DNA from: Lachnospiraceae bacterium
GTDB taxonomy: Bacteria; Bacillota; Clostridia; Lachnospirales; Lachnospiraceae
DNA length: 58,455 nucleotides
NCBI GenBank assembly: GCA_017436865.1
Contig: JAFSCH010000049.1
Coordinates: 1-58,455, forward strand
Direction: 5' to 3'
Under the pieces are notes generated by a model. It searched no databases. It worked only from the letters and a program-made list of their open reading frames with translations, and had not been told where the DNA came from. Within the stretch, counting starts at the first letter, position 1. Each line of letters begins with the position of its first letter. The translations under genes and the position numbers were made by a program. Positions 1 through 58,455 of this stretch are shown here, piece after piece.

Positions 1-39
1 TGTTTTTAAAAGCATTTCGTAATTTTGTCTGTAATCCAT
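1..39 (-). CDS. 5' end of an unidentified gene leaving the window
   Basis: Read on the reverse strand, an ATG at 39-37 opens a frame that stays open to the window edge and encodes MDYRQNYEMLLKT. An AAAGG-type ribosome binding site lies about 8 nt upstream, which is the main support for a real start. Thirteen residues are too few to assign a family. The gene is divergent from the glycosyltransferase at 370, so the roughly 330 nt between them must hold both promoters. Confidence 0.5.
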   Translation of the reverse strand, partial: MDYRQNYEMLLKT

Positions 40-175
40 TTTTTTACCTTTCTTTGATTGTGCTATGGAAGTACGAAATATGTTATCTATCTTATGATAA
101 CACAAAATGTAAAGTGATGGAATTAAATTGAATAAACAATTCGATTCAAAAGAGTGAAAAGTGAAAACATTTATG

Positions 176-204
176 TTGAGTAATTATGTGAAATCAGTTA
201 TACT
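176..204 (+). promoter_or_regulatory. sigma-A-type promoter for the glycosyltransferase
   Basis: TTGAGT (176-181), a 17-nt spacer and TATACT (199-204) make a good vegetative promoter in the otherwise gene-free stretch 40-369. The predicted leader is about 160 nt. It contains an 11-nt direct repeat TGAAGGTACTG (288-298 and 341-351) of unknown meaning. Confidence 0.6.
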
Positions 205-369
205 ATTATTATAGAAAAACTGTAATTATTTAGGATGGTTTTAAGCATTTTCTTAGATGATAAGAAGATGATTTTACAACGTAATTATGAAGGTACTGCA
301 TGATTACGAATATAGATTGTAAATAGACAAAGGGGAAGTGTGAAGGTACTGGAAAGGTATGGTTGTGAA

Positions 370-1458
370 ATGAGATTTAGTTTGTGTATGATTGTAAAAA
401 ATGAGGAAGCAGTGTTGCGGGATTGCCTTGATTCTCTAAAAGAGCTTATGGATGAAATTATTATTGTAGATACTGGTTCCACAGACAGAACGAAGGAGAT
501 TGCAGCAGAATATACACCATATGTATATGATTTTGAATGGGTAAATGATTTTGCAGCAGCGAGAAATTTTGCTTTTTCTAAAGCAACAGGAGATTATATC
601 TATTCTGCGGATGCTGATGAATATTTGGATGAAGAAAATAAGGTAAAGTTCAAGGCATTGAAAAAGGTTCTTATGCCGGAAGTAGAGATTGTTCAGATGA
701 TTTATGTGACAGAGCAGATTAATCATCCGACAGAGAATTTTGCTAAGGATTTAAGGCCAAAGCTTTTTAAACGTTTGCGTGAATTTACGTGGATTGATCC
801 AATTCATGAAACGATAAATACGAGTCCGATTGTATTTGACAGTGATATTGAGGTTTGTCATAGGCCACAAGGGGATCATAGCAATAGAGATTTTGCTGTA
901 TTTGAGAGAATAATTGAAGAAAGAGGAACATTGTCTGATCGATTGCTTACGATGTATTTGAGAGAACTTTATAAGGCAGGTAGTGAAGAGGCGCTTGACC
1001 GAGCTAGAGAATTTCTGGAACGAACTTTAATGGCATTGAAGCAAAAGGGCAAAGAATTATTGGCGAGACAGACAATAGCAGTACTTTTGAAAATCTATAG
1101 ACAGGCAGATGATGGAGTTGCTATTTTGCGAACTGCTCTTCAGGAGGAGGTAACGATGCCTTCTGCAGAGGTATGTATGGAGTTAGGTTACTTCTTTATG
1201 AAAAAGGAAGAATACGAGGAAGCATCAAAGTGGTTTTATCGAGCAGCGTTTGATTGCGAGAGTGAGATTGATATTGCAAGCAGTGGAACATCAGCTTTGA
1301 TGGCATTAGCACTTAGTTGTCGTAAATATGCTAAGTCTCCTAGAATTCGTGCACTTCCAAAAGATGAGTATGAATATGAAACAATACGTCTTATGGAAAA
1401 GGCAGCAGAATATGAACACATGGCAAGACATTGGAAACCACAAGAGACAGGATTCTAA
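370..1458 (+). CDS. family 2 glycosyltransferase with helical C-terminal repeats
   Basis: A 363-residue GT-A glycosyltransferase expected to transfer a sugar from a nucleotide-sugar donor on the cytoplasmic side. The N-terminal half has the family landmarks: SLCMIVKNEE at residues 4-13, DTGSTD at 34-39 and the metal-binding SADADEY at 79-85. Residues from about 190 to the end are helical and TPR-like, as in the group of GT2 enzymes that glycosylate proteins or cell-surface polymers. I chose ATG 370 over an in-frame GTG at 340: GGAAAGG sits 12 nt before the ATG, the GTG is crowded against its only purine run, and family members start right before the SLCMIVKNEE strand. The following glf gene suggests a surface-glycan context, but the acceptor cannot be told from sequence. 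Confidence 0.85.
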   Translation: MRFSLCMIVKNEEAVLRDCLDSLKELMDEIIIVDTGSTDRTKEIAAEYTPYVYDFEWVNDFAAARNFAFSKATGDYIYSADADEYLDEENKVKFKALKKVLMPEVEIVQMIYVTEQINHPTENFAKDLRPKLFKRLREFTWIDPIHETINTSPIVFDSDIEVCHRPQGDHSNRDFAVFERIIEERGTLSDRLLTMYLRELYKAGSEEALDRAREFLERTLMALKQKGKELLARQTIAVLLKIYRQADDGVAILRTALQEEVTMPSAEVCMELGYFFMKKEEYEEASKWFYRAAFDCESEIDIASSGTSALMALALSCRKYAKSPRIRALPKDEYEYETIRLMEKAAEYEHMARHWKPQETGF

Positions 1459-1461
1459 TGC

Positions 1462-1490
1462 TTGCATTTGGAGAAAAGTTTTTTTATAAT
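1462..1490 (+). promoter_or_regulatory. promoter for glf
   Basis: TTGCAT (1462-1467), a 17-nt spacer and a perfect TATAAT (1485-1490) lie just after the glycosyltransferase stop. This would give glf a start site of its own with a leader of about 30 nt. Confidence 0.55.
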
Positions 1491-1525
1491 TCAATTGATA
1501 ATAATGACTGGGAGAGGATGACACA

Positions 1526-2665
1526 ATGCATTATCAATATCTGGTAGTAGGTGCAGGACTTTTTGGGGCTGTTTTTGCAAGCGAAATGACAAAAAAAGGC
1601 AAAAAATGTCTTGTGATAGAGAAGAGAAAACACATAGCAGGAAATATTTATACAAAGGAAGAAAAGGGGATTCAAGTGCATCAGTATGGTGCGCATATCT
1701 TCCATACCTCTGATAAAGAAGTGTGGGATTATGTGAATACATTGGCAGAGTTTAACCATTATATAAATTCACCAGTTGCTAGCTATAAGGATGAACTGTA
1801 TAACCTTCCTTTTAATATGAATACTTTTGCAAAGATGTGGAATATTAAGACACCCAAGGAAGCAAAGGAAAAGATTCAGGAACAGATTGCTAAACTTAAT
1901 ATTACAGAGCCGCAGAATTTGGAAGAACAGGCACTATCTTTAGTAGGAACAGATATTTATGAGAAGCTGGTAAAAGGATATACGGAAAAACAGTGGGGCA
2001 GAGACTGCAAGGAGCTACCGGCGTTTATTATTAAGCGACTTCCAGTGCGATTTGTTTATGATAATAACTATTTTAATGACCCGTATCAAGGGATTCCGAA
2101 AGGGGGCTACACTAGTCTGGTAGAAAAGCTTCTAGATGGAATTACCGTGAAACTTAATACAACTTATGAGGATTATTGCCGGAAAAATGAGCAGACAGGA
2201 TTATTTGAAACGGCAGATGGAGAACATACCTTTGAAAAGGTATTATATACTGGTATGATTGATAAGTTCTATCATTATCAGTTAGGTGAACTGGCATACC
2301 GTTCTCTTCGGTTTGAAACAGAAGTTTTGGAAGGAGAGGAGAACTATCAGGGGAATGCAGTAGTGAATTATACGGAACGAGAAGTGCCTTATACCCGCAT
2401 TATTGAGCATAAGCATTTTGAGTTTGGCAAGCAGCCTGATACGGTGATTACAAGAGAATATCCACAGGATTGGGAAAAAGGCGAGGAACCTTATTATCCG
2501 GTAAATGATGAGAAAAACATGAACCTTTACGAAGCTTATGCAGAGCTTGCAAAGAAAGAGACAAATGTTCTGTTTGGTGGAAGATTGGGACAGTATAAAT
2601 ATTATGACATGGATAAAGTGATTCGAGCAGCCTTGAACATGGTACAGGAAGAATTGAATAATTAG
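1526..2665 (+). CDS. glf: UDP-galactopyranose mutase
   Basis: Flavoenzyme that interconverts UDP-galactopyranose and UDP-galactofuranose, supplying Galf for cell-surface glycans. The 379-residue product is of normal family length. It begins with the FAD-binding Rossmann motif (GAGLFG at 9-14), followed by the family signatures GNIYT and HQYGAHIFHT, and carries the YTEKQWG segment in the middle. The start ATG follows GGGAGAGG at a suitable distance. It lies 67 nt after a glycosyltransferase, which fits a small glycan-building unit. A hairpin terminator and then a copy of the window's repeat family follow. Confidence 0.97.
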   Translation: MHYQYLVVGAGLFGAVFASEMTKKGKKCLVIEKRKHIAGNIYTKEEKGIQVHQYGAHIFHTSDKEVWDYVNTLAEFNHYINSPVASYKDELYNLPFNMNTFAKMWNIKTPKEAKEKIQEQIAKLNITEPQNLEEQALSLVGTDIYEKLVKGYTEKQWGRDCKELPAFIIKRLPVRFVYDNNYFNDPYQGIPKGGYTSLVEKLLDGITVKLNTTYEDYCRKNEQTGLFETADGEHTFEKVLYTGMIDKFYHYQLGELAYRSLRFETEVLEGEENYQGNAVVNYTEREVPYTRIIEHKHFEFGKQPDTVITREYPQDWEKGEEPYYPVNDEKNMNLYEAYAELAKKETNVLFGGRLGQYKYYDMDKVIRAALNMVQEELNN

Positions 2666-2682
2666 TAACAAGGAAAAATAAG

Positions 2683-2718
2683 ACCGCTGATAGTTGAGTA
2701 AACTACCAGCGGTTCTTG
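2683..2718 (+). terminator. intrinsic terminator after glf
   Basis: The stem ACCGCTG-A-TAGTT pairs with AACTA-C-CAGCGGT around a short loop, with one mismatch, followed by TTCTTG. The T-tract is imperfect. Confidence 0.55.
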
Positions 2719-2723
2719 TATAT

Positions 2724-2810
2724 TAGGAAAATGCTGTAACGTAGAGGTGATTAAACAAGAATTTCGGCAGAAATTCTTGCCAAAGTGCGTGCGCTGGCAC
2801 GCACTATTTT
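2724..2810 (+). repeat. intergenic two-hairpin repeat, copy A
   Basis: Full copy of the repeat family. The 5' block TAGGAAAATGCTGTAAC is followed by hairpin 1 (CAAGAATTTC / GAAATTCTTG, loop GGCA) and hairpin 2 (AGTGCGTGC / GCACGCACT, loop GCTG), then TATTTT. Hairpin 2 differs in sequence from copies C, E and F, yet both arms change so that pairing is kept. The copy starts a few nucleotides after the glf terminator, and its 3' end overlaps the stop codon of the convergent gene. Confidence 0.85.
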
Positions 2811-4086
2811 AACAATATGAATTAAACAGCATACCACTATAAATACTTGTCATATACGGATTCACATAGCTTGTCGCAGGATTGCTGTATGCGCAAATGG
2901 CTCTTGATACATACTCCATTGGATCCAGGGCGATGGAATGGAGCTTACGAAGCACCTGGTTGCCGAAATTTTGTAGGTCATCAAGATCAGGCATCTTGGT
3001 TAGGCTATCATCGCGACGATATTTCAAAGTATTGTCTTCCTGAATTTCGATACCATATTTTTCGACTTTTTCTTTGTGGCGCCCTAGAAGTTTCTTCATT
3101 TCATCCAAAAGATGATGGTTATTGGCAACTTTTGCATTCTCATCATTAGTAACACCGTGAATGAATTGATTGTAACAGTTAACAAAGCTTTCTATATTAT
3201 AAGTTAGTGATTCCATATCAGGGTATAAACCAACTTCTGCATCGCGTGCTTTACTTTGTGGATTCAGAGTTAGTCGATAATTGCCATATGCAGGAAAGGT
3301 ATTTGCATAAGAGGAACGTTCCTTATCGTCTAAATAATAAGTAGCATTCGTGGCATTGTGAATGGATTTATTCAAACCAAGATAATGTACAATGCCCTTA
3401 GCTTGACTAGTATTATTATCTGTGATTTCAAAATGATTCTTGCTCTGAACTGGAATTCCATATGCGTCGGAGGTAATCTCAAGTGCAGTTCTTCCCTTGT
3501 TATTTAGTATGGTAGCGTGAAGACCAATATCAGAAGTATTAATCAAGCGTGCAAGCTTGTTTTGAAGCTGTTCATGTGTTTCGCCATCACTGATAGAAAA
3601 TTGCAATTCATAATGAAGCTTGTTGGTGATAATGTCAAAGGAATAGTCATCCGGAGGCATTAATACCATTTGGTTTGAGGTTAGAAAACTGCTCGTATTT
3701 ATTTGTGGGGAAGCAAATTCTTTTACTTCAAGATGAAAATGTTCCGGCGCAGAAGATTTATTGGCAGTATATTCAACCTCAACAAGCTCAGGGGTATTAC
3801 TGTAGGCTTTTTTAGAAGAAAATAGCATTTGTTGATCAGAACTTCCAAATGTTGTAATCGTCTGTTTAAGTGTTTCTGCGCTTTCCTTAAGTTGAACAGC
3901 ATATGCAATTGCCTGAGGTGAGGGATCTGTAAGATAAAGTGGCGCAAAACGATTTTTCAGCTGGATATCACTGTAAATATGCCGTAACTCATCACGGTCA
4001 TGGATATGACTGCGCGATGTACGTTTATTGTCATAAGTGGTAAGATAATGATTATAGATTTGAAATGCTGTAAAAGACATCGGCAT
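2809..4086 (-). CDS. FliD-like (flagellar hook-associated 2-like) protein, function uncertain
   Basis: A 425-residue protein without signal peptide or membrane segments. Residues roughly 165-215 (YELQFSISDGETHEQL and the following LARLINTSDIG region) resemble the FliD/hook-associated 'type III export to filament' proteins. The C-terminus (NPYMTSIYSGMLFNSYC) also looks like a filament-associated tail. The start is ATG 4086, because AAGGAGGG lies 7 nt upstream; an in-frame ATG at 4140 has no such site. It stands alone on the reverse strand, with its own promoter and no flagellar neighbours here. A true cap role is therefore an inference; a surface or structural protein that borrowed the fold is an alternative. 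Confidence 0.5.
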   Translation of the reverse strand: MPMSFTAFQIYNHYLTTYDNKRTSRSHIHDRDELRHIYSDIQLKNRFAPLYLTDPSPQAIAYAVQLKESAETLKQTITTFGSSDQQMLFSSKKAYSNTPELVEVEYTANKSSAPEHFHLEVKEFASPQINTSSFLTSNQMVLMPPDDYSFDIITNKLHYELQFSISDGETHEQLQNKLARLINTSDIGLHATILNNKGRTALEITSDAYGIPVQSKNHFEITDNNTSQAKGIVHYLGLNKSIHNATNATYYLDDKERSSYANTFPAYGNYRLTLNPQSKARDAEVGLYPDMESLTYNIESFVNCYNQFIHGVTNDENAKVANNHHLLDEMKKLLGRHKEKVEKYGIEIQEDNTLKYRRDDSLTKMPDLDDLQNFGNQVLRKLHSIALDPMEYVSRAICAYSNPATSYVNPYMTSIYSGMLFNSYC

Positions 4087-4182
4087 ACCGCACCCTCCTT
4101 TCTTGAACAAACTACCTTCATAAATCGGATTCCCGGACATGTAACTCCCCAGAACAGGTACAGTAAACCTATTATTAAGTAA

Positions 4183-4211
4183 AATATACCATAAGAACTT
4201 AGAAAAATCAA
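4183..4211 (-). promoter_or_regulatory. promoter for the FliD-like gene
   Basis: On the reverse strand, TTGATT, a 17-nt spacer and TATATT. It lies back to back with the rpmG promoter at 4253. Confidence 0.55.
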
Positions 4212-4252
4212 GAATTAGAGGGCGTTATGAAGGATTGTTTTTGAAAAAAAAG

Positions 4253-4281
4253 TTGACGCACATTTATGGTTATGATATATT
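4253..4281 (+). promoter_or_regulatory. promoter of the rpmG-secE-nusG operon
   Basis: TTGACG (4253-4258), a 17-nt spacer and TATATT (4276-4281). The leader to rpmG is about 125 nt. Confidence 0.65.
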
Positions 4282-4411
4282 TGTTAAGCAAGATGTGAAT
4301 TGGGTCTTTTTTTTATGCCAATTTTGCAAAAGGGCTCATTTACATGGTGTATGGTCGCAAGACCGGATTAGAACAAAGGTAAAGATTAGAAACGCTAGCG
4401 GAGGTGGAATT

Positions 4412-4561
4412 ATGCGTACAAAGATTACATTAGCTTGTACAGAGTGCAAACAGCGTAACTACAATACTACTAAGGAGAAGAAGAACCATCCTGATAGAAT
4501 GGAAATCAAGAAATATTGTAGATTCTGTAAGACTCACACATTACACAAAGAAACAAAATAA
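4412..4561 (+). CDS. rpmG: 50S ribosomal protein L33
   Basis: A 49-residue large-subunit protein of usual L33 length. It carries two zinc-ribbon cysteine pairs (CTEC at residues 9-12 and CRFC at 36-39), so it is the zinc-binding form. The ATG at 4412 follows GGAGGTGG. A longer in-frame extension to 4235 runs through the promoter and leader and is not real. It heads the rpmG-secE-nusG unit, the standard order in Firmicutes. Confidence 0.96.
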
Positions 4562-4589
4562 TCGGTAAAGGATCTACAGGAGGCATGCT

Positions 4590-4796
4590 ATGGGAGATTC
4601 AGCAAAGACAAATGCGCCAAAGACAAGTGCATGGAAAAACATCAAAACAGAATTTGGCAAGATTATCTGGCCAGATAAGAATGACTTGTTAAAGCAGTCA
4701 GTGGCTGTTCTCAGTATTTCAATTGTGGTGGGCCTTATCATTACTTTTCTGGATACTCTTATCCAGTATGGAATTAACTTCTTGACTGCATTATAA
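4590..4796 (+). CDS. secE: preprotein translocase subunit SecE
   Basis: Short 68-residue subunit of the SecYEG channel. It has a cytoplasmic amphipathic region containing the conserved FGKIIWPDKNDLLKQS segment (about residues 22-37), then one membrane helix of about 20 residues ending near the C-terminus. An AGGAGG site precedes the ATG. It lies 28 nt after rpmG and just before nusG, as expected. Confidence 0.96.
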   Translation: MGDSAKTNAPKTSAWKNIKTEFGKIIWPDKNDLLKQSVAVLSISIVVGLIITFLDTLIQYGINFLTAL

Positions 4797-4813
4797 GAGT
4801 GAGGATGAATAGT

Positions 4814-5542
4814 ATGGAAGAAAAAAAGGAACGCAAGGCAGTAGCCAAGAAAATTATTGAGCCAATGATGAAGGAATGGGAACCGATTTCTCCAAAGATG
4901 CCGGTGCCTGAACCTGAAGAAGTGGTTGAGGAAATTGTAGAAACTGAAGAGGTTGTAGAACAGATTGAAGAAGAACCAGTTGATAACGAGCCACGTAGCA
5001 GAGTTGCTTTAAGTGACAATAAGAGTGGTTTGGGTATGGGTTGGTATGTTGTTCATACCTATTCAGGCTATGAGAACAAGGTAAAAGCCAATATTGAAAA
5101 GGCAATTGAGAACAGACATCTTGAAAATGAGATTCTGGAGGTCAGAGTTCCTTTACAGGACGTTGTGGAAGTAAAAGATGGCGTTGAAAAGAGTAGCCAG
5201 AAGAAACTTTTTCCTGGATACGTTCTGTTACACATGGATGCAGATAATAATGATGCATGGTATGTGGTTCGTAATACAAGAGGTGTTACGGGATTTGTTG
5301 GACCGGGAAGTAAGCCGGTGCCGCTGACAGAGGAAGAACTCAGAGCATTAGATTTTGGTAATGAGATTGACGTGGAATTCGCAGAAGGAGACGTTATCTC
5401 AGTAACAGCAGGTGTTTGGAAAGATACCGTTGGTACTGTTCAGAAAATTGATGTAACTAGACAGACAGTAACAATCAATGTAGAAATGTTTGGTAGAGAA
5501 ACACCTGTTGAAATTAGTTTTACTGATGTAAAAAAACTTTAA
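4814..5542 (+). CDS. nusG: transcription elongation/termination factor NusG with an acidic N-terminal extension
   Basis: Binds RNA polymerase and modulates pausing, termination and transcription-translation coupling. The canonical protein starts at GWYVVHTYSGYE (around residue 76). The NGN domain, including the FPGYVLLHM strand, is followed by a C-terminal KOW domain with VTAGVWKDTVGTVQ. Upstream of that lie about 75 extra residues: a basic start, then a Glu/Pro/Val-rich stretch that is probably disordered. Typical NusG is about 175 residues; this one is 242. Start choice: GTGAGGA lies 8 nt before ATG 4814, better placed than for GTG 4799 or ATG 4805. Even the shortest plausible start keeps the extension. 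Confidence 0.95.
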   Translation: MEEKKERKAVAKKIIEPMMKEWEPISPKMPVPEPEEVVEEIVETEEVVEQIEEEPVDNEPRSRVALSDNKSGLGMGWYVVHTYSGYENKVKANIEKAIENRHLENEILEVRVPLQDVVEVKDGVEKSSQKKLFPGYVLLHMDADNNDAWYVVRNTRGVTGFVGPGSKPVPLTEEELRALDFGNEIDVEFAEGDVISVTAGVWKDTVGTVQKIDVTRQTVTINVEMFGRETPVEISFTDVKKL

Positions 5543-5578
5543 TCCTATTTCATTTGCATGATAATTGTGAAATAAGGA

Positions 5579-5607
5579 TTGACACGAATGCGTAGTTGTA
5601 ATAGAAT
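5579..5607 (+). promoter_or_regulatory. promoter of rplK-rplA
   Basis: Consensus TTGACA (5579-5584), a 17-nt spacer and TAGAAT (5602-5607). Transcription should start near 5614, at the first base of the leader hairpin. Confidence 0.8.
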
Positions 5608-5611
5608 ATTA

Positions 5612-5711
5612 GCCGGACTGTGAAGAAAAAAGTCCGCGTGGGAGGGCTATCCACCCAAACTACCACAAAACAGTTAATAGAGACTGAGAATAATTTTAGG
5701 AGGTGCCTATA
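5612..5711 (+). promoter_or_regulatory. rplK-rplA mRNA leader, probable L1 autoregulatory site
   Basis: The leader starts with a hairpin (CGGACT 5614-5619 / AGTCCG 5631-5636). GTGGGAGGG (5638-5646), CCACCC and ACTACCAC (5660-5667) follow. This GUGGGAGG...ACCAC arrangement mimics the L1 site of 23S rRNA and is the usual element by which free L1 represses the rplK-rplA mRNA. Binding by L1 is inferred from family knowledge. Confidence 0.65.
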
Positions 5712-6137
5712 ATGGCAAAGAAAGTAGAAGGATATATTAAATTACAGATTCCTGCCGCAAAAGCAACACCGGCTCCACCAGTTGGACCAGCACTTGGTCA
5801 GCATGGTGTAAACATTGTTGAATTTACAAAACAGTTTAATGCAAGAACAGCAGATCAGGAAGGTATGATCATTCCAGTAGTAATCACTGTTTATGCAGAT
5901 AGAAGTTTCAGCTTCATTACAAAGACTCCACCAGCAGCTGTTCTTTTAAAGAAGGCTTGTAACCTTAAGACTGCTTCTGCAGCACCAAATAAGAACAAAG
6001 TTGCTACTATTTCTAAAGCTAAGATTCAGGAAATCGCTGAATTAAAGATGCCTGACTTAAATGCAGCAAGCCTTGAGGCTGCTATGAGCATGATCGCAGG
6101 TACAGCAAGAAGTATGGGTATCACAGTAGAAGAATAA
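5712..6137 (+). CDS. rplK: 50S ribosomal protein L11
   Basis: Component of the GTPase-associated centre of the 50S subunit. The product is 141 residues, exactly the usual length, from ATG 5712 (TAGGAGG lies 7-8 nt upstream). The N-terminal [19 protein letters not shown] segment binds thiopeptides and contacts factors. The C-terminal half is the 23S rRNA-binding domain with [13 protein letters not shown]. An in-frame GTG at 5703 lies inside the ribosome binding site. First gene of the rplK-rplA unit. Confidence 0.98.
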
Positions 6138-6153
6138 GCGGAGGTAAAGAAGA

Positions 6154-6843
6154 ATGAAACATGGTAAGAAATATAATGAGTCCGCGAAGTTAGTTGATCG
6201 CGCAACTTTTTATGAAATCGAAGAAGCTGTATCTTTAGTTAAGAAGACTGCAACTGCAAAGTTCGATGAGACAGTAGAACTTCACATCAGAACAGGCTGT
6301 GACGGACGTCATGCTGATCAGCAGATCCGTGGTGCTGTAGTACTTCCAAACGGTACAGGTAAGACAGTTAAGGTTTTAGTATTCGCTAAGGGTGATAAGG
6401 TAGCAGAGGCAGAGGCTGCTGGTGCAGATTACGTTGGTGGCGAAGAGCTCATTCCAAAGATTCAGAATGATGGTTGGTTAGATTTCGACGTAGTAGTAGC
6501 TACACCTGATATGATGGGTGTTGTTGGTCGTCTTGGTAAGGTTTTAGGACCTAAGGGCTTAATGCCAAACCCTAAGGCTGGTACAGTAACAATGGATGTT
6601 ACAAAGGCTATCAATGATATCAAGGCTGGTAAGATTGAATACAGACTTGATAAGACAAACATTATTCACTGTCCAGTAGGAAAGGCTTCTTTCACAGAAG
6701 AGCAGTTAGGACAGAATATCAATGCTCTTTTAGAGGCTATTGTTAAGGCTAAGCCTTCAACATTAAAGGGACAGTACTTAAAGAGTATTACACTTACATC
6801 AACAATGGGACCTGGAGTAAAGGTTAGTGTTGCAAAGTTCTAA
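6154..6843 (+). CDS. rplA: 50S ribosomal protein L1
   Basis: L1-stalk protein that helps release deacylated tRNA, and the probable translational repressor of its own operon through the leader at 5612-5711. The product has 229 residues, normal length, with the signature [20 protein letters not shown] in the central domain. It starts 16 nt after rplK with a GGAGG site. An intrinsic terminator follows 13 nt after the stop, so the usual continuation into rplJ is broken here. Confidence 0.98.
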
Positions 6844-6856
6844 TCTATGATATTGA

Positions 6857-6882
6857 GACCTCGGTTATACCGGGGTCTTTTT
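6857..6882 (+). terminator. intrinsic terminator after rplA
   Basis: GACCTCGG and CCGGGGTC pair around TTATA, followed by TTTTTG. Confidence 0.85.
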
Positions 6883-6946
6883 GCACATAAATTATATGTA
6901 TATGAGAGATATGTTTTATAGGATATGACATGTAGGATAAGAGGGT

Positions 6947-8221
6947 ATGAAGAAAGAAAGGGACACGAGAAGGGAAATAAAGAAAATCAGGTTGTTTTTT
7001 TGTGTGCTGGCAATTGTGTTAAGCGTTGGAATAATTGGAATGCTGATTTATGTCGCTGTTATGGGAATGAATAATCGAAGTGGAGAATCAGATAAAGGGA
7101 TTCAGATGGTGATTTTTGATGATATATTTTCTTCTTTTCAGAATATTTTTGTGAGTGAAACTGAGTCACATAATGGAGAAGTTGGAAGTTTAAAACATGA
7201 CGAAGTTTTGTTACAAAGCGCACTTGCAGCAGGTGAAAAAGCAATTGTAGTAGAATGTAAAGAACAGGAAGAGATAAAACTTTTGTTTGCTGGAGATGTG
7301 CTATTGGATGAACATTATGCAGTGATGGCAAATTTACTTAATAGAGGTGGTGATGTAGAGGAGGCGTTTTCGCCAGAACTTTTAAATGTCATGCGTTCGG
7401 CAGATGTTTTTATGCTGAATAATGAATTTACTTTTACGAATCGAGGAACTCCAACAGGAGGAAAACAATTTACATTTCGTGCAAATCCAGAAAGAGTTAG
7501 TTTGCTACAGGAAATAGGAGTTGATATGGTGTCGGTAGCGAATAATCATATGTATGATTATGGTGAGATTTCGCTGTTGGATACTCTTGATACATTAGAA
7601 AATGCAGGAATAGCTTATACCGGAGCGGGTGAGAATTTGGAAGAAGCTATGAAACCAGTTTATCTGATTGCAAATGGGATGAAGATAGGGATAATCAGTG
7701 CAACGCAGATAGAGAGAAATGGAACGCCGGATACGAAAGAAGCAACGGCTACAACTCCGGGAGTGTTACGATGCATGGATACAAAAAATCTGTTACAGGT
7801 AATAGAACAAATGGAAGAAAGTTGCGACTATACAATTCTCTATATCCATTGGGGAACAGAACTTAAGGAAGAAATTGATTGGCTTCAGGAGGAACAGGCT
7901 CCTATTTATGCACAGGCAGGGGTTGATTTGATTATAGGAGATCACCCGCATTGTTTGCAAAAAATAGATAGTGTAATGGGTGTGCCGATTGTTTATAGTT
8001 TGGGAAATTTTTGGTTTAACTCAAAGACACAAAATTCCTGTGTGGTTGAAGTGGTGTTGAAGGAAAAGGAATTACATACGTTGAAGTTTATGCCATGCAA
8101 GCAGGAAGATAGTAGAACAAGACTATTGGAAGGCATGGAGAAGCAGGGTGTGTTAAATTATATGAGAGGTATATCGCCTAATATAATGATAGATGAAAAT
8201 GGTTATGTAAACTTTGGCTAG
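6947..8221 (+). CDS. CapA-family protein (poly-gamma-glutamate/capsule synthesis type metallophosphatase fold), membrane-anchored
   Basis: A 424-residue protein with a basic start, one membrane helix at about residues 15-40 and then an extracytoplasmic region. The CapA domain begins around residue 107 with LLFAGDVLLDEHY. It carries MLNNEFTF, the NHMYDYG motif (family NNH), IHWGTEL and the GDHPHCLQ metal-site motif, and ends with SLGNFWF. CapA proteins have a calcineurin-like phosphoesterase fold. Some act in poly-gamma-glutamate synthesis; most solitary ones have no proven substrate. There are no capB/capC partners here. It sits between rplA and rplJ, flanked by a terminator and the rplJ promoter, so it is likely an insertion into the ribosomal operon. 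Confidence 0.85.
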   Translation: MKKERDTRREIKKIRLFFCVLAIVLSVGIIGMLIYVAVMGMNNRSGESDKGIQMVIFDDIFSSFQNIFVSETESHNGEVGSLKHDEVLLQSALAAGEKAIVVECKEQEEIKLLFAGDVLLDEHYAVMANLLNRGGDVEEAFSPELLNVMRSADVFMLNNEFTFTNRGTPTGGKQFTFRANPERVSLLQEIGVDMVSVANNHMYDYGEISLLDTLDTLENAGIAYTGAGENLEEAMKPVYLIANGMKIGIISATQIERNGTPDTKEATATTPGVLRCMDTKNLLQVIEQMEESCDYTILYIHWGTELKEEIDWLQEEQAPIYAQAGVDLIIGDHPHCLQKIDSVMGVPIVYSLGNFWFNSKTQNSCVVEVVLKEKELHTLKFMPCKQEDSRTRLLEGMEKQGVLNYMRGISPNIMIDENGYVNFG

Positions 8222-8260
8222 AAAAAGAGTGAGAAAAGTGTAAAAACATAAAAAATACTG

Positions 8261-8290
8261 TTGACACAAAAGAATAGATTGTGATATTAT
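8261..8290 (+). promoter_or_regulatory. promoter of rplJ-rplL
   Basis: TTGACA (8261-8266), an 18-nt spacer and TATTAT (8285-8290), placed just upstream of the L10 leader. Confidence 0.75.
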
Positions 8291-8296
8291 ATCAAA

Positions 8297-8398
8297 GGTT
8301 TATCGAACCGTGCCGAAGACAGTAGGTGCTGAGAGAAATCAAAGCGTAAGTGTATCGCCTACCGAGGAAGAAGAGTTTTATTGATTATGATTCTATTT
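8297..8398 (+). ncRNA. ribosomal L10 leader RNA
   Basis: The leader contains CCGAAGACAGTAGGTGC (about 8313-8329) and the complementary GCCTACCGAGGAAG (about 8357-8370). AGTAGGTG and CGCCTACC form the closing stem, and the GAAGACAG and GAGGAAGA flanks are the conserved kink-turn-like sequence. This is the known L10(L12)4 autoregulatory leader of Firmicutes. The whole gap 8222-8546 is explained by promoter, leader, attenuator and a repeat remnant. Confidence 0.85.
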
Positions 8399-8426
8399 CT
8401 CTGTCTTCCTGAAGGCAGAGTTTTTT
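8399..8426 (+). terminator. attenuator terminator in the rplJ leader
   Basis: CTCTGTCTTC and GAAGGCAGAG pair, followed by TTTTTT, between the L10 leader and rplJ. Its position is that of the transcription attenuator used in L10 autoregulation. Confidence 0.75.
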
Positions 8427-8432
8427 ATATCG

Positions 8433-8469
8433 TAGGAAAGTGCTGTAACATAGTGGCAATCACTTTTTT
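8433..8469 (+). repeat. intergenic repeat, copy B (internally deleted)
   Basis: The 5' block TAGGAAAGTGCTGTAACATA runs directly into GTGGCAATCACTTTTTT, the last arm and T-tract of the element. Hairpin 1 and the 5' arm of hairpin 2 are missing. The copy begins 6 nt after the T-tract of the L10 attenuator, in the untranslated leader of rplJ. Confidence 0.75.
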
Positions 8470-8546
8470 ATTACCATATAGAACTCCAATTCGGCAGGAT
8501 ATGGATGTAAGTTCAGATCCAATAGAATCTATAAGGAGGTAAGAAA

Positions 8547-9083
8547 ATGGCAAAGATCGAATTAAAACAGCCTATAGTAGAAGAAATTTCTGCTCACATT
8601 AAGGATGCTGCGTCTGTTGTTGTTGTTGACTATCGTGGAATTACAGTAGCAGAAGACACAGATCTTCGTAAGCAGCTTCGTGAAGCAGGTGTTGTTTACA
8701 AGGTTTACAAGAACACAATGATGACACGTGCATTCGCTGGTACTGAGTTTGAAGGCTTAACAGCAAGCCTTGAAGGTACAAATGCAATTGCTATCAGCAA
8801 GGATGATGCAACTGCTCCAGCAAGAGTTTTAGCAAAGTTTGCTAAGGGATGTAAGGCACTTGAAATCAAGGCAGGTGTTGTAGAAGGTGTCGTTTATGAC
8901 GCTAAGGGAATGGCTGAAATCGCAAACATTCCTTCAAGAGAAGAATTACTTTCCAAGTTCCTTGGAAGCATTCAGTCTCCTATTACAAACTTCGCTCGTG
9001 TGCTTAATCAGATTGCAGAAAAGGGTGGCGCTGACGCATGTGAAGCAGCAGCTCCTGCAGCAGAAGAAGCAACAGCAGAATAA
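8547..9083 (+). CDS. rplJ: 50S ribosomal protein L10
   Basis: Stalk base protein that anchors L7/L12 dimers on 23S rRNA; with L12 it represses its own mRNA through the upstream leader. The product has 178 residues with the family N-terminus (VVVDYRGITVAEDTDLR at about 25-41) and the VYKNTMMTRAF strand. The C-terminal L12-binding helix is followed by an Ala/Glu-rich tail. A strong AAGGAGGT site precedes the ATG. The mRNA leader also carries a repeat remnant (8433-8469). Confidence 0.98.
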   Translation: MAKIELKQPIVEEISAHIKDAASVVVVDYRGITVAEDTDLRKQLREAGVVYKVYKNTMMTRAFAGTEFEGLTASLEGTNAIAISKDDATAPARVLAKFAKGCKALEIKAGVVEGVVYDAKGMAEIANIPSREELLSKFLGSIQSPITNFARVLNQIAEKGGADACEAAAPAAEEATAE

Positions 9084-9141
9084 TCCGTAAGGAAGAAACT
9101 TATTAAAAGAAAAAGAAATTAAACTATGGAGGTAAATAAAA

Positions 9142-9516
9142 ATGGCAAAATTAACAACAGCAGAATTTATTGAAGCTATTAAAGAGTTAACAGTATTAGA
9201 ATTAAATGATTTAGTAAAAGCTTGTGAAGAAGAGTTCGGTGTATCCGCAGCAGCAGGCGTTGTAGTTGCAGCAGCAGGTGGTGCAGCAGAAGCAGCAGAA
9301 GAAAAGACAGAGTTCGACGTTGAATTAACAGAAGTTGGTGCTGAAAAGGTTAAGGTTATCAAGGTTGTTCGTGAAGCAACAGGTCTTGGCTTAAAGGAAG
9401 CTAAGGACTTAGTTGATAACGCTCCTAAGATTCTTAAGGAAGCTGCTTCTAAGGCAGAAGCTGATGAAATCAAGGCTAAGCTTGAAGAAGTTGGTGCAAA
9501 GGTTACTCTTAAGTAA
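9142..9516 (+). CDS. rplL: 50S ribosomal protein L7/L12
   Basis: Flexible stalk protein that recruits translational GTPases. The product has 124 residues: an N-terminal dimerisation helix, an Ala/Gly-rich hinge at about residues 33-55, and a C-terminal domain with [20 protein letters not shown]. It follows rplJ by 58 nt with a GGAGGT site and is followed by a strong terminator. Confidence 0.98.
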
Positions 9517-9532
9517 TTTAAGCCAGATTTTT

Positions 9533-9562
9533 AAAGACCGGAATTTTATTCCGGTCTTTTTT
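9533..9562 (+). terminator. intrinsic terminator after rplL
   Basis: AAAGACCGGAA and TTCCGGTCTTT pair around TTTTA, followed by a run of T. The downstream GATATTAGATAAAC could be a decayed start of the window's repeat, but the match is too short to call. Confidence 0.9.
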
Positions 9563-9602
9563 GATATTAGATAAACTCTATTGAAAAAACTAAAAATGCT
9601 TA

Positions 9603-9631
9603 TTGACTTAATAAAATACTTGTGTTATCAT
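9603..9631 (+). promoter_or_regulatory. promoter of rpoB-rpoC
   Basis: TTGACT (9603-9608), a 17-nt spacer and TATCAT (9626-9631). It separates rpoBC from rplJL and gives a leader of about 125 nt. Confidence 0.7.
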
Positions 9632-9661
9632 GTAGTTTGCGCTATTGTGTTAAATTGTGCT

Positions 9662-9699
9662 AAAAATCCCATTATAAAGTAAATAAGAATGGGTTTTTA
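9662..9699 (+). promoter_or_regulatory. terminator-like hairpin in the rpoB leader
   Basis: CCCATT and AATGGG pair around a 14-nt loop, followed by TTTTTAT, between the rpoB promoter and the rpoB start. It could act as an attenuator of rpoBC, but the stem is short. Confidence 0.4.
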
Positions 9700-9764
9700 T
9701 TCGTAACTATGAAGTTACTGAATGGTTACAAGATATATATCATGGAAGAACGGGGTGAAATGTC

Positions 9765-12700
9765 ATGGAAAAGAACAGAATACGTCCAGTTACCGCCGGT
9801 AAGACGATGCGTATGAGCTATTCAAGACAAAAAGAGGTTTTGGAAATGCCTAACCTGATTGAGGTGCAGAAGGCTTCTTATCAATGGTTCCTTGATGAGG
9901 GATTACAGGAAGCATTGGCAGATATCTCTCCAATTACCGACTATAGTGGACGTTTAAGTCTGGAATTTGTTGATTACGTTTTAGCAGAGAACGAAATCAA
10001 GCACACCATTGAAGAGTGCAAAGAAAGAGATTTAACTTATGAAGCCCCCTTAAAAATCAAAGTTCGTCTTCATAACAAGGAAAAAGAAGAGATTAGTGAA
10101 CATGAGATTTTTATGGGTAATTTCCCATTGATGACTGAAACGGGTACCTTCGTTATTAATGGTGCTGAGCGTGTTATTGTCAGTCAGTTGGTACGTTCAC
10201 CTGGTATTTATTATGGAATTGCACATGATAAGATTGGTAAGAGACTGTTTTCTTCTACGGTAATTCCTAATCGTGGTGCATGGTTAGAGTATGAAACGGA
10301 TTCTAACGATGTTTTTTATGTGCGTGTAGATAGAACTAGAAAGGTGCCAATTACTGTGTTTATTAGAGCACTTGGTGTTGGTACAAATGAAGAGATTCTT
10401 GAATTGTTTGGTGATGAACCAAAGATTCATGCATCTTTTACAAAGGATACTTCTGAAAATTACCAGGAAGGTTTAAAGGAATTATATAGTAAGATTCGTC
10501 CTGGTGAGCCTTTCAGTTTAGATAGTGCAGAGAATCTTATTACAGCGATGTTCTTCGATGCTAGAAGATATGACCTTGCTAAGGTTGGTCGTTATAAGTT
10601 TAATAAGAAGCTTGCATTAAAGAATAGAATTCGTAATGCGGTTCTGGCTGAGGATGTAGTAGATCCATTCACAGGTGAAGTACTTGGTCAGAAGGGTGAT
10701 AATGTTACCGTTGAGATGGCAGATGCAATTCAGAACGCTGCTGTTCCTTTTGTATGGATTCAGACAGAGGAAAAAATTGCAAAGGTACTGTCTAATATGA
10801 TGGTAGATATTACAAACTTTGTAGATTGTGATCCTAAAGCACTTGGCATTACAGAACAGGTATATTTCCCTGTACTTCGTCAGATTTTGGAAGAGTACTC
10901 TGAGAATCCTGAAGAATTAGCAGATGCGATTCAGAGAAATGTAAATGAATTAATTCCAAAACATATTACTAAGGAAGATATTTTAGCTTCTATTAACTAT
11001 AATATGCATCTTGAGTACGGTCTTGGAAACAGTGATGATATTGATCATCTTGGAAACAGACGTATCAGAGCAGTAGGTGAATTATTACAGAACCAGTATC
11101 GTATTGGTTTATCAAGAATGGAGCGTGTTGTTCGTGAAAGAATGACAACTCATGATTCTGATGATGTTTCACCACAGGTGCTTATTAATATTAAACCGGT
11201 ACAGGCTGCTATTAAAGAGTTCTTCGGTTCTTCACAGTTATCACAGTTCATGGATCAGAACAATCCTCTTAGTGAGTTAACTCACAAGAGACGTTTATCT
11301 GCATTAGGACCTGGTGGTTTGTCAAGAGACCGTGCCGGATTCGAGGTTCGAGACGTTCACTATTCTCACTATGGAAGAATGTGTCCGATTGAGACTCCTG
11401 AAGGTCCTAACATCGGTTTGATTAACTCTCTTGCTTCTTATGCAAGAATTAATGACTATGGATTTATTGAAGCTCCATATAGAAAGATTGATAAGACAGA
11501 TCCAAAGAATCCTCGTGTTACAGATGAAGTAGTATATATGACTGCGGATGAAGAGGATAATTATCACGTGGCTCAGGCTAACGAAGCATTGGATGAGAAC
11601 GGATATTTTGTTCGTAATTCCGTATCTGGTCGTTATCTTGATGAAACACAGGAATATCCAAAGACAATGTTTGATTATATGGACGTGTCTCCTAAGATGG
11701 TATTCTCTGTTGCTACAGCTTCCATTCCATTTCTTCAGAACGACGACGCAAACCGTGCGCTGATGGGATCTAACATGCAGCGTCAGGCAGTTCCTCTTTT
11801 GTTTACAGAAGCTCCGGTTGTAGAAACAGGAATGGGTGTTAAGACAGCAGTTGACTCTGGTGTTTGTGTTGTTGCAAAGAAAGCAGGTACAATCACATAT
11901 GTATCTTCTAACTTAATAAAGATGACATATGACGATGGAGAAAAGGCAGAGTTTAAGCTTTATAAGTTTACAAGAAGTAATCAGTCTAACTGTTATAGCC
12001 AGAGACCAATCGTATTTAAGGGTGACCATGTAGAAGCAGGTCAGGTTATTGCAGACGGTCCTTCTACTAGTGGTGGTGAGTTAGCTCTTGGTAAGAATCC
12101 ATTAATCGGATTCATGACTTGGGAAGGTTATAACTACGAGGATGCGGTTCTTTTAAGTGAAAGATTAGTACAGGAAGATGTTTACACATCTATCCATATT
12201 GAAGAATATGAAACAGATGCAAGAGATACTAAACTTGGACCAGAAGAGATTACAAGAGATGTTCCAGGTGTTGGTGATGATGCATTAAAAGATCTTGATG
12301 AAAGAGGAATTATCCGTATTGGTGCAGAGGTTCGTGCCGGTGATATCTTAGTTGGTAAGGTTACTCCAAAGGGGGAAACAGAACTTACTGCAGAAGAGAG
12401 ACTTCTTCGTGCAATCTTTGGTGAGAAGGCAAGAGAAGTAAGAGATACTTCATTAAAGGTTCCTCATGGTGAATATGGTGTTGTAGTAGATGCTAAGGTA
12501 TTCTCTAGAGCAAATGGTGATACAGAACTTGCTCCAGGTGTAAATCAGGCAGTGCGTATTTATATTGCACAGAAGAGAAAGATTTCCGTTGGTGATAAGA
12601 TGGCTGGTCGTCATGGTAACAAGGGTGTCGTTTCCCGAGTACTCCCGGTAGAAGATATGCCATATCTGCCAAATGGACGTCCTCTGGATATCGTATTAAA

Positions 12701-13619
12701 TCCATTGGGTGTACCTTCACGTATGAACATCGGACAGGTACTTGAAATACATCTTTCCCTCGCTGCAAAGGCATTAGGCTTTAACGTTGCTACACCAGTA
12801 TTCGATGGTGCAAACGAAAAAGATATTATGGATACTTTAGATTTAGCAAATGACTATGTAAATCTTGAATGGGATGAGTTCGAAGCTAAGCATAAGGAAG
12901 AGTTACTTCCGGAAGTATTAGAGTATTTATCTGAGAATAGAGAACACAGAAAGCTTTGGAAGGGTGTTCCAATTTCTAAGGATGGTAAGGTAAGATTAAG
13001 AGACGGTAGAACAGGTGAATATTTCGATAGCCCTGTAACAATCGGTCACATGCATTATTTGAAATTACATCACTTAGTTGATGATAAGATTCATGCACGT
13101 TCAACTGGACCGTACTCACTCGTTACACAACAGCCATTAGGTGGTAAGGCACAGTTCGGTGGTCAGCGTTTCGGAGAAATGGAAGTTTGGGCACTTGAGG
13201 CTTACGGTGCAGCATACACCTTACAGGAAATCCTTACTGTTAAGTCTGACGATGTTGTTGGTCGTGTTAAGACTTATGAAGCAATTATTAAGGGTGAAAA
13301 TATCCCTGAAGCAGGTATTCCTGAGTCCTTTAAGGTATTATTGAAGGAATTACAGTCATTAGGCCTTGATATTAAGGTTTATGATGAGGAGCGCAACGAA
13401 GTTGAGATTATGGAATCTGTTGATTATAGTGAGACAGATTTCCGTGTTGAAATGGAAGGCGACAATAAGTATGATTACAACAAAGAATCCTTTGATGGAT
13501 ATCAGAAGCAGGAGATTGACTCTGAAAGCGGCGAGTTTGTTAGCGTAGAGGAAGAAGACGAAAGCTTTGAAGAAGATTTTGCGGATGATTTCGATGATGT
13601 AGATTCTTTCGATGAGTAA
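9765..13619 (+). CDS. rpoB: DNA-directed RNA polymerase subunit beta
   Basis: Catalytic core subunit. The 1284-residue product contains the rifampicin pocket at about residues 488-560 ([18 protein letters not shown], then [18 protein letters not shown]), with the sensitive-type residues at the usual sites. It also has [10 protein letters not shown], the lysine-rich [18 protein letters not shown] motif and the C-terminal region that meets beta-prime. The last 40 or so residues form an acidic tail rich in Asp, Glu and Ser beyond the conserved core. Start ATG 9765 follows GGGGTGAAATGTC. rpoC follows after 93 nt. Confidence 0.99.
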
Positions 13620-13712
13620 TCACATGAGCAAAAGGACATTAGTTTAACTGTGATTTTGCGAATGAGGTTCTGAATAGTTACCAATACAGTATAAATTGGA
13701 AGGAGAGCCAAA

Positions 13713-16700
13713 ATGACTGAGAATAAAAATGAATCATGCCAGTCTATATCCTTTGATGCGATTAAGATTGGTTTAGCATCCCCAGAGAAAATCAGAGAGT
13801 GGTCTAAGGGCGAAGTTACAAAGCCGGAAACCATTAACTACAGAACTCTGAAGCCAGAACGTGATGGTCTTTATTGTGAAAAAATCTTTGGACCTAGCAA
13901 GGATTGGGAATGTCACTGTGGTAAATACAAGAAGATTAGATATAAAGGTGTAATCTGTGACCGTTGTGGTGTTGAGGTTACAAAATCAAGCGTAAGAAGA
14001 GAACGTATGGGGCACATTGAGCTTGCTGCCCCAGTGTCTCATATTTGGTATTTTAAGGGTATTCCAAGCCGTATGGGCTTAATCCTTGACCTTACTCCTA
14101 GAGTATTGGAAAAGGTATTATATTTTGCTTCATATATCGTGCTTGATCCTATGGAGACAGACTTTGAATACAAGCAGGTTCTGTCTGAAAAGGAATATCA
14201 GGATGGTAGAGAAAAATGGGGCAATAAGTTCCGCGTAGGAATGGGCGCAGAGGCTATTAAGGAATTGCTTGAGGCAATCGATCTTGAAAAAGAATGCGAA
14301 GACTTAATGGCAGAATTAAGAAACGAGAATACTAAGGGACAGAAGCGTGCAAAGATTGTAAAGAAGCTTGAGGTTGTAGAATCCTTTAGAAATTCAGGAA
14401 ACAGACCTGAGTGGATGATTATGGATGCAGTTCCTGTTATTCCACCAGATTTACGTCCTATGGTTCAGTTAGATGGTGGACGTTTTGCAACATCTGACTT
14501 GAATGACTTATATAGAAGAATTATTAACAGAAATAATCGTTTGAAGAGACTTCTTGAATTAGGTGCGCCAGATATTATCGTGCGCAACGAAAAGAGAATG
14601 CTTCAGGAAGCGGTTGATGCTTTAATTGATAATGGTAGACGTGGTCGTCCAGTTACAGGACCTGGTAACAGAGCATTGAAGTCTCTTTCGGATATGCTTA
14701 AGGGTAAATCAGGACGTTTCCGTCAGAACTTATTAGGAAAGCGTGTAGACTATTCTGGACGTTCCGTTATTGTCGTTGGACCGGAACTTAAGATTTATCA
14801 GTGTGGTTTGCCAAAAGAAATGGCAATCGAGCTTTTCAAACCATTTGTTATGAAAGAGCTTGTTGCAAGACAGATTTCACAGAATATTAAGCATGCAAAG
14901 AAACTTGTTGAAAAGTTAGATTCTCAGGTGTGGGATGTGTTGGAAGAAGTAATTAAGGAGCATCCGGTTATGTTGAACCGAGCACCGACACTTCATAGAC
15001 TTGGTATTCAGGCATTTGAACCGATTCTTGTTGAAGGTAAGGCTATTAAGCTTCATCCGTTAGTATGTACAGCGTTTAATGCGGACTTCGACGGTGACCA
15101 GATGGCTGTGCATCTTCCATTATCAGTAGAAGCACAGGCTGAGTGTCGTTTCCTTCTTCTTTCACCAAACAACTTATTGAAGCCTTCTGATGGTGGTCCG
15201 GTAGCCGTTCCTTCACAGGATATGGTACTTGGTATTTACTATTTAACACAGGAAAGACCTGGTGCTGTTGGTGAGGGTATGTGCTTCAGAAACATTAATG
15301 AAGCAATCCTTGCTTATGAGAATGGAGAATGTACACTTCACTCTAGAATCAAGGTAAGAGTTTCTAAGACAATGGCTGATGGCGAAGTTAAGGTTGGTAT
15401 TGTTGAATCTACTTTAGGAAGATTTATCTTCAATGAGATTCTTCCACAGGATTTAGAGTTTGTTGATAGAACTGTTCCAGAAAACGAGTTGTTGCTTGAG
15501 GTTGATTTCCATGTTGGAAAGAAGGGATTAAAGCAGATTCTGGAAAAGGTTATTAATATTCATGGCGCAACAAAGACAGCAGAAGTATTAGATAGCATTA
15601 AGGCTATGGGGTACAAGTACTCTACAAGAGCTGCTATGACTGTATCCATTTCTGATATGACTGTACCTGCTGAAAAGCAGCAGATGCTTGATGAAGCGCA
15701 GGCAACCGTTGACCGTATTACAGTAAACTTCCGTCGTGGTCTTATGACAGAGGAAGAACGTTATAAGGCTGTTGTTGAGACTTGGAAGGAAACAGATGAT
15801 AAGTTAACACAGACACTTCTTAGTGGTTTGGATAAGTACAATAATATCTTTATGATGGCTGATTCTGGTGCCCGTGGTTCTAACCAGCAGATTAAGCAGC
15901 TTGCAGGTATGCGTGGTTTGATGGCTGATACAACAGGTCGTACCATTGAGTTGCCAATTAAGTCAAACTTCCGTGAAGGACTTGACGTATTGGAGTACTT
16001 TATGTCTGCGCATGGTGCTCGTAAGGGTCTTTCCGATACAGCGCTTCGTACGGCTGACTCTGGTTACTTGACCAGACGAATGGTTGACGTTTGTCAAGAT
16101 TTGATTATTCGTGAAATTGATTGTTGCGAAGGCAAGGACTTTATTCCAGGAATGGAAGTTGCTGCATTCATGGAAGGTAAGGAAACAATTGAAGGATTAA
16201 AGGATCGTATCACAGGAAGATATTCTTGTGAGGATATTCTTGATAGAGATGGTAATGTTCTGGTTAAGAAGAATCATATGATTACTCCTAGCCGTGCGGC
16301 TAAGATTATGAGCGCAGGTGTTGATAAGAATGGTGAGCCAATCGAAAAAGTTAAGATTAGAAATATTCTTTCTTGTAGATCTCATGTTGGTATCTGTGCA
16401 AAGTGTTACGGTGCTAATATGGCAACAGGTGAGGCTGTTCAGATTGGTGAAGCAGTAGGTATTATTGCAGCTCAGTCAATTGGTGAACCTGGTACACAGT
16501 TGACCATGCGTACATTCCATACTGGAGGTGTAGCCGGTGACGATATTACACAGGGTCTTCCTCGAGTTGAGGAGCTTTTCGAGGCAAGAAAGCCTAAGGG
16601 ACTTGCAATTATTGCTGAAATTGGTGGTACTGCTACGATTAAGGATACGAAGAAGAAACGTGAAGTTATCGTATCTGATGGTATAAATGAGAAGACATAT

Positions 16701-17372
16701 CTCATTCCTTATGGTTCTAGAATTAAGGTTATGGATGGGGCTGTTTTGGAAGCTGGTGATGAGCTTACCGAAGGTAGTATCAATCCACATGACTTATTGG
16801 AAATCAAGAAGATTGGTGCTGTTCAGGATTATTTGCTTCGTGAGGTTCAGAGAGTTTACCGTCTTCAGGGTGTAGACATTGCAGATAAGCATATTGAAGT
16901 TATCGTACGTCAGATGTTAAAGAAGAGACGTATTGAGACAAGTGGTGATAGTGATTTACTTCCAGGAACTCTTGTTGACAGACTTGAGCTTGATGATGTA
17001 AATGAAAAGCTTCTTGCAGAAGGAAAACAGCCAGCAGAAGCTAAGGACGTTATTCTTGGTATTACTAAGGCTGCTCTTGCAACGAACTCCTTCTTGTCTG
17101 CTGCATCATTCCAGGAAACAACTAAGGTTCTTACAGAAGCAGCAATTAAGGGTAAGGTTGACCCATTAATTGGTCTAAAAGAAAATGTATTAATTGGTAA
17201 GTTGATTCCAGCTGGTACTGGTATGAAGAGATACCGCAATGTAAAGTTAGACTGTGATATGAATATGGATGATGACTTAGATTTTGATGAAGAAGTAGAT
17301 TTCATTGAAGAAGAGGAAGCATTTGAAGAAACACAGGATACAGTAGAGGTAGTAGAAACTTCAGAAGAATAG
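13713..17372 (+). CDS. rpoC: DNA-directed RNA polymerase subunit beta'
   Basis: Holds the catalytic magnesium and forms the clamp. The product has 1219 residues. Near the N-terminus is the zinc-binding [20 protein letters not shown]; the active-site motif NADFDGDQM falls at about residues 455-463. A second zinc site ([13 protein letters not shown]) lies in the C-terminal third. Like RpoB it ends in an acidic tail ([19 protein letters not shown] region). AAGGAGAG precedes the ATG. A strong terminator and two repeat copies follow. Confidence 0.99.
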
Positions 17373-17378
17373 GATTAG

Positions 17379-17414
17379 AAAGAGTATCGTGTGAAAACGC
17401 GATACTCTTTTTTT
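17379..17414 (+). terminator. intrinsic terminator after rpoC
   Basis: AAAGAGTATCG and CGATACTCTTT pair, followed by seven T residues. Confidence 0.92.
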
Positions 17415-17419
17415 AATAT

Positions 17420-17507
17420 TAGGAAATTGCTGTTACGTTGTGGTGGTTAAACAAGAATTTCGACAGAAATTCTTGCTAGAGATTGCCGCTGGGCAATCTC
17501 TTTTTTT
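17420..17507 (+). repeat. intergenic two-hairpin repeat, copy C
   Basis: Full copy. TAGGAAATTGCTGTTAC is followed by hairpin 1 (CAAGAATTTC 17452-17461 / GAAATTCTTG, loop GACA) and hairpin 2 (AGAGATTGCC 17478-17487, loop GCTG, GGCAATCTCT 17492-17501), ending in TTTTTTT. It begins 5 nt after the T-tract of the rpoC terminator. Confidence 0.9.
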
Positions 17508-17512
17508 AATGT

Positions 17513-17540
17513 TAGGGAATTGTTTGGCGTGCACTTTTTT
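17513..17540 (+). repeat. intergenic repeat, copy D (internally deleted)
   Basis: TAGGGAATTG runs into TTTGGCGTGCACTTTTTT. Only the two ends of the element remain; the 3' end resembles the GCACGCAC arm of copy A. It starts 5 nt after the T-tract that ends copy C. Its own T-tract supplies the stop codon of the convergent gene at 17539. Confidence 0.6.
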
Positions 17541-17976
17541 ATGGGATTACATGTAGGGATTCATCGTATTCGATATTATCTTCTGTAATAATTTGCCATG
17601 CCTTGATTTCGTATAAAACATCATTTTGGTCAGAAGGATAGATAAAACGAAGAGAAATATGCAATTCCTGTAATTCTGAAATTTTGTAGGAATAAGAACA
17701 AGGAATTGTTTGTATTTTATCCCAATATATCTCTTCGGAATCGCAGTTCAGATAAGCGTCTGATAGTTGTTGCTGAACATCTGCTAGCATTTCTTCCACT
17801 TCATTACAGGTTTCATAGTAGTTAGTAGTACGTGCTAGTATTTTTTTGCTTAGTTGCAGGTCAGAGTTTGCACTGACAAGCGATAGAACGCCAAAGGAAA
17901 CAAGGCATAATATAACAAATATAAGTAGAATAGAGGGGAGTCCTATATTTATGGAAAATTGTGTTTTATTATGCAT
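17539..17976 (-). CDS. membrane-anchored minor-pilin-like protein, last gene of a pilin/GspF-like operon
   Basis: A 145-residue protein with a short basic and polar N-terminus, one membrane helix at about residues 12-35 and an extracytoplasmic domain with a coiled-coil start (LSKKILARTTNYYETC). The layout is that of a PilX/minor-pilin protein, but I cannot place it in a named family and it lacks a clear prepilin peptidase site. AAGGAG lies 9 nt before the ATG. It is the last of six genes read leftward from 21414; the stop codon lies in repeat copy D. Confidence 0.6.
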   Translation of the reverse strand: MHNKTQFSINIGLPSILLIFVILCLVSFGVLSLVSANSDLQLSKKILARTTNYYETCNEVEEMLADVQQQLSDAYLNCDSEEIYWDKIQTIPCSYSYKISELQELHISLRFIYPSDQNDVLYEIKAWQIITEDNIEYDESLHVIP

Positions 17977-18018
17977 GCTATTATACTCCTTTCTAGAAAG
18001 TCCGTTATGAAATAATTT

Positions 18019-18519
18019 TTAGAATTTACACTTTTTTAAAGAAAGTTGATATATATGATAATCATCATTGCATAATTGTTCTGTTATTCTATGAATAGAT
18101 TCTAAGGAACCAAGAGAAACATAAGATTTTGCAATGTAAATATCTTGATAAAAAAATGTTTCATCATTGTAAAAGGTAGAAAAGATTATATATTTGCTGT
18201 CTGTAAGAGAGTGAATTGTATTCCAGTCTTTGTCAAAGCAGAGCAATAAAGAGGAATCAGACTCAATAGGAAGCTCGTTGATACAGTCTTTATCGGAAAA
18301 AAGTGATTTTATAATGGAATAATCACCGTTATTTCCAAGAAATGGCTCAGCAAGATTTTGGCTCCATAGTAGAGCTTGATTGATTTCTTGAGTTTGAAGA
18401 TTCAATAAATAAGTATTTACAAATAATTGCATGCAGACTGCAGTAGCAACAATAAAAAAGAAGATGGAAAGAACAAGCTCAATGAGAAAAAGACTTGTTC
18501 GATATGAATGTTTATTCAT
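18019..18519 (-). CDS. prepilin-like protein
   Basis: A 166-residue protein whose N-terminus (SLFLIELVLSIFFFIVATAV, about residues 9-28) resembles a prepilin helix with the conserved Glu near its start. The Gly expected before the cleavage site is a Ser/Thr. The remainder is a small extracytoplasmic domain with three cysteines. A GGAGG site precedes the ATG. It overlaps the upstream DUF4860 gene by 8 nt, so the two are translationally coupled. Probably a minor pseudopilin; processing is uncertain. Confidence 0.6.
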   Translation of the reverse strand: MNKHSYRTSLFLIELVLSIFFFIVATAVCMQLFVNTYLLNLQTQEINQALLWSQNLAEPFLGNNGDYSIIKSLFSDKDCINELPIESDSSLLLCFDKDWNTIHSLTDSKYIIFSTFYNDETFFYQDIYIAKSYVSLGSLESIHRITEQLCNDDYHIYQLSLKKCKF

Positions 18520-19012
18520 GCTTTACCTCCATATTACTATGTGTACTTACATAAATTGTCTGTTTAGACTCATTATCTATTGAAAAAGTTATCTCAAGGA
18601 TATTTGGTTCTATTTGCGAAAAAGAAAGTGAATGAAGTCCCATAATCGGTTGGCCGGCATCGAGAGGAAGTTTTAAATCTGTTCTTGCAAATAACTCATA
18701 CAAATAACCATCATATTCATAGAGAGAGGTTGCATAAGGGACATTATTTATAATATTAGTTAACATAAGTATTTGTGTATCGTCTTGTGAAATGATTTTA
18801 ATAGCGTGTTCGATATCAGATTGTCTTATTTTTTCTGTAATATAGGCGATAGAAGTTCGTGAGCTATAGTTATTTTCCATTTGTTGTACAGTCTTTTTAT
18901 AAATATCAGCACCAAAAAGAATAAGTAGAGCAGAAGAAACAGCAAAAACGCAAAACAAAGAAAGTACAAAAAGAATATCGATCATATGTTGTTGATATGT
19001 TTGCTTTTTCAT
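18512..19012 (-). CDS. DUF4860-type pilin-operon protein
   Basis: A 166-residue protein with an N-terminal membrane helix (about residues 10-35) and an extracytoplasmic domain containing SRTSIAYITEKIRQSD and YEYDGYLYELF. These match my recollection of DUF4860, a family found beside pilin-like genes in Lachnospiraceae; I cannot run the search. GGAGGG precedes the ATG. It lacks a canonical prepilin cleavage motif. Third-from-last gene of the operon. Confidence 0.6.
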   Translation of the reverse strand: MKKQTYQQHMIDILFVLSLFCVFAVSSALLILFGADIYKKTVQQMENNYSSRTSIAYITEKIRQSDIEHAIKIISQDDTQILMLTNIINNVPYATSLYEYDGYLYELFARTDLKLPLDAGQPIMGLHSLSFSQIEPNILEITFSIDNESKQTIYVSTHSNMEVKHE

Positions 19013-19022
19013 AATATCCCTC

Positions 19023-19361
19023 CTAGTTCAATGATTTCGTTGGAATAATTGTAATGTCCGGCATAATATTGGAGCCAATAGCAGTATAATCTACATAAAA
19101 AAGGTCGGAATCATAAAAAACACCATAATGTTTCTTTAAGTAATCTAGGCTTGGAGGATAAGTTCCTTCTACGGAATAGCATTGTATGACACTACGGCGA
19201 ATAGCTTGTTCCAGACTTTTAGCTTGTTCCTCAGTGGTGCTATGGTCTACTGCATGTACCCCTTGAAAAAAGAAGAATAAGAAAGATATAACAAGCAATA
19301 TTGAAAAAAATTTCCATACAAGGTTTAAAGAAATAGTGGCATGGTTGCGAAAACGGTTCAT
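19023..19361 (-). CDS. small pseudopilin-like protein
   Basis: A 112-residue protein with a membrane helix at about residues 12-35 and a short globular part. SVEGTYPPSLDYLKKHYG matches the region of type II secretion/type IV pilus pseudopilins where the peptide chain leaves the stem helix (compare the 'YP.SL..L' pattern of major pseudopilins). No clear Gly/Phe-type prepilin cleavage site is present. The GGAGG site of this gene overlaps the stop of the preceding GspF-like gene, so the two are tightly coupled. Confidence 0.55.
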   Translation of the reverse strand: MNRFRNHATISLNLVWKFFSILLVISFLFFFFQGVHAVDHSTTEEQAKSLEQAIRRSVIQCYSVEGTYPPSLDYLKKHYGVFYDSDLFYVDYTAIGSNIMPDITIIPTKSLN

Positions 19362-19371
19362 AAGTGACCTC

Positions 19372-20418
19372 CTATCCGATACTTGACATAATACCGATGA
19401 GGGGCATAATGACGGATAACAGAATTAAACCCACCAGTAACGAGAAAAAGATGACAAGAGTTGGTTCGATTGCACTTAAAATGCGTTGCATGCGTGTTAT
19501 CGTCTCGTCTTCATAATATGCGGAAATCTTAGTGAAAACGGTATCTATTTCACCAGAACGCTGCCCTAGCTGAAGCATACGAAGATGCTTTGCTTGAAAG
19601 ATTCCAGCTTTTTTCATAGCTTCATAGAGGTAGTCGCCGGAAGCAATTGCATCATTGCACTGATTTATTTTTTCTGAAACGATTTCATTTCCTACCAACA
19701 TTTTTGTAAGCGCAAGTCCGCGAAAAAGATTAATGCCGCTTGCTGTAATCATAGACATAGCACTTGCGAATCTTGCATACGCAATACCAAGAAAGAAATT
19801 CCGAGTCAGACGGTTGGTATGAATAAAATGTAGGAAAAGTTTGCGCATACTTGGTACACAGTATACAATCAAGGATGCAATACCAATAAGAATAAAGAAG
19901 ATAATAAGAATGCTAGAAGCAGATTCTATCAGATTTCCAAGTGTCATTAACTGAGCAGCAACTCCAGTAAGTTCGCTACCAAGTTGTAAAAATACCAGAT
20001 TAAAAATTGGCAGAATACGGGTAAGGAGTACAATCAGAATTGTGAGCATGAGACAAATCATAACGATTGGATAGGTGAGGGCATTTTTTATAGATGTAGA
20101 TATAGAGCACTGTTGTTCATAATAATCAGCTAGTTTTTTGATGACAAGATCAAGGTTGCCAGATTCTTCCCCAAGTAATACCATGGATAAAACGTATTCT
20201 GGAAAAACAGAGGTACTTTGTAATGCCTCATGAAAAGACAGCCCATTTTTCAGGGCTGTTTTCAATTGTTCTAAAATTTTTTTACCTTTTACATCAGGAG
20301 TATCTTCGTGTATTAAAATAATTGCCTCGTATGGAGTAATTCCAGCGGGTAGCAAAAGTGCTAGCTGGCTACAAAAGGAGGCGATTTCTTCCTGATTCAA
20401 GCATTTTGTTTTTTTCAT
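19372..20418 (-). CDS. type II secretion/type IV pilus inner-membrane platform protein (GspF/PilC family)
   Basis: Polytopic platform protein around which pilin-like fibres are assembled. Its 348 residues hold two copies of the T2SSF domain. The first (about residues 10-130) has the signature GLSFHEALQ and VLLGEESGNLD; the second (about 210-330) has MITASGINLFRGL and LGQRSGEIDTVF. Membrane helices follow each, near residues 110-140, 160-190 and the C-terminus. It is the only assembly-machine gene in this operon: the ATPase and prepilin peptidase are not in the window. The start has only a weak GGGG site. Confidence 0.88.
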   Translation of the reverse strand: MKKTKCLNQEEIASFCSQLALLLPAGITPYEAIILIHEDTPDVKGKKILEQLKTALKNGLSFHEALQSTSVFPEYVLSMVLLGEESGNLDLVIKKLADYYEQQCSISTSIKNALTYPIVMICLMLTILIVLLTRILPIFNLVFLQLGSELTGVAAQLMTLGNLIESASSILIIFFILIGIASLIVYCVPSMRKLFLHFIHTNRLTRNFFLGIAYARFASAMSMITASGINLFRGLALTKMLVGNEIVSEKINQCNDAIASGDYLYEAMKKAGIFQAKHLRMLQLGQRSGEIDTVFTKISAYYEDETITRMQRILSAIEPTLVIFFSLLVGLILLSVIMPLIGIMSSIG

Positions 20419-20436
20419 AAGAATTCCCCAATTCTA

Positions 20437-21414
20437 TTAATAAATATATTTTGTTTTATAATTACTACCATTACCAATAAAGTTTTTAAGAGCTGTTTCA
20501 CTGGAATTAGCGGCAAAGGTAGGATCCATAAGTGACCAGCTTTCTCCATCAAATTCAATAATACCATTTACCCATCCAACATCAGTGATATAGGTGCTAA
20601 TCCATGCATGATATGCCTGACCTGCATATCCGACCTCTAATCTGGTAGGAATATTTTGGCTACGAAGCATACTTGCCATAACGGCAGCATAGTCAAGACA
20701 GATACCAGTACCACTCAGCATAATCTCATCTACTTTAGAAGTGTAGCCACTTTGCACTGTAGCTGCCTTTGCGTGGTCATAAGAAATAGTTGAAGTAACA
20801 TAGTTATACACCTTAGTAACAACTTCTAGGTCTGAATTACAGCTTTCTGCAAGTTGCATGGACTGGGAAACAACCTGGCTACCAAGATGAAAGTCTACAT
20901 ATTGATTTGGATAAAGATTAGGGCCAAAAATATTAGTAATCGTTACTTTGAAGGTTTTCGATAATGCGGTGGAGTATTGATTTCCGGTTACATTTTCGTA
21001 AACGGCAACTTTATAGGATCCATCTCCAGAAGATAAAGGAAATGTTTCAAATCCACCATGAAGATTATAGGTATAGGTGACACCATTAGAGCCAGTAATT
21101 TGCAATTTTACTTTTGGATTAGTGCCTTTATAATTTACCATAATATAACCTTCACAAGCATTAGAGGCATCGATGGTAGCAAGAGCATTGGAATATATTG
21201 TTACGCCAGATGCCATAGGAATGAGGCAAGTCGGAGTATTATCTCTAGTGCCTACGGCAGGAGCATCGGAAAAAGCCACAGGCTCATCAAAAAGTTGAAC
21301 TGTGGAAGATGCTAAATTAGATAAAATAGTAGTGGCTTCACTCTGATGATAGGTTGAAAAAAGCATAAGAGAACAGAGGGAAGCAACACAAGCAGTTGAT
21401 AGTAATTTTTTCAT
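20437..21414 (-). CDS. secreted transglutaminase-like cysteine protease-fold protein
   Basis: A 325-residue protein with a signal peptide (basic start, hydrophobic core at about residues 5-20), exported and probably at the cell surface. After a beta-rich region, a transglutaminase-core domain spans about residues 185-310. It has a plausible triad: Cys in GTGICLDYA, His in AYHAWIST and Asp in SLMDPTF. Proteins of this fold cleave or modify peptides or amide bonds, and the substrate is unknown. It is the first gene of the reverse-strand pilin-like operon, 18 nt before the GspF-like gene, which hints at a role in processing or cross-linking surface fibres. Confidence 0.8.
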   Translation of the reverse strand: MKKLLSTACVASLCSLMLFSTYHQSEATTILSNLASSTVQLFDEPVAFSDAPAVGTRDNTPTCLIPMASGVTIYSNALATIDASNACEGYIMVNYKGTNPKVKLQITGSNGVTYTYNLHGGFETFPLSSGDGSYKVAVYENVTGNQYSTALSKTFKVTITNIFGPNLYPNQYVDFHLGSQVVSQSMQLAESCNSDLEVVTKVYNYVTSTISYDHAKAATVQSGYTSKVDEIMLSGTGICLDYAAVMASMLRSQNIPTRLEVGYAGQAYHAWISTYITDVGWVNGIIEFDGESWSLMDPTFAANSSETALKNFIGNGSNYKTKYIY

Positions 21415-21552
21415 ATCATCAAAACCTTTCCGTATATTGTTTGTTTTTTATAAATATAAAAGTATGAAATAGTATGCCATTTAAAAGCTATGTTAATAAT
21501 GGTATATGCAATGTATAATTAGAAAGTTATTATAATTATAATATGTAGACCG

Positions 21553-21591
21553 ATAATTGTATAGACTTTAAGGAAAAGTCTATACAATTAT
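21553..21591. terminator. 17-bp perfect inverted repeat between the divergent operons
   Basis: ATAATTGTATAGACTTT (21553-21569) and its exact complement (21575-21591) flank AAGGA. No convergent genes meet here: the transglutaminase gene (start 21414) and rpsL (start 21771) diverge. It therefore insulates, regulates or is a relic rather than ending a visible gene. On the plus strand TTTTGCG follows. The rest of the gap 21415-21770 holds the rpsL promoter and leader. Confidence 0.5.
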
Positions 21592-21660
21592 TTTGCGTTT
21601 TTTTGGATACAATAGCTAAAAGAAGAGGAAAGATTTTCTTGAGATTTGGAAAAATATTTA

Positions 21661-21689
21661 TTGACTTTTAGAAAACTGGAAAGTATAAT
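21661..21689 (+). promoter_or_regulatory. promoter of rpsL-rpsG-fusA
   Basis: TTGACT (21661-21666), a 17-nt spacer and a perfect TATAAT (21684-21689). The leader of about 75 nt can form small hairpins, including TGCC-CAA / TTGGCA. Confidence 0.82.
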
Positions 21690-21770
21690 AATCTAGCATG
21701 CGTATAGAGAAATGCATGTTAGGTGCCCAAGGTTTTGGCATTGATTCAAGATTACAGGAGGTGAAATAGA

Positions 21771-22190
21771 ATGCCAACATTTAACCAATTAGTAAGAAAA
21801 GGACGTCAGGATATTACAAAGAAGTCTACTGCACCAGCTCTTCAGAGAGGATACAACTCTTTAAAGAAGAAAGCAACTGATACATCTGCTCCTCAGAAGA
21901 GAGGCGTTTGTACAGCAGTTAAGACAGCAACACCTAAGAAGCCAAACTCAGCTCTTAGAAAAATCGCCAGAGTTCGTCTTTCAAATGGTATGGAAGTAAC
22001 AAGCTACATCCCAGGTGAAGGCCACAACTTACAGGAGCATAGTGTTGTTCTTATTAGAGGCGGACGTGTTAAGGACTTACCAGGTACAAGATACCACATC
22101 ATCAGAGGTACACTTGATACTGCAGGAGTTGCTAACAGAAGACAGGCTCGTTCCAAGTACGGAGCTAAGAGACCAAAGGCTGGTAAATAA
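21771..22190 (+). CDS. rpsL: 30S ribosomal protein S12
   Basis: Decoding-centre protein that monitors codon-anticodon pairing. The product has 139 residues with the conserved blocks [20 protein letters not shown] (streptomycin-site lysine in TPKKPNS unmutated) and [20 protein letters not shown], including the second fidelity segment [12 protein letters not shown]. An AGGAGG site precedes ATG. First gene of the str operon, here split from rpoBC by the reverse-strand pilin-like operon. Confidence 0.98.
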
Positions 22191-22253
22191 TTGATTTACC
22201 ATGTACTCAAAAACTAATTAGTGTTGGGATTCTGATTTAATACCTTATTTAAA

Positions 22254-22282
22254 TAGAAAACCGCACGAACACAAGTTTTCTA
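22254..22282 (+). promoter_or_regulatory. hairpin in the rpsL-rpsG spacer
   Basis: TAGAAAAC and GTTTTCTA pair around CGCACGAACACAA in the 161-nt spacer before rpsG. In other bacteria S7 represses its mRNA from this spacer, so a regulatory role is possible. It lacks a T-tract and does not look like a terminator. Confidence 0.3.
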
Positions 22283-22351
22283 AATGTGAGTACCGTTGAT
22301 TTAATCAAGTAATGACATAAGTCATTATCAATAATTAAGGAGGGAAGAACC

Positions 22352-22822
22352 GTGCCACGTAAAGGACATATTCAAAAAAGAGACGTATTAGCGGATCCTA
22401 TTTACAACAACAAAGTGGTTACAAAGCTTATCAACAACGTTATGTTAGACGGTAAGAAGGGCGTAGCTCAGAAGATTGTATACGGAGCATTCGCAAGAGT
22501 TGAAGAAAAAGCACAGAAGCCTGCATTAGACGTATTCGATGAGGCTATGAACAATATCATGCCATTACTCGAGTGTAAGGCAAGACGTATCGGTGGAGCA
22601 ACATACCAGGTACCATTGGAAGTTAAGCCAGAGCGTCGTCAGACACTTGGTCTTCGTTGGTTAGTAATGTTTTCTCGTAAGAGAGGCGAAAAGACCATGG
22701 AAGAAAGACTTGCAAATGAAATTCTTGATGCTGCAAACAACACAGGTGCAGCTGTTAAGAGAAAAGAAGATATGCATAAGATGGCTGAAGCTAATAAGGC
22801 TTTTGCACATTACAGATTCTAG
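22352..22822 (+). CDS. rpsG: 30S ribosomal protein S7
   Basis: Primary 16S rRNA-binding protein of the 30S head, next to the E site. Its 156 residues are of standard length. It begins [17 protein letters not shown] and contains [19 protein letters not shown] (about residues 76-94) and the C-terminal [15 protein letters not shown]. The start is GTG, preceded by AAGGAGGG at good spacing. Confidence 0.98.
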
Positions 22823-22892
22823 TTTGAAATGCTTGGACACGAGACTTCGGTTTCGTGTACCGGCTTTCTTGAGTATTTAAGGAGGAAGAACC

Positions 22893-25010
22893 TTGGCTGG
22901 AAGAGAATATCCATTAGAGAGAACCAGAAACATTGGTATTATGGCTCATATTGATGCTGGTAAGACCACAACAACTGAGCGTATTCTTTATTATACTGGT
23001 GTTAATTATAAGATTGGTGATACTCATGAAGGTACTGCTACCATGGACTGGATGGAACAGGAGCAGGAAAGAGGTATCACAATTACATCAGCCGCTACAA
23101 CATGTCATTGGACATTACAGGAAAACTGTAAGCCAAAGGCAGGTGCTTTAGAGCATCGTATCAACATCATTGATACACCTGGTCACGTTGACTTCACTGT
23201 TGAAGTTGAGCGTTCTCTTCGTGTACTTGATGGTGCTGTTGGTGTTTTCTGTGCAAAGGGTGGTGTAGAACCTCAGTCAGAAAACGTATGGCGTCAGGCT
23301 GACACTTATAACGTTCCTAGAATGGCTTTCATTAATAAGATGGACATTTTAGGCGCTAACTTCTACGGATGTGTAGATCAGATTCGTACAAGATTAGGAA
23401 AAAATGCTATTTGTCTTCAGTTACCAATTGGTAAGGAAGATGAATTTAAGGGTATCATTGACTTAATGGAAATGAAAGCTTACATCTACAATGATGATAA
23501 GGGTGATGACATTTCTATCGTAGATATCCCAGAAGATATGGCTGATGAAGCTGAATTATATCGTTCTGAATTAGTAGAGAGAATCTGTGAATTAGATGAC
23601 GATTTAATGATGATGTATCTTGAAGGAGAAGAGCCAACTGTAGATCAGTTAAAGGCAACTCTTAGAAAGGGTACATGTGAGTGTCAGGCTATTCCAGTTT
23701 GCTGTGGTACAGCATATAGAAATAAGGGTGTTCAGAAGTTATTGGACGCTGTTATCGAATATATGCCAGCTCCTACAGATATCCCTGCTATTAAGGGTGT
23801 TGATATGGATGGTAACGAAATTGAGAGACATTCTTCTGATGAAGAACCATTCGCTGCACTTGCATTCAAGATTATGACAGACCCATTCGTAGGTAAGCTT
23901 GCTTACTTCAGAGTGTATTCAGGTACTGTTAATTCAGGATCTTATGTATTAAATGCAACAAAGGATAAGAAGGAACGTGTTGGACGTATTCTTCAGATGC
24001 ATGCTAACAAGAGAGCAGAGTTAGACAAAGTTTACTCTGGTGATATTGCAGCTGCAGTTGGATTCAAGTTCACAACAACAGGTGATACAATCTGTGATGA
24101 ACAGCATCCAGTAATTCTTGAGTCTATGGAATTCCCAGAGCCAGTTATCGAGCTCGCTATTGAGCCAAAGACAAAGGCTGGACAGGGTAAGATGGGTGAA
24201 GCTCTTGCTAAGCTTGCAGAAGAAGATCCTACATTCCGTGCTCATACAAATCAGGAAACAGGACAGACTATCATCGCTGGTATGGGTGAACTTCACCTTG
24301 AAATCATCGTTGACAGACTTCTTCGTGAATTTAAGGTAGAAGCTAACGTTGGTGCACCTCAGGTTGCATACAAGGAAGCTATTACTAAGGAAGTTGATAT
24401 CGATAGTAAGTATGCTAAGCAGTCTGGTGGACGTGGTCAGTACGGACACTGTAAAGTTAAGTTTACACCTATGGATGCAAACGGAGAAGAATTATTCAAG
24501 TTCGAATCTACCGTTGTTGGTGGTGCTATTCCTAAGGAATACATTCCAGCTGTTGGTGAAGGTATCGAAGAAGCTACTAAGGCTGGTATCCTTGGTGGAT
24601 TCCCAGTTGTTGGTGTACACGCTACTGTTTATGATGGTTCTTACCATGAAGTAGACTCTTCAGAAATGGCATTCCATATTGCAGGTTCTCTTGCATTCAA
24701 GGAAGCTATGCAGAAGGCGTCTCCAGTATTATTAGAGCCTATCATGAGAGTAGAGGTAACAATGCCTGAAGAATACATGGGTGATGTTATCGGTGATATC
24801 AACTCTCGTCGTGGACGTATTGAAGGTATGGATGATATCGGCGGCGGTAAGATGGTAAGAGGTTTCGTTCCACTTGCTGAAATGTTCGGTTATTCTACAG
24901 ACTTACGTTCTAAGACACAGGGACGTGGTAACTACTCTATGTTCTTTGAGAAATATGAGCAGGTTCCAAAGTCAGTTCAGGAAAAAGTACTTGCTGCAAA
25001 GGCAAAATAG
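22893..25010 (+). CDS. fusA: elongation factor G
   Basis: GTPase that drives translocation and, with ribosome recycling factor, subunit splitting. The product has 705 residues with G1 [14 protein letters not shown]2 within [15 protein letters not shown]3 DTPGHVDF and G4 NKMD. Domains II-V follow; the domain IV region has [11 protein letters not shown]. The start is TTG at 22893, supported by AAGGAGGAAG just upstream and by alignment of the product with the normal N-terminus. It follows rpsG by 70 nt. Confidence 0.98.
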
Positions 25011-25028
25011 TATTTTGACAAAATATGC

Positions 25029-25057
25029 TTGAAAAACCTCAACTATTCTAATATAAT
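25029..25057 (+). promoter_or_regulatory. promoter of tuf embedded in a 12-bp inverted repeat
   Basis: TTGAAA (25029-25034), a 17-nt spacer and TATAAT (25052-25057). The spacer and the -10 element lie inside CTCAACTATTCT...AGAATAGTTGAG (25038-25070), so the -10 box is in the loop of a possible cruciform or operator. Confidence 0.65.
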
Positions 25058-25132
25058 CAGAATAGTTGAGTGTAGTTTTGAAATATGAAACTAATTTAAT
25101 TTATTTATATCTTTTAAGGAGGACTATTCAAA

Positions 25133-26320
25133 ATGGCAAAGGCTAAATTTGACAGAACCAAACCACATTGTAACATTGGTACAATCGGTCACGTAGACCA
25201 TGGTAAAACAACTACAACAGCAGCTATTACAAAGGTTTTAGCTGAAAGAGTATCTGGTAACGAGAAGGTAGACTTCGAGAACATCGATAAGGCTCCAGAA
25301 GAGAGAGAAAGAGGTATTACTATCTCTACAGCTCACGTTGAGTACCAGACAGAGAAGAGACATTATGCACACGTTGACTGTCCAGGACATGCTGACTATG
25401 TAAAGAACATGATCACAGGTGCTGCTCAGATGGACGGCGCTATCTTAGTAGTAGCTGCAACTGACGGTGTTATGGCTCAGACAAAGGAGCACATCCTTCT
25501 TTCTCGTCAGGTAGGTGTACCTTACATCGTTGTATTCATGAACAAGTGTGATATGGTAGATGATCCTGAGTTATTAGAGTTAGTAGAAATGGAAATTACA
25601 GAGCAGCTTGAAGAGTATGAATTCTCTGATTGCCCAATCGTTCGTGGTTCTGCTCTTAAGGCTCTTGAAGATCCAAACGGAGAATGGGGCGACAAGATTA
25701 TGGAATTAATGGATACAGTAGATTCTTTCATTCCAGATCCAGAGCGTGATACAGATAAGCCATTCCTTATGCCTATCGAAGATATCTTCACAATTACAGG
25801 TCGTGGTACCGTTGCTACTGGTAGAGTAGAGCGTGGTATCCTTCATGTAAACGATGAAGTAGAAATCGTTGGTATCAGCGAAGAAACAAAGAAGACTGTA
25901 TGTACAGGTATCGAAATGTTCCGTAAGCTTCTTGATGAGGCTCAGGCTGGTGATAACATCGGTGCTCTTCTTCGTGGTATTCAGAGAACAGAAATCCAGA
26001 GAGGACAGGTTCTTTCTAAGCCAGGTTCTGTAACTTGCCACAAGAAGTTTACAGCTCAGGTTTACGTTTTAACAAAGGATGAAGGTGGACGTCATACTCC
26101 TTTCTTCAACAACTATAGACCACAGTTCTACTTCAGAACAACAGACGTTACTGGTGTTTGTGAATTACCAGCTGGTACAGAAATGTGTATGCCTGGTGAT
26201 AACGTAGAAATGACTATCGAACTTATCCATCCAATCGCTATGGAGCAGGGTCTTACATTCGCTATCCGTGAAGGTGGACGTACAGTAGGTTCTGGTAGAG
26301 TTGCTACAATCATCGAGTAA
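25133..26320 (+). CDS. tuf: elongation factor Tu
   Basis: Delivers aminoacyl-tRNA to the ribosome. The product has 395 residues with G1 [22 protein letters not shown] in switch I, G3 DCPGHADY and G4 NKCDM. Domains II and III follow with [14 protein letters not shown] and GGRHTPFF, ending in [17 protein letters not shown] precedes the ATG. It has its own promoter in addition to possible read-through from fusA, and a terminator at 26395. Confidence 0.99.
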
Positions 26321-26394
26321 TTTATTTACTAGGTAGATTGTTTATACGATTCTAAGTTATTAATTTATATATTGTGTTCAAACGGTTGATAAAT

Positions 26395-26429
26395 GAGGCT
26401 TTCAAGGTTTTCCTTGAAGGCCTCTTTTG
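26395..26429 (+). terminator. intrinsic terminator after tuf
   Basis: GAGGC-TTCAAGG and CCTTGAA-GCCTC pair around TTTT with one bulge each side, followed by TTTTGA. Confidence 0.8.
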
Positions 26430-26434
26430 ATGAG

Positions 26435-26452
26435 GTGCGCCTAGCGGCGCAC
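26435..26452 (+). other. lone hairpin resembling hairpin 2 of the repeat
   Basis: GTGCGCC, loop TAGC, GGCGCAC. It is similar in size and position to hairpin 2 of copy A, but the conserved 5' block and the T-tract are absent, so this may be a relic. Confidence 0.35.
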
Positions 26453-26521
26453 GTTTCTAAGAATTATAAAAAGAAATAGAAACTTATTTTTTGGTGATTA
26501 GCATATAAACATGTAAAAAAG

Positions 26522-26551
26522 ACTTCCGAGATTTTTCTTGGGAGTTTTTTT
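26522..26551 (+). terminator. terminator-like hairpin upstream of repeat copy E
   Basis: ACTTCCGAG and CTTGGGAGT pair with G-U wobbles around a T-rich loop, followed by seven T residues. No gene ends directly here. It may be a back-up terminator for tuf and is the site behind which copy E starts. Confidence 0.6.
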
Positions 26552-26557
26552 GTGAGA

Positions 26558-26644
26558 TAGGAAATTGCTGTAACATAGTGGTAGTTAATAAAGAATTTGC
26601 GGAGCAAATTCTTTGAGTGATTGCCGCTGGGCAATCACTTTTTT
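26558..26644 (+). repeat. intergenic two-hairpin repeat, copy E
   Basis: TAGGAAATTGCTGTAAC block, hairpin 1 AAAGAATTTGC / GCAAATTCTTT (loop GGA), hairpin 2 GTGATTGCC / GGCAATCAC (loop GCTG), TTTTTT. Hairpin 1 differs from the other copies at both arms with pairing kept, a compensating change. It begins 6 nt after a T-tract. The gap 26321-26879 is filled by terminators and copies E and F. Confidence 0.9.
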
Positions 26645-26650
26645 ATGTGA

Positions 26651-26737
26651 TAGGAAATTGCTGTTATGTAGTGGTAGTTAGACAAGAATTTCGTAAGAAA
26701 TTCTTGCTAGTGTTTGCCGCTGGGCAATCACTTTTTT
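26651..26737 (+). repeat. intergenic two-hairpin repeat, copy F
   Basis: Tandem neighbour of copy E with a 93-nt period. TAGGAAATTGCTGTTATG, hairpin 1 CAAGAATTTC / GAAATTCTTG (loop GTAA), hairpin 2 GTGTTTGCC / GGCAATCAC (loop GCTG, one mismatch), TTTTTT. It starts 6 nt after the T-tract of copy E. Confidence 0.9.
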
Positions 26738-26879
26738 ACTGAGGAGATTACCTATAAGTATTATGTGATAGAGAAGAATTTTATACTAAGATTCTAGGAA
26801 ATTTATATGTAATGTTTTATGAAAAAAATGTAATAATATGGTATAAAAGGGTAGAGTATAAGTGAAGGGAGGTTTTGTA

Positions 26880-27437
26880 ATGGGAGAACAAATGATTATA
26901 AAACTATTGTTAGAGCGTTCAGAGGACGCAATACGTGAATTGAGTATGGAGTATGGAAAAACATGCAAATGTTTGGCATTCAAGATATTAAGTAATGAGC
27001 AAGATGTTGAGGAATGTATAAATGATACTTATTTGGCAGTGTGGAATAGTATTCCACCTAAGGAACCTAATCCTCTAGCAGCGTATATTTATCGTATAGT
27101 TAAGAATATTGCATTGAAAAAATATCGCAATAATACTGCACAGAAAAGAAATCATTACTATGATGTTATTTTAGAAGAGGTAGATGAGTTTCTTTCTGTA
27201 AATGAAACGGTAGAAAGTGAAATTCTTGCAAAAGAAATTTCAAATAAAATAAACATTTTCTTAGGGACGTTAAAGGAAAAAGATAGAGTAATATTTGTAC
27301 AACGATATTGGCTCTGTTATTCCATTGAAGAGATAGCAACAAATAGCGGAGCGAGTAAAAATTATGTAACGGTACATTTGCACAGAACAAGAGAAAAATT
27401 GAAAGATTATTTGAAAGAGGAGGGATACTATGACTGA
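26880..27437 (+). CDS. ECF-type RNA polymerase sigma factor
   Basis: A 185-residue alternative sigma factor. Sigma region 2 is at about residues 15-90 (AIRELSMEYGKTCKCLAFKI, then DVEECINDTYLAVWN). Region 4 is at about 125-180, with the helix-turn-helix YSIEEIATNSGASKNYVTVH. ATG 26880 follows GGGAGG; an in-frame GTG at 26862 is upstream of that site. It overlaps the next gene by 8 nt; this coupling to a membrane protein is typical of sigma/anti-sigma pairs. Target promoters are unknown. Confidence 0.88.
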   Translation: MGEQMIIKLLLERSEDAIRELSMEYGKTCKCLAFKILSNEQDVEECINDTYLAVWNSIPPKEPNPLAAYIYRIVKNIALKKYRNNTAQKRNHYYDVILEEVDEFLSVNETVESEILAKEISNKINIFLGTLKEKDRVIFVQRYWLCYSIEEIATNSGASKNYVTVHLHRTREKLKDYLKEEGYYD

Positions 27438-28470
27438 TTGGTTAAAGGAAAAAATACTTGATGGGATAGAGGATAGGTATCTAAGCGAAGCAATGGATTA
27501 TAGTAAAACTCATAGAGTGAGAGAACATAGAGTAATTAAAATATTTGGAAAAATGGTTGCATGTATTGCCGGTATTCTTGGCTTGTCATTTTCTTCCTTG
27601 GCTATTGCAGTTTCAGCGGGCAATATGACAGCATACGATATTTTATATACATTATATCCAGATATAGCAGTAAAATTAATGCCGGTGAATGCTTGTTGTG
27701 AGGATAATGGTATACAAATGGAGGTAGAAGGAGTTTCTATTCAGGATAATTGTGCTTATGTCTATATATCCATGCAGGATTTAGTAGGGAAACGTATAGA
27801 TGAAACCATTGATTTGTTTGATAGTTATAGTATACATACAAATGCAGATCAGATAGGAAGTTGTTCCTTGGTTGATTTTAATGAGGAAAACAAAAAGGCC
27901 ACATTTTTAATCAGCGTCAAACATATGGATGACAAAACCATTGAAGGGAAAAGATTGACATTTCGTGTTTCTAAGTTTTTAACAGGGAAAAGTGAAGTAC
28001 AAGAGGAATTGGCACAAATTAGTTTGGATTCCATTGTTATAGTAACAGAAACACAAATGGAAGAAGATTTAGATATTAGGGGAAGCTCTTATAGGCAGGA
28101 TAGTGAATTGGAAGGAAAGAGCCTAGAATATCTATGTGCTGATGATAGTAAGTCATTTGTTGCTACATCAGGAGTGACTGTTACAAATTATGGATTTATA
28201 CATGATAAGCTACATATACAAGTGCATTATGATAAAATTTTGAAGTACGACAATCATGGATATGTATATTTGTTAGATGCAGATGGAAATAGGGTATTAG
28301 CAGAAGGAAGTAGAGGATTTTGGGATGAGGAAAGAAACGGAAGTTATGAGGAATACATATTTGATGTAGATAATAAGGAGTTAGACCAATATGCAATTTA
28401 TGGGCATTTCTTTACTTGCCAGAATCTTGTAGAGGGTGAATGGGAGGTAAATCTTACAATAGAAGAATAG
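27430..28470 (+). CDS. DUF4179-like membrane protein, probable anti-sigma partner
   Basis: A 346-residue protein: about 38 cytoplasmic residues, one membrane helix at about 39-62 (IFGKMVACIAGILGLSFSSL), then a roughly 280-residue beta-rich outside domain. The topology and the 8-nt overlap with the sigma gene are those of an ECF anti-sigma factor whose cytoplasmic part holds the sigma factor. The outer part resembles DUF4179-type domains as I remember them. No zinc-binding HxxxCxxC motif is present, so it would not be a ZAS-type anti-sigma factor. No transport genes follow. Confidence 0.6.
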   Translation: MTDWLKEKILDGIEDRYLSEAMDYSKTHRVREHRVIKIFGKMVACIAGILGLSFSSLAIAVSAGNMTAYDILYTLYPDIAVKLMPVNACCEDNGIQMEVEGVSIQDNCAYVYISMQDLVGKRIDETIDLFDSYSIHTNADQIGSCSLVDFNEENKKATFLISVKHMDDKTIEGKRLTFRVSKFLTGKSEVQEELAQISLDSIVIVTETQMEEDLDIRGSSYRQDSELEGKSLEYLCADDSKSFVATSGVTVTNYGFIHDKLHIQVHYDKILKYDNHGYVYLLDADGNRVLAEGSRGFWDEERNGSYEEYIFDVDNKELDQYAIYGHFFTCQNLVEGEWEVNLTIEE

Positions 28471-28521
28471 GAAAAAGATAATTGTTTTTTTATGTATTAA
28501 GACGTAAAAAGTTTTTGCCAT

Positions 28522-28549
28522 CTTACCATCAAGAAATGTACCGCTTAAC
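28522..28549 (+). promoter_or_regulatory. candidate LytTR operator upstream of the LytTR gene
   Basis: CTTACC (28522) and CTTAAC (28544), two similar hexamers in direct orientation 22 nt apart, lie 56 nt before the LytTR gene. LytTR proteins bind direct repeats about two helical turns apart, and GTTAAG (the complement of CTTAAC) is a familiar half-site. The match is short. Confidence 0.3.
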
Positions 28550-28604
28550 GAGAAAACATTGAAGCAAAAAATAAATTGTATTAGTATGATTTTGGAGGTG
28601 CAAG

Positions 28605-29039
28605 ATGGAAATTGAGATAAGAAAACACATAGAAGAGAAGGCAAGAGTCATTATCGAATGCAAAGAAGTAACCAATAATATACAGAAATTGCAGTCTTAT
28701 ATTAGAGCTTTTGATAACCGGATATTGACTAAAAAAGAAGACGAAATGGTATTTGTGGAGATGTCAGATATTTTGTATTTTGAAACAGTAGATAATAGAA
28801 CATTTTTATATACGAAGGATGAGGTAGTAGAAGTAAAACAGCGTTTATATGAATTAGAAGCACGATTGTCAGAAGAAGATTTCTTTCGTTGTTCTAAGTC
28901 AATTGTTGTGAATATAAATAAGATTAAAAATCTCAAACCACAGATAGATCGTACGATTATGGTAACGATGTGTAATGGTGAAAAGCTTATAATTTCAAGA
29001 AGGTATGTGAAAGCCTTTAAGGATATACTAGGAATTTAG
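28605..29039 (+). CDS. LytTR-domain transcriptional regulator
   Basis: A 144-residue stand-alone regulator. The LytTR DNA-binding domain covers about residues 45-142, with VEMSDILYFETVDNRTFLYT, FFRCSKSIVVNINKI and KLIISRRYVKAFKDIL as landmarks. There is no receiver domain, so it is not a two-component regulator. A TTGGAGG site precedes the ATG. It sits 11 nt before a membrane protein. Such pairs form 'LytTR regulatory systems', in which the membrane protein inhibits the regulator. A close relative is encoded at 50082. Confidence 0.88.
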   Translation: MEIEIRKHIEEKARVIIECKEVTNNIQKLQSYIRAFDNRILTKKEDEMVFVEMSDILYFETVDNRTFLYTKDEVVEVKQRLYELEARLSEEDFFRCSKSIVVNINKIKNLKPQIDRTIMVTMCNGEKLIISRRYVKAFKDILGI

Positions 29040-29050
29040 GAGAGGGCTAT

Positions 29051-29503
29051 ATGAAGAATTTGAAAACTTTTTTTATATGGATAAGAAACGGTGTTGCATT
29101 TTGTTTTACTTGGTTAATGGTGGTGATATTGGTTAGAAATATATATCTGGGGATAGAAAATATATCTACAATAGGAATTTTTAAGCTTTTGATATTTGTA
29201 TGTGGTGGAGTAATATTGTTTACAGCTCTTTTCTCAGAAACGTTGATAAAAGGTATTAGCTTTACAGCGAAGCTGACAGGATTTATGGTCTTGTTTAGCG
29301 TGTATGAAACCGTTATTTTCTATTGGCTGGGAATATTCTCTGGAAAAGGAAAGGTGATACAATGGATGCTCTTTTGGGGAATTATTTTCATGATGTATGG
29401 AATCAGTATGGTTGGATATGAATTGTATAGTAGGAAAAAAGCAAAGGAATACGATAATGCGCTATATGCTTATCAAGAAAAAAGAGGGGGAAAATCATGG
29501 TAG
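29051..29503 (+). CDS. DUF3021-like membrane protein, probable inhibitor of the LytTR regulator
   Basis: A 150-residue protein with four predicted membrane helices (about residues 12-30, 42-60, 70-90 and 102-122) and a charged cytoplasmic tail (ELYSRKKAKEYDNALYAYQ). Placement directly after the LytTR gene with a GGAG site, the size and the topology match DUF3021-type partners. It overlaps the next membrane protein gene by 7 nt. Inhibition of the regulator is inferred from known LytTR systems. Confidence 0.65.
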   Translation: MKNLKTFFIWIRNGVAFCFTWLMVVILVRNIYLGIENISTIGIFKLLIFVCGGVILFTALFSETLIKGISFTAKLTGFMVLFSVYETVIFYWLGIFSGKGKVIQWMLFWGIIFMMYGISMVGYELYSRKKAKEYDNALYAYQEKRGGKSW

Positions 29504-30048
29504 AAATGCTTGATAAAATGAGAATGGATTCTGCGCGGAAGAATAAACGTGGGATTGCATTTATTATAGCATCTATTTTTCTATGGTTAGGCATTTTTCT
29601 TGTTCATAGTACAGATTTGTCAATTAGAGAAAAGAATCTATATACGTGGTATGTTACTGGATGTTTAATGCCCTTTGCGTTATTGATAACAAAAATGTTA
29701 AAGATTAAATTTCAAAATAAAGAAAATCCCATTAATCAATTAGGATTATTGATTACATTAAATGAAATGCTTTATATTTTAATTGCTTGTTGGGTATGTA
29801 CTGCTATACCCGAAAAAATGGTAATGGTATTGGCTATGATATTTGGGGGGCATCTATTACCTTTTGGATGGATATATATGTCAAAAAGTTATACGTTTTC
29901 TGCTATTGTGATTACGGTAGGTATTCTAGTGGTAGGCTGTGTGTGTTCTGCTAAGGTAGTTGCAGGAGTAATGATGCTTTATGAGATAATATTTGCAATA
30001 TGCTTATGGTTAGAAAATAAGAACACATCGACAGAATTTGATTTGTAG
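29497..30048 (+). CDS. DUF7010-like membrane protein
   Basis: A 183-residue polytopic protein with about six membrane helices and a short charged N-terminus (MRMDSARKNKRG). I recognise it only as resembling DUF7010 membrane proteins, which lack a known function. The 7-nt overlap with the preceding gene and an AGGGGG site make it the third gene of the LytTR unit. It may be the transport-like or stress-related output of that unit. Confidence 0.5.
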   Translation: MVEMLDKMRMDSARKNKRGIAFIIASIFLWLGIFLVHSTDLSIREKNLYTWYVTGCLMPFALLITKMLKIKFQNKENPINQLGLLITLNEMLYILIACWVCTAIPEKMVMVLAMIFGGHLLPFGWIYMSKSYTFSAIVITVGILVVGCVCSAKVVAGVMMLYEIIFAICLWLENKNTSTEFDL

Positions 30049-30140
30049 CCGTTTACAGGATGTAAGATTCCATGTAAACTATAGATATGGATATCAAAAG
30101 AGAAAGTATTTAGTTCATAAACACGTAGGGGGATAGCGAA

Positions 30141-31265
30141 GTGGAAACATCAAAAGTATATTACACAAGCTTTAAAACAACATCACATGAAAATTTATTG
30201 CAGAAATTGCGCCGTCTGTGTATCACAGCGGGAATGAAAGAGATTGATTTCGCAGATAAATATGCGGCGATTAAGATTCATTTTGGTGAATATGGTAACT
30301 TGGCTTTTTTACGTCCTAATTATGCAAAGGTAGTAGCAGATATCGTAAAGGAGCAAGGGGGTAAGCCATTTTTGACAGACTGCAATACTCTCTATGTAGG
30401 AAGCCGAAAGAATGCGCTTGACCATATGGATACAGCATATGCTAACGGATTTTCGCCATTTTCTACAGGATGTCATGTAATCATTGCAGATGGTCTTAAG
30501 GGAACAGATGAAGCATTGGTGCCGATAGATGGAGAGTATGTAAAAGAAGCAAAAGTTGGACAAGCGGTAATGGACGCAGATATTTTTATCTCTTTGAATC
30601 ATTTCAAAGGGCATGAAGCGACAGGTTTTGGTGGTGCACTGAAAAATATAGGTATGGGGTGCGGTTCCAGAGCTGGTAAGATGGAGATGCACAATCAAGG
30701 AAAGCCTGCGGTTAATCAGACTAAGTGTGTAGGTTGTGGAGCTTGTTTGAAAATTTGTGCTCATGATGCACCTGTGATAGAAAATGGAAAGGCAACCATA
30801 GACTTAAAGAAATGTGTGGGCTGTGGCCGTTGTATCGGAGCATGTCCGAAGGATGCGGTACATCCGACACAGGAGAATTCCAATGATGTCTTAAACTATA
30901 AGATAGCAGAGTATTCCAAAGCTGTTTGCGATGGAAGACCATGCTTCCATATTTCTTTGATTTGTGATGTATCTCCTAATTGTGACTGCCACTCTGAAAA
31001 CGATGTACCTATTATTCCAAATGTAGGAATGTTGGCATCTTTTGACCCAGTTGCTCTTGATGTGGCATGTGCTGATTTGTGTAATCGACAGCCAATGCTA
31101 GAGAATCATAGTGTGTTACATGAGAATTGTATGGCACATCAGGAAGAAGCTAAAAAACATGATCATTTTCATATGACGCATCCAGATACAAACTGGAAGA
31201 GTTGTATTGAGCATGCAGTAAAAATTGGTATCGGTAATGACCAGTATGAATTGATTGAGATATAA
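30141..31265 (+). CDS. DUF362 protein with two [4Fe-4S] clusters
   Basis: A 374-residue cytoplasmic iron-sulfur protein. The DUF362 domain (about residues 30-185) includes KIHFGEYGN and SLNHFKGHEATGFGGALKN. An inserted two-cluster ferredoxin module at about 190-240 has CVGCGACLKIC and CVGCGRCIGACP. The DUF362 part resumes to the C-terminus, which is rich in Cys and His. The family is found widely in anaerobes, and its reaction is not established; electron transfer or redox cofactor handling is plausible. The start is GTG 30141 with an upstream GGGGG site. It is monocistronic, followed by a strong terminator and repeat copy G. Confidence 0.8.
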   Translation: METSKVYYTSFKTTSHENLLQKLRRLCITAGMKEIDFADKYAAIKIHFGEYGNLAFLRPNYAKVVADIVKEQGGKPFLTDCNTLYVGSRKNALDHMDTAYANGFSPFSTGCHVIIADGLKGTDEALVPIDGEYVKEAKVGQAVMDADIFISLNHFKGHEATGFGGALKNIGMGCGSRAGKMEMHNQGKPAVNQTKCVGCGACLKICAHDAPVIENGKATIDLKKCVGCGRCIGACPKDAVHPTQENSNDVLNYKIAEYSKAVCDGRPCFHISLICDVSPNCDCHSENDVPIIPNVGMLASFDPVALDVACADLCNRQPMLENHSVLHENCMAHQEEAKKHDHFHMTHPDTNWKSCIEHAVKIGIGNDQYELIEI

Positions 31266-31282
31266 TATAAAGGATGTTTTAC

Positions 31283-31310
31283 AAAGGGAAATCGGTTGAT
31301 TTCCCTTTTT
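31283..31310 (+). terminator. intrinsic terminator after the DUF362 gene
   Basis: AAAGGGAAATC and GATTTCCCTTT pair around GGTT, followed by T residues. Confidence 0.9.
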
Positions 31311-31316
31311 GATTTC

Positions 31317-31397
31317 TAGGAAATTGCTGTAACGTAGTGTTATAAAACAAGAATTTCGTAAGAAATACGTGCAAAGTGCGCAGGAACGCACTGTTTT
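31317..31397 (+). repeat. intergenic two-hairpin repeat, copy G (diverged)
   Basis: TAGGAAATTGCTGTAACGTAGTG is intact. Hairpin 1 (CAAGAATTTC / GAAATACGTG, loop GTAA) has mismatches. Hairpin 2 is reduced to GTGCG / CGCAC with a CAGGAA loop, and the T-tract is GTTTT. It begins 6 nt after the T-tract of the DUF362 terminator. Confidence 0.8.
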
Positions 31398-31418
31398 GGC
31401 GTAATAGGAGTTATAATA

Positions 31419-31477
31419 TTACACTTTTGTAACATTACTATTTATGGGTTTCCATTCTGACGTCAACTCTTTATAAT
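31419..31477 (+). promoter_or_regulatory. promoter and possible operator of the Bce-type two-component genes
   Basis: TTTCCA (31449-31454), a 17-nt spacer and TATAAT (31472-31477), preceded by TTAC-ACTTTT-GTAA (31419-31432). A related TTACA...TGTAA inverted repeat occurs again before the ABC genes (33168-33182), so both could be sites for the response regulator. Confidence 0.45.
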
Positions 31478-31497
31478 GTAACCGAGGAGCGTGAAGT

Positions 31498-32172
31498 ATG
31501 GATATAAAAATTATGATAGTAGAAGATGATGAAGTACTAGCAAAGGAAATCGCATTATTTCTTACAAAGTGGAAATATGAGGCGATAGAGGTAAGAAGAT
31601 TTGAGAATATAACAGAAGAGTATCTTAATGATAAACCACAGTTGATTTTAATGGACATAAACCTCCCATATTTTGATGGATTTTACTGGTGCAATCAGAT
31701 TCGACAAATTTCAAAGGTTCCGATTATTTACATTAGTAGCCGCAATCATGACAGTGATAAGATTATGGCGATTGCTCAAGGTGGAGATGATTACTTGGAA
31801 AAGCCTTTTCGATTGGAATTGCTGAAAGCCAAAATAGATGCCATGGTACGAAGAACCTATGAGTATAAAATACGGGAACAGATAAAGCTATCAGAAGAGT
31901 TATGTTTTGATAAGACCTCACAACAGATATATTATAAGGGAAATGAGATAGAGCTGACCAAATCAGAAAGAAGAATACTTGCTAAATTGGTGGAATGCAG
32001 ACCCAATGTAGTTATAAGGGATGAACTTATGATGGAGCTTTGGAATACCGATGAATATGTTTCAGATGGAACACTGACAACGTTAATCAGCAGACTTCGT
32101 ACAAAGCTAAAAAGCTCTTGTGGCGTGGAAATTATTCAAACAAGGAAAGGGCAGGGATATTTTGTACAATGA
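31498..32172 (+). CDS. OmpR-family response regulator (BceR-like)
   Basis: A 224-residue two-component regulator. The receiver domain (about 1-115) has acidic residues EDDE at 9-12, phospho-acceptor Asp53 in LILMDINLPYFDG, and the conserved Lys in YLEKPF. The C-terminal winged helix (about 130-222) includes LTKSERRILAKL and TLTTLISRLRTKL. Its stop overlaps the kinase start (ATGA). The downstream ABC genes make it the regulator of a peptide-antibiotic detoxification module. Confidence 0.9.
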   Translation: MDIKIMIVEDDEVLAKEIALFLTKWKYEAIEVRRFENITEEYLNDKPQLILMDINLPYFDGFYWCNQIRQISKVPIIYISSRNHDSDKIMAIAQGGDDYLEKPFRLELLKAKIDAMVRRTYEYKIREQIKLSEELCFDKTSQQIYYKGNEIELTKSERRILAKLVECRPNVVIRDELMMELWNTDEYVSDGTLTTLISRLRTKLKSSCGVEIIQTRKGQGYFVQ

Positions 32173-33155
32173 GCTATATAAAGAGAAAGTGGAAATATTA
32201 TTTTATGTATTTTTTTCTAATGTTAAGCTTTAATTTGTACTACATTTTCCTAATGAATGAAAAACAGATATTTTATATATTGTATTTAGATTTAGTGTTA
32301 TTCATTTTTGGAGGAATGGTAGAAGGAATCTCAGCCATTCATTTTTATAGCAGAGAAAAAAAGAAAAGACAGCTATTAGAACGGGATGATGTTATTTTTC
32401 ATGAAGTAACTGATATGGAAGATAGAGACATCATGGAACATGATGTACAACTTTTAGAAGAGCAGTTGCAGGATAAATTTGATGAAAACTGTGAGCTTCA
32501 GGATTATGTAGCAAAATGGTGTCATGAATTCAAAATTCCGCTAGCCGCCAGTCTGCTGATGGTGGAAAAGCTAAAGGATGCACAGACTAGATTAGAGCTA
32601 CGTGAGCCGTTAGAAAGAATGAATTTTCAGGTTAATAGCATGTTACAAGGATGTAGGCTTCAAAGTCCGTTATTTGATTTACAAATAACAAAAACTTTAT
32701 TGAAAGAATGTGTAAAGGACTCTATTCGAAATAATCAGTTCTTTCTAATTCAGAAAAGATTTGCAATAGACATAGAGGTGGATGATGTAGTGGTTTATAC
32801 AGATAAGGTGTGGATAACATATATTCTAGATCAATTAATAAGTAATGCAATTAAGTATACGAAAAAGGAAAGGGATGAGACTCCTAGGATTAAAATATGG
32901 GAAAAGAAGACAGGAGAGCAGGCAGAACTTATAGTGGAAGATTGGGGAGAAGGAATCCAAGAAAGTGATATCCGTCGTATTTTCGAAAAAGGCTTTACAG
33001 GAAGTAATTATCATAATGGAAAGTATAAGTCAACCGGTATGGGATTGTATATGGTAGATAAGATTGCAAGACGGTTGGGACATCGGATTAATGTGGAAAG
33101 CCAGTATGGAAAAGGAACATGTTTTCATATCGTTTTTGAAAAGAATGAGTTATAG
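32169..33155 (+). CDS. intramembrane-sensing histidine kinase (BceS-like)
   Basis: A 328-residue kinase of the short BceS type: two membrane helices within residues 10-58 with almost no outside loop, so it cannot bind a ligand alone and would be switched by the partner ABC transporter. His119 lies in KWCHEFKIPLAAS, followed by the N box DQLISNAIKY, G1 VEDWGEGI and G2 STGMGLYMV. The start is ATG 32169, overlapping the regulator stop; upstream in-frame starts lie inside the regulator gene. Confidence 0.9.
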   Translation: MSYIKRKWKYYFMYFFLMLSFNLYYIFLMNEKQIFYILYLDLVLFIFGGMVEGISAIHFYSREKKKRQLLERDDVIFHEVTDMEDRDIMEHDVQLLEEQLQDKFDENCELQDYVAKWCHEFKIPLAASLLMVEKLKDAQTRLELREPLERMNFQVNSMLQGCRLQSPLFDLQITKTLLKECVKDSIRNNQFFLIQKRFAIDIEVDDVVVYTDKVWITYILDQLISNAIKYTKKERDETPRIKIWEKKTGEQAELIVEDWGEGIQESDIRRIFEKGFTGSNYHNGKYKSTGMGLYMVDKIARRLGHRINVESQYGKGTCFHIVFEKNEL

Positions 33156-33158
33156 GTT

Positions 33159-33196
33159 GCCGTAATCTTACAAAAAATGTAAGGCTGCGGCTTTTT
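33159..33196 (+). terminator. terminator or operator between kinase and ABC genes
   Basis: GCCG...CGGC encloses CTTACA-AAAAA-TGTAAG and is followed by TTTTTC, a usable terminator. The same arms, plus another ATGTAAGG at 33208-33215 (31 nt from the first), could be a regulator site for the ABC promoter, whose likely -10 box TATAAT is at 33245-33250. Confidence 0.55.
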
Positions 33197-33289
33197 CTGT
33201 ATGATGAATGTAAGGATTTTTAAAAGAAATTGCGATACAATTTTTATAATGATTCGAATCAAAAAAGTAGATAGGAGTAAAACGGCAAG

Positions 33290-34051
33290 ATGGAAGATAA
33301 TAAAATTGTAGAAGTAAAAAATCTTGTAAAGCATTATGGAACGAAAGGATTTCAAACAAAGGTATTAAAAGGAATTGATTTATCCATTTATAAGAATGAT
33401 TTTATTGCTATTATGGGTCCATCCGGTTCTGGAAAAACAACATTGCTAAATATTTTATCCACTATAGATAAACCAACACAAGGTTCTGTTGTATTAGATG
33501 GCAAGGAGCTTACGAAAATAAAGAATAAAGAGCTTGCTAAATTAAGAAAAGATAAGATTGGGTTTGTGTTTCAGGATTATAATTTATTGGATACGATGAC
33601 TTTACAGGATAATATAGCATTACCATTGGCATTGGGGGGAAGTTATGCAGATGAGATTCAAGAAAAGGTAGGAGAGTTGGCAGCTTTGTTTGGATTGTCT
33701 GAACATCTTAAAAAGTATCCGTATCAGCTTTCAGGAGGACAAAAGCAAAGAGGGGCAGTCTGTAGGGCATTGATTACAAATCCTGAAATCATTTTTGCAG
33801 ATGAACCAACGGGTGCATTGGATTCCAAGGCAAGCAAGGAATTGCTAAAGTGCTTACAGCAAGTGAATGAAAATGGAAAGGCAACGATTCTTATGGTGAC
33901 GCATGATTCATACTGCGCTTCTTATGCAAAAGATGTATATATATTGAGCGATGGACTTATGAAATGTAGATTGAGTAAGGGAGACGATAGAAAAGAATTT
34001 TATAACAAAATTATTGATATGCAGGCATCTATGGGAGGTGACTTTTCGTGA
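33290..34051 (+). CDS. ABC transporter ATPase (BceA-like)
   Basis: A 253-residue ATPase of the MacB/BceA group, energising the FtsX-like permease encoded next. Walker A GPSGSGKTT (about residues 42-50), Q loop FQDYNLLD, signature LSGGQKQRG, Walker B IIFADEPTGALD and the H loop VTHD are all intact. It overlaps the permease by 4 nt (GTGA-type). Its own promoter lies in the spacer after the kinase gene. Confidence 0.93.
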   Translation: MEDNKIVEVKNLVKHYGTKGFQTKVLKGIDLSIYKNDFIAIMGPSGSGKTTLLNILSTIDKPTQGSVVLDGKELTKIKNKELAKLRKDKIGFVFQDYNLLDTMTLQDNIALPLALGGSYADEIQEKVGELAALFGLSEHLKKYPYQLSGGQKQRGAVCRALITNPEIIFADEPTGALDSKASKELLKCLQQVNENGKATILMVTHDSYCASYAKDVYILSDGLMKCRLSKGDDRKEFYNKIIDMQASMGGDFS

Positions 34052-35925
34052 GAATGACAAAACTTGCCGCGATGAATTTTAAAAGTAATGTTAAAAGTTA
34101 TTTCGCATTGGTTATTTCCTTGGCTTTTACGATTCTTGTGTTATATAATTTTCAAAATATGATTTACTCTGAAATTTTTGTGGCTTTGGGGGAGCATAAT
34201 AGTCATTTAATTAATACGTTGATTCAAATGATAAGTATTGTGCTTATTTGCTTTATGTTCTTTTTCATTTGGTATGCTACAAATGTGTTCTTGGAAAAAC
34301 GAAAAAAGGAAATAGGTATCTACATTTTTATGGGGTTATCTAATCAGAAAATAGGAAAGCTGTATATGATAGAAACAACCTTTATAGGAATTGCGGCGCT
34401 TGTATTTGGTTTGTTTTGGGGAATCATAACAGCAGGGCTTTTTCAAATGATAATTGTTAGGCTTTCTAATCTGGATATTCATGTTTCATTTGAATTCACG
34501 GTACAACCGATTGTATTTACCGTGGTGGCATTTTTGTTTATATATTTGACTTTTGTCATAAAGGGATATTTTAATATTGTAAGAAGTAGTGTTTTAAATA
34601 TGATTTCTGCAATGCGACAAAATGAGTATGTAAAACAGAATGAATGTGTATTGGTCATAAAGGCAATTGTGGGTATTGGTGTATTGGGAAGCGGATATTA
34701 TCTTGCAAACAAAGAAGGGAAGCAGGTAATAGGGAATGCTGTTTTCGCAATGATACTTGTTATATTAGGAGTCTATTTGTTATTTGGAGGTTTGATTCCG
34801 CTTCTGTTTCAGAATATGGTTAAGCATAAGAATTTCTTATATTGTAAGCAGCGTTGTCTGTGGATGAATCAAGTTGTATTTCGTATGAAGAAAAATTACC
34901 GTACTTATTCTATGGTATGTGTTCTTGGGATATGTTCAATAACAGCGTTGGCAACGGGGTTTGCTATGAAGGAACGTTATGAGAATATAGTGTTATTTGA
35001 GAATACTTATACTTTTCAAGTTTTGAGTAATAGGAATGATTTGGAGAAACAAATGACACAGGTTATAGAAGAAACAAATGACATTCTATATTATACAGGC
35101 ATTGGGTTGGTTAATCAGGAGCAGGAAGCTATGATGCTCTCCTATTCCCAGGCAAAAAAGTTAGCTCAAAGTGCTAATTTGAAATTTGATATAGCAGAGC
35201 TTGAAGACAAGGAAGTAATACGGCTATCACATTTGACACTGCTGTCAGGTTCTACCAAACAAGGTATAAAGGAAATAGAGATACGAGGAAAGGAGTATCA
35301 GCAGCTGGAGACTATTCGTATCCCATATTTAGGTTACTTGCAGAAACAAGGAGATTTCTATATCGTAAGTGATGAGGAATATGAGAGTTTAATAACCAAG
35401 GAATCAGAACTTTATTTATATAATTATAAAGTGGGTAATGATTCTGCATTTGTAGAAACAAAGAAAGAAATAGATAATTTCGCATCGGAGCTAAAAGAAA
35501 AGGGAGATATGCTTGGGCGTGTTGCGATAGATCCAAATAATAGTGAGAAGGAATGGATGAAACTAGTTCATTCGATATGTATATTTATGTTTCTAGTATT
35601 TGTGGTGGCAAGTGGCTGTATTATGTATATGAAGTTATATAATGATGCATATGAGGAAAAAGAGCGTTATTCAGTAATGTGTAAGATAGGGCTTGATGAT
35701 AAAGTTTTGCAAAAATCCATTGCAAAAGAAGTAGGAACAGCATATTTTATTCCGTTTTTCATTATGGTTATATCAGCTTATTATTCAGTATTGGCCTTAG
35801 GAAAAATGATGCATACAGATTTGTTTGCAATTTATCTGTTGAGTGTGATGATTGTGTTGGCAGTATACGGGTTATATTATGGTTTGTCTGTAAGGGTATA
35901 TCAGAAGATGATAAATATTATTTGA
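34048..35925 (+). CDS. ABC transporter FtsX-like permease (BceB-like)
   Basis: A 625-residue permease with the Bce layout: about ten membrane helices, an FtsX domain early in the chain, and a large extracytoplasmic domain of about 200 residues (roughly 320-520) before the last three helices. The outer domain is where such transporters recognise peptide antibiotics or their lipid-II-cycle targets. The start is GTG 34048 within the end of the ATPase gene. With the upstream kinase it forms a flux-sensing resistance system; which peptide it senses is not predictable here. Confidence 0.92.
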   Translation: MRMTKLAAMNFKSNVKSYFALVISLAFTILVLYNFQNMIYSEIFVALGEHNSHLINTLIQMISIVLICFMFFFIWYATNVFLEKRKKEIGIYIFMGLSNQKIGKLYMIETTFIGIAALVFGLFWGIITAGLFQMIIVRLSNLDIHVSFEFTVQPIVFTVVAFLFIYLTFVIKGYFNIVRSSVLNMISAMRQNEYVKQNECVLVIKAIVGIGVLGSGYYLANKEGKQVIGNAVFAMILVILGVYLLFGGLIPLLFQNMVKHKNFLYCKQRCLWMNQVVFRMKKNYRTYSMVCVLGICSITALATGFAMKERYENIVLFENTYTFQVLSNRNDLEKQMTQVIEETNDILYYTGIGLVNQEQEAMMLSYSQAKKLAQSANLKFDIAELEDKEVIRLSHLTLLSGSTKQGIKEIEIRGKEYQQLETIRIPYLGYLQKQGDFYIVSDEEYESLITKESELYLYNYKVGNDSAFVETKKEIDNFASELKEKGDMLGRVAIDPNNSEKEWMKLVHSICIFMFLVFVVASGCIMYMKLYNDAYEEKERYSVMCKIGLDDKVLQKSIAKEVGTAYFIPFFIMVISAYYSVLALGKMMHTDLFAIYLLSVMIVLAVYGLYYGLSVRVYQKMINII

Positions 35926-35952
35926 TTTTTATTGTAGTATGTTAAGAGTAGA

Positions 35953-35977
35953 AGGTGGTCGCTTGACCACCTTTTTG
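35953..35977 (+). terminator. intrinsic terminator after the Bce module
   Basis: AGGTGGTC and GACCACCT pair around GCTT, followed by TTTTTG. Confidence 0.9.
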
Positions 35978-36118
35978 TGACATTTTGTCATAGCTGCTTC
36001 TGTTTTGTGGAGAAAAGAGGTAGAATTTATTTTGAAAAAATATATATGATGATTAATCTTTTCAGCCATAAAAATGGTTATATAAGTGTAAGACGTTTTA
36101 CAGGAAAGGAGGAGAACG

Positions 36119-36637
36119 GTGACTGATAAAGAACTGATCAGGAAAGTTCAAAAAGGAGATAAAGCTGTATTAAATAATATAATTGAGCGATATTATGATG
36201 ATATTTACCGTTTTTGTCTCTACCTGACGGGAGAAGAGAGTGACTCTTATGATATTACGCAAGAGGTTTTCTTACGATTTATTAAGTATATTGCTGCTTA
36301 TAAGGATAAGAATTTGAAAGGTTATCTTCTTATGATTGCTCGTAATATGTGTTGCACTTATTTCGACCAAAGGAAAATAACAACAGACATAGAAACAGTA
36401 GAGATAGCAGAAGAGAATAAGCAGTTAAAGCTGGTTGAGGATAAGCTTTTATTATGGAAACTGTTACAAAAATTACCACTAGAGCAAAGAGAGATTGTGG
36501 TATTAAGAATATACGAGGAGCTTCCTTTTAAAAGCATTGCGAAGCTGTTAGGCTGTAATACAGCAACGGTAAAGTCAAGGTATCGGTTAGGAATTGCACA
36601 TATACGTAAGTGGTTGGAGGTGGAGCAGATTGGATAA
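36119..36637 (+). CDS. ECF-type RNA polymerase sigma factor
   Basis: A 172-residue alternative sigma factor. Region 2 spans about residues 12-85 (LNNIIERYYDDIYRFCLYL, then SYDITQEVFLRFIKY). Region 4 lies at about 110-168 with REIVVLRIYEELPFKSIAKL and the recognition helix NTATVKSRYRLG. The start is GTG 36119 behind GGAGG. It overlaps the next gene by 8 nt, and the operon continues into an ABC transporter, so the sigma factor may control its own transporter. Confidence 0.9.
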   Translation: MTDKELIRKVQKGDKAVLNNIIERYYDDIYRFCLYLTGEESDSYDITQEVFLRFIKYIAAYKDKNLKGYLLMIARNMCCTYFDQRKITTDIETVEIAEENKQLKLVEDKLLLWKLLQKLPLEQREIVVLRIYEELPFKSIAKLLGCNTATVKSRYRLGIAHIRKWLEVEQIG

Positions 36638-37394
36638 AAAAGTAAAACGGTTGTTTGAAGAAGCACAACAGCAGATGTTCATAGAGGAAGAAAGAAAGAA
36701 AAGCGGAATTGCAAATGTGGTACATAGTGCAGACTTAAAACAAAAAAAGACTTGGGCAGGCAGATGGAATGTATTTTGGAATCAGAGTCGCTATATGGAT
36801 AAAACGATATTATGGATACAGCTTTTGGCAGAAGCTATGGTTGCTTTTCTCTTTTGTGTTTTTTGCACTTTGGAAGTGCCAAGACAGGATATGATAGCGT
36901 ATACCATCGTGTGTTCCGGAATGCTGGGAGTTTTGTTGCCGGCAGCATTACACAGAAGCTTTGCTTCTAATATGGCAGAGTTAAGTGAAACCTGCTATTT
37001 CAATACGAAGCAAATGGTAGTGTTGCAAATGATATATTTTGGAATAAGTAGCTTAGTATTTATAACAATTGGAATTTTTTTTGTAGGAGTAAAATGGCAG
37101 ATACCATTGATACAGATTAGCTTATATGGATTGGTTCCCTTTGTGTTGTCGGGGGGCTGTTGCCTTGGCGCATTGTTGACAAAAAAAGGAAGAAGGAATT
37201 CCTATACATTTGCAAGCACGACGCTTTTTTTAGGAATATTTTATATGACACTTGTGTCAATTCCTTGGATTTGTGATTCAACAGTTTTATTTTTGTGGGG
37301 AATCTGTTTGCTCGTAGGAATATTTCTGTTTGGGATACAGCTTGCGCTACTATTTCGTTATATAGATAAGGGAGAAATACTATGCATGAATTAA
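36630..37394 (+). CDS. membrane protein, probable sigma partner
   Basis: A 254-residue protein with about 60 cytoplasmic N-terminal residues, charged and helical (RLFEEAQQQMFIEEERKK), then six predicted membrane helices. I do not recognise a domain. Its place between an ECF sigma gene and ABC genes, with 8-nt and 13-nt overlaps at either side, suggests it holds or senses for the sigma factor. I chose TTG 36630 because GGAGG lies about 9 nt upstream; an earlier in-frame TTG at 36594 lies deep in the sigma gene. Confidence 0.6.
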   Translation: MDKKVKRLFEEAQQQMFIEEERKKSGIANVVHSADLKQKKTWAGRWNVFWNQSRYMDKTILWIQLLAEAMVAFLFCVFCTLEVPRQDMIAYTIVCSGMLGVLLPAALHRSFASNMAELSETCYFNTKQMVVLQMIYFGISSLVFITIGIFFVGVKWQIPLIQISLYGLVPFVLSGGCCLGALLTKKGRRNSYTFASTTLFLGIFYMTLVSIPWICDSTVLFLWGICLLVGIFLFGIQLALLFRYIDKGEILCMN

Positions 37395-38248
37395 GACTTA
37401 TGGATATCGAAAAAAAATATAAGGGTAAGACAGCAGTCGAGAACCTAAACTATACATTTCATCAAGGTGTATACGGACTTCTGGGAGAAAATGGTGCAGG
37501 GAAAACCACCTTAATGCGTATGCTGTGCGGCGTGTTACAGCCAACGCAAGGCAAGGTGTTGTGTGATGATATAGAGATTGAAAAAATGGGAAGTGAATAT
37601 CGCAGACTTTTGGGATATCTGCCGCAGGATTTCGGCTATTATCCGGAATTTAGTGCAGAACGTTTTTTGCAATACATAGCAGCGTTAAAGGCTATTCCCA
37701 AGAAGGAAGCAGATAGCAAAATCAAAGAATTATTAGAAATGGTAGGTCTGACAAAAGAGAGAAAGAAGAAGCTAAAGACCTTTTCGGGTGGAATGTTAAG
37801 ACGTGTAGGGATTGCACAGGCTTTGCTTAACGAGCCGGAAATTCTGATATTAGATGAGCCAACTGCAGGGCTTGACCCAAAAGAGAGAGTACATTTTCGA
37901 AATATCATCAGTTCTTTGGGAAAGAATCGCATCGTAATCTTATCAACCCATATTGTTTCAGATATTGAATACATTGCTGATGAAATTCTGATAATGAAAG
38001 CTGGACAGATTATCCGAAACGGAATACACAAGGAATTGGTAAATGATAAAGAGGTTTCTGTTTGGAAGTGTGTGGTAGAAGAAAAGGAAGTAGAAGAGTT
38101 CCAAGCGAACTATACAGTAAGTAATCTGCGACCGCACGAAGAGAAAACGGAGCTGCGTATCGTATCCAAGGAAGCACCGACGGATACGGCAATCCGCGGG
38201 GAAGTGACACTTGAGGATGTTTATTTATATTATGCACAAAAGGAGTAA
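37382..38248 (+). CDS. ABC transporter ATP-binding protein
   Basis: A 288-residue ATPase for the permease encoded next. Walker A GENGAGKTTLM (about residues 37-47), Q loop LPQDFGYYPEF, signature FSGGMLRRVGIAQ, Walker B ILILDEPTAGLDP and the H-loop STHIV are complete. Residues after 215 form a short C-terminal regulatory extension. GGGAG precedes the ATG. It is one of the CcmA-like ATPases that pair with ABC-2-type permeases; the substrate is unknown. Confidence 0.9.
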   Translation: MHELRLMDIEKKYKGKTAVENLNYTFHQGVYGLLGENGAGKTTLMRMLCGVLQPTQGKVLCDDIEIEKMGSEYRRLLGYLPQDFGYYPEFSAERFLQYIAALKAIPKKEADSKIKELLEMVGLTKERKKKLKTFSGGMLRRVGIAQALLNEPEILILDEPTAGLDPKERVHFRNIISSLGKNRIVILSTHIVSDIEYIADEILIMKAGQIIRNGIHKELVNDKEVSVWKCVVEEKEVEEFQANYTVSNLRPHEEKTELRIVSKEAPTDTAIRGEVTLEDVYLYYAQKE

Positions 38249-38254
38249 TGTGGT

Positions 38255-39334
38255 ATGCGGTTATATAAGATGGAGCTCTATAAGATTTATCATAATAGGG
38301 CATTTATAAAAGCCTGTATAGTTGCATTGGCGATATGGTTTATCTTTTTTTGGTTTGTAGGGGTAGGAGAGGAGATAGCAACCGTAGATGGAGTGTATTA
38401 TCAAGGCTACAAAGCTGTAAAGATAAATCGGCTGATAACAGAAGAATTTAAGGGTGAGCTTACTGATGAAAAATTGGAGAAAATGGTTGAAAAGTATGGT
38501 TTTCCAAGTCTGGTAATAAGGAATTATCCCGGTTTTCGTGATGCAAATTATATTTCAACCTTTGTTACAGACTACTTTACAGATGGATATATGTATGGTT
38601 GGGAAGAGGGAGAATATAAGATTCCTACAAGGCTTTATTCGATAGTAGAGACAGAACTCAGAAAACAGGAAGAGCATATTTATTTTTATTATACAAAAGG
38701 TTGGAATGTTTTATTAGATACGTTTCAAATGGGAATGGTATTGGCAAGTATTGTAATCATAATCGGTGTGTCAGGACTTTTTGCGGAGGAAAGTCAGTTA
38801 AAGGTATTGCCCCTTCTCTTTACAACACAAAAGGGAAAAAGAGAGGATATTGTGGCAAAGCTGTTAGCTGCTTTTACTATGGTAATTAGTCTTTATGCGG
38901 TAATGACTCTACTTGTGATAGGGTTAAGCTATCTTGTATTTGGTTTTGATGGAGCAGAATGTTCCTGCCATTTGGTGACAGGGCAGTATATATGGCTGAA
39001 AATGTCTATAAGTAGTGTTGCAATATTGGTAATGGTAATGGGATTGCTTGGATTGTTATCTCTTTATGCGATGACAGTATGTGTATCCGCACATTGTAGA
39101 AATAACTTTCATTCTGTGGTTTTTACAGCTGCTTGTTGGGGGCTTCCGGTTTTGATTCGAATATGGTTTGGCGGGATTGCATATGTGTTTGTTGCTAGTA
39201 CTCCTATTTTTCTGATTATGTATAATTCTGTTATAGAAATGGTAAGTATATTTGGTGTGGTAGCTGCTTTAGCAATTGTTTGTAGTAGCATTTGTGTAGT
39301 AAATGGATATCTTGCATTTAAAAAGTTAACATGA
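38255..39334 (+). CDS. ABC-2-type permease-like membrane protein
   Basis: A 359-residue protein: one N-terminal membrane helix (about 18-38), an outside region of about 110 residues containing PSLVIRNYPGFRDANY, then five more helices from about residue 160. The layout fits ABC-2 exporter permeases. It begins 7 nt after the ATPase with an AAGGAG site and ends the sigma-controlled operon, followed by a terminator. Substrate unknown. Confidence 0.75.
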   Translation: MRLYKMELYKIYHNRAFIKACIVALAIWFIFFWFVGVGEEIATVDGVYYQGYKAVKINRLITEEFKGELTDEKLEKMVEKYGFPSLVIRNYPGFRDANYISTFVTDYFTDGYMYGWEEGEYKIPTRLYSIVETELRKQEEHIYFYYTKGWNVLLDTFQMGMVLASIVIIIGVSGLFAEESQLKVLPLLFTTQKGKREDIVAKLLAAFTMVISLYAVMTLLVIGLSYLVFGFDGAECSCHLVTGQYIWLKMSISSVAILVMVMGLLGLLSLYAMTVCVSAHCRNNFHSVVFTAACWGLPVLIRIWFGGIAYVFVASTPIFLIMYNSVIEMVSIFGVVAALAIVCSSICVVNGYLAFKKLT

Positions 39335-39356
39335 GAATTTTATATTGATATGTGAT

Positions 39357-39386
39357 AAAAAGGAGCGATTTATTTTGCTCCTTTTT
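39357..39386 (+). terminator. intrinsic terminator after the second sigma operon
   Basis: AAAAGGAGC and GCTCCTTTT pair around a 10-nt loop, followed by T residues. Downstream, TGGAAAGTGTTTG resembles the start of repeat copy B and may be a decayed copy. Confidence 0.8.
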
Positions 39387-39427
39387 GTGCGTCTGGAAAG
39401 TGTTTGAAGGTATCGACAAAAGATTAA

Positions 39428-39470
39428 AGTGACTTTAGTCACTGTGACAGAAGAAAAAGACTGTTATATT
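39428..39470 (+). promoter_or_regulatory. Crp/Fnr-type palindrome and promoter of the ferredoxin operon
   Basis: AGTGAC-TTTA-GTCACT (39428-39443) is a perfect palindrome. The -10 box is TATATT (39465-39470), giving a start near 39477. The palindrome centre then lies at about -41.5, the class II activator position. There is no good -35 box, as expected for an activated promoter. Confidence 0.65.
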
Positions 39471-39516
39471 AATAATGCAAGGAGCAATAAGGAAGCAGAA
39501 AAGAGAGGGGTTACAA

Positions 39517-39714
39517 ATGAAGAAGAGAGCAATTGTTGATAAAAAGCTTTGTGTCGCTTGTGGGTGTTGTATGAAAGCGTGTAGGCTGGGAGCTATCAGC
39601 ATTCCAAATGGAGTATGCGCAGTAATAGACACAGAGAAATGTGTTGGATGTGGAATGTGTGCTCAAAAGTGTCCAGCAAGTGTTATTTCGTTGGAGGTGG
39701 TTGCAGATGAATAA
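39517..39714 (+). CDS. small 2[4Fe-4S] ferredoxin
   Basis: A 65-residue electron carrier with two four-cysteine motifs: CVACGCCMKAC at about residues 12-22 and CVGCGMCAQKCP at about 42-53. In the first motif the usual Pro after the fourth Cys is Arg. The ATG at 39517 follows GAGGGG; a longer in-frame start at 39475 would place the start codon on the predicted transcription start. It overlaps the next gene by 8 nt. It lies under the predicted Crp/Fnr site. Confidence 0.85.
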   Translation: MKKRAIVDKKLCVACGCCMKACRLGAISIPNGVCAVIDTEKCVGCGMCAQKCPASVISLEVVADE

Positions 39715-40315
39715 AAAGAAATGGTATGACTACCTGTGGATTTTTTCAACGGTATATCTAATGTTAGGATTTTTCAATATCATGTTTGCATGGTTTGGAT
39801 TAATCTGCTTTATTACGCCACTTCTTATTTCCATAGTAAAAGGAAATAAAGCATATTGCAATAAATATTGTGGCAGAGGACAACTGTTCTCCATGCTTGG
39901 TGGTAGATTTGGATTATCACGAAAAAAAGATATGCTAAAGTGGATGAGAACCCCGTATTTTCGATATGGATTTTTAGTATTTTTTCTGATTATGTTTGGA
40001 GTAATGCTTTGGAATACTTACTTGGTATTTATAGGGGCACAAGACCTAAAACAAGTAGTTACTTTATTGTGGACGTTTAAGGTACCTTGGCAGTGGGCGT
40101 ATCATGGTACGTTACTTTCTCCTGGTGTGGCACAGTTTGCATTCGGGTTTTACAGTGTAATGCTGACTTCTACCATATTGGGACTGATTACAATGATGTT
40201 GTTTAAACCACGCTCATGGTGCGTATACTGTCCTATGGGAACTATGACACAAATGATATGTAAAATGAAAGCTAACGATGAAGTTACCGAATCGTTACAA
40301 ATAAAGGAAAAATAA
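39707..40315 (+). CDS. membrane protein with cysteine motifs (NapH/CcoG-like half)
   Basis: A 202-residue protein with about five membrane helices. Two cysteine clusters face the cytoplasm: YCNKYCGRGQ at about residues 51-60 and WCVYCPMGTMTQMIC near residue 175-189. This resembles the membrane iron-sulfur proteins of the NapH/CcoG group, which pass electrons across the membrane, but fewer cysteines are present. GGAGG precedes the ATG inside the end of the ferredoxin gene, so the two likely work together. The electron donor and acceptor are unknown. Confidence 0.65.
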   Translation: MNKKKWYDYLWIFSTVYLMLGFFNIMFAWFGLICFITPLLISIVKGNKAYCNKYCGRGQLFSMLGGRFGLSRKKDMLKWMRTPYFRYGFLVFFLIMFGVMLWNTYLVFIGAQDLKQVVTLLWTFKVPWQWAYHGTLLSPGVAQFAFGFYSVMLTSTILGLITMMLFKPRSWCVYCPMGTMTQMICKMKANDEVTESLQIKEK

Positions 40316-40328
40316 GGAGGAAAATGAA

Positions 40329-40640
40329 ATGGAAGTTATGAAATTAAACAATGAAAATTTTGAACAAGAGGTACAGAATCAATCAGGAATCGTGTTGGTG
40401 GACTTTTATGCAGAGTGGTGTGGTCCTTGCAAGATGTTATCACCTATTGTGGATGAGATTGCAGAGGAACGCACAGACATTAAGGTTGGTAAAGTAAATG
40501 TTGATGAAAGCTCTGAGTTAGCAGTACAGTACAGAGTTATGAGTGTACCAACCTTGATAGTTATGCGGGATGGAAAAGAGCATGCAAGGGCAGTTGGTTA
40601 TAAAGCAAAGCAGGAAATCTTATCCATGCTTAATGCGTAA
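40329..40640 (+). CDS. trxA: thioredoxin
   Basis: A 103-residue disulfide reductant of normal length. Active site WCGPC at residues 30-34, the cis-Pro motif VPTL around residue 75, and the usual VDFYAEW lead-in. AAGGAGG lies 8 nt before ATG 40329. It ends the predicted ferredoxin operon. Its 3' end overlaps the convergent Crp/Fnr gene by 11 nt. Grouping with iron-sulfur membrane proteins suggests it is reduced by, or hands electrons to, that pathway. Confidence 0.93.
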   Translation: MEVMKLNNENFEQEVQNQSGIVLVDFYAEWCGPCKMLSPIVDEIAEERTDIKVGKVNVDESSELAVQYRVMSVPTLIVMRDGKEHARAVGYKAKQEILSMLNA

Positions 40641-41295
40641 GTTGTTGCAGCTTTGCTTTGTCAGTAATATAAATACCTTTTCGCGTCACGTTTAAGATTC
40701 CGTCTGCGGCAAAATGCTTTAACATACGCGTTATGACTTCACGGGCGGTTCCGAGATGACGTGCAATCTGCTCGTGAGTCATAGTTATGGTATCTGTGCT
40801 ACTTGACACAATTTCATCATATAAAAAGATGGCAAGTCTTTTGTCCATACTCATAAAGACAATTTGCTGTAAAATCCACATAACATCGGAGAAACGAGAA
40901 ACAGCAGTTTCCAGTGCAAAAATTTTTACAGCAGACACTCTTTCGCTGATTGTATGGAAGGCAGCGGCATTTATCATATAGCATTCACTTGGTTCTTCTG
41001 CATCGATATAGACATCAAAGGTGATACTCTGTAGTACACAGGAAGCAGAGAGCATACAAACTTCTCCGGGAGAGAGGCGATAAAGAGTAATTTCTTTACC
41101 ATCTTCTGAGAGCATATATAAACGGAGTTTACCACTTTTTACAATATATAATCCAGTACATTCTGTGTTGCTATGAACGGCTTGCTCTTTATCGAAATAA
41201 ACCTTGGAGGAATGAGTACACAGAAATTCTTTGTCGCTTTTAGAAAGTGTATTCCAAAATGGAAAACAGTCATTATAAATAGATTCAAAATTCAC
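40630..41295 (-). CDS. Crp/Fnr-family transcriptional regulator
   Basis: A 221-residue regulator. The cyclic-nucleotide-binding-like beta roll (about 20-120) includes LYIVKSGKLRLYMLSEDGKE and SPGEVCML. A long dimer helix and a winged helix-turn-helix follow, with HEQIARHLGTAREVITRML at about 174-192. The recognition helix has the RE...R pattern of CRP, which reads GTGA/TCAC. That is exactly the half-site of the palindrome at 39428, so this protein is the likely activator of the converging ferredoxin-thioredoxin operon. No Fnr-type N-terminal cysteine cluster is seen. The start is GTG 41295 behind GGAGG. Confidence 0.87.
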   Translation of the reverse strand: MNFESIYNDCFPFWNTLSKSDKEFLCTHSSKVYFDKEQAVHSNTECTGLYIVKSGKLRLYMLSEDGKEITLYRLSPGEVCMLSASCVLQSITFDVYIDAEEPSECYMINAAAFHTISERVSAVKIFALETAVSRFSDVMWILQQIVFMSMDKRLAIFLYDEIVSSSTDTITMTHEQIARHLGTAREVITRMLKHFAADGILNVTRKGIYITDKAKLQQLTH

Positions 41296-41383
41296 GTAAG
41301 TAACCTCCTTGTATGGTGTTATGTCTTTTTAGTATAACAAATATATAAGTTTAAGGAAAGAGCAAGGGATTTGTTCATGAAAG

Positions 41384-41415
41384 AAACCGCAAAGAGAATA
41401 CTAACTTTGCGGTTT
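41384..41415 (-). terminator. terminator after cotJC
   Basis: AAACCGCAAAG and CTTTGCGGTTT pair around a 10-nt loop. Read on the reverse strand it lies 16 nt after the cotJC stop and is followed by a T-rich sequence. Confidence 0.75.
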
Positions 41416-41431
41416 ACTTAAATAGTGTTAT

Positions 41432-42049
41432 TTACAGTTTATTATCAAACATCTTTTTATCAAATTCCGCATTGAAATAATAGAAATTCTTCGAATCGAG
41501 CTTCTCCTTTGTCATTTCAATGGCTTCGCCGAAACGCTGGAAATGAACGATTTCTCTTGCACGAAGGAACTTTAATGGTGCTCTGACATCAGGATCATCA
41601 ATCACACGCAGAAGATTGTCATAAACAGTACGTGCCTTTTGCTCTGCGGCAAGGTTCTCATATAGGTCAGCAAAAACATCACCCTTGGACTGGAATTCTA
41701 AGGAAGTAAAAGGAACGCCTGCTGCCGCCTGAGGCCATAAACCGGTGGTGTGGTCAATATAGTAAGCATCGAAACCGGCTGTTTTTGCCTGTTCAGGAGT
41801 AAGGTTCTTGGTAAGCTGATAAACCATGGCACAGATAATCTCCATATGGTTGATTTCTTCCGTACCGATATCAGTTAAAAGTCCTCCTACCTTTTTCACA
41901 GGCATGGAATAACGCTGTGCAAGGTAACGCATAGAAGCGCTAAGCTCCCCGTCAGGTCCACCATACTGACTGATAATCAGCTGTGCAGTCTTGGGGCAGG
42001 TCTTTTGAATCTTTACAGGATATTGCAATCTTTTTTCATAAGCCCACAT
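41432..42049 (-). CDS. cotJC: spore coat protein CotJC (manganese-catalase family)
   Basis: A 205-residue ferritin-fold protein of the coat-associated manganese catalase family. It begins MWAYEKRLQYPVKI, as CotJC proteins do, and has the metal-ligand helices GTEEINHMEII, ENLAAEQKART and REIVHFQRFGEA. The start is ATG 42049, which overlaps the upstream stop (TAATG), with AAGGAGGG 8 nt before it; the in-frame ATG at 42070 is part of that upstream sequence. It is expressed in the mother cell in known spore formers and points to a sporulating organism. Confidence 0.93.
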   Translation of the reverse strand: MWAYEKRLQYPVKIQKTCPKTAQLIISQYGGPDGELSASMRYLAQRYSMPVKKVGGLLTDIGTEEINHMEIICAMVYQLTKNLTPEQAKTAGFDAYYIDHTTGLWPQAAAGVPFTSLEFQSKGDVFADLYENLAAEQKARTVYDNLLRVIDDPDVRAPLKFLRAREIVHFQRFGEAIEMTKEKLDSKNFYYFNAEFDKKMFDNKL

Positions 42050-42489
42050 TAGATAAGCCCTCCTTCCCATGGCATTGGTCCTTCATCCCATTCGTACTTC
42101 TGGGAGTCAGGATTTCCGGTTACAATAGATAACTGAGTTAATGCGTTGTATTTGGACGCATAATCAGCAAGGGCATCCAGACGTCTTTGTAAAAGCTCTT
42201 TCATCAGCTTAATACCGTTTTGACAGTCGGGATGTGTGTCGAGATAAAGCGTCAGGTCATTGATGGCAAAGCCAACCATTGCTATTTCATTCATTGCCTT
42301 TTCACGCTCTGAGAGCCTGGAAAGGGTGGTACTGTCGCAGAAGGGACAAGGAATATCCTCTGCTGCAAAAAAGTTCATATTTAAACAAGGGAAAATCGTA
42401 CCATTATATAAGGCAGAGCCCAGTTCATACGGCTCGCACCATTCCTGCTTAGGAAATGTTCCCATAGCTAAAGTAATGGAATCTTTCAT
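42049..42489 (-). CDS. CotJA-CotJB fusion, spore coat assembly protein
   Basis: A 146-residue protein that joins two coat proteins usually encoded apart. Residues about 8-45 (MGTFPKQEWCEPYELGSAL, then YNGTIFPCLNMNFF) match CotJA. After a linker with CPFC, residues about 60-146 match CotJB, with NEIAMVGFAINDLTLYLDTH and the C-terminal KYEWDEGPMPWEGG. GGAGG lies 8 nt before ATG 42489; the ATG at 42504 overlaps that site. The stop overlaps the cotJC start. It should localise CotJC in the spore coat. No vegetative promoter is visible, consistent with a sporulation sigma factor, though I could not identify its box. Confidence 0.85.
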   Translation of the reverse strand: MKDSITLAMGTFPKQEWCEPYELGSALYNGTIFPCLNMNFFAAEDIPCPFCDSTTLSRLSEREKAMNEIAMVGFAINDLTLYLDTHPDCQNGIKLMKELLQRRLDALADYASKYNALTQLSIVTGNPDSQKYEWDEGPMPWEGGLI

Positions 42490-42615
42490 AAGAAATACCT
42501 CCATATGAATTATGATAATGAATAAGTTACACTATTATTTTTTGAAGGTTTAGTATAAATATGCTGGACTTTTCTGGCTGTAAATTTTATTCTGGTTTTG
42601 CAAAAAATGGTAAAG

Positions 42616-42644
42616 TTGACATAATTTTTGCATAGTGATATGTT
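42616..42644 (+). promoter_or_regulatory. promoter of the acetyltransferase gene
   Basis: TTGACA (42616-42621), a 17-nt spacer and TATGTT (42639-42644), leaving a leader of about 23 nt. Confidence 0.75.
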
Positions 42645-42673
42645 AGTACGAAAAAGAAAAGAGGAGAGTTGTT

Positions 42674-43219
42674 ATGAAATACTATGAAAAGATTATCTTA
42701 AAAAATGGAAAAGAATGTATACTTCGAAATGCAACGGCAGCAGATGCGAAGGAAATAAAGGTACATAGAATTATCGTCGCAGGAGAAACAGATTATATGC
42801 TTCGTTATCCGGATGAGCTTACCATGACGGAAGAAGAGGAAGCAAAGACGCTGGAAAAGAAGGAAAACAGTGTAGATGAGATGATGCTGATTGCAGAAAT
42901 AGATGGAAAGCTTGTAGCGAATGCAGGCATATACCCGATTGGCAGATTCGACCGCATAAAGCACAAGGCTGACTTTGGTGTTTCTGTTAAGAAAGCATAT
43001 TGGGGAATGGGATTAGGAACTATCATGCTAGAGCGTATGATAGACATTGCCAGAACTGCCGGATATGAAAAGCTTAATTTAGAAGTAATCGAAGGAAATG
43101 AAAGTGCTATTAGGATATATGAAAAATATGGGTTTAAGCTATATGGAACAGAGGAAAAGGGATTTCGTTATCGTAATCATACCTACGCTGCAATCCATCA
43201 TATGCATCTTGAATTATAG
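42674..43219 (+). CDS. GNAT-family N-acetyltransferase
   Basis: A 181-residue acetyl-CoA-dependent acetyltransferase. The N-terminal half has LRNATAADAKEIKVHR, and motif A at about 103-125 includes GVSVKKAYWGMGLGTIML with the pyrophosphate-binding GMGLG loop. Motif B follows as LEVIEGNESAIRIYEKYGF. Length and layout match the RimJ/RimL-like or spermidine acetyltransferase branch; the substrate is unknown. A GAGGAGAG site precedes the ATG. It is monocistronic, with the MerR promoter right after it. Confidence 0.87.
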   Translation: MKYYEKIILKNGKECILRNATAADAKEIKVHRIIVAGETDYMLRYPDELTMTEEEEAKTLEKKENSVDEMMLIAEIDGKLVANAGIYPIGRFDRIKHKADFGVSVKKAYWGMGLGTIMLERMIDIARTAGYEKLNLEVIEGNESAIRIYEKYGFKLYGTEEKGFRYRNHTYAAIHHMHLEL

Positions 43220-43237
43220 AAATGATAAGAAAAAGGC

Positions 43238-43268
43238 TTGACCGTTACCTAACGTAACCCATTATGAT
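43238..43268 (+). promoter_or_regulatory. MerR-type promoter/operator with a 19-bp spacer
   Basis: TTGACC (43238-43243) and TATGAT (43263-43268) are 19 bp apart, and GTTAC-CTAAC-GTAAC forms an inverted repeat inside the spacer. A long spacer with a central dyad is the hallmark of promoters twisted open by MerR proteins. It drives the MerR gene itself. Confidence 0.82.
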
Positions 43269-43294
43269 AGAGATATCAAGAGGAGGTTACTAAT

Positions 43295-44491
43295 ATGGGA
43301 GAAACGTTATATACAGCCGGAGAAATTGCAAAAATCGCAGGTGTATCTCTGCGAACCATTCGCTTTTATGATGCAAAGGGGTTATTGAAGCCGGTGTCTT
43401 ATTCGGAAGCCGGATATCGTTATTATAATCAGGAGTCGCTTGTTATTTTGCAAAGAATTCTGATGTTAAAATATCTAGGATTTTCCCTGCAACAGATTGA
43501 AACCATGATACAGGATGACATTGCGACCAAAAAAGATATGAATGAACAGCTTGCGGAGCAGAAGCAGCTTTTGCAGGAGAAAAAGGTGCAGCTTGAACAA
43601 ATGATTGCAACGATTGAGATTATGGAAAAGAGTGAAGAAGAGAATAGATGGAGCTATCTGGTTCATTTACTGAATCTGCTTACGGATGAAGAAAAGATTC
43701 AGGAGCAGTATAAGAATTCCACGAATCTGGAAAAACGTATCAGAATCCATGATTACAGCACCAGCAGTCAGGACTGGATGGACTGGGTTCATGACAAAAT
43801 GGAGCTTAGAGAAGGTACAACGGTATTAGAGCTAGGGTGCGGAACCGGCTTATTATGGCTGAAAAATATACATAAATTACCACAAGGACTTCACTTGATT
43901 CTGACAGACCGTTCCGAGGGAATGCTAGAGGAGACAAGGATGAATCTTGTAGTGTATGAAGACTTGTTGCAGGAACGCAATATTACCATAGAATATCATG
44001 TGATGGATGCGAATGAGCTTTTCCTGGAAGCGGGAGGGTATGATTATATTATTGCCAATCATATGCTCTATCATGTGAAAAATCGTGAGGCATGCTTACA
44101 GGCAATTGAAAAAGCGTTAAAGCCAAACGGAACCTTTTTCTGTTCTACGGTAGGGAATACCCATATGCGTGAGTTGCATGAGCTGGTGGCAGCTTTTGAC
44201 ACCAGAATAGAAATGCCGTCGATTAATTTTACCGTTGGCTTTCAGCTAGAAAATGCCAAGCCACAGCTACATAAGTTCTTTTCGAAGGTAGAGCGTTTTG
44301 ACCATGAAAATGACTTGATTGTAGATAATGCGGACAGTATCTATGATTATGTCTATTCCTATCCTGGAAATGCTCCTTTTATTCTTTCGCAGCGTGGTGA
44401 GGAATTCCGCCAAATGCTACAGGACAAGCTGGAAAAAGAGGGAGCAATCTTTATTCATAAGTCAACTGGAATGTTCGTGTGTAGGAAGTAA
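43295..44491 (+). CDS. MerR regulator fused to a SAM-dependent methyltransferase
   Basis: A 398-residue fusion. Residues 5-75 form a MerR winged helix (AGEIAKIAGVSLRTIRFYD, then GYRYYNQE). Residues 80-115 make the coiled-coil dimer helix. Residues from about 150 form a class I methyltransferase with motif I VLELGCGTG at 177-185 and DYIIANHMLYHV as the motif IV region. The MerR effector domain is thus replaced by an enzyme-like domain, which could bind SAM or a toxic acceptor as the inducer. GGAGG precedes the ATG. A second methyltransferase follows 15 nt later in the same unit. Confidence 0.9.
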   Translation: MGETLYTAGEIAKIAGVSLRTIRFYDAKGLLKPVSYSEAGYRYYNQESLVILQRILMLKYLGFSLQQIETMIQDDIATKKDMNEQLAEQKQLLQEKKVQLEQMIATIEIMEKSEEENRWSYLVHLLNLLTDEEKIQEQYKNSTNLEKRIRIHDYSTSSQDWMDWVHDKMELREGTTVLELGCGTGLLWLKNIHKLPQGLHLILTDRSEGMLEETRMNLVVYEDLLQERNITIEYHVMDANELFLEAGGYDYIIANHMLYHVKNREACLQAIEKALKPNGTFFCSTVGNTHMRELHELVAAFDTRIEMPSINFTVGFQLENAKPQLHKFFSKVERFDHENDLIVDNADSIYDYVYSYPGNAPFILSQRGEEFRQMLQDKLEKEGAIFIHKSTGMFVCRK

Positions 44492-44505
44492 GGGAGGATG
44501 AGACG

Positions 44506-45198
44506 ATGATTAATTCATTAGGAACATGGGAGAAGCTTTTAAAACGAATCTTATGGTCGCAATTAGGAGATATAAAAGAAAAATGTATTTTAGATTTTGG
44601 AAGTGGTCTTGGCATTACAGCCAGCCACTATGCGAAGGATAATCAGGTAACGGCAATCGAACCATCAGAAGAGAGTGTGAATGAAAGATGTACGGAAAAT
44701 GAGTATGAACAGATTATTGGCAGTTTAGATGAACTATACAAGCTACCGGATGAATCCTTCGACCTCATATTCTGTCACAACGTTTTAGAATATGCCTCAG
44801 AACGGGAGGAAATCATAAAGGAATTCTATCGTGTATTAAAGCCCAACGGAATGCTTTCTGTTGTAAAACATAATCGTCCGGGAAGAGTTATGCAGATGGC
44901 GGTATTATTAAATGACTTCGAAAGTGCTAATAATCTGCTTGATGGCAAGGATGGAATGACATCTAAGTTTGGAGCAATTCATTATTATGAAGATTCAGAT
45001 ATTACAAAATGGTGTGCTGACTTTTCACTTGTTAAGACTTATGGAATCCGAACCTTCTGGGACTTACAGCAGAATCAGGAGATACAGGAAACACCAGAAT
45101 GGCAGGAGAATATGATACAGCTTGAGATGCGGGTGGCAGAAATGGAAGAATACCGTGCGATTGCATTCTTCCATCACATGCTGTTTGTGAAAGAGTAG
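44506..45198 (+). CDS. class I SAM-dependent methyltransferase
   Basis: A 230-residue methyltransferase with motif I ILDFGSGLGITAS at about residues 28-40, the acidic motif II AIEPSEES, motif IV FDLIFCHNVLEY and a motif V-like RVLKPNGMLS. The C-terminal region is helical. It lies 15 nt after the MerR fusion with GGAGGATGA upstream and is probably co-transcribed. The substrate is unknown; shared regulation suggests modification of a xenobiotic or metabolite sensed by the fusion. The stop codon sits in a hairpin shared with the convergent gene. Confidence 0.88.
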   Translation: MINSLGTWEKLLKRILWSQLGDIKEKCILDFGSGLGITASHYAKDNQVTAIEPSEESVNERCTENEYEQIIGSLDELYKLPDESFDLIFCHNVLEYASEREEIIKEFYRVLKPNGMLSVVKHNRPGRVMQMAVLLNDFESANNLLDGKDGMTSKFGAIHYYEDSDITKWCADFSLVKTYGIRTFWDLQQNQEIQETPEWQENMIQLEMRVAEMEEYRAIAFFHHMLFVKE

Positions 45199-45212
45199 TT
45201 TTACTACTCTTT
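45190..45212. terminator. bidirectional terminator made of the two converging gene ends
   Basis: AAAGAGTAGT and ACTACTCTTT pair perfectly around TTT. The left arm encodes Lys-Glu-stop of the methyltransferase and the right arm, read leftward, encodes Lys-Glu-stop of the AraC gene. Only 5 nt separate the two stop codons. Confidence 0.8.
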
Positions 45213-46082
45213 CCAAGCTGTCTTTCGATATTCTGTCGGACTTACCCCCATTTTTTTCGTAAACTGCCGGATAAAATAGGTATCATACTGGAATCCAGTT
45301 GCTTCTGAAATTTCAGCGATAGATAAACCGGTATGGGTTAATGCTTCACAAGCAATCTTTAAACGGTAATGAAGTAAATATCCGATAGAAGTCATGCCAA
45401 CTTGCTCTTTGAATTTTCGATTCAGTGTAGTGCGGTTGGTATGAACTAAGTCACACAGTGTCTGTTGGGATATATCATTAGGATAATTTATATGAATATA
45501 TTCAAGACAACTATCCACGAGAGATTTATTTAATGTTTCTTTTCTGTTTTCTTCGGAATATACAAGATCGTCAAGCAAATACAGAGTTTGTAATAAGTAT
45601 CTGCGTATTCTGCATGTCCATGTCATATCACTTTGTGAAAATGTTTCCGTGCCAATAATAGCTAACCACTCGTTAATACGTAGATAAGTATTGGCAGGTA
45701 AGGATAGATACCCTTTATAGGATTCATCCCTTCTTAAGAATAGGTTCATCATATTTCTGTCATGTTCATCTTCAATTTTATAAAAATGGTTTTCTGATAA
45801 AGAGTCAAAAGTTAATGCGGAATTTACAAAGCTAGGATGAAAGGAAAAGGACTTGGCAGAAAGGTTCTTCTGTTCCATTAGTGTTAGCTTGTCATAAGGT
45901 GAAAGCAGTATAATACTTGGTGTTTTTAGGTTTATGATTTTGTGATTGAAAGAGAAGCTGGCAAAGCCATTGGTAATCAGGATAATGGTCATGCGCTCGG
46001 CTAATACCAGATTCTCAAAGGTTTCATGGCTCTCAAATTCAATAGGAATCATACGGTCTTGATATCTGTCTTTTTGTGGCAT
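45204..46082 (-). CDS. AraC-family transcriptional regulator
   Basis: A 292-residue regulator. The C-terminal 100 residues hold the double helix-turn-helix: LCDLVHTNRTTLNRKFKEQ for the first and IAEISEATGFQYDTYFIRQF for the second, ending with the KKMGVSPTEYRK signature. The N-terminal part is a beta-rich sensing domain without a recognisable ligand motif. I chose ATG 46082 because ACGGAG lies 7 nt upstream and the promoter at 46130 gives a sensible leader; the in-frame ATG at 46118 has no such site. It is divergent from an ABC exporter that it may regulate. Confidence 0.87.
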   Translation of the reverse strand: MPQKDRYQDRMIPIEFESHETFENLVLAERMTIILITNGFASFSFNHKIINLKTPSIILLSPYDKLTLMEQKNLSAKSFSFHPSFVNSALTFDSLSENHFYKIEDEHDRNMMNLFLRRDESYKGYLSLPANTYLRINEWLAIIGTETFSQSDMTWTCRIRRYLLQTLYLLDDLVYSEENRKETLNKSLVDSCLEYIHINYPNDISQQTLCDLVHTNRTTLNRKFKEQVGMTSIGYLLHYRLKIACEALTHTGLSIAEISEATGFQYDTYFIRQFTKKMGVSPTEYRKTAWKE

Positions 46083-46129
46083 AATGTTTCTCCGTTGCAA
46101 AAAGTATAGTTTGTTCATGTGAATAGTTT

Positions 46130-46158
46130 ATTGTAGCATGGTACAAAAATTTATACAA
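46130..46158 (-). promoter_or_regulatory. promoter of the AraC-family gene
   Basis: Reverse strand: TTGTAT, a 17-nt spacer and TACAAT. It faces away from the ABC promoter only 12 nt further on. Confidence 0.6.
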
Positions 46159-46170
46159 TGAAATTAAAGG

Positions 46171-46199
46171 TTGAGCAGGTTTACATAATGTGCTAAAAT
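46171..46199 (+). promoter_or_regulatory. promoter of the three-gene ABC exporter
   Basis: TTGAGC (46171-46176), a 17-nt spacer and TAAAAT (46194-46199). The two back-to-back promoters share a compact control region. Confidence 0.6.
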
Positions 46200-46238
46200 G
46201 TGAAAAATTTAGACAAGAAGGGAAGGCGAAGAAAGAAT

Positions 46239-47243
46239 ATGAGTCAGAATGTAATAGAGCTAAAAGGTGTTCGTAAGGAGTTTGTATCAACCAAACACTA
46301 TCCCGGATTTAAGGGAGCGGTTAAGGGGCTGTTCACAAAGGAAAAGGAAGAAAAGGTTGCGGTAGATGATGTTTCCGTTACAATAAAAGAAGGTGAAATC
46401 GTTGGTTACATCGGAAGTAATGGCGCAGGAAAATCCACGACAATCAAAATGATGTCTGGTATTTTAACTCCAACAGAAGGTACTTGTCTGGTGAATGGAA
46501 TAGAACCTTATAAAAATCGGAAAATCAATGCAAAGAACATTGGTGTCGTGTTTGGACAAAGGACACAGTTGTGGTGGGACTTACCACTTAGTGAAACTTA
46601 TACAGTTTTGAAAGAAATATATGAAGTGAGTGATGAAGACTTTAAGGAAGGTATGGATTTTTTGTATGAAGTATTAGAGCTGGAGCCTTTTATTCACAGT
46701 TCGGTTAGAACCTTGTCTTTAGGGCAGAGAATGAGAGCTGACTTGGCAGCAGCTTTGTTACATAATCCTAAGGTGCTGTATCTGGATGAACCAACCATTG
46801 GGCTTGATATTGTTGTTAAGGATAGAATGCGCAAGGCAATCAAGGATATTAATCATAAGTATCACACCACGGTTATTTTGACAACACATGATCTTGGTGA
46901 TATTGAAGAATTGTGTAATCGAATTATTATCATTGATGCAGGTAAAAAGATTTATGACGGGAACTTGTCAGATTTGAAAAAGAGCTACGGTTGTAATTGT
47001 AGTGTTCACTTTGAAGTAAAGGAAGTACCGGAATTAGGCAAGTATAGGGCGATTCACGAAAAGTTGGAAATTACAATAAATCAGAAAAAGCTCTCTGTAA
47101 ACTTTAATAAGATGGACTTTTCTGTAGCAGATGTGATTGCAAAGATTATGGCAATTGCTGAGGTAACGGATGTGCAGATTAAAGAAACAGAGTTAACCGA
47201 CATTGTTAAGAAAATATATCAGCATGGTGTGGAGGCGTCATAA
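46239..47243 (+). CDS. ABC transporter ATP-binding protein (COG4586-like)
   Basis: A 334-residue ATPase with the features of the 'ABC-2 exporter with two different permeases' group. An N-terminal insert (STKHYPGFKGAVKGLFTKEK) precedes Walker A GSNGAGKSTTI; FGQRTQLWWDLP is the Q loop. The signature is LSLGQRMRAD instead of LSGGQ, Walker B is VLYLDEPTIGLD and the H loop is TTHD. ATG 46239 is preferred; an earlier GTG at 46200 would place the start at the promoter. Its stop abuts the first permease start. Substrate unknown. Confidence 0.9.
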   Translation: MSQNVIELKGVRKEFVSTKHYPGFKGAVKGLFTKEKEEKVAVDDVSVTIKEGEIVGYIGSNGAGKSTTIKMMSGILTPTEGTCLVNGIEPYKNRKINAKNIGVVFGQRTQLWWDLPLSETYTVLKEIYEVSDEDFKEGMDFLYEVLELEPFIHSSVRTLSLGQRMRADLAAALLHNPKVLYLDEPTIGLDIVVKDRMRKAIKDINHKYHTTVILTTHDLGDIEELCNRIIIIDAGKKIYDGNLSDLKKSYGCNCSVHFEVKEVPELGKYRAIHEKLEITINQKKLSVNFNKMDFSVADVIAKIMAIAEVTDVQIKETELTDIVKKIYQHGVEAS

Positions 47244-48061
47244 TGAAAAAGAAATTACGAATTTACTGGCCTTTTGCATTGAATCAGATTAAGTCCAATT
47301 TTGCTTATAAGGGTAGATTTTATCTTAGTATGCTGCGAAAGTTTTTTGGCATGTTTATCTATTATTATCTTTGGATGGCGATATATTCAAGTACCACCTC
47401 AGGAGAATTAGGTGGATTTACCAGAAGTGAGATGATTTTATATGTGTTTATGTCATATACGATTTCAGACATTATTATGGTGGGAATTTCCTTTGATATA
47501 GGTAGTGATGTTATTGACGGAAATGTAGCAATGAATTTAATTAAACCTATTAATTATCGAATGAGTCTGGTGTTTAGGGCGTTTGGCGTTATGGTGTACC
47601 GCTTGATCGTTCCGTCATTATTTATCTGGATAGGATTAGAGATATTTAAGGTGACTAAGTTCGGTATGGCTATCAGCAGTCCGACTAGAATCATTGCTTT
47701 TCTAATAAGTATATTTCTAAGCTTTTTAATTTATGTCTTTTTTGACTATTGTTTTGGACTATTAGCATTTGTAACCACCTATATATTTGGAATGACAATT
47801 ATCAAGAATGCAGTTTTAAATTTTTTAACAGGCAGGCTGATTCCGATTTCTTTCTTTCCTGCTATATTTCAAAAGATTTTTTCTTTTCTGCCATTTACTG
47901 CTATGACCTATGTACCGGTCATGATATATCTTGGAAAGTATTCAGGAGCAGAGATGCTGTTTGAGCTTGTAAAGCAGCTTGTCTGGGTTGTTCTGCTTTA
48001 TGCATTAGGAAGCTTTCTGTGGAAAAAGGTAGAAAAGAGAATCGTAATTTTAGGTGGTTAA
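47243..48061 (+). CDS. ABC-2-type permease, first subunit (COG4587-like)
   Basis: A 272-residue membrane protein with about six helices and the cytoplasmic N-terminal motif LNQIKSNFAYKGRFYLSML. It contains the segment NGNVAMNLIKPINYRM after the second helix (family 'DGNVA..L.KP'), typical of this permease group. A GGAGG site lies just before the ATG, which overlaps the ATPase stop (TAATG). It forms a heterodimeric channel with the next gene product. Confidence 0.85.
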   Translation: MKKKLRIYWPFALNQIKSNFAYKGRFYLSMLRKFFGMFIYYYLWMAIYSSTTSGELGGFTRSEMILYVFMSYTISDIIMVGISFDIGSDVIDGNVAMNLIKPINYRMSLVFRAFGVMVYRLIVPSLFIWIGLEIFKVTKFGMAISSPTRIIAFLISIFLSFLIYVFFDYCFGLLAFVTTYIFGMTIIKNAVLNFLTGRLIPISFFPAIFQKIFSFLPFTAMTYVPVMIYLGKYSGAEMLFELVKQLVWVVLLYALGSFLWKKVEKRIVILGG

Positions 48062-48077
48062 AGAGGAGAGAAGGAAA

Positions 48078-48878
48078 GTGAAAAAAATAAGTCGTTATAT
48101 CAGATTGTATCGAATTTTTGCAGTACAGTATTTAAAAACGACGATGCAGTCTAAAATAGATTTTTTTATTGGTTTGGGTGGATTTCTCATTTCCCAAGGA
48201 GCGGGAATCGCATTCTTGTACTTGGTTTTTGAACAGATTCCGTCTATGAAGGACTGGTCATTTGAACAAATGCTGTTTATTTATGGCTTTGCACAGATAC
48301 CAAGAGGGATAGACCATCTGTTTACCGATAATCTATGGATGGTTGCATGGCAGATGGTAATCAAGGGAACCTTTGATAAGTATTTGCTTCGGCCAATGAA
48401 TCTGTTTTTCCAGATTATCTGTGAGAAGTTTCAAATGGATGCCTTTGGAGAGCTTCTGATAGGAATCGTGCTAGTTGTAAGAGCAGTGCAAAATGGAACG
48501 GTAGAAGTTACTTTTTTCAAGATTGTGTTCTTCGTAGTATCTATATTGGCAGGTGCGGTCATTTACATGTCCGTTAAGCTGTTTTTTGCGGCAACTGCAT
48601 TTTGGTTTAAGGACAGTATGCCATTCCTAAACACTGCATATGAAGTGGCAGACTTCGCGAAATATCCAATTGAGATTTATTCAAAACCGATTCAGGTTAT
48701 TTTGATGACAGTGCTTCCGTTTGCTTTTGTAGCTTATATTCCTTCGACATTCTTTCTTGTGAATGCTAATGTGCTTAAGACCATAGGGGCAGAATGTATC
48801 ATTGCGGTTGTCTTTTGGTTGATTGCTTATGGCTTGTTTCAAAAGGGACTGACAAGGTATGAAAGTGCAGGAAATTAG
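48078..48878 (+). CDS. ABC-2-type permease, second subunit (COG3694-like)
   Basis: A 266-residue membrane protein with about six helices. It has the family-like RGIDHLFTDNLW and TFDKYLLRPMNLFFQ (matching 'G.fD..L.RP') on the cytoplasmic side. GTG 48078 is chosen because GGAGAGAAGG lies directly upstream; an in-frame GTG at 48054 lacks a site. It completes the ATPase-permease-permease exporter. Relatives export peptides or small hydrophobic compounds, and no specific cargo gene is adjacent. Confidence 0.83.
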   Translation: MKKISRYIRLYRIFAVQYLKTTMQSKIDFFIGLGGFLISQGAGIAFLYLVFEQIPSMKDWSFEQMLFIYGFAQIPRGIDHLFTDNLWMVAWQMVIKGTFDKYLLRPMNLFFQIICEKFQMDAFGELLIGIVLVVRAVQNGTVEVTFFKIVFFVVSILAGAVIYMSVKLFFAATAFWFKDSMPFLNTAYEVADFAKYPIEIYSKPIQVILMTVLPFAFVAYIPSTFFLVNANVLKTIGAECIIAVVFWLIAYGLFQKGLTRYESAGN

Positions 48879-48884
48879 TTGATT

Positions 48885-48917
48885 TGCAACTTATCCTGTC
48901 AGAATGCAACTTATCCT
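48885..48917 (+). promoter_or_regulatory. direct repeat, probable LytTR operator
   Basis: TGCAACTTATCCT occurs twice, exactly, at 48885-48897 and 48905-48917 (20-nt period). It lies about 85 nt before the hydrolase-LytTR-DUF3021 operon, and LytTR regulators bind two direct repeats about two helical turns apart. Downstream, TTCCAATCATA (48931-48941) and its complement (48974-48984) can form a leader hairpin. Confidence 0.55.
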
Positions 48918-48999
48918 TTGAAAACTTCTTTTCCAATCATAACCATGCTACGATGAATACGTGTTAAGCAAGGTATGATTGGAAGAGAGGTTTACAAGG

Positions 49000-50061
49000 A
49001 TGAAGAAAAGAACAAAAATCATTTTATTTATAATATCTATTATCATATTATCTATTTATATTACTCCCAAAATATTATTTCCCAAATATGAAGAACCGAA
49101 GGTAACCGGCCATCACGAGGTCTGTGCTATAATGGACACGTGGATCGATGAAGCACGTAGGGAAACCTATTCTGAGACAGAAGAGAACCGGTCTGTAACT
49201 GTAAAGTTTTGGTATCCACAGGAGAATGGAACATATCCGCTTGTCATTTTTTCGCATGGAGCAACAGGCATCATTGATAGTAACTTTTCGACCTGTAAAG
49301 AGCTTGCTTCGAATGGTTATGTAGTGGTATCAATCGGTCATCCCTATCAGGCAATGTTTGTAGAAGATATTTATGGAAAAATGACTTTTATTGATACGGA
49401 ATTTATGAATCAGGTCATGACGGATAATGGTTCCGATTCACCAGAGCATGAAAAGGCCGTCTATGAAAATAGTAAGGAATGGTTAGAAGTAAGAACCGGA
49501 GATGTAAATTTTGTATTAGATACTATATATGAGAAGTGCAAAGTGGAAGAAGCAGACATATTCAATAAAATTGACATAGAAAAAATTGGCTTGTTTGGTC
49601 ATTCACTTGGTGGTGCAACTGTGGTGGCGGTTGGCAGACAACGTGATGATATTGATGCCGTGATTGACTTAGAAGGAACCATGTTTGGAGAATATACAGG
49701 CTTTGTGAACGATGAATATATGATGAATGCTGAGCCATATCCGATTCCGGTGTTAGATGTGAATTCGGCAGCAGTCTATAAGGAAGCGAGCAGTTTAGCA
49801 GGTAGAGAGTATGTGAACTTCTATATAGGGAGAAAGGCAAAGAATTTTCGGGAGGTTATTTTTTATAATGCAGCACACTTGAATTTTACGGATTTACCAT
49901 TAGTGTCGCCGATACTTGCCAATATGCTTGGAACAGGAGAGGCAGCCCCACTTTTGTGCGTCGAGGCGATGAATGAAATGATACTTCATTATTTTGATTA
50001 TTACTTAAAGGATGCGGCAACATTGGATATTCAGGATGAGTATCATATCCCAACAAAATAA
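49000..50061 (+). CDS. membrane-anchored alpha/beta hydrolase (PAF-acetylhydrolase/dienelactone-hydrolase-like)
   Basis: A 353-residue hydrolase with an N-terminal membrane anchor or signal (residues about 7-26) and an extracytoplasmic catalytic domain. The oxyanion region is VIFSHGATG (82-90), the nucleophile Ser202 lies in GLFGHSLGGAT, and a His in NAAHLNFTD is the likely base. It would hydrolyse ester bonds in lipids or small esters; the substrate is unknown. ATG 49000 follows AAGG; an in-frame start at 48979 lies in the leader hairpin. A LytTR/DUF3021 pair follows 20 nt later, so it may be the operon's effector. Confidence 0.83.
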   Translation: MKKRTKIILFIISIIILSIYITPKILFPKYEEPKVTGHHEVCAIMDTWIDEARRETYSETEENRSVTVKFWYPQENGTYPLVIFSHGATGIIDSNFSTCKELASNGYVVVSIGHPYQAMFVEDIYGKMTFIDTEFMNQVMTDNGSDSPEHEKAVYENSKEWLEVRTGDVNFVLDTIYEKCKVEEADIFNKIDIEKIGLFGHSLGGATVVAVGRQRDDIDAVIDLEGTMFGEYTGFVNDEYMMNAEPYPIPVLDVNSAAVYKEASSLAGREYVNFYIGRKAKNFREVIFYNAAHLNFTDLPLVSPILANMLGTGEAAPLLCVEAMNEMILHYFDYYLKDAATLDIQDEYHIPTK

Positions 50062-50081
50062 CAGAAGAAAGGTAACTGGTA

Positions 50082-50540
50082 ATGAAGGTTGCAATCAGAA
50101 GGATTTTGAATAAGGAAGAAGAACAGGTAATCATCGAATGTACGGAGATTACACAGGAGATAAAGGATATCAGGGCATATGCCATGACAAAAGGGACAAC
50201 CTTATTCGGAACGACAAAGGATGAGAAATTAGAGCGCTTTGATCTACAGGAAGTCTATTATTTTGAGGCATTAGATGAAAAGGTTTTTGCGTATACAAGG
50301 AATAAGGTGTATGAAATCAAAAGCCGCTTATATGAAGTGGAAGAAGCGTATAAGACGTATCATTTTGTAAGATGTTCAAAGTCTGTAGTAATAAATCTGA
50401 TGCTGCTTGAAAGTATCAGTCCTGCATTAAATGGAAGATTTCTAGCTTATATGAAAAATGGTGAAAAGCTGATGATTTCAAGACAATATGCACCTGTTAT
50501 TAAAAATATTGTTATGGGAGGTGGAACAATTGAAAAGTAA
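50082..50540 (+). CDS. LytTR-domain transcriptional regulator
   Basis: A 152-residue stand-alone regulator, close in layout to the one at 28605: both begin with a short segment containing IIECTE or IIECKE, and end with GEKLMISRQYAP or GEKLIISRRYVK. The LytTR domain spans about residues 48-148, with VYYFEALDEKVFAYT and FVRCSKSVVINL. An AGAAAGG site precedes the ATG. It likely binds the direct repeats at 48885 and controls its own operon. The next gene overlaps it by 11 nt. Confidence 0.88.
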   Translation: MKVAIRRILNKEEEQVIIECTEITQEIKDIRAYAMTKGTTLFGTTKDEKLERFDLQEVYYFEALDEKVFAYTRNKVYEIKSRLYEVEEAYKTYHFVRCSKSVVINLMLLESISPALNGRFLAYMKNGEKLMISRQYAPVIKNIVMGGGTIEK

Positions 50541-50988
50541 GGGACTTTTGATAGAATTTATGATGGTCTTTTTTGTAGTGACAGCATGTATTACGATGTT
50601 GAGTGGCTTTTTGGGTATGTTCTTTTTTCCAAAGGAACAGTTAGGATATGAAGCGTTTCTGACACCACCGTTATTTGGTTTTTTGTCAGCACTATCAGGA
50701 TTGGTTACTAAGTCGAGAAAAGAGCTTACTATAAAGCAGATGCTGTTTCGCGAGTTTTTACAGCTACTCTTGATTGAAACGATGGTATTTGGCGCCAATT
50801 ATATAGTTGGTGTGATATTTGAACCGAAGGTAAGCATTACGCTTGCTTGTTCCATTGCCATCATATTTGTATTGGTCTATGTTGTTATGTGGTTGAATGA
50901 TCAGCAAAGCGCAATGCTTTTTAATGAAAAATTAAAGGAATTTCAAAAGGATGTGGAACAAACAAGATGTGTCAATGTTCGACAATAA
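50530..50988 (+). CDS. DUF3021-family membrane protein, probable inhibitor of the LytTR regulator
   Basis: A 152-residue protein with four membrane helices and a C-terminal cytoplasmic helix (LNDQQSAMLFNEKLKEFQKD). The size, topology and coupling to a LytTR gene match DUF3021 partners in LytTR regulatory systems. The start is TTG 50530, set by GGGAGG 8 nt upstream; an in-frame ATG at 50488 would lie deep in the regulator gene. Confidence 0.78.
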   Translation: MKSKGLLIEFMMVFFVVTACITMLSGFLGMFFFPKEQLGYEAFLTPPLFGFLSALSGLVTKSRKELTIKQMLFREFLQLLLIETMVFGANYIVGVIFEPKVSITLACSIAIIFVLVYVVMWLNDQQSAMLFNEKLKEFQKDVEQTRCVNVRQ

Positions 50989-51021
50989 AGAAAAAAGCGT
51001 TGAAAAATAATTATTCAATTA

Positions 51022-51050
51022 TTGAAGTCGGAATATATAGGTGTTACAAT
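51022..51050 (+). promoter_or_regulatory. promoter of the chemoreceptor gene
   Basis: TTGAAG (51022-51027), a 17-nt spacer and TACAAT (51045-51050). No flagellar sigma-D type box is seen. Confidence 0.55.
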
Positions 51051-51089
51051 TATATTGTTGAGTAAATATGATTGGAGGTAACACCACAT

Positions 51090-53123
51090 ATGAAAACAAA
51101 GGAGCAGAAGAAAAAACAGTCAAAAAAACGTATTTCACAGCAGATTCAGAAGCAGATAGGAAGTATTGTTTTGGCTATTTTGCTAGTTATTGAAGTAGTA
51201 TCTATTCTGATGGTACGCGCTACGGTTATGAATGCCAAAGAGACGGAGTTGACTTTGGAATCAAAAGCGGCGTCATATCAATTGGGTGATTATTTTGACC
51301 AATATAAACGAATGACAGAGCAGTTGGCTGTAAATCCTCAGGTTAGGCAAGTACTCGCAGATACGGTGGAAGAGCATGGACTTACTAATACCAAAGGCTA
51401 TGATACCGTATTTGAGAATATGCTCAACATTGCAAAGACAGATAGTGATAATATATTAGCAGTCTGGATTGCGGATTTGGATGCAAATGCATTAGCACAG
51501 TCAGATGGTTTTACGTCTAGTGAAGGATGGCATATTCAAGAACGTCCATGGTATTATTGCATGGAGCAAGGAACAACAATTTTTACGGAACCTTATATAG
51601 ATAAGAGTACAGGGCAATTAATTCTTAGTTCCGTAACCCCGGTATATGATACTACGGGTAAGGTGCTTGGTGTTGCTGGTATGGATATAAGTATGACAAA
51701 AATCATAGATGTGATGTCAAGGTATCAGATAGGTAAAGCTGGCTTTATCGTTTTAATGTCTTCAAATGGAACAATTATTTATCACCCTCAAGAGTCAGAA
51801 TTGCAAAAGTATATTGGAGATATGGATATTTCGACTAATGTAGTTGAGAACGTAGAAGCTGACAAGGAGATATTCTTAAAATATAAGGCAGCGGGCGTTA
51901 CGAAATATGGTTATATTTCTAAGGTGGGTGATACGGGATATAAAGTTCTTAGTAACCTTCCGTCTAGAGAGTACTATTCGACGTTAGTTGCTATGGTTGT
52001 GATGCTTGCGATTGTATTTACAGTAGGAATTATCGTAATCATTTTGAGAATGAGAAAGGCAGCGGACAAGCTGACAGAACCAATTTTACAGCTCAATGCA
52101 ACGGCACAAAAGCTTGCAGAAGGGGATTTGGATGTAGAACTTGTGGTTACGACAGAGGATGAGATTGGCGAACTTGGTAATTCCGTTGGAAAGACGGTGG
52201 AACGTTTAAAGGAATATATTGCATATATTGATGAGATTTCAGATGCATTGGCACGTATGGCAGATGGTAAACTACATATTGAACTTACATATGACTATGT
52301 GGGTGAATTCCAGAAAGTAAAGCAGGCGCTTTTGAATATTTCAGCTTCCTTTAGAGAAGTTATGCAAGGGATGAATTACACTGCTAGTGAGGTTTCTAGT
52401 GGGGCTGATGATCTGGCAAAAGCGGCACAGGGACTTGCAGAGATAGCAACAACACAGGCCGCTGCAGTAGAGGAGTTGTTGGCAACAACGACGACAGTAG
52501 TAGAGCAGGTAGAGGAAGGTAGAAGAGAGTCTGAGGTTTCAGCAGAAGAAATAAGAAAGGTAACTTCCATGATGGAGAGTAGCCAAAAACAGATGATTGA
52601 AATGATGAATGCAATGCAGAAGATTCATGAGACATCACAGCAGGTAGTAGGAATTACACAGACGATAGAGGAAATTGCAGACCAAACGAATTTACTTGCA
52701 TTAAATGCTGCTATTGAAGCAGCACGAGCAGGAGAAGCAGGTAAAGGATTTGCAGTAGTTGCAAGCGAGATTAGTAGTCTTGCAGATGCGTCAGGAAGAG
52801 CGGTGAATACAACAAGAGACTTGATTCAGTTATCTATGGAAGAGATAGAGAAGGGAACAGGACTTGCCAATGAGGTATTAAGTTCTTTGCAGGAGTCTGT
52901 AGAAGCGGTGGAACGTGCAAATACATTGATTCAGCAGACAGCAGAGAATACAATTTCTGAAGTACAGAGTATGGAGCAAATTCGATATGGTATCGAAGAA
53001 ATTGCGCAAGGAACACAAGATAATTCGGCAATGTCTCAGGAAAGTGCTGCAACGGCGGATCAGTTAGCGCAGCAGGCTGAAATTTTAAAACAAATGGTAG
53101 GAAGATTTGAGGTAAATCCATAA
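51090..53123 (+). CDS. methyl-accepting chemotaxis protein
   Basis: A 677-residue transmembrane chemoreceptor. One helix at about 20-43, an outside dCache-type sensor domain (about 45-305, with [14 protein letters not shown] and [20 protein letters not shown]), a second helix at about 305-325, a HAMP domain, and the long cytoplasmic signalling coil. The hairpin tip contains [20 protein letters not shown] and [16 protein letters not shown]. The sensor type commonly binds amino acids or similar small ligands; the exact ligand is unknown. ATG 51090 follows GGAGG. No che genes are adjacent, so it is an orphan receptor for a central array, consistent with a motile cell. Confidence 0.92.
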
Positions 53124-53136
53124 AGTATAAAAAGAG

Positions 53137-53170
53137 ACAGTCCCTATATGAAAATAAGGGGACTGTTTTT
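53137..53170 (+). terminator. intrinsic terminator after the chemoreceptor gene
   Basis: ACAGTCCC and GGGACTGT pair around a 14-nt loop, followed by TTTT. Confidence 0.85.
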
Positions 53171-53252
53171 GTGTATAAAAATGGAAAGTCCGTCCTATAC
53201 TTTAAAATAGAAGTGATAAAGATGTGATAGTAGAAAGGCGGACGAAAAGAAT

Positions 53253-54365
53253 ATGAAGTCGGTTATATTGCCTAAAACGAACCAGAGTGGTTATTATGAG
53301 ATACGTTTGGAGAGCATAGGTGGTTTAGGTGCGAATCTATGCGGAAAGATGCTTGGTGAACTTGGGATTCGTTATCTTGGTTTGAATAGTACGAGCTTTT
53401 CAAGTTATGGCTCTGAAAAAACGGGAACCCCAGTAAAAGGATTTATTCGTTATTGTGATGCGGAAAAAGAAATCAGAGTACATTCTCCGATTGTAGAACC
53501 TCATTTGTTATGCATTTTTCATGAGGCGTTGTTACAGGATAAATCTGTACTTCAGGGGTGCTCCAAAGAAACAACAGTTATACTGAATACGGAAAAGGAA
53601 CCACAGGAACTTGTGGAAAATTATTTTTCTGATACTAAACGATGTGTACAGGCAGCAGAGATTTGTACAATTCCTGCACAGAGGATAGCCATGGAAACAC
53701 ATGCAAGGGTAAATGTTATTATGCTAGGCGCAATTGTAGCTGCATGTGGTTTTGGAAATTTAGATGCAGTACAGCAGATTTGCCGTGATACATTAGGAAC
53801 AAAATATCCTGATAGTCTTGAGGCGAACTTAGAAGGGATTCAGCGAGGATATCTGGAAATCCAAAAGATAAAAATAGAGAATTCCATGGATGACGAGGCT
53901 TCTAATACAGAAAATGTAAAAGAACCACAGTGGGGATATGAAACGGCACCAATAGGAGGGATTAATCCTCATCTAGGAAGTAGTGTTATTTCAGATTTAT
54001 CGGCTTCCAGACAAGGATATATTCCTATTTTTAGACCAGAAAAGTGCATTAACTGTGCTCTTTGTGATTCTACTTGTCCAGATATGGTATTTCAGTTCGA
54101 AAAGGGAATCTATAAAGACAGAGAGATGATGGTAAATAAAGGATTGGATTATTATCATTGCAAAGGTTGTCTTAGATGTGTTGACGTCTGCCCGACAGGG
54201 GCATTGGTGCGCGGGGTAGAAGCAGAGTGTACACAGAAGGAATATTTTTTGCCGAACAAAGATTTATTACGAAAGCCGGATTATTATGAGAAGAGCGGTG
54301 CGGATGGTTACATTACCTCGGAATCCTATCTGACCGAAGAACGTGTGGAAGGAGGAGAGGTATAA
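53253..54365 (+). CDS. 2-oxoacid:ferredoxin oxidoreductase, fused gamma-delta subunit
   Basis: A 370-residue protein. Residues about 15-200 are the gamma domain (RLESIGGLGANLCGKMLGE, then SYGSEKTGTPVKGF). After a linker, residues 260-330 form the delta domain, a two-cluster ferredoxin with CINCALCDSTCP and CKGCLRCVDVCPTGAL. It passes electrons from the thiamine site to free ferredoxin. It overlaps the alpha-beta gene by one base (TAATG), so the enzyme is made in a coupled 1:1 ratio. Either pyruvate or another 2-oxoacid could be the substrate. Confidence 0.88.
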   Translation: MKSVILPKTNQSGYYEIRLESIGGLGANLCGKMLGELGIRYLGLNSTSFSSYGSEKTGTPVKGFIRYCDAEKEIRVHSPIVEPHLLCIFHEALLQDKSVLQGCSKETTVILNTEKEPQELVENYFSDTKRCVQAAEICTIPAQRIAMETHARVNVIMLGAIVAACGFGNLDAVQQICRDTLGTKYPDSLEANLEGIQRGYLEIQKIKIENSMDDEASNTENVKEPQWGYETAPIGGINPHLGSSVISDLSASRQGYIPIFRPEKCINCALCDSTCPDMVFQFEKGIYKDREMMVNKGLDYYHCKGCLRCVDVCPTGALVRGVEAECTQKEYFLPNKDLLRKPDYYEKSGADGYITSESYLTEERVEGGEV

Positions 54366-56584
54366 TGGAAAAACAGGTAATGGAATATGCTTCTGGTAAC
54401 GAAATGGCGGCAATTGCTGTGAAACAGATTGGATATGATGTAATGGGGTATTATCCAATTACACCATCTACACAGATTGCAGAGAATCTAGATGTAATGC
54501 GTGCAAAGGGAGAAACAGATTTAATTATGATTCCAGCGGAAGGGGAACATAGTGCAGCAGGAATTTGCTATGGTGCTTCTGTTGGCGGAGGAAGAGTTTT
54601 TAATGCAACGAGTGCGAATGGTTTGCTTTATGCAATAGAACAGCTGCCAGTACAGTCAGGAACTAGATATCCGATGGTTATGAATGTTGTGTGTAGAACG
54701 GTATCAGGTCCATTGTCTATCAAGGGAGACCATAGTGATTTGATGTATATTTTAAATGCGGGTTGGCCTATTCTTTTTGCACATTCCGTACAAGAGGTAT
54801 ACGATTTTAATATTATAGCGTTGCGTTTGGCAGAATGTGTGCGACTTCCTGTAGTTGTTGCCTTTGATGGCTTTTTTACCAGTCATCAGAAGCGTCGTTG
54901 CATGCGTTTTGAAGAGGATAAAACGGTTAGAGATTTTATTGGTAAAAAGACAGAGGAATATCCGTTTCTAGATTTAGAACATCCGATTACGGTTGGTTCT
55001 TACATGAATGAACCGGATTTGATTAATAATCGCTATCAGCTTCATCTTGCAATGGAACAGGTAAGAGAGGAACTTCCAAAGCTTTTTGCTGAGTATGAGA
55101 AGTTGTCCGGAAGAATGTATGAAGTATGTCAGGGATATTGTTGTGAGGATGCAACAGATTTGCTGATTTTATTGGGTTCATCTTTTGACACGGCAATGGA
55201 AGCGGTGGATAAACTTCGGAAAAAAGGAAAAAAGGTTGGTATCGTGACATTACACATGCTAAGAGCATTTCCAGCGGAGGAATTATGCAAACTTTGCAAC
55301 CGCGCAGAAAGAATTTTAGTAGCAGATAGACAGGATAGTTATGGAGCAGGCGGCGGTAATCTTTCACTAGAGGTTCGTGCAGCGATGCAAAAGTATCAGG
55401 GAAGAGCCACCATTAAGAGTTTGGTGTATGGTCTGGGAGGAAAGGATTTCTTCGTAGAGGATGCCATTTCCATGTTTTCTATGCTGGAAAATGAGACAAC
55501 GCCGGATTTTGCTTATTATGGTGTTAGTGCTGGAAAACAGAATGAAAGTGAAAAATCAGAGTTTTTTGAACCGATTACAAGGGAAAAGACAAAGTTAGGT
55601 ATTCTACGAGCGGTTACAGAAGAACAGGAAGTAAAGGTACAGGGAGTGAATTTAAATGCTACCGCACAGATTCCAAAACGTCTTGCACCGGGACATGGAG
55701 CTTGCCCGGGATGTGGAATTCCAGTAAATTTGAACTTGTTAATGAGAGGAATTGAAGATCCTATTGTTTTTCTATTTCAGACAGGATGTGGCATGATTGT
55801 AACAACAGGTTATCCAAGAACCAGCTTTAAGGTGCCGTACTTGCATAACTTGTTTCAGAATGGTGCAGCAACATTAAGTGGTCTAGCAGAAATTTGTTAT
55901 GAAAAGCAAAGACGTGGCGAGTTACCTCAAGGGGATATTGTGTTTGTAATGGTAAGTGGCGATGGTGGTATGGATATCGGAATGGGTTCTGCACTTGGAA
56001 CCGCACTTAGAGGACACCGATTATTAATTTTTGAATATGACAATGGTGGATATATGAATACAGGATATCAATTGTCTTATTCGACACCAATTGGAGCAAG
56101 AAGTTCGACCTCACACGTTGGTAAAGCACAGTTTGGTAAGACCTTTTTCCATAAGGATATGCCACAGATTATGGCAGCGACCAATATTCCTTATGTGGCA
56201 ACGGTTGCAGAATCAAATCCAACGGATTTTATTAAGAAGGCAGCGAAGGCAGCAGAGTACGCAAAACATTCTGGTGTGGCATATATGAAGGCCTTATCGG
56301 CATGTCCGCTTAATTGGAATGACAGACCGGATACCGAACGAAAGGTGATTTCGGCAGCAGTAGATTGTTGTTATTTTCCGCTTTATGAAGTGGAACAGGG
56401 TAAGACAAGACTTAATTATGACCCTGAGAAGAATGGTAAAAAGATACCGGTGTTGGAATGGCTTACCATGATGGGAAGAACCAAGCATTTGGCTAAGGAA
56501 GAATATAAGCCTATTGTGGAGGACTTACAAAGGGAGATTGATAGACGTTTTTATTGTTTAAAGGAAAAAGCATTGAATTCATAA
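54365..56584 (+). CDS. 2-oxoacid:ferredoxin oxidoreductase, fused alpha-beta subunit
   Basis: A 739-residue fusion that binds thiamine diphosphate and cleaves 2-oxoacids with CoA. The alpha part (about 1-400) has GYYPITPSTQIAE and EGEHSAAGICYGASVGG. The beta part (about 440-720) has the cluster and cofactor motifs GHGACPGCG, VSGDGGMDIGMGSALG and FEYDNGGYMNTG, plus a late Cys-Pro (SACPLNW) corresponding to a cluster ligand. GGAGGAGAGG precedes the ATG. In anaerobes such enzymes make acetyl-CoA and reduced ferredoxin. The normal single-chain PFOR orders its domains differently, so this is a distinct branch; substrate not fixed by sequence. Confidence 0.9.
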   Translation: MEKQVMEYASGNEMAAIAVKQIGYDVMGYYPITPSTQIAENLDVMRAKGETDLIMIPAEGEHSAAGICYGASVGGGRVFNATSANGLLYAIEQLPVQSGTRYPMVMNVVCRTVSGPLSIKGDHSDLMYILNAGWPILFAHSVQEVYDFNIIALRLAECVRLPVVVAFDGFFTSHQKRRCMRFEEDKTVRDFIGKKTEEYPFLDLEHPITVGSYMNEPDLINNRYQLHLAMEQVREELPKLFAEYEKLSGRMYEVCQGYCCEDATDLLILLGSSFDTAMEAVDKLRKKGKKVGIVTLHMLRAFPAEELCKLCNRAERILVADRQDSYGAGGGNLSLEVRAAMQKYQGRATIKSLVYGLGGKDFFVEDAISMFSMLENETTPDFAYYGVSAGKQNESEKSEFFEPITREKTKLGILRAVTEEQEVKVQGVNLNATAQIPKRLAPGHGACPGCGIPVNLNLLMRGIEDPIVFLFQTGCGMIVTTGYPRTSFKVPYLHNLFQNGAATLSGLAEICYEKQRRGELPQGDIVFVMVSGDGGMDIGMGSALGTALRGHRLLIFEYDNGGYMNTGYQLSYSTPIGARSSTSHVGKAQFGKTFFHKDMPQIMAATNIPYVATVAESNPTDFIKKAAKAAEYAKHSGVAYMKALSACPLNWNDRPDTERKVISAAVDCCYFPLYEVEQGKTRLNYDPEKNGKKIPVLEWLTMMGRTKHLAKEEYKPIVEDLQREIDRRFYCLKEKALNS

Positions 56585-56650
56585 AGGAACCAAAACTCTT
56601 TCATAGGAATATAGTAAGATAAGAATATATTATGAAAAGAGATGTAAAAT

Positions 56651-57547
56651 ATGGATTCAAGAAACGCAAACGATGGAAATCCATCGATACCATTACCGAA
56701 TCCGGGAGAAGGTGGAGCTGTATATCCGGGAATGACAGAAGATAATATGCAGAATAATAGTGCGACACCGGTGATACCATTACCAAATCCAGGAGAAGGC
56801 GGAGCTGCTTTTCCGGGGACGGGGAGACCACAAGGAGGCAATGCGGGCAATATAGGAGGTACTGTATTGCCTAATATTATCGGTACGATTATTTCCACTT
56901 ATCCTAGACCAAATGAGCCATGTAGGTTCTGTAGCCCGACAAATCCAAGAGCAGGCTATGCACGTTTTCTGAATGCGGCAACGGGATATAATCCATTTGT
57001 TGTATTTCTAAATGAGAATATGTTTTCAAGTTCCCTTAATTTTGCAGAAGTAACAGCCTATGAACGAGTAGGAAGAGGAACGCAGGTTGTAACTATTATG
57101 GGGGAAAATGGATATATATTTGTGCAGAAGCAGGTTGAATTCCGTAATGATGAATATGTTACAATCGTCATTATCAATACAGAAAGTGGCCTTGATATTC
57201 AAGTAATTAGTGACAATGGTTGTGACAGAGGAAGCAATATGGCTTGTGTAAGAGCCGCAAACTTTGCTTATAATAGTGGCCCATTAACGGTTACAATTGG
57301 TAATCAGTATCTTACTTTTCCGAATTTGAGATATCAGGATGTGGCGGATTTTGAATCCGCATGGCCGGGATTGTATGTATATACAGTAACTAGGAATATG
57401 AATGCAAGATTCCCGGGAATGGGAGTCAATGTATTACTGACAGCTGCTGTAAATCTACAAAAAAACCGTAATTATACCATGTATCTCTTAAATTGGAAGC
57501 GTGATTCGAGTGATTCGATTAAGGTTTTGATTGTAGAAGATTTGTAG
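56651..57547 (+). CDS. DUF4397-like protein with proline-rich N-terminal repeats
   Basis: A 298-residue protein without a signal peptide. Residues 13-23 and 42-52 are identical (IPLPNPGEGGA), inside a low-complexity Gly/Pro/Asn region to about residue 70. From about 95 a beta-rich region starts with GYARFLNAATGYNPFVVFL, which resembles DUF4397 domains, and continues to the C-terminus. Such proteins in Clostridia are often surface or coat associated, but I have no direct evidence. It is monocistronic, 66 nt after the oxidoreductase, with only a weak GAGA ribosome site. Confidence 0.65.
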   Translation: MDSRNANDGNPSIPLPNPGEGGAVYPGMTEDNMQNNSATPVIPLPNPGEGGAAFPGTGRPQGGNAGNIGGTVLPNIIGTIISTYPRPNEPCRFCSPTNPRAGYARFLNAATGYNPFVVFLNENMFSSSLNFAEVTAYERVGRGTQVVTIMGENGYIFVQKQVEFRNDEYVTIVIINTESGLDIQVISDNGCDRGSNMACVRAANFAYNSGPLTVTIGNQYLTFPNLRYQDVADFESAWPGLYVYTVTRNMNARFPGMGVNVLLTAAVNLQKNRNYTMYLLNWKRDSSDSIKVLIVEDL

Positions 57548-57726
57548 GAATATTGGTAACTGGTCAGGTAGGTCGAAGCATTTATTGCCAAGAACGTAAG
57601 AAAATGCGATAAAAAGTAAAAATACCATCGCTAAAAGCGATTAAAAATGGATTTTTGCCTCGCTATTACGAAGATGCTGAATAATTACGAGTATTGTAGG
57701 GAAAAAGAAAAAGTGATACGATAAGA
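57548..57726. other. unassigned intergenic stretch with a small hairpin
   Basis: No gene is visible. It contains an AT-rich segment with ATCGCT-AAA-AGCGAT (about 57629-57643). It may be the tail of the DUF4397 transcript or a decayed repeat; it does not match the TAGG repeat family. Confidence 0.3.
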
Positions 57727-57763
57727 AAGGTTGGTTATTGGTTAGACAATAATCAACCTTTTT
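57727..57763 (+). terminator. intrinsic terminator upstream of the DUF2752 gene
   Basis: AAGGTTG-TTATTG and CAATAA-CAACCTT pair around GTTAGA with one mismatch, followed by TTTTT. Confidence 0.8.
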
Positions 57764-57803
57764 GGATGTTAAGATAAAGAAGAGAAAGGTATGGGAGAAA
57801 TAA

Positions 57804-57881
57804 ATGATTCGTTTGGGATTTGATTATAAAGAAGTATTTGTAATAAACGCTATGGAACAAAGGAAGGGGCATGATAAATAG
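57804..57881 (+). CDS. possible 25-residue peptide, overlapping the DUF2752 gene
   Basis: ATG 57804 follows GGGAGA and opens a 25-codon frame (MIRLGFDYKEVFVINAMEQR...) that ends at TAG 57881, 11 nt inside the next gene. The ribosome site and the overlap, which would couple translation, are the support. The peptide has no recognised domain and is too short to judge by composition; it could be a leader or nothing. Confidence 0.3.
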   Translation: MIRLGFDYKEVFVINAMEQRKGHDK

Positions 57882-58347
57882 CATGAAAATAAAGAGAATT
57901 TGGAAACGGATTGTTACAGATATAAGAACCTATTACATAGCAATTCTTCTTTTTATTGGTTTAAATATTGTAGTGAGAACCGTTTTTCATGCGTTTTGCC
58001 CTTTTTTGATCATGACGGGATTTCCGTGTGCTGGCTGTGGTATGACAAGAGCGGTGTTATGTTTTGTGACAGGGCAGTTTGAGAGAGGGATGAATCTGAA
58101 TCCGGCAGCACCGTTTTGGATTCTATGGATAGTTTTTTTTGTGACGAACCGTTATGTATATGGGAAAAATAGTAAGTGGATTAAAATATTACTGGGAATA
58201 GTAGCAAGTATAACAATGGTAATTTACTTTTATAGAATGTTAACGCAATTTCCAAGTTATCCACCAATGACTTATTATAAAAACAATATTTTGGCAAAAT
58301 ACAACACTATTTTGACAGCTCTGACAGGTAAAAATAATTCGCAATAA
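57871..58347 (+). CDS. DUF2752 membrane protein
   Basis: A 158-residue protein with three membrane helices (about 22-45, 72-92 and 100-125). Between the first and second lies the family motif CPFLIMTGFPCAGCGMTRA, a Cys-rich stretch with a CxxC pair near the membrane surface, followed by a conserved NPAAPFW-like turn. DUF2752 proteins are widespread and of unknown role. ATG 57871 has a close AAGGAAGG; a second ATG at 57883 (MKIKR) is also possible. Confidence 0.78.
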   Translation: MINSMKIKRIWKRIVTDIRTYYIAILLFIGLNIVVRTVFHAFCPFLIMTGFPCAGCGMTRAVLCFVTGQFERGMNLNPAAPFWILWIVFFVTNRYVYGKNSKWIKILLGIVASITMVIYFYRMLTQFPSYPPMTYYKNNILAKYNTILTALTGKNNSQ

Positions 58348-58419
58348 ATGTGCTTAATTTTAGCCATTTTCATTGTGATAAGGTAAAATAAAAGAAAAAC
58401 TTTATCGCAGAGGAAAAAA

Positions 58420-58455
58420 ATGAGCAGAGAACAAGACAGAATTAAAAAGAAACTA
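58420..58455 (+). CDS. 5' end of an unidentified gene leaving the window
   Basis: ATG 58420 is preceded by GAGG at 6 nt and opens MSREQDRIKKKL to the window edge. Too short to assign. It lies 72 nt after the DUF2752 gene. Confidence 0.55.
   Translation, partial: MSREQDRIKKKL

Follow-up and report, generated by a model that had tools for sequence, protein, structure and literature searches.

Two-hairpin repeats behind intrinsic terminators in a Lachnospiraceae genome: a probable mobile DNA element

A 58,455-nt contig of a Lachnospiraceae bacterium (the whole stretch analysed, referred to as the window) carries five intergenic repeats with a shared 5' block, two hairpins and a terminal T-tract. 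The initial annotation read the paired changes in their stems as the signature of a selected RNA structure. The question raised by this locus is whether such repeats are RNA elements of the host or copies of an inserting DNA element.

Architecture of the copies in the window

The copies with 5' blocks beginning at 2724, 17420, 26558, 26651 and 31317 were confirmed, all on the + strand, and the shared block TAGGAAATTGCTGTAAC was matched with 1, 1, 0, 2 and 0 mismatches, respectively. As had been stated, each has the direction of the upstream gene: all five lie downstream of a + strand ORF, the copy at 26651 standing behind that at 26558. The proposed length of about 85 nt had to be revised to approximately 93 nt, because the start of the unit, as judged from many copies, lies about 6 nt ahead of TAGG, just after the upstream T-tract. 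It consists of a 6-nt spacer (consensus ATGTAA), TAGGAAATTGC, about six variable bases, GTAGTGG or GTAAACC, hairpin 1, hairpin 2 and the T-tract, in this order. The copy letters of the initial annotation do not fit the coordinate order: the arms AAAGAATTTGC/GCAAATTCTTT and GTGATTGCC/GGCAATCAC are those of the copy at 26558, AGAGATTGCC/GGCAATCTCT belong to 17420 and AGTGCGTGC/GCACGCACT to 2724. The key regularity had been missed, namely that copies directly follow a terminator, which belongs either to the gene upstream or to the preceding copy.

Copy 1 (2719-2810, + strand) has its 5' block from 2724, hairpin 1 at 2756-2779, hairpin 2 of the GCGTGC type at 2784-2805, and a T-rich tail. It follows a hairpin (2682-2718) without a long T run and lies between the convergent ORFs 1526-2665 (+, UDP-galactopyranose mutase) and 2809-4140 (-). 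The element is absent from this site in genome G021, which shares both flanking genes, and G011 carries two copies there, of its own subtype. Copy 2 (17415-17506, +; 5' block from 17420, hairpin 1 at 17452-17475, hairpin 2 of the AGAGATTGCC type at 17478-17501) follows the terminator (17377-17414) of rpoC (13713-17372). The corresponding site downstream of rpoC holds differently built copies in G021 and G011 and is empty in G014, 4 nt off a perfectly clean insertion. Copy 3 (26552-26644, +; 5' block from 26558, hairpin 1 at 26590-26614, hairpin 2 at 26615-26640) follows a hairpin with its T-tract at 26520-26551 and lies downstream of the gene for EF-Tu (25133-26320). Copy 4 (26645-26737, +; hairpin 1 at 26683-26706, hairpin 2 at 26709-26732 with one T.T mismatch) is of another subtype and stands in tandem behind the T-tract of copy 3, giving a 93-nt period (26558/26651).

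Copy 5 (31311-31397, +; 5' block from 31317) lies behind the terminator (31283-31310) of ORF 30141-31265 and is decayed. Its hairpin 1 (31348-31371) contains two mismatched pairs, and hairpin 2 (31375-31392) is cut down to AGTGCG/CGCACT. The two hairpins claimed for all copies were recovered by RNA and DNA folding in four of the five, with RNA z-scores of -4.0, -4.5, -4.8 and -5.0 and no shuffle folding as well, whereas copy 5 (z = -1.25) has a minimum-energy RNA fold other than the two-hairpin one. Folded as single-stranded DNA, the copies give the same palindromes.

All five copies stand, but two remnants had been overlooked, at 8433-8469 and about 17507-17540. The first (8427-8469 in our feature list, +) is internally deleted, its 5' block being joined to the last bases of hairpin 2 and the T-tract. 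It stands upstream of rplJ (8547-9083) and directly follows the T-tract, attenuator-like, of the leader for ribosomal protein L10; the end of the L10_leader match (RF00557, 8295-8436) meets the remnant start at 8433. The L10 leaders of G001, G004, G011, G044 and G045 carry no element. The second remnant (17507-17540, +), read directly, adjoins copy 2 and is also internally deleted, with TAGGGAATTGTT joined to TGGCGTGCACTTTTTT.

Dispersal and landing sites of the family

Searches of the genome and its relatives returned many more copies. In the window's own genome, the 5' block was found at 222 sites (at most 3 mismatches) as compared with 23 for the reversed pattern, so that about 200 sites exceed the background and the repeat family is beyond chance; it is also larger than could be seen from the window. 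BLAST gave 58 hits for the element. Relatives with different stems occur in 17 of the 38 genus genomes, zero pattern matches were obtained in 19, and further relatives were found in two other genera of Lachnospiraceae, making three genera in all. A single 88-nt sequence, identical in 8 copies, is spread over 7 loci of G000. G011 holds 5 copies at 5 loci that are identical through hairpin 2, one having a T-tract shorter by 1, and the copy at 26558 has two further 100% copies (G000:C88 and C10). Judged by these comparisons, identical copies at unrelated loci indicate recent dispersal. Two exact element patterns found no match in viral contigs, nor did a distant BLAST for the element in plasmids and phages. 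No convincing gene family recurs beside the copies; there were four clusters of neighbouring genes, each in three or four genomes, and by reading two of these are common receptor/transporter types.

By a lenient rule, a terminator-like hairpin with a T-tract precedes 129 of 137 copies, against approximately 32% of up to 2000 random positions. A run of at least four T lies within 14 nt in 119 of the 137 (10% at random). The spacer before TAGG follows the pattern ATGTAA, and its length is exactly 6 nt for 89 of the 132 copies that have a T4 run close by; in 23 of 155 copies, such a run is missing from the nearest 22 nt. On the right flank, A or G is preferred at +1 and there is no further consensus; both borders of the element are T-tracts. 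Targeting of terminators is evident from the filled sites (the 129 of 137) and from the empty ones (rpoC in G014, the L10 leader and the 2724 site).

By reading, the left spacers differ from the right flanks and neither end is an inverted copy of the other; there are neither terminal inverted repeats nor a target duplication, and the latter was rejected. Reading of the copies also led us to reject a host origin of the spacer, since its patterns are the same in lone and in tandem copies. Even so, copies that are otherwise identical can differ in their spacers. An independent scan called hairpin 2 of 17420 and 26558 a terminator. Hairpin 2 with its T-tract is terminator-like, and because of this copies stack in tandem, often with neighbours of different subtypes, as at 26558/26651 and six other loci.

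Some copies lack hairpin 1 or hairpin 2 through internal deletions that skip the hairpins, and in one copy the hairpin 2 loop is inverted, possibly a mark of template switching. Copies consisting of the 5' part only exist. A search with the commonest hairpin 2 gave 90 sites. Six stretches were read, four of them at sites missing from the list of the earlier genus search and two at others; three copies were truncated on the 5' side and, by reading, still lie behind a terminator. One-sided truncation, as a mark of target-primed synthesis, was rejected because both 5'-only and 5'-truncated copies occur.

Covarying hairpins and the mode of spread

The reported paired changes in both stems, with a largely constant 5' block, survived shuffled and slid controls. 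For the counts, model R1, derived from one subtype (alignment A3, 24 copies), was used: both sides vary in 19 of 19 pairs, and pairing holds in 98.2% of the cells as compared with 32-50% after sliding by 1-3 columns. The MAFFT alignment A2 was left out of the counts, since hairpin 2 was misregistered between subtypes. Few one-sided intermediates were found among the paired changes. The hairpin 2 loop, annotated as a retained GCTG, is mostly G-C-Y-G and is mostly kept as the stems change, with GCAG, GCGG and GGCG as exceptions. GCTG or GCCG was counted in 99 of the 155 copies of the flank-analysis set, for which the detector sometimes takes hairpin 1 for hairpin 2; it replaced one that missed most hairpin 2 loops. 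A third RNA helix (AAUUGC with GG-N-RGUU), present in the folds of 17420 and 26558, was rejected: it was 80.2% paired against 80.0% in shuffles, with a covariation score of 0.114 against 0.118. In percentage paired, this helix exceeds its own slid versions (7-57%).

Even strong covariation among repeats is not in itself proof of RNA selection. According to the excerpts of PMC8794818 consulted, template switching during DNA replication can yield compensatory changes without selection on RNA. A host-selected element, i.e., a 3'-UTR structure or small RNA with hairpins kept by selection on the transcript, would agree with the covariation and pairing figures, with the z-scores of four copies and with the direction shared with the upstream gene. 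It would also agree with an excess of G.T (18 cells) over A.C (6 cells) on the sense strand. Of 136 rows, 102 entered this count; those omitted were duplicates, rows lacking a recognisable 5' start, and sixteen named rows that were antisense, partial or spurious. This excess is the only hint of RNA-level or strand-specific selection, which may act on the element, but G.T is tolerated in single-stranded DNA as well. Moreover, the transcript stops at the upstream terminator and the copies fall beyond it, half of the genus genomes (19 of 38) have no pattern match, orthologous sites are empty in relatives, and a number of copies lack a hairpin. The copies act like an inserting DNA element, the signature of RNA selection is not established, and we regard the host RNA explanation as quite unlikely.

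We consider it probable that the repeat is a mobile, non-autonomous DNA element, about 93 nt in length, whose insertions have a single orientation and lie directly 3' of the T-tract of an intrinsic terminator. Sequence comparison shows dispersed and tandemly stacked copies, a preferred target, empty sites, stems that covary and derivatives with internal deletions. A trans-acting enzyme would recognise the 5' block and/or the single-stranded hairpins and cut after the T-tract at both ends, that of the host on the left and that of the element on the right. Because of these cuts, inverted ends and a target duplication would be lacking and each copy would be a fresh target. Insertion would be nearly harmless, because it would place a second terminator behind the gene's own.

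No mobiliser was found, and Y1 transposases and reverse transcriptases do not track the element across the genus genomes. With carriers defined as having at least 3 sites by model or pattern (15 carriers, 23 others), Y1_Tnp was present in 8/15 carriers and 12/23 others, and RVT_1 in 8/15 and 18/23. G011 and G021 (96% complete) have many copies and neither gene. A Y1 transposase of the IS200/RAYT type acting in trans is unlikely, but it would suit the hairpins near the ends and, as for IS200/IS605 in the consulted parts of PMC7290912, the oriented insertion 3' of a short motif with no inverted ends or target duplication. G000 contains genes of the IS200 type, and two of their copies likewise follow terminators; by reading, however, the ends at three such loci share no evident sequence with the element. 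Y1 matches are missing from G009, G011, G014, G021 and G043, all element-rich. This absence counts weakly, because draft assemblies lose mobile genes; all four Y1 hits in G000 are at or near contig ends. We find it highly improbable that the repeat is a bacterial SINE, with the reverse transcriptase of a group IIC intron copying its RNA into terminators. Such introns insert at intrinsic terminator motifs (excerpts of PMC4424553), and G000 has putative group II intron-like reverse transcriptase genes (RVT_1 hits, labelled group II by reading), but RVT_1 was not matched in G004, G011, G014, G021, G040, G041 or G043, no Rfam intron was matched, and truncation follows no one-sided rule.

Spread without a transposase would fit the negative mobiliser search and the T-tracts at both borders. 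Synthesis on a DNA or RNA template would pause at the hairpin of a terminator, slip from the host T-tract to the T-tract before a copy, copy the unit up to the element's own T-tract and return. The same switching would keep the palindromes perfect, consistent with the paired changes with few intermediates (for which it has been proposed as a source; PMC8794818, excerpts), the deletions that skip hairpins and the inverted loop. Conservation of TAGGAAATTGC, the GTA motif and the hairpin 2 loop across three genera goes unexplained under this reading, which we judge improbable. If true, 'terminator hopping' would be a self-propagating property of hairpin-plus-T-tract sequences, and covarying stems would be a by-product of switching rather than of RNA selection.

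Comparison with known repeats and mobile elements

At the gathering threshold, Rfam 15 gave only the L10_leader in the window and only a tRNA in 20 element loci; a permissive search of 26500-26780 gave 4 hits far below threshold. The view that no known element has this layout agrees with our finding no Rfam family match and no description of the family in the literature searched. Nor did that literature describe a family that uses intrinsic terminators as landing sites and builds mosaic tandem arrays, which arise here because the terminator-like end renews the landing site. The mobile element would offer a clean system, with filled and empty sites and species-specific subtypes, for asking how a 93-nt unit can move when no parent is evident. 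It also changes the ends of important genes, downstream of rpoC and EF-Tu and within the L10 leader region.

Bacteria commonly carry small structured repeats, and bcr1 (Bacillus cereus group) and EFAR (Enterococcus) are structured dispersed repeats of Firmicutes. To our knowledge, the conserved TAGGAAATTGC has no parallel in IS200-type ends. In the consulted sections of PMC3049150, SPRITE is described together with RUP and BOX among the short interspersed repeats of Streptococcus pneumoniae. They describe SPRITE as rich in AT, as having a terminal hairpin that resembles a terminator and is joined to a U-rich tract, and as overrepresented downstream of genes; our element shares the terminator-like end and the location. 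These sections name no mobiliser of SPRITE. SPRITE is one long (18 bp) stem, whereas our element has two stems and an unpaired conserved 5' block, and insertion behind an existing terminator sets it apart from that description.

REP/REPIN/BIME repeats are also small, palindromic, intergenic and often tandem, with hundreds of copies, and are thought to be non-autonomous and moved as single strands (PMC3116915, PMC8266576, in excerpt). According to the same excerpts, REPs lie near RAYT genes and have a tetranucleotide, mostly GTAG, directly before the palindrome. Our element is neither adjacent to RAYT genes nor consistently accompanied by a Y1 gene, which was missing from five genomes rich in the element, although drafts may lack it. 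By reading, GTAG/GGAG does not stand directly 5' of its palindromes: GTAG lies about 11 nt before hairpin 1 in many copies (GTAA in others), GTTAGA, GTTAAA, TTTAAA and similar precede hairpin 1, and CCAA, TTTG and similar precede hairpin 2.

PATE and IS200/IS605 elements share with ours the hairpin ends, the oriented insertion 3' of a short motif and the lack of terminal inverted repeats or target duplication (PMC7290912, sections consulted). The terminator T-tract as target and the conserved 5' motif distinguish our element, and no parent with its ends was found among three Y1 loci of G000. Group IIC introns share the terminator target but are full ribozymes, in contrast to a unit of about 93 nt with no reverse transcriptase inside. 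While membership in any of these groups is not established, by analogy the element appears to work like REP/PATE or SPRITE repeats.

Copies in the window and anatomy of the element

The five full copies proposed in the initial annotation were recovered at 2724, 17420, 26558, 26651, and 31317, all on the + strand and each with a + strand ORF upstream. Two remnants had been overlooked: an internally deleted copy at 8433–8469 that immediately follows the T-tract of the L10 leader (RF00557, 8295–8436), and another at about 17507–17540, behind the 17420 copy. The proposed two-hairpin fold was reproduced by RNA and DNA folding for four of the five copies, the exception being the decayed copy at 31317. 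NCBIfam placed genes for UDP-galactopyranose mutase at 1526–2665, L10 at 8547–9083, rpoC at 13713–17372, and EF-Tu at 25133–26320. Leader and first remnant together span 8295–8469, with the remnant between the leader T-tract and rplJ. The L10 leader was the sole Rfam family at threshold in the whole window; 20 copy-bearing loci yielded a single tRNA and no other family, and a permissive search of 26500–26780 gave no relevant match.

Read across loci, the element runs from a spacer through TAGGAAATTGC, ~6 variable bases, GTAGTGG or GTAAACC, and a short A-rich stretch to hairpin 1 (HP1), hairpin 2 (HP2), and a T-tract. Examples of HP1 are CAAGAATTTC-GTAA-GAAATTCTTG in the own genome (G000), CAAGAATCAG-CTATG-CTGATTCTTG in G011, and CAAAAAGC-GAA-GCTTTTTG in G043. 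HP2 keeps a loop that is mostly GCTG or GCCG, on stems that are quite different between loci. In a set of 136 model matches (123 distinct rows), both sides changed at all 19 pairs. Paired cells made up 98.2%, as compared with 75.6% after shuffling and 31.6–50.0% after sliding by 1–3 columns; because the rows were aligned to the structure, the comparison is biased in its favor, yet the slid controls fall far short. The covariation score was 0.445 against 0.108 for the shuffled set. A third helix was examined and discarded. At three loci of G009 (L084, L099, and L228), HP1 is lengthened by a second palindromic segment into a much longer stem. A short stretch starting with TAGGAAA occurs after some copies (L053 after 1402, L076 after 1588, and L094 beside a minus-strand copy); that in L076 is part of a small palindrome. 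These stretches are perhaps related mini-hairpins or truncated insertions.

The covariation may reflect RNA or DNA. Across 102 rows, we counted 1770 Watson–Crick, 18 G.T, 6 A.C, and 20 other mismatched cells; the G.T excess over A.C tilts the evidence towards sense-strand selection, acting on either RNA or single-stranded DNA, although the cells are not independent of one another. The palindromes are perfect, with few intermediates, and in one copy, at locus L280, the HP2 loop is flipped while the remainder of the element is not, as might be left behind by template switching or by an inversion within the hairpin. Both features fit template switching in replication, proposed in PMC8794818 as a creator and maintainer of hairpins.

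Landing sites and dispersal

A first set of 137 copies was collected by a strict 5′ motif. A terminator-like hairpin with a T-tract preceded 129 of them, whereas random positions (up to 2000) passed the identical, lenient rule in about 32% of cases; at least four T within 14 nt were found for 119 of the 137, against 10% at random. In a second set, 132 of 155 copies had a T4 run nearby, separated from TAGG by exactly 6 nt in 89 of the 132. This spacer has the consensus ATGTAA, with about 1.1 bits at its first and last positions. Past the element's T-tract, the sole bias is a first position that is preferentially A or G. On this evidence, the element is bounded on the left by the T-tract of the host and on the right by the point where its own T-tract stops. 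HP2 of the 17420 and 26558 copies was scored as a terminator in an independent scan. The nearest upstream long ORF ran in the same direction for 86 of the 137 copies, in the opposite direction for 27, and was missing for 24, and 27 copies overlapped some long ORF, by mechanical ORF calls of which some are spurious.

One 88-nt sequence occurs in eight identical copies across seven loci of G000, and in G011 five copies, each at a locus of its own, have the same sequence through HP2. Tandem neighbors often differ in subtype (26558/26651; loci L003, L011, L013, L016, L025, and L057), which is explained by sequential insertion and not by duplication. Behind rpoC, the site is empty in G014 (terminator-T7-CGCT-ATGGAATTACATG) and filled in G000 by the element and a remnant, followed by ATGGGATTACATG. 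G021 has a 5′-only copy there and G011 an HP1-less one, and the other 17 of 20 relatives read have no 5′ block (≤2 mismatches) behind the rpoC terminator. G042 carries TAGGAAATATGC further downstream, which may or may not belong to the element. The 2724 site is occupied in G011 by two copies, both of that genome's subtype. No copy is present there in G021, which retains the genes on both sides, or in G001, which has the upstream gene alone in common. G044 shares the downstream gene alone and contains TGGGGAAATT, which could be an element remnant. The L10 leader remnant is absent from five relatives (G001, G004, G011, G044, and G045). Behind EF-Tu, no copy was found in 17 relatives and no match in the fragment of G040; the fragments of G023 and G045 were too short to judge.

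Distribution and candidate mobilizers

In G000 (4.20 Mb, 169 contigs, 7.68% contamination), copy 26558 gave 58 BLAST matches. The 5′ block (≤3 mismatches) occurred at 222 sites, against 23 for the reversed control, and the commonest HP2 (≤1 mismatch) at 90 sites, 81 of them exact, against 0. R1, a structure model built from 24 copies of one subtype and scoring up to 117 candidates per genome, had matches in 17 of the 38 genus genomes, with at least 117 in G000. By exact matching to TAGGAAATTGC-N4-7-GTA, 19 of these 38 were positive, as were 14 of 295 order genomes; the scattered matches outside G179, of which a minority at most were read, are as infrequent as those of the control. A longer pattern (TAGGAAATTGC-N4-7-GTA plus RW) was present in 14 of 397 family genomes. 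Beyond the genus, reading confirmed real copies in G179 and G337 only. Of ten further family genomes that match the longer pattern and were read (G579 not among them), nine lacked element features and one, G412, may hold a decayed element. Named records bearing copies are Lachnospiraceae metagenome assemblies, some from goat gut. Viral contigs searched with two exact patterns gave no match, nor did the plasmids and phages searched.

Transposase (Y1_Tnp) and reverse transcriptase (RVT_1) domains were found in 20 and 26 of the 38 genus genomes, respectively. Neither tracks the element: Y1_Tnp was present in 8 of 15 carriers (at least three sites by model or pattern) vs 12 of 23 others, and RVT_1 in 8 of 15 vs 18 of 23, absences being limited by the loss of mobile genes from draft assemblies. 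G011 and G021, each 96% complete, are without both. The G000 draft breaks at IS200-type and reverse-transcriptase genes (L240–L247); since all four Y1 matches and four of the five RT matches are found at the ends of contigs or close to them, such genes are probably more numerous than counted. Among the neighbors of the copies, four gene clusters reach three or four genomes, and no family is convincingly recurrent. The IS200-type copies in L241 and L243 start directly behind terminator-like hairpins as well (about 820–855 and 1060–1094, respectively), and their ends are unlike those of the element. This suggests that terminators are landing sites common to unrelated elements.

Relation to known systems

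The element works like a non-autonomous hairpin element of the REP/REPIN (PMC3116915, PMC8266576) or PATE (PMC7290912) kind, as these are described there. It uses the same safe sites, terminators, as the group IIC introns of PMC4424553, and its end is similar to that of SPRITE as given in PMC3049150. It has neither the defining tetranucleotide of REP nor a consistent RAYT, shares no ends with the IS200 derivatives compared, and lacks the defining intron features tested. Because it departs from REP, IS200 derivatives, and introns in these tested features, we regard it as a separate variant within this known type of element.
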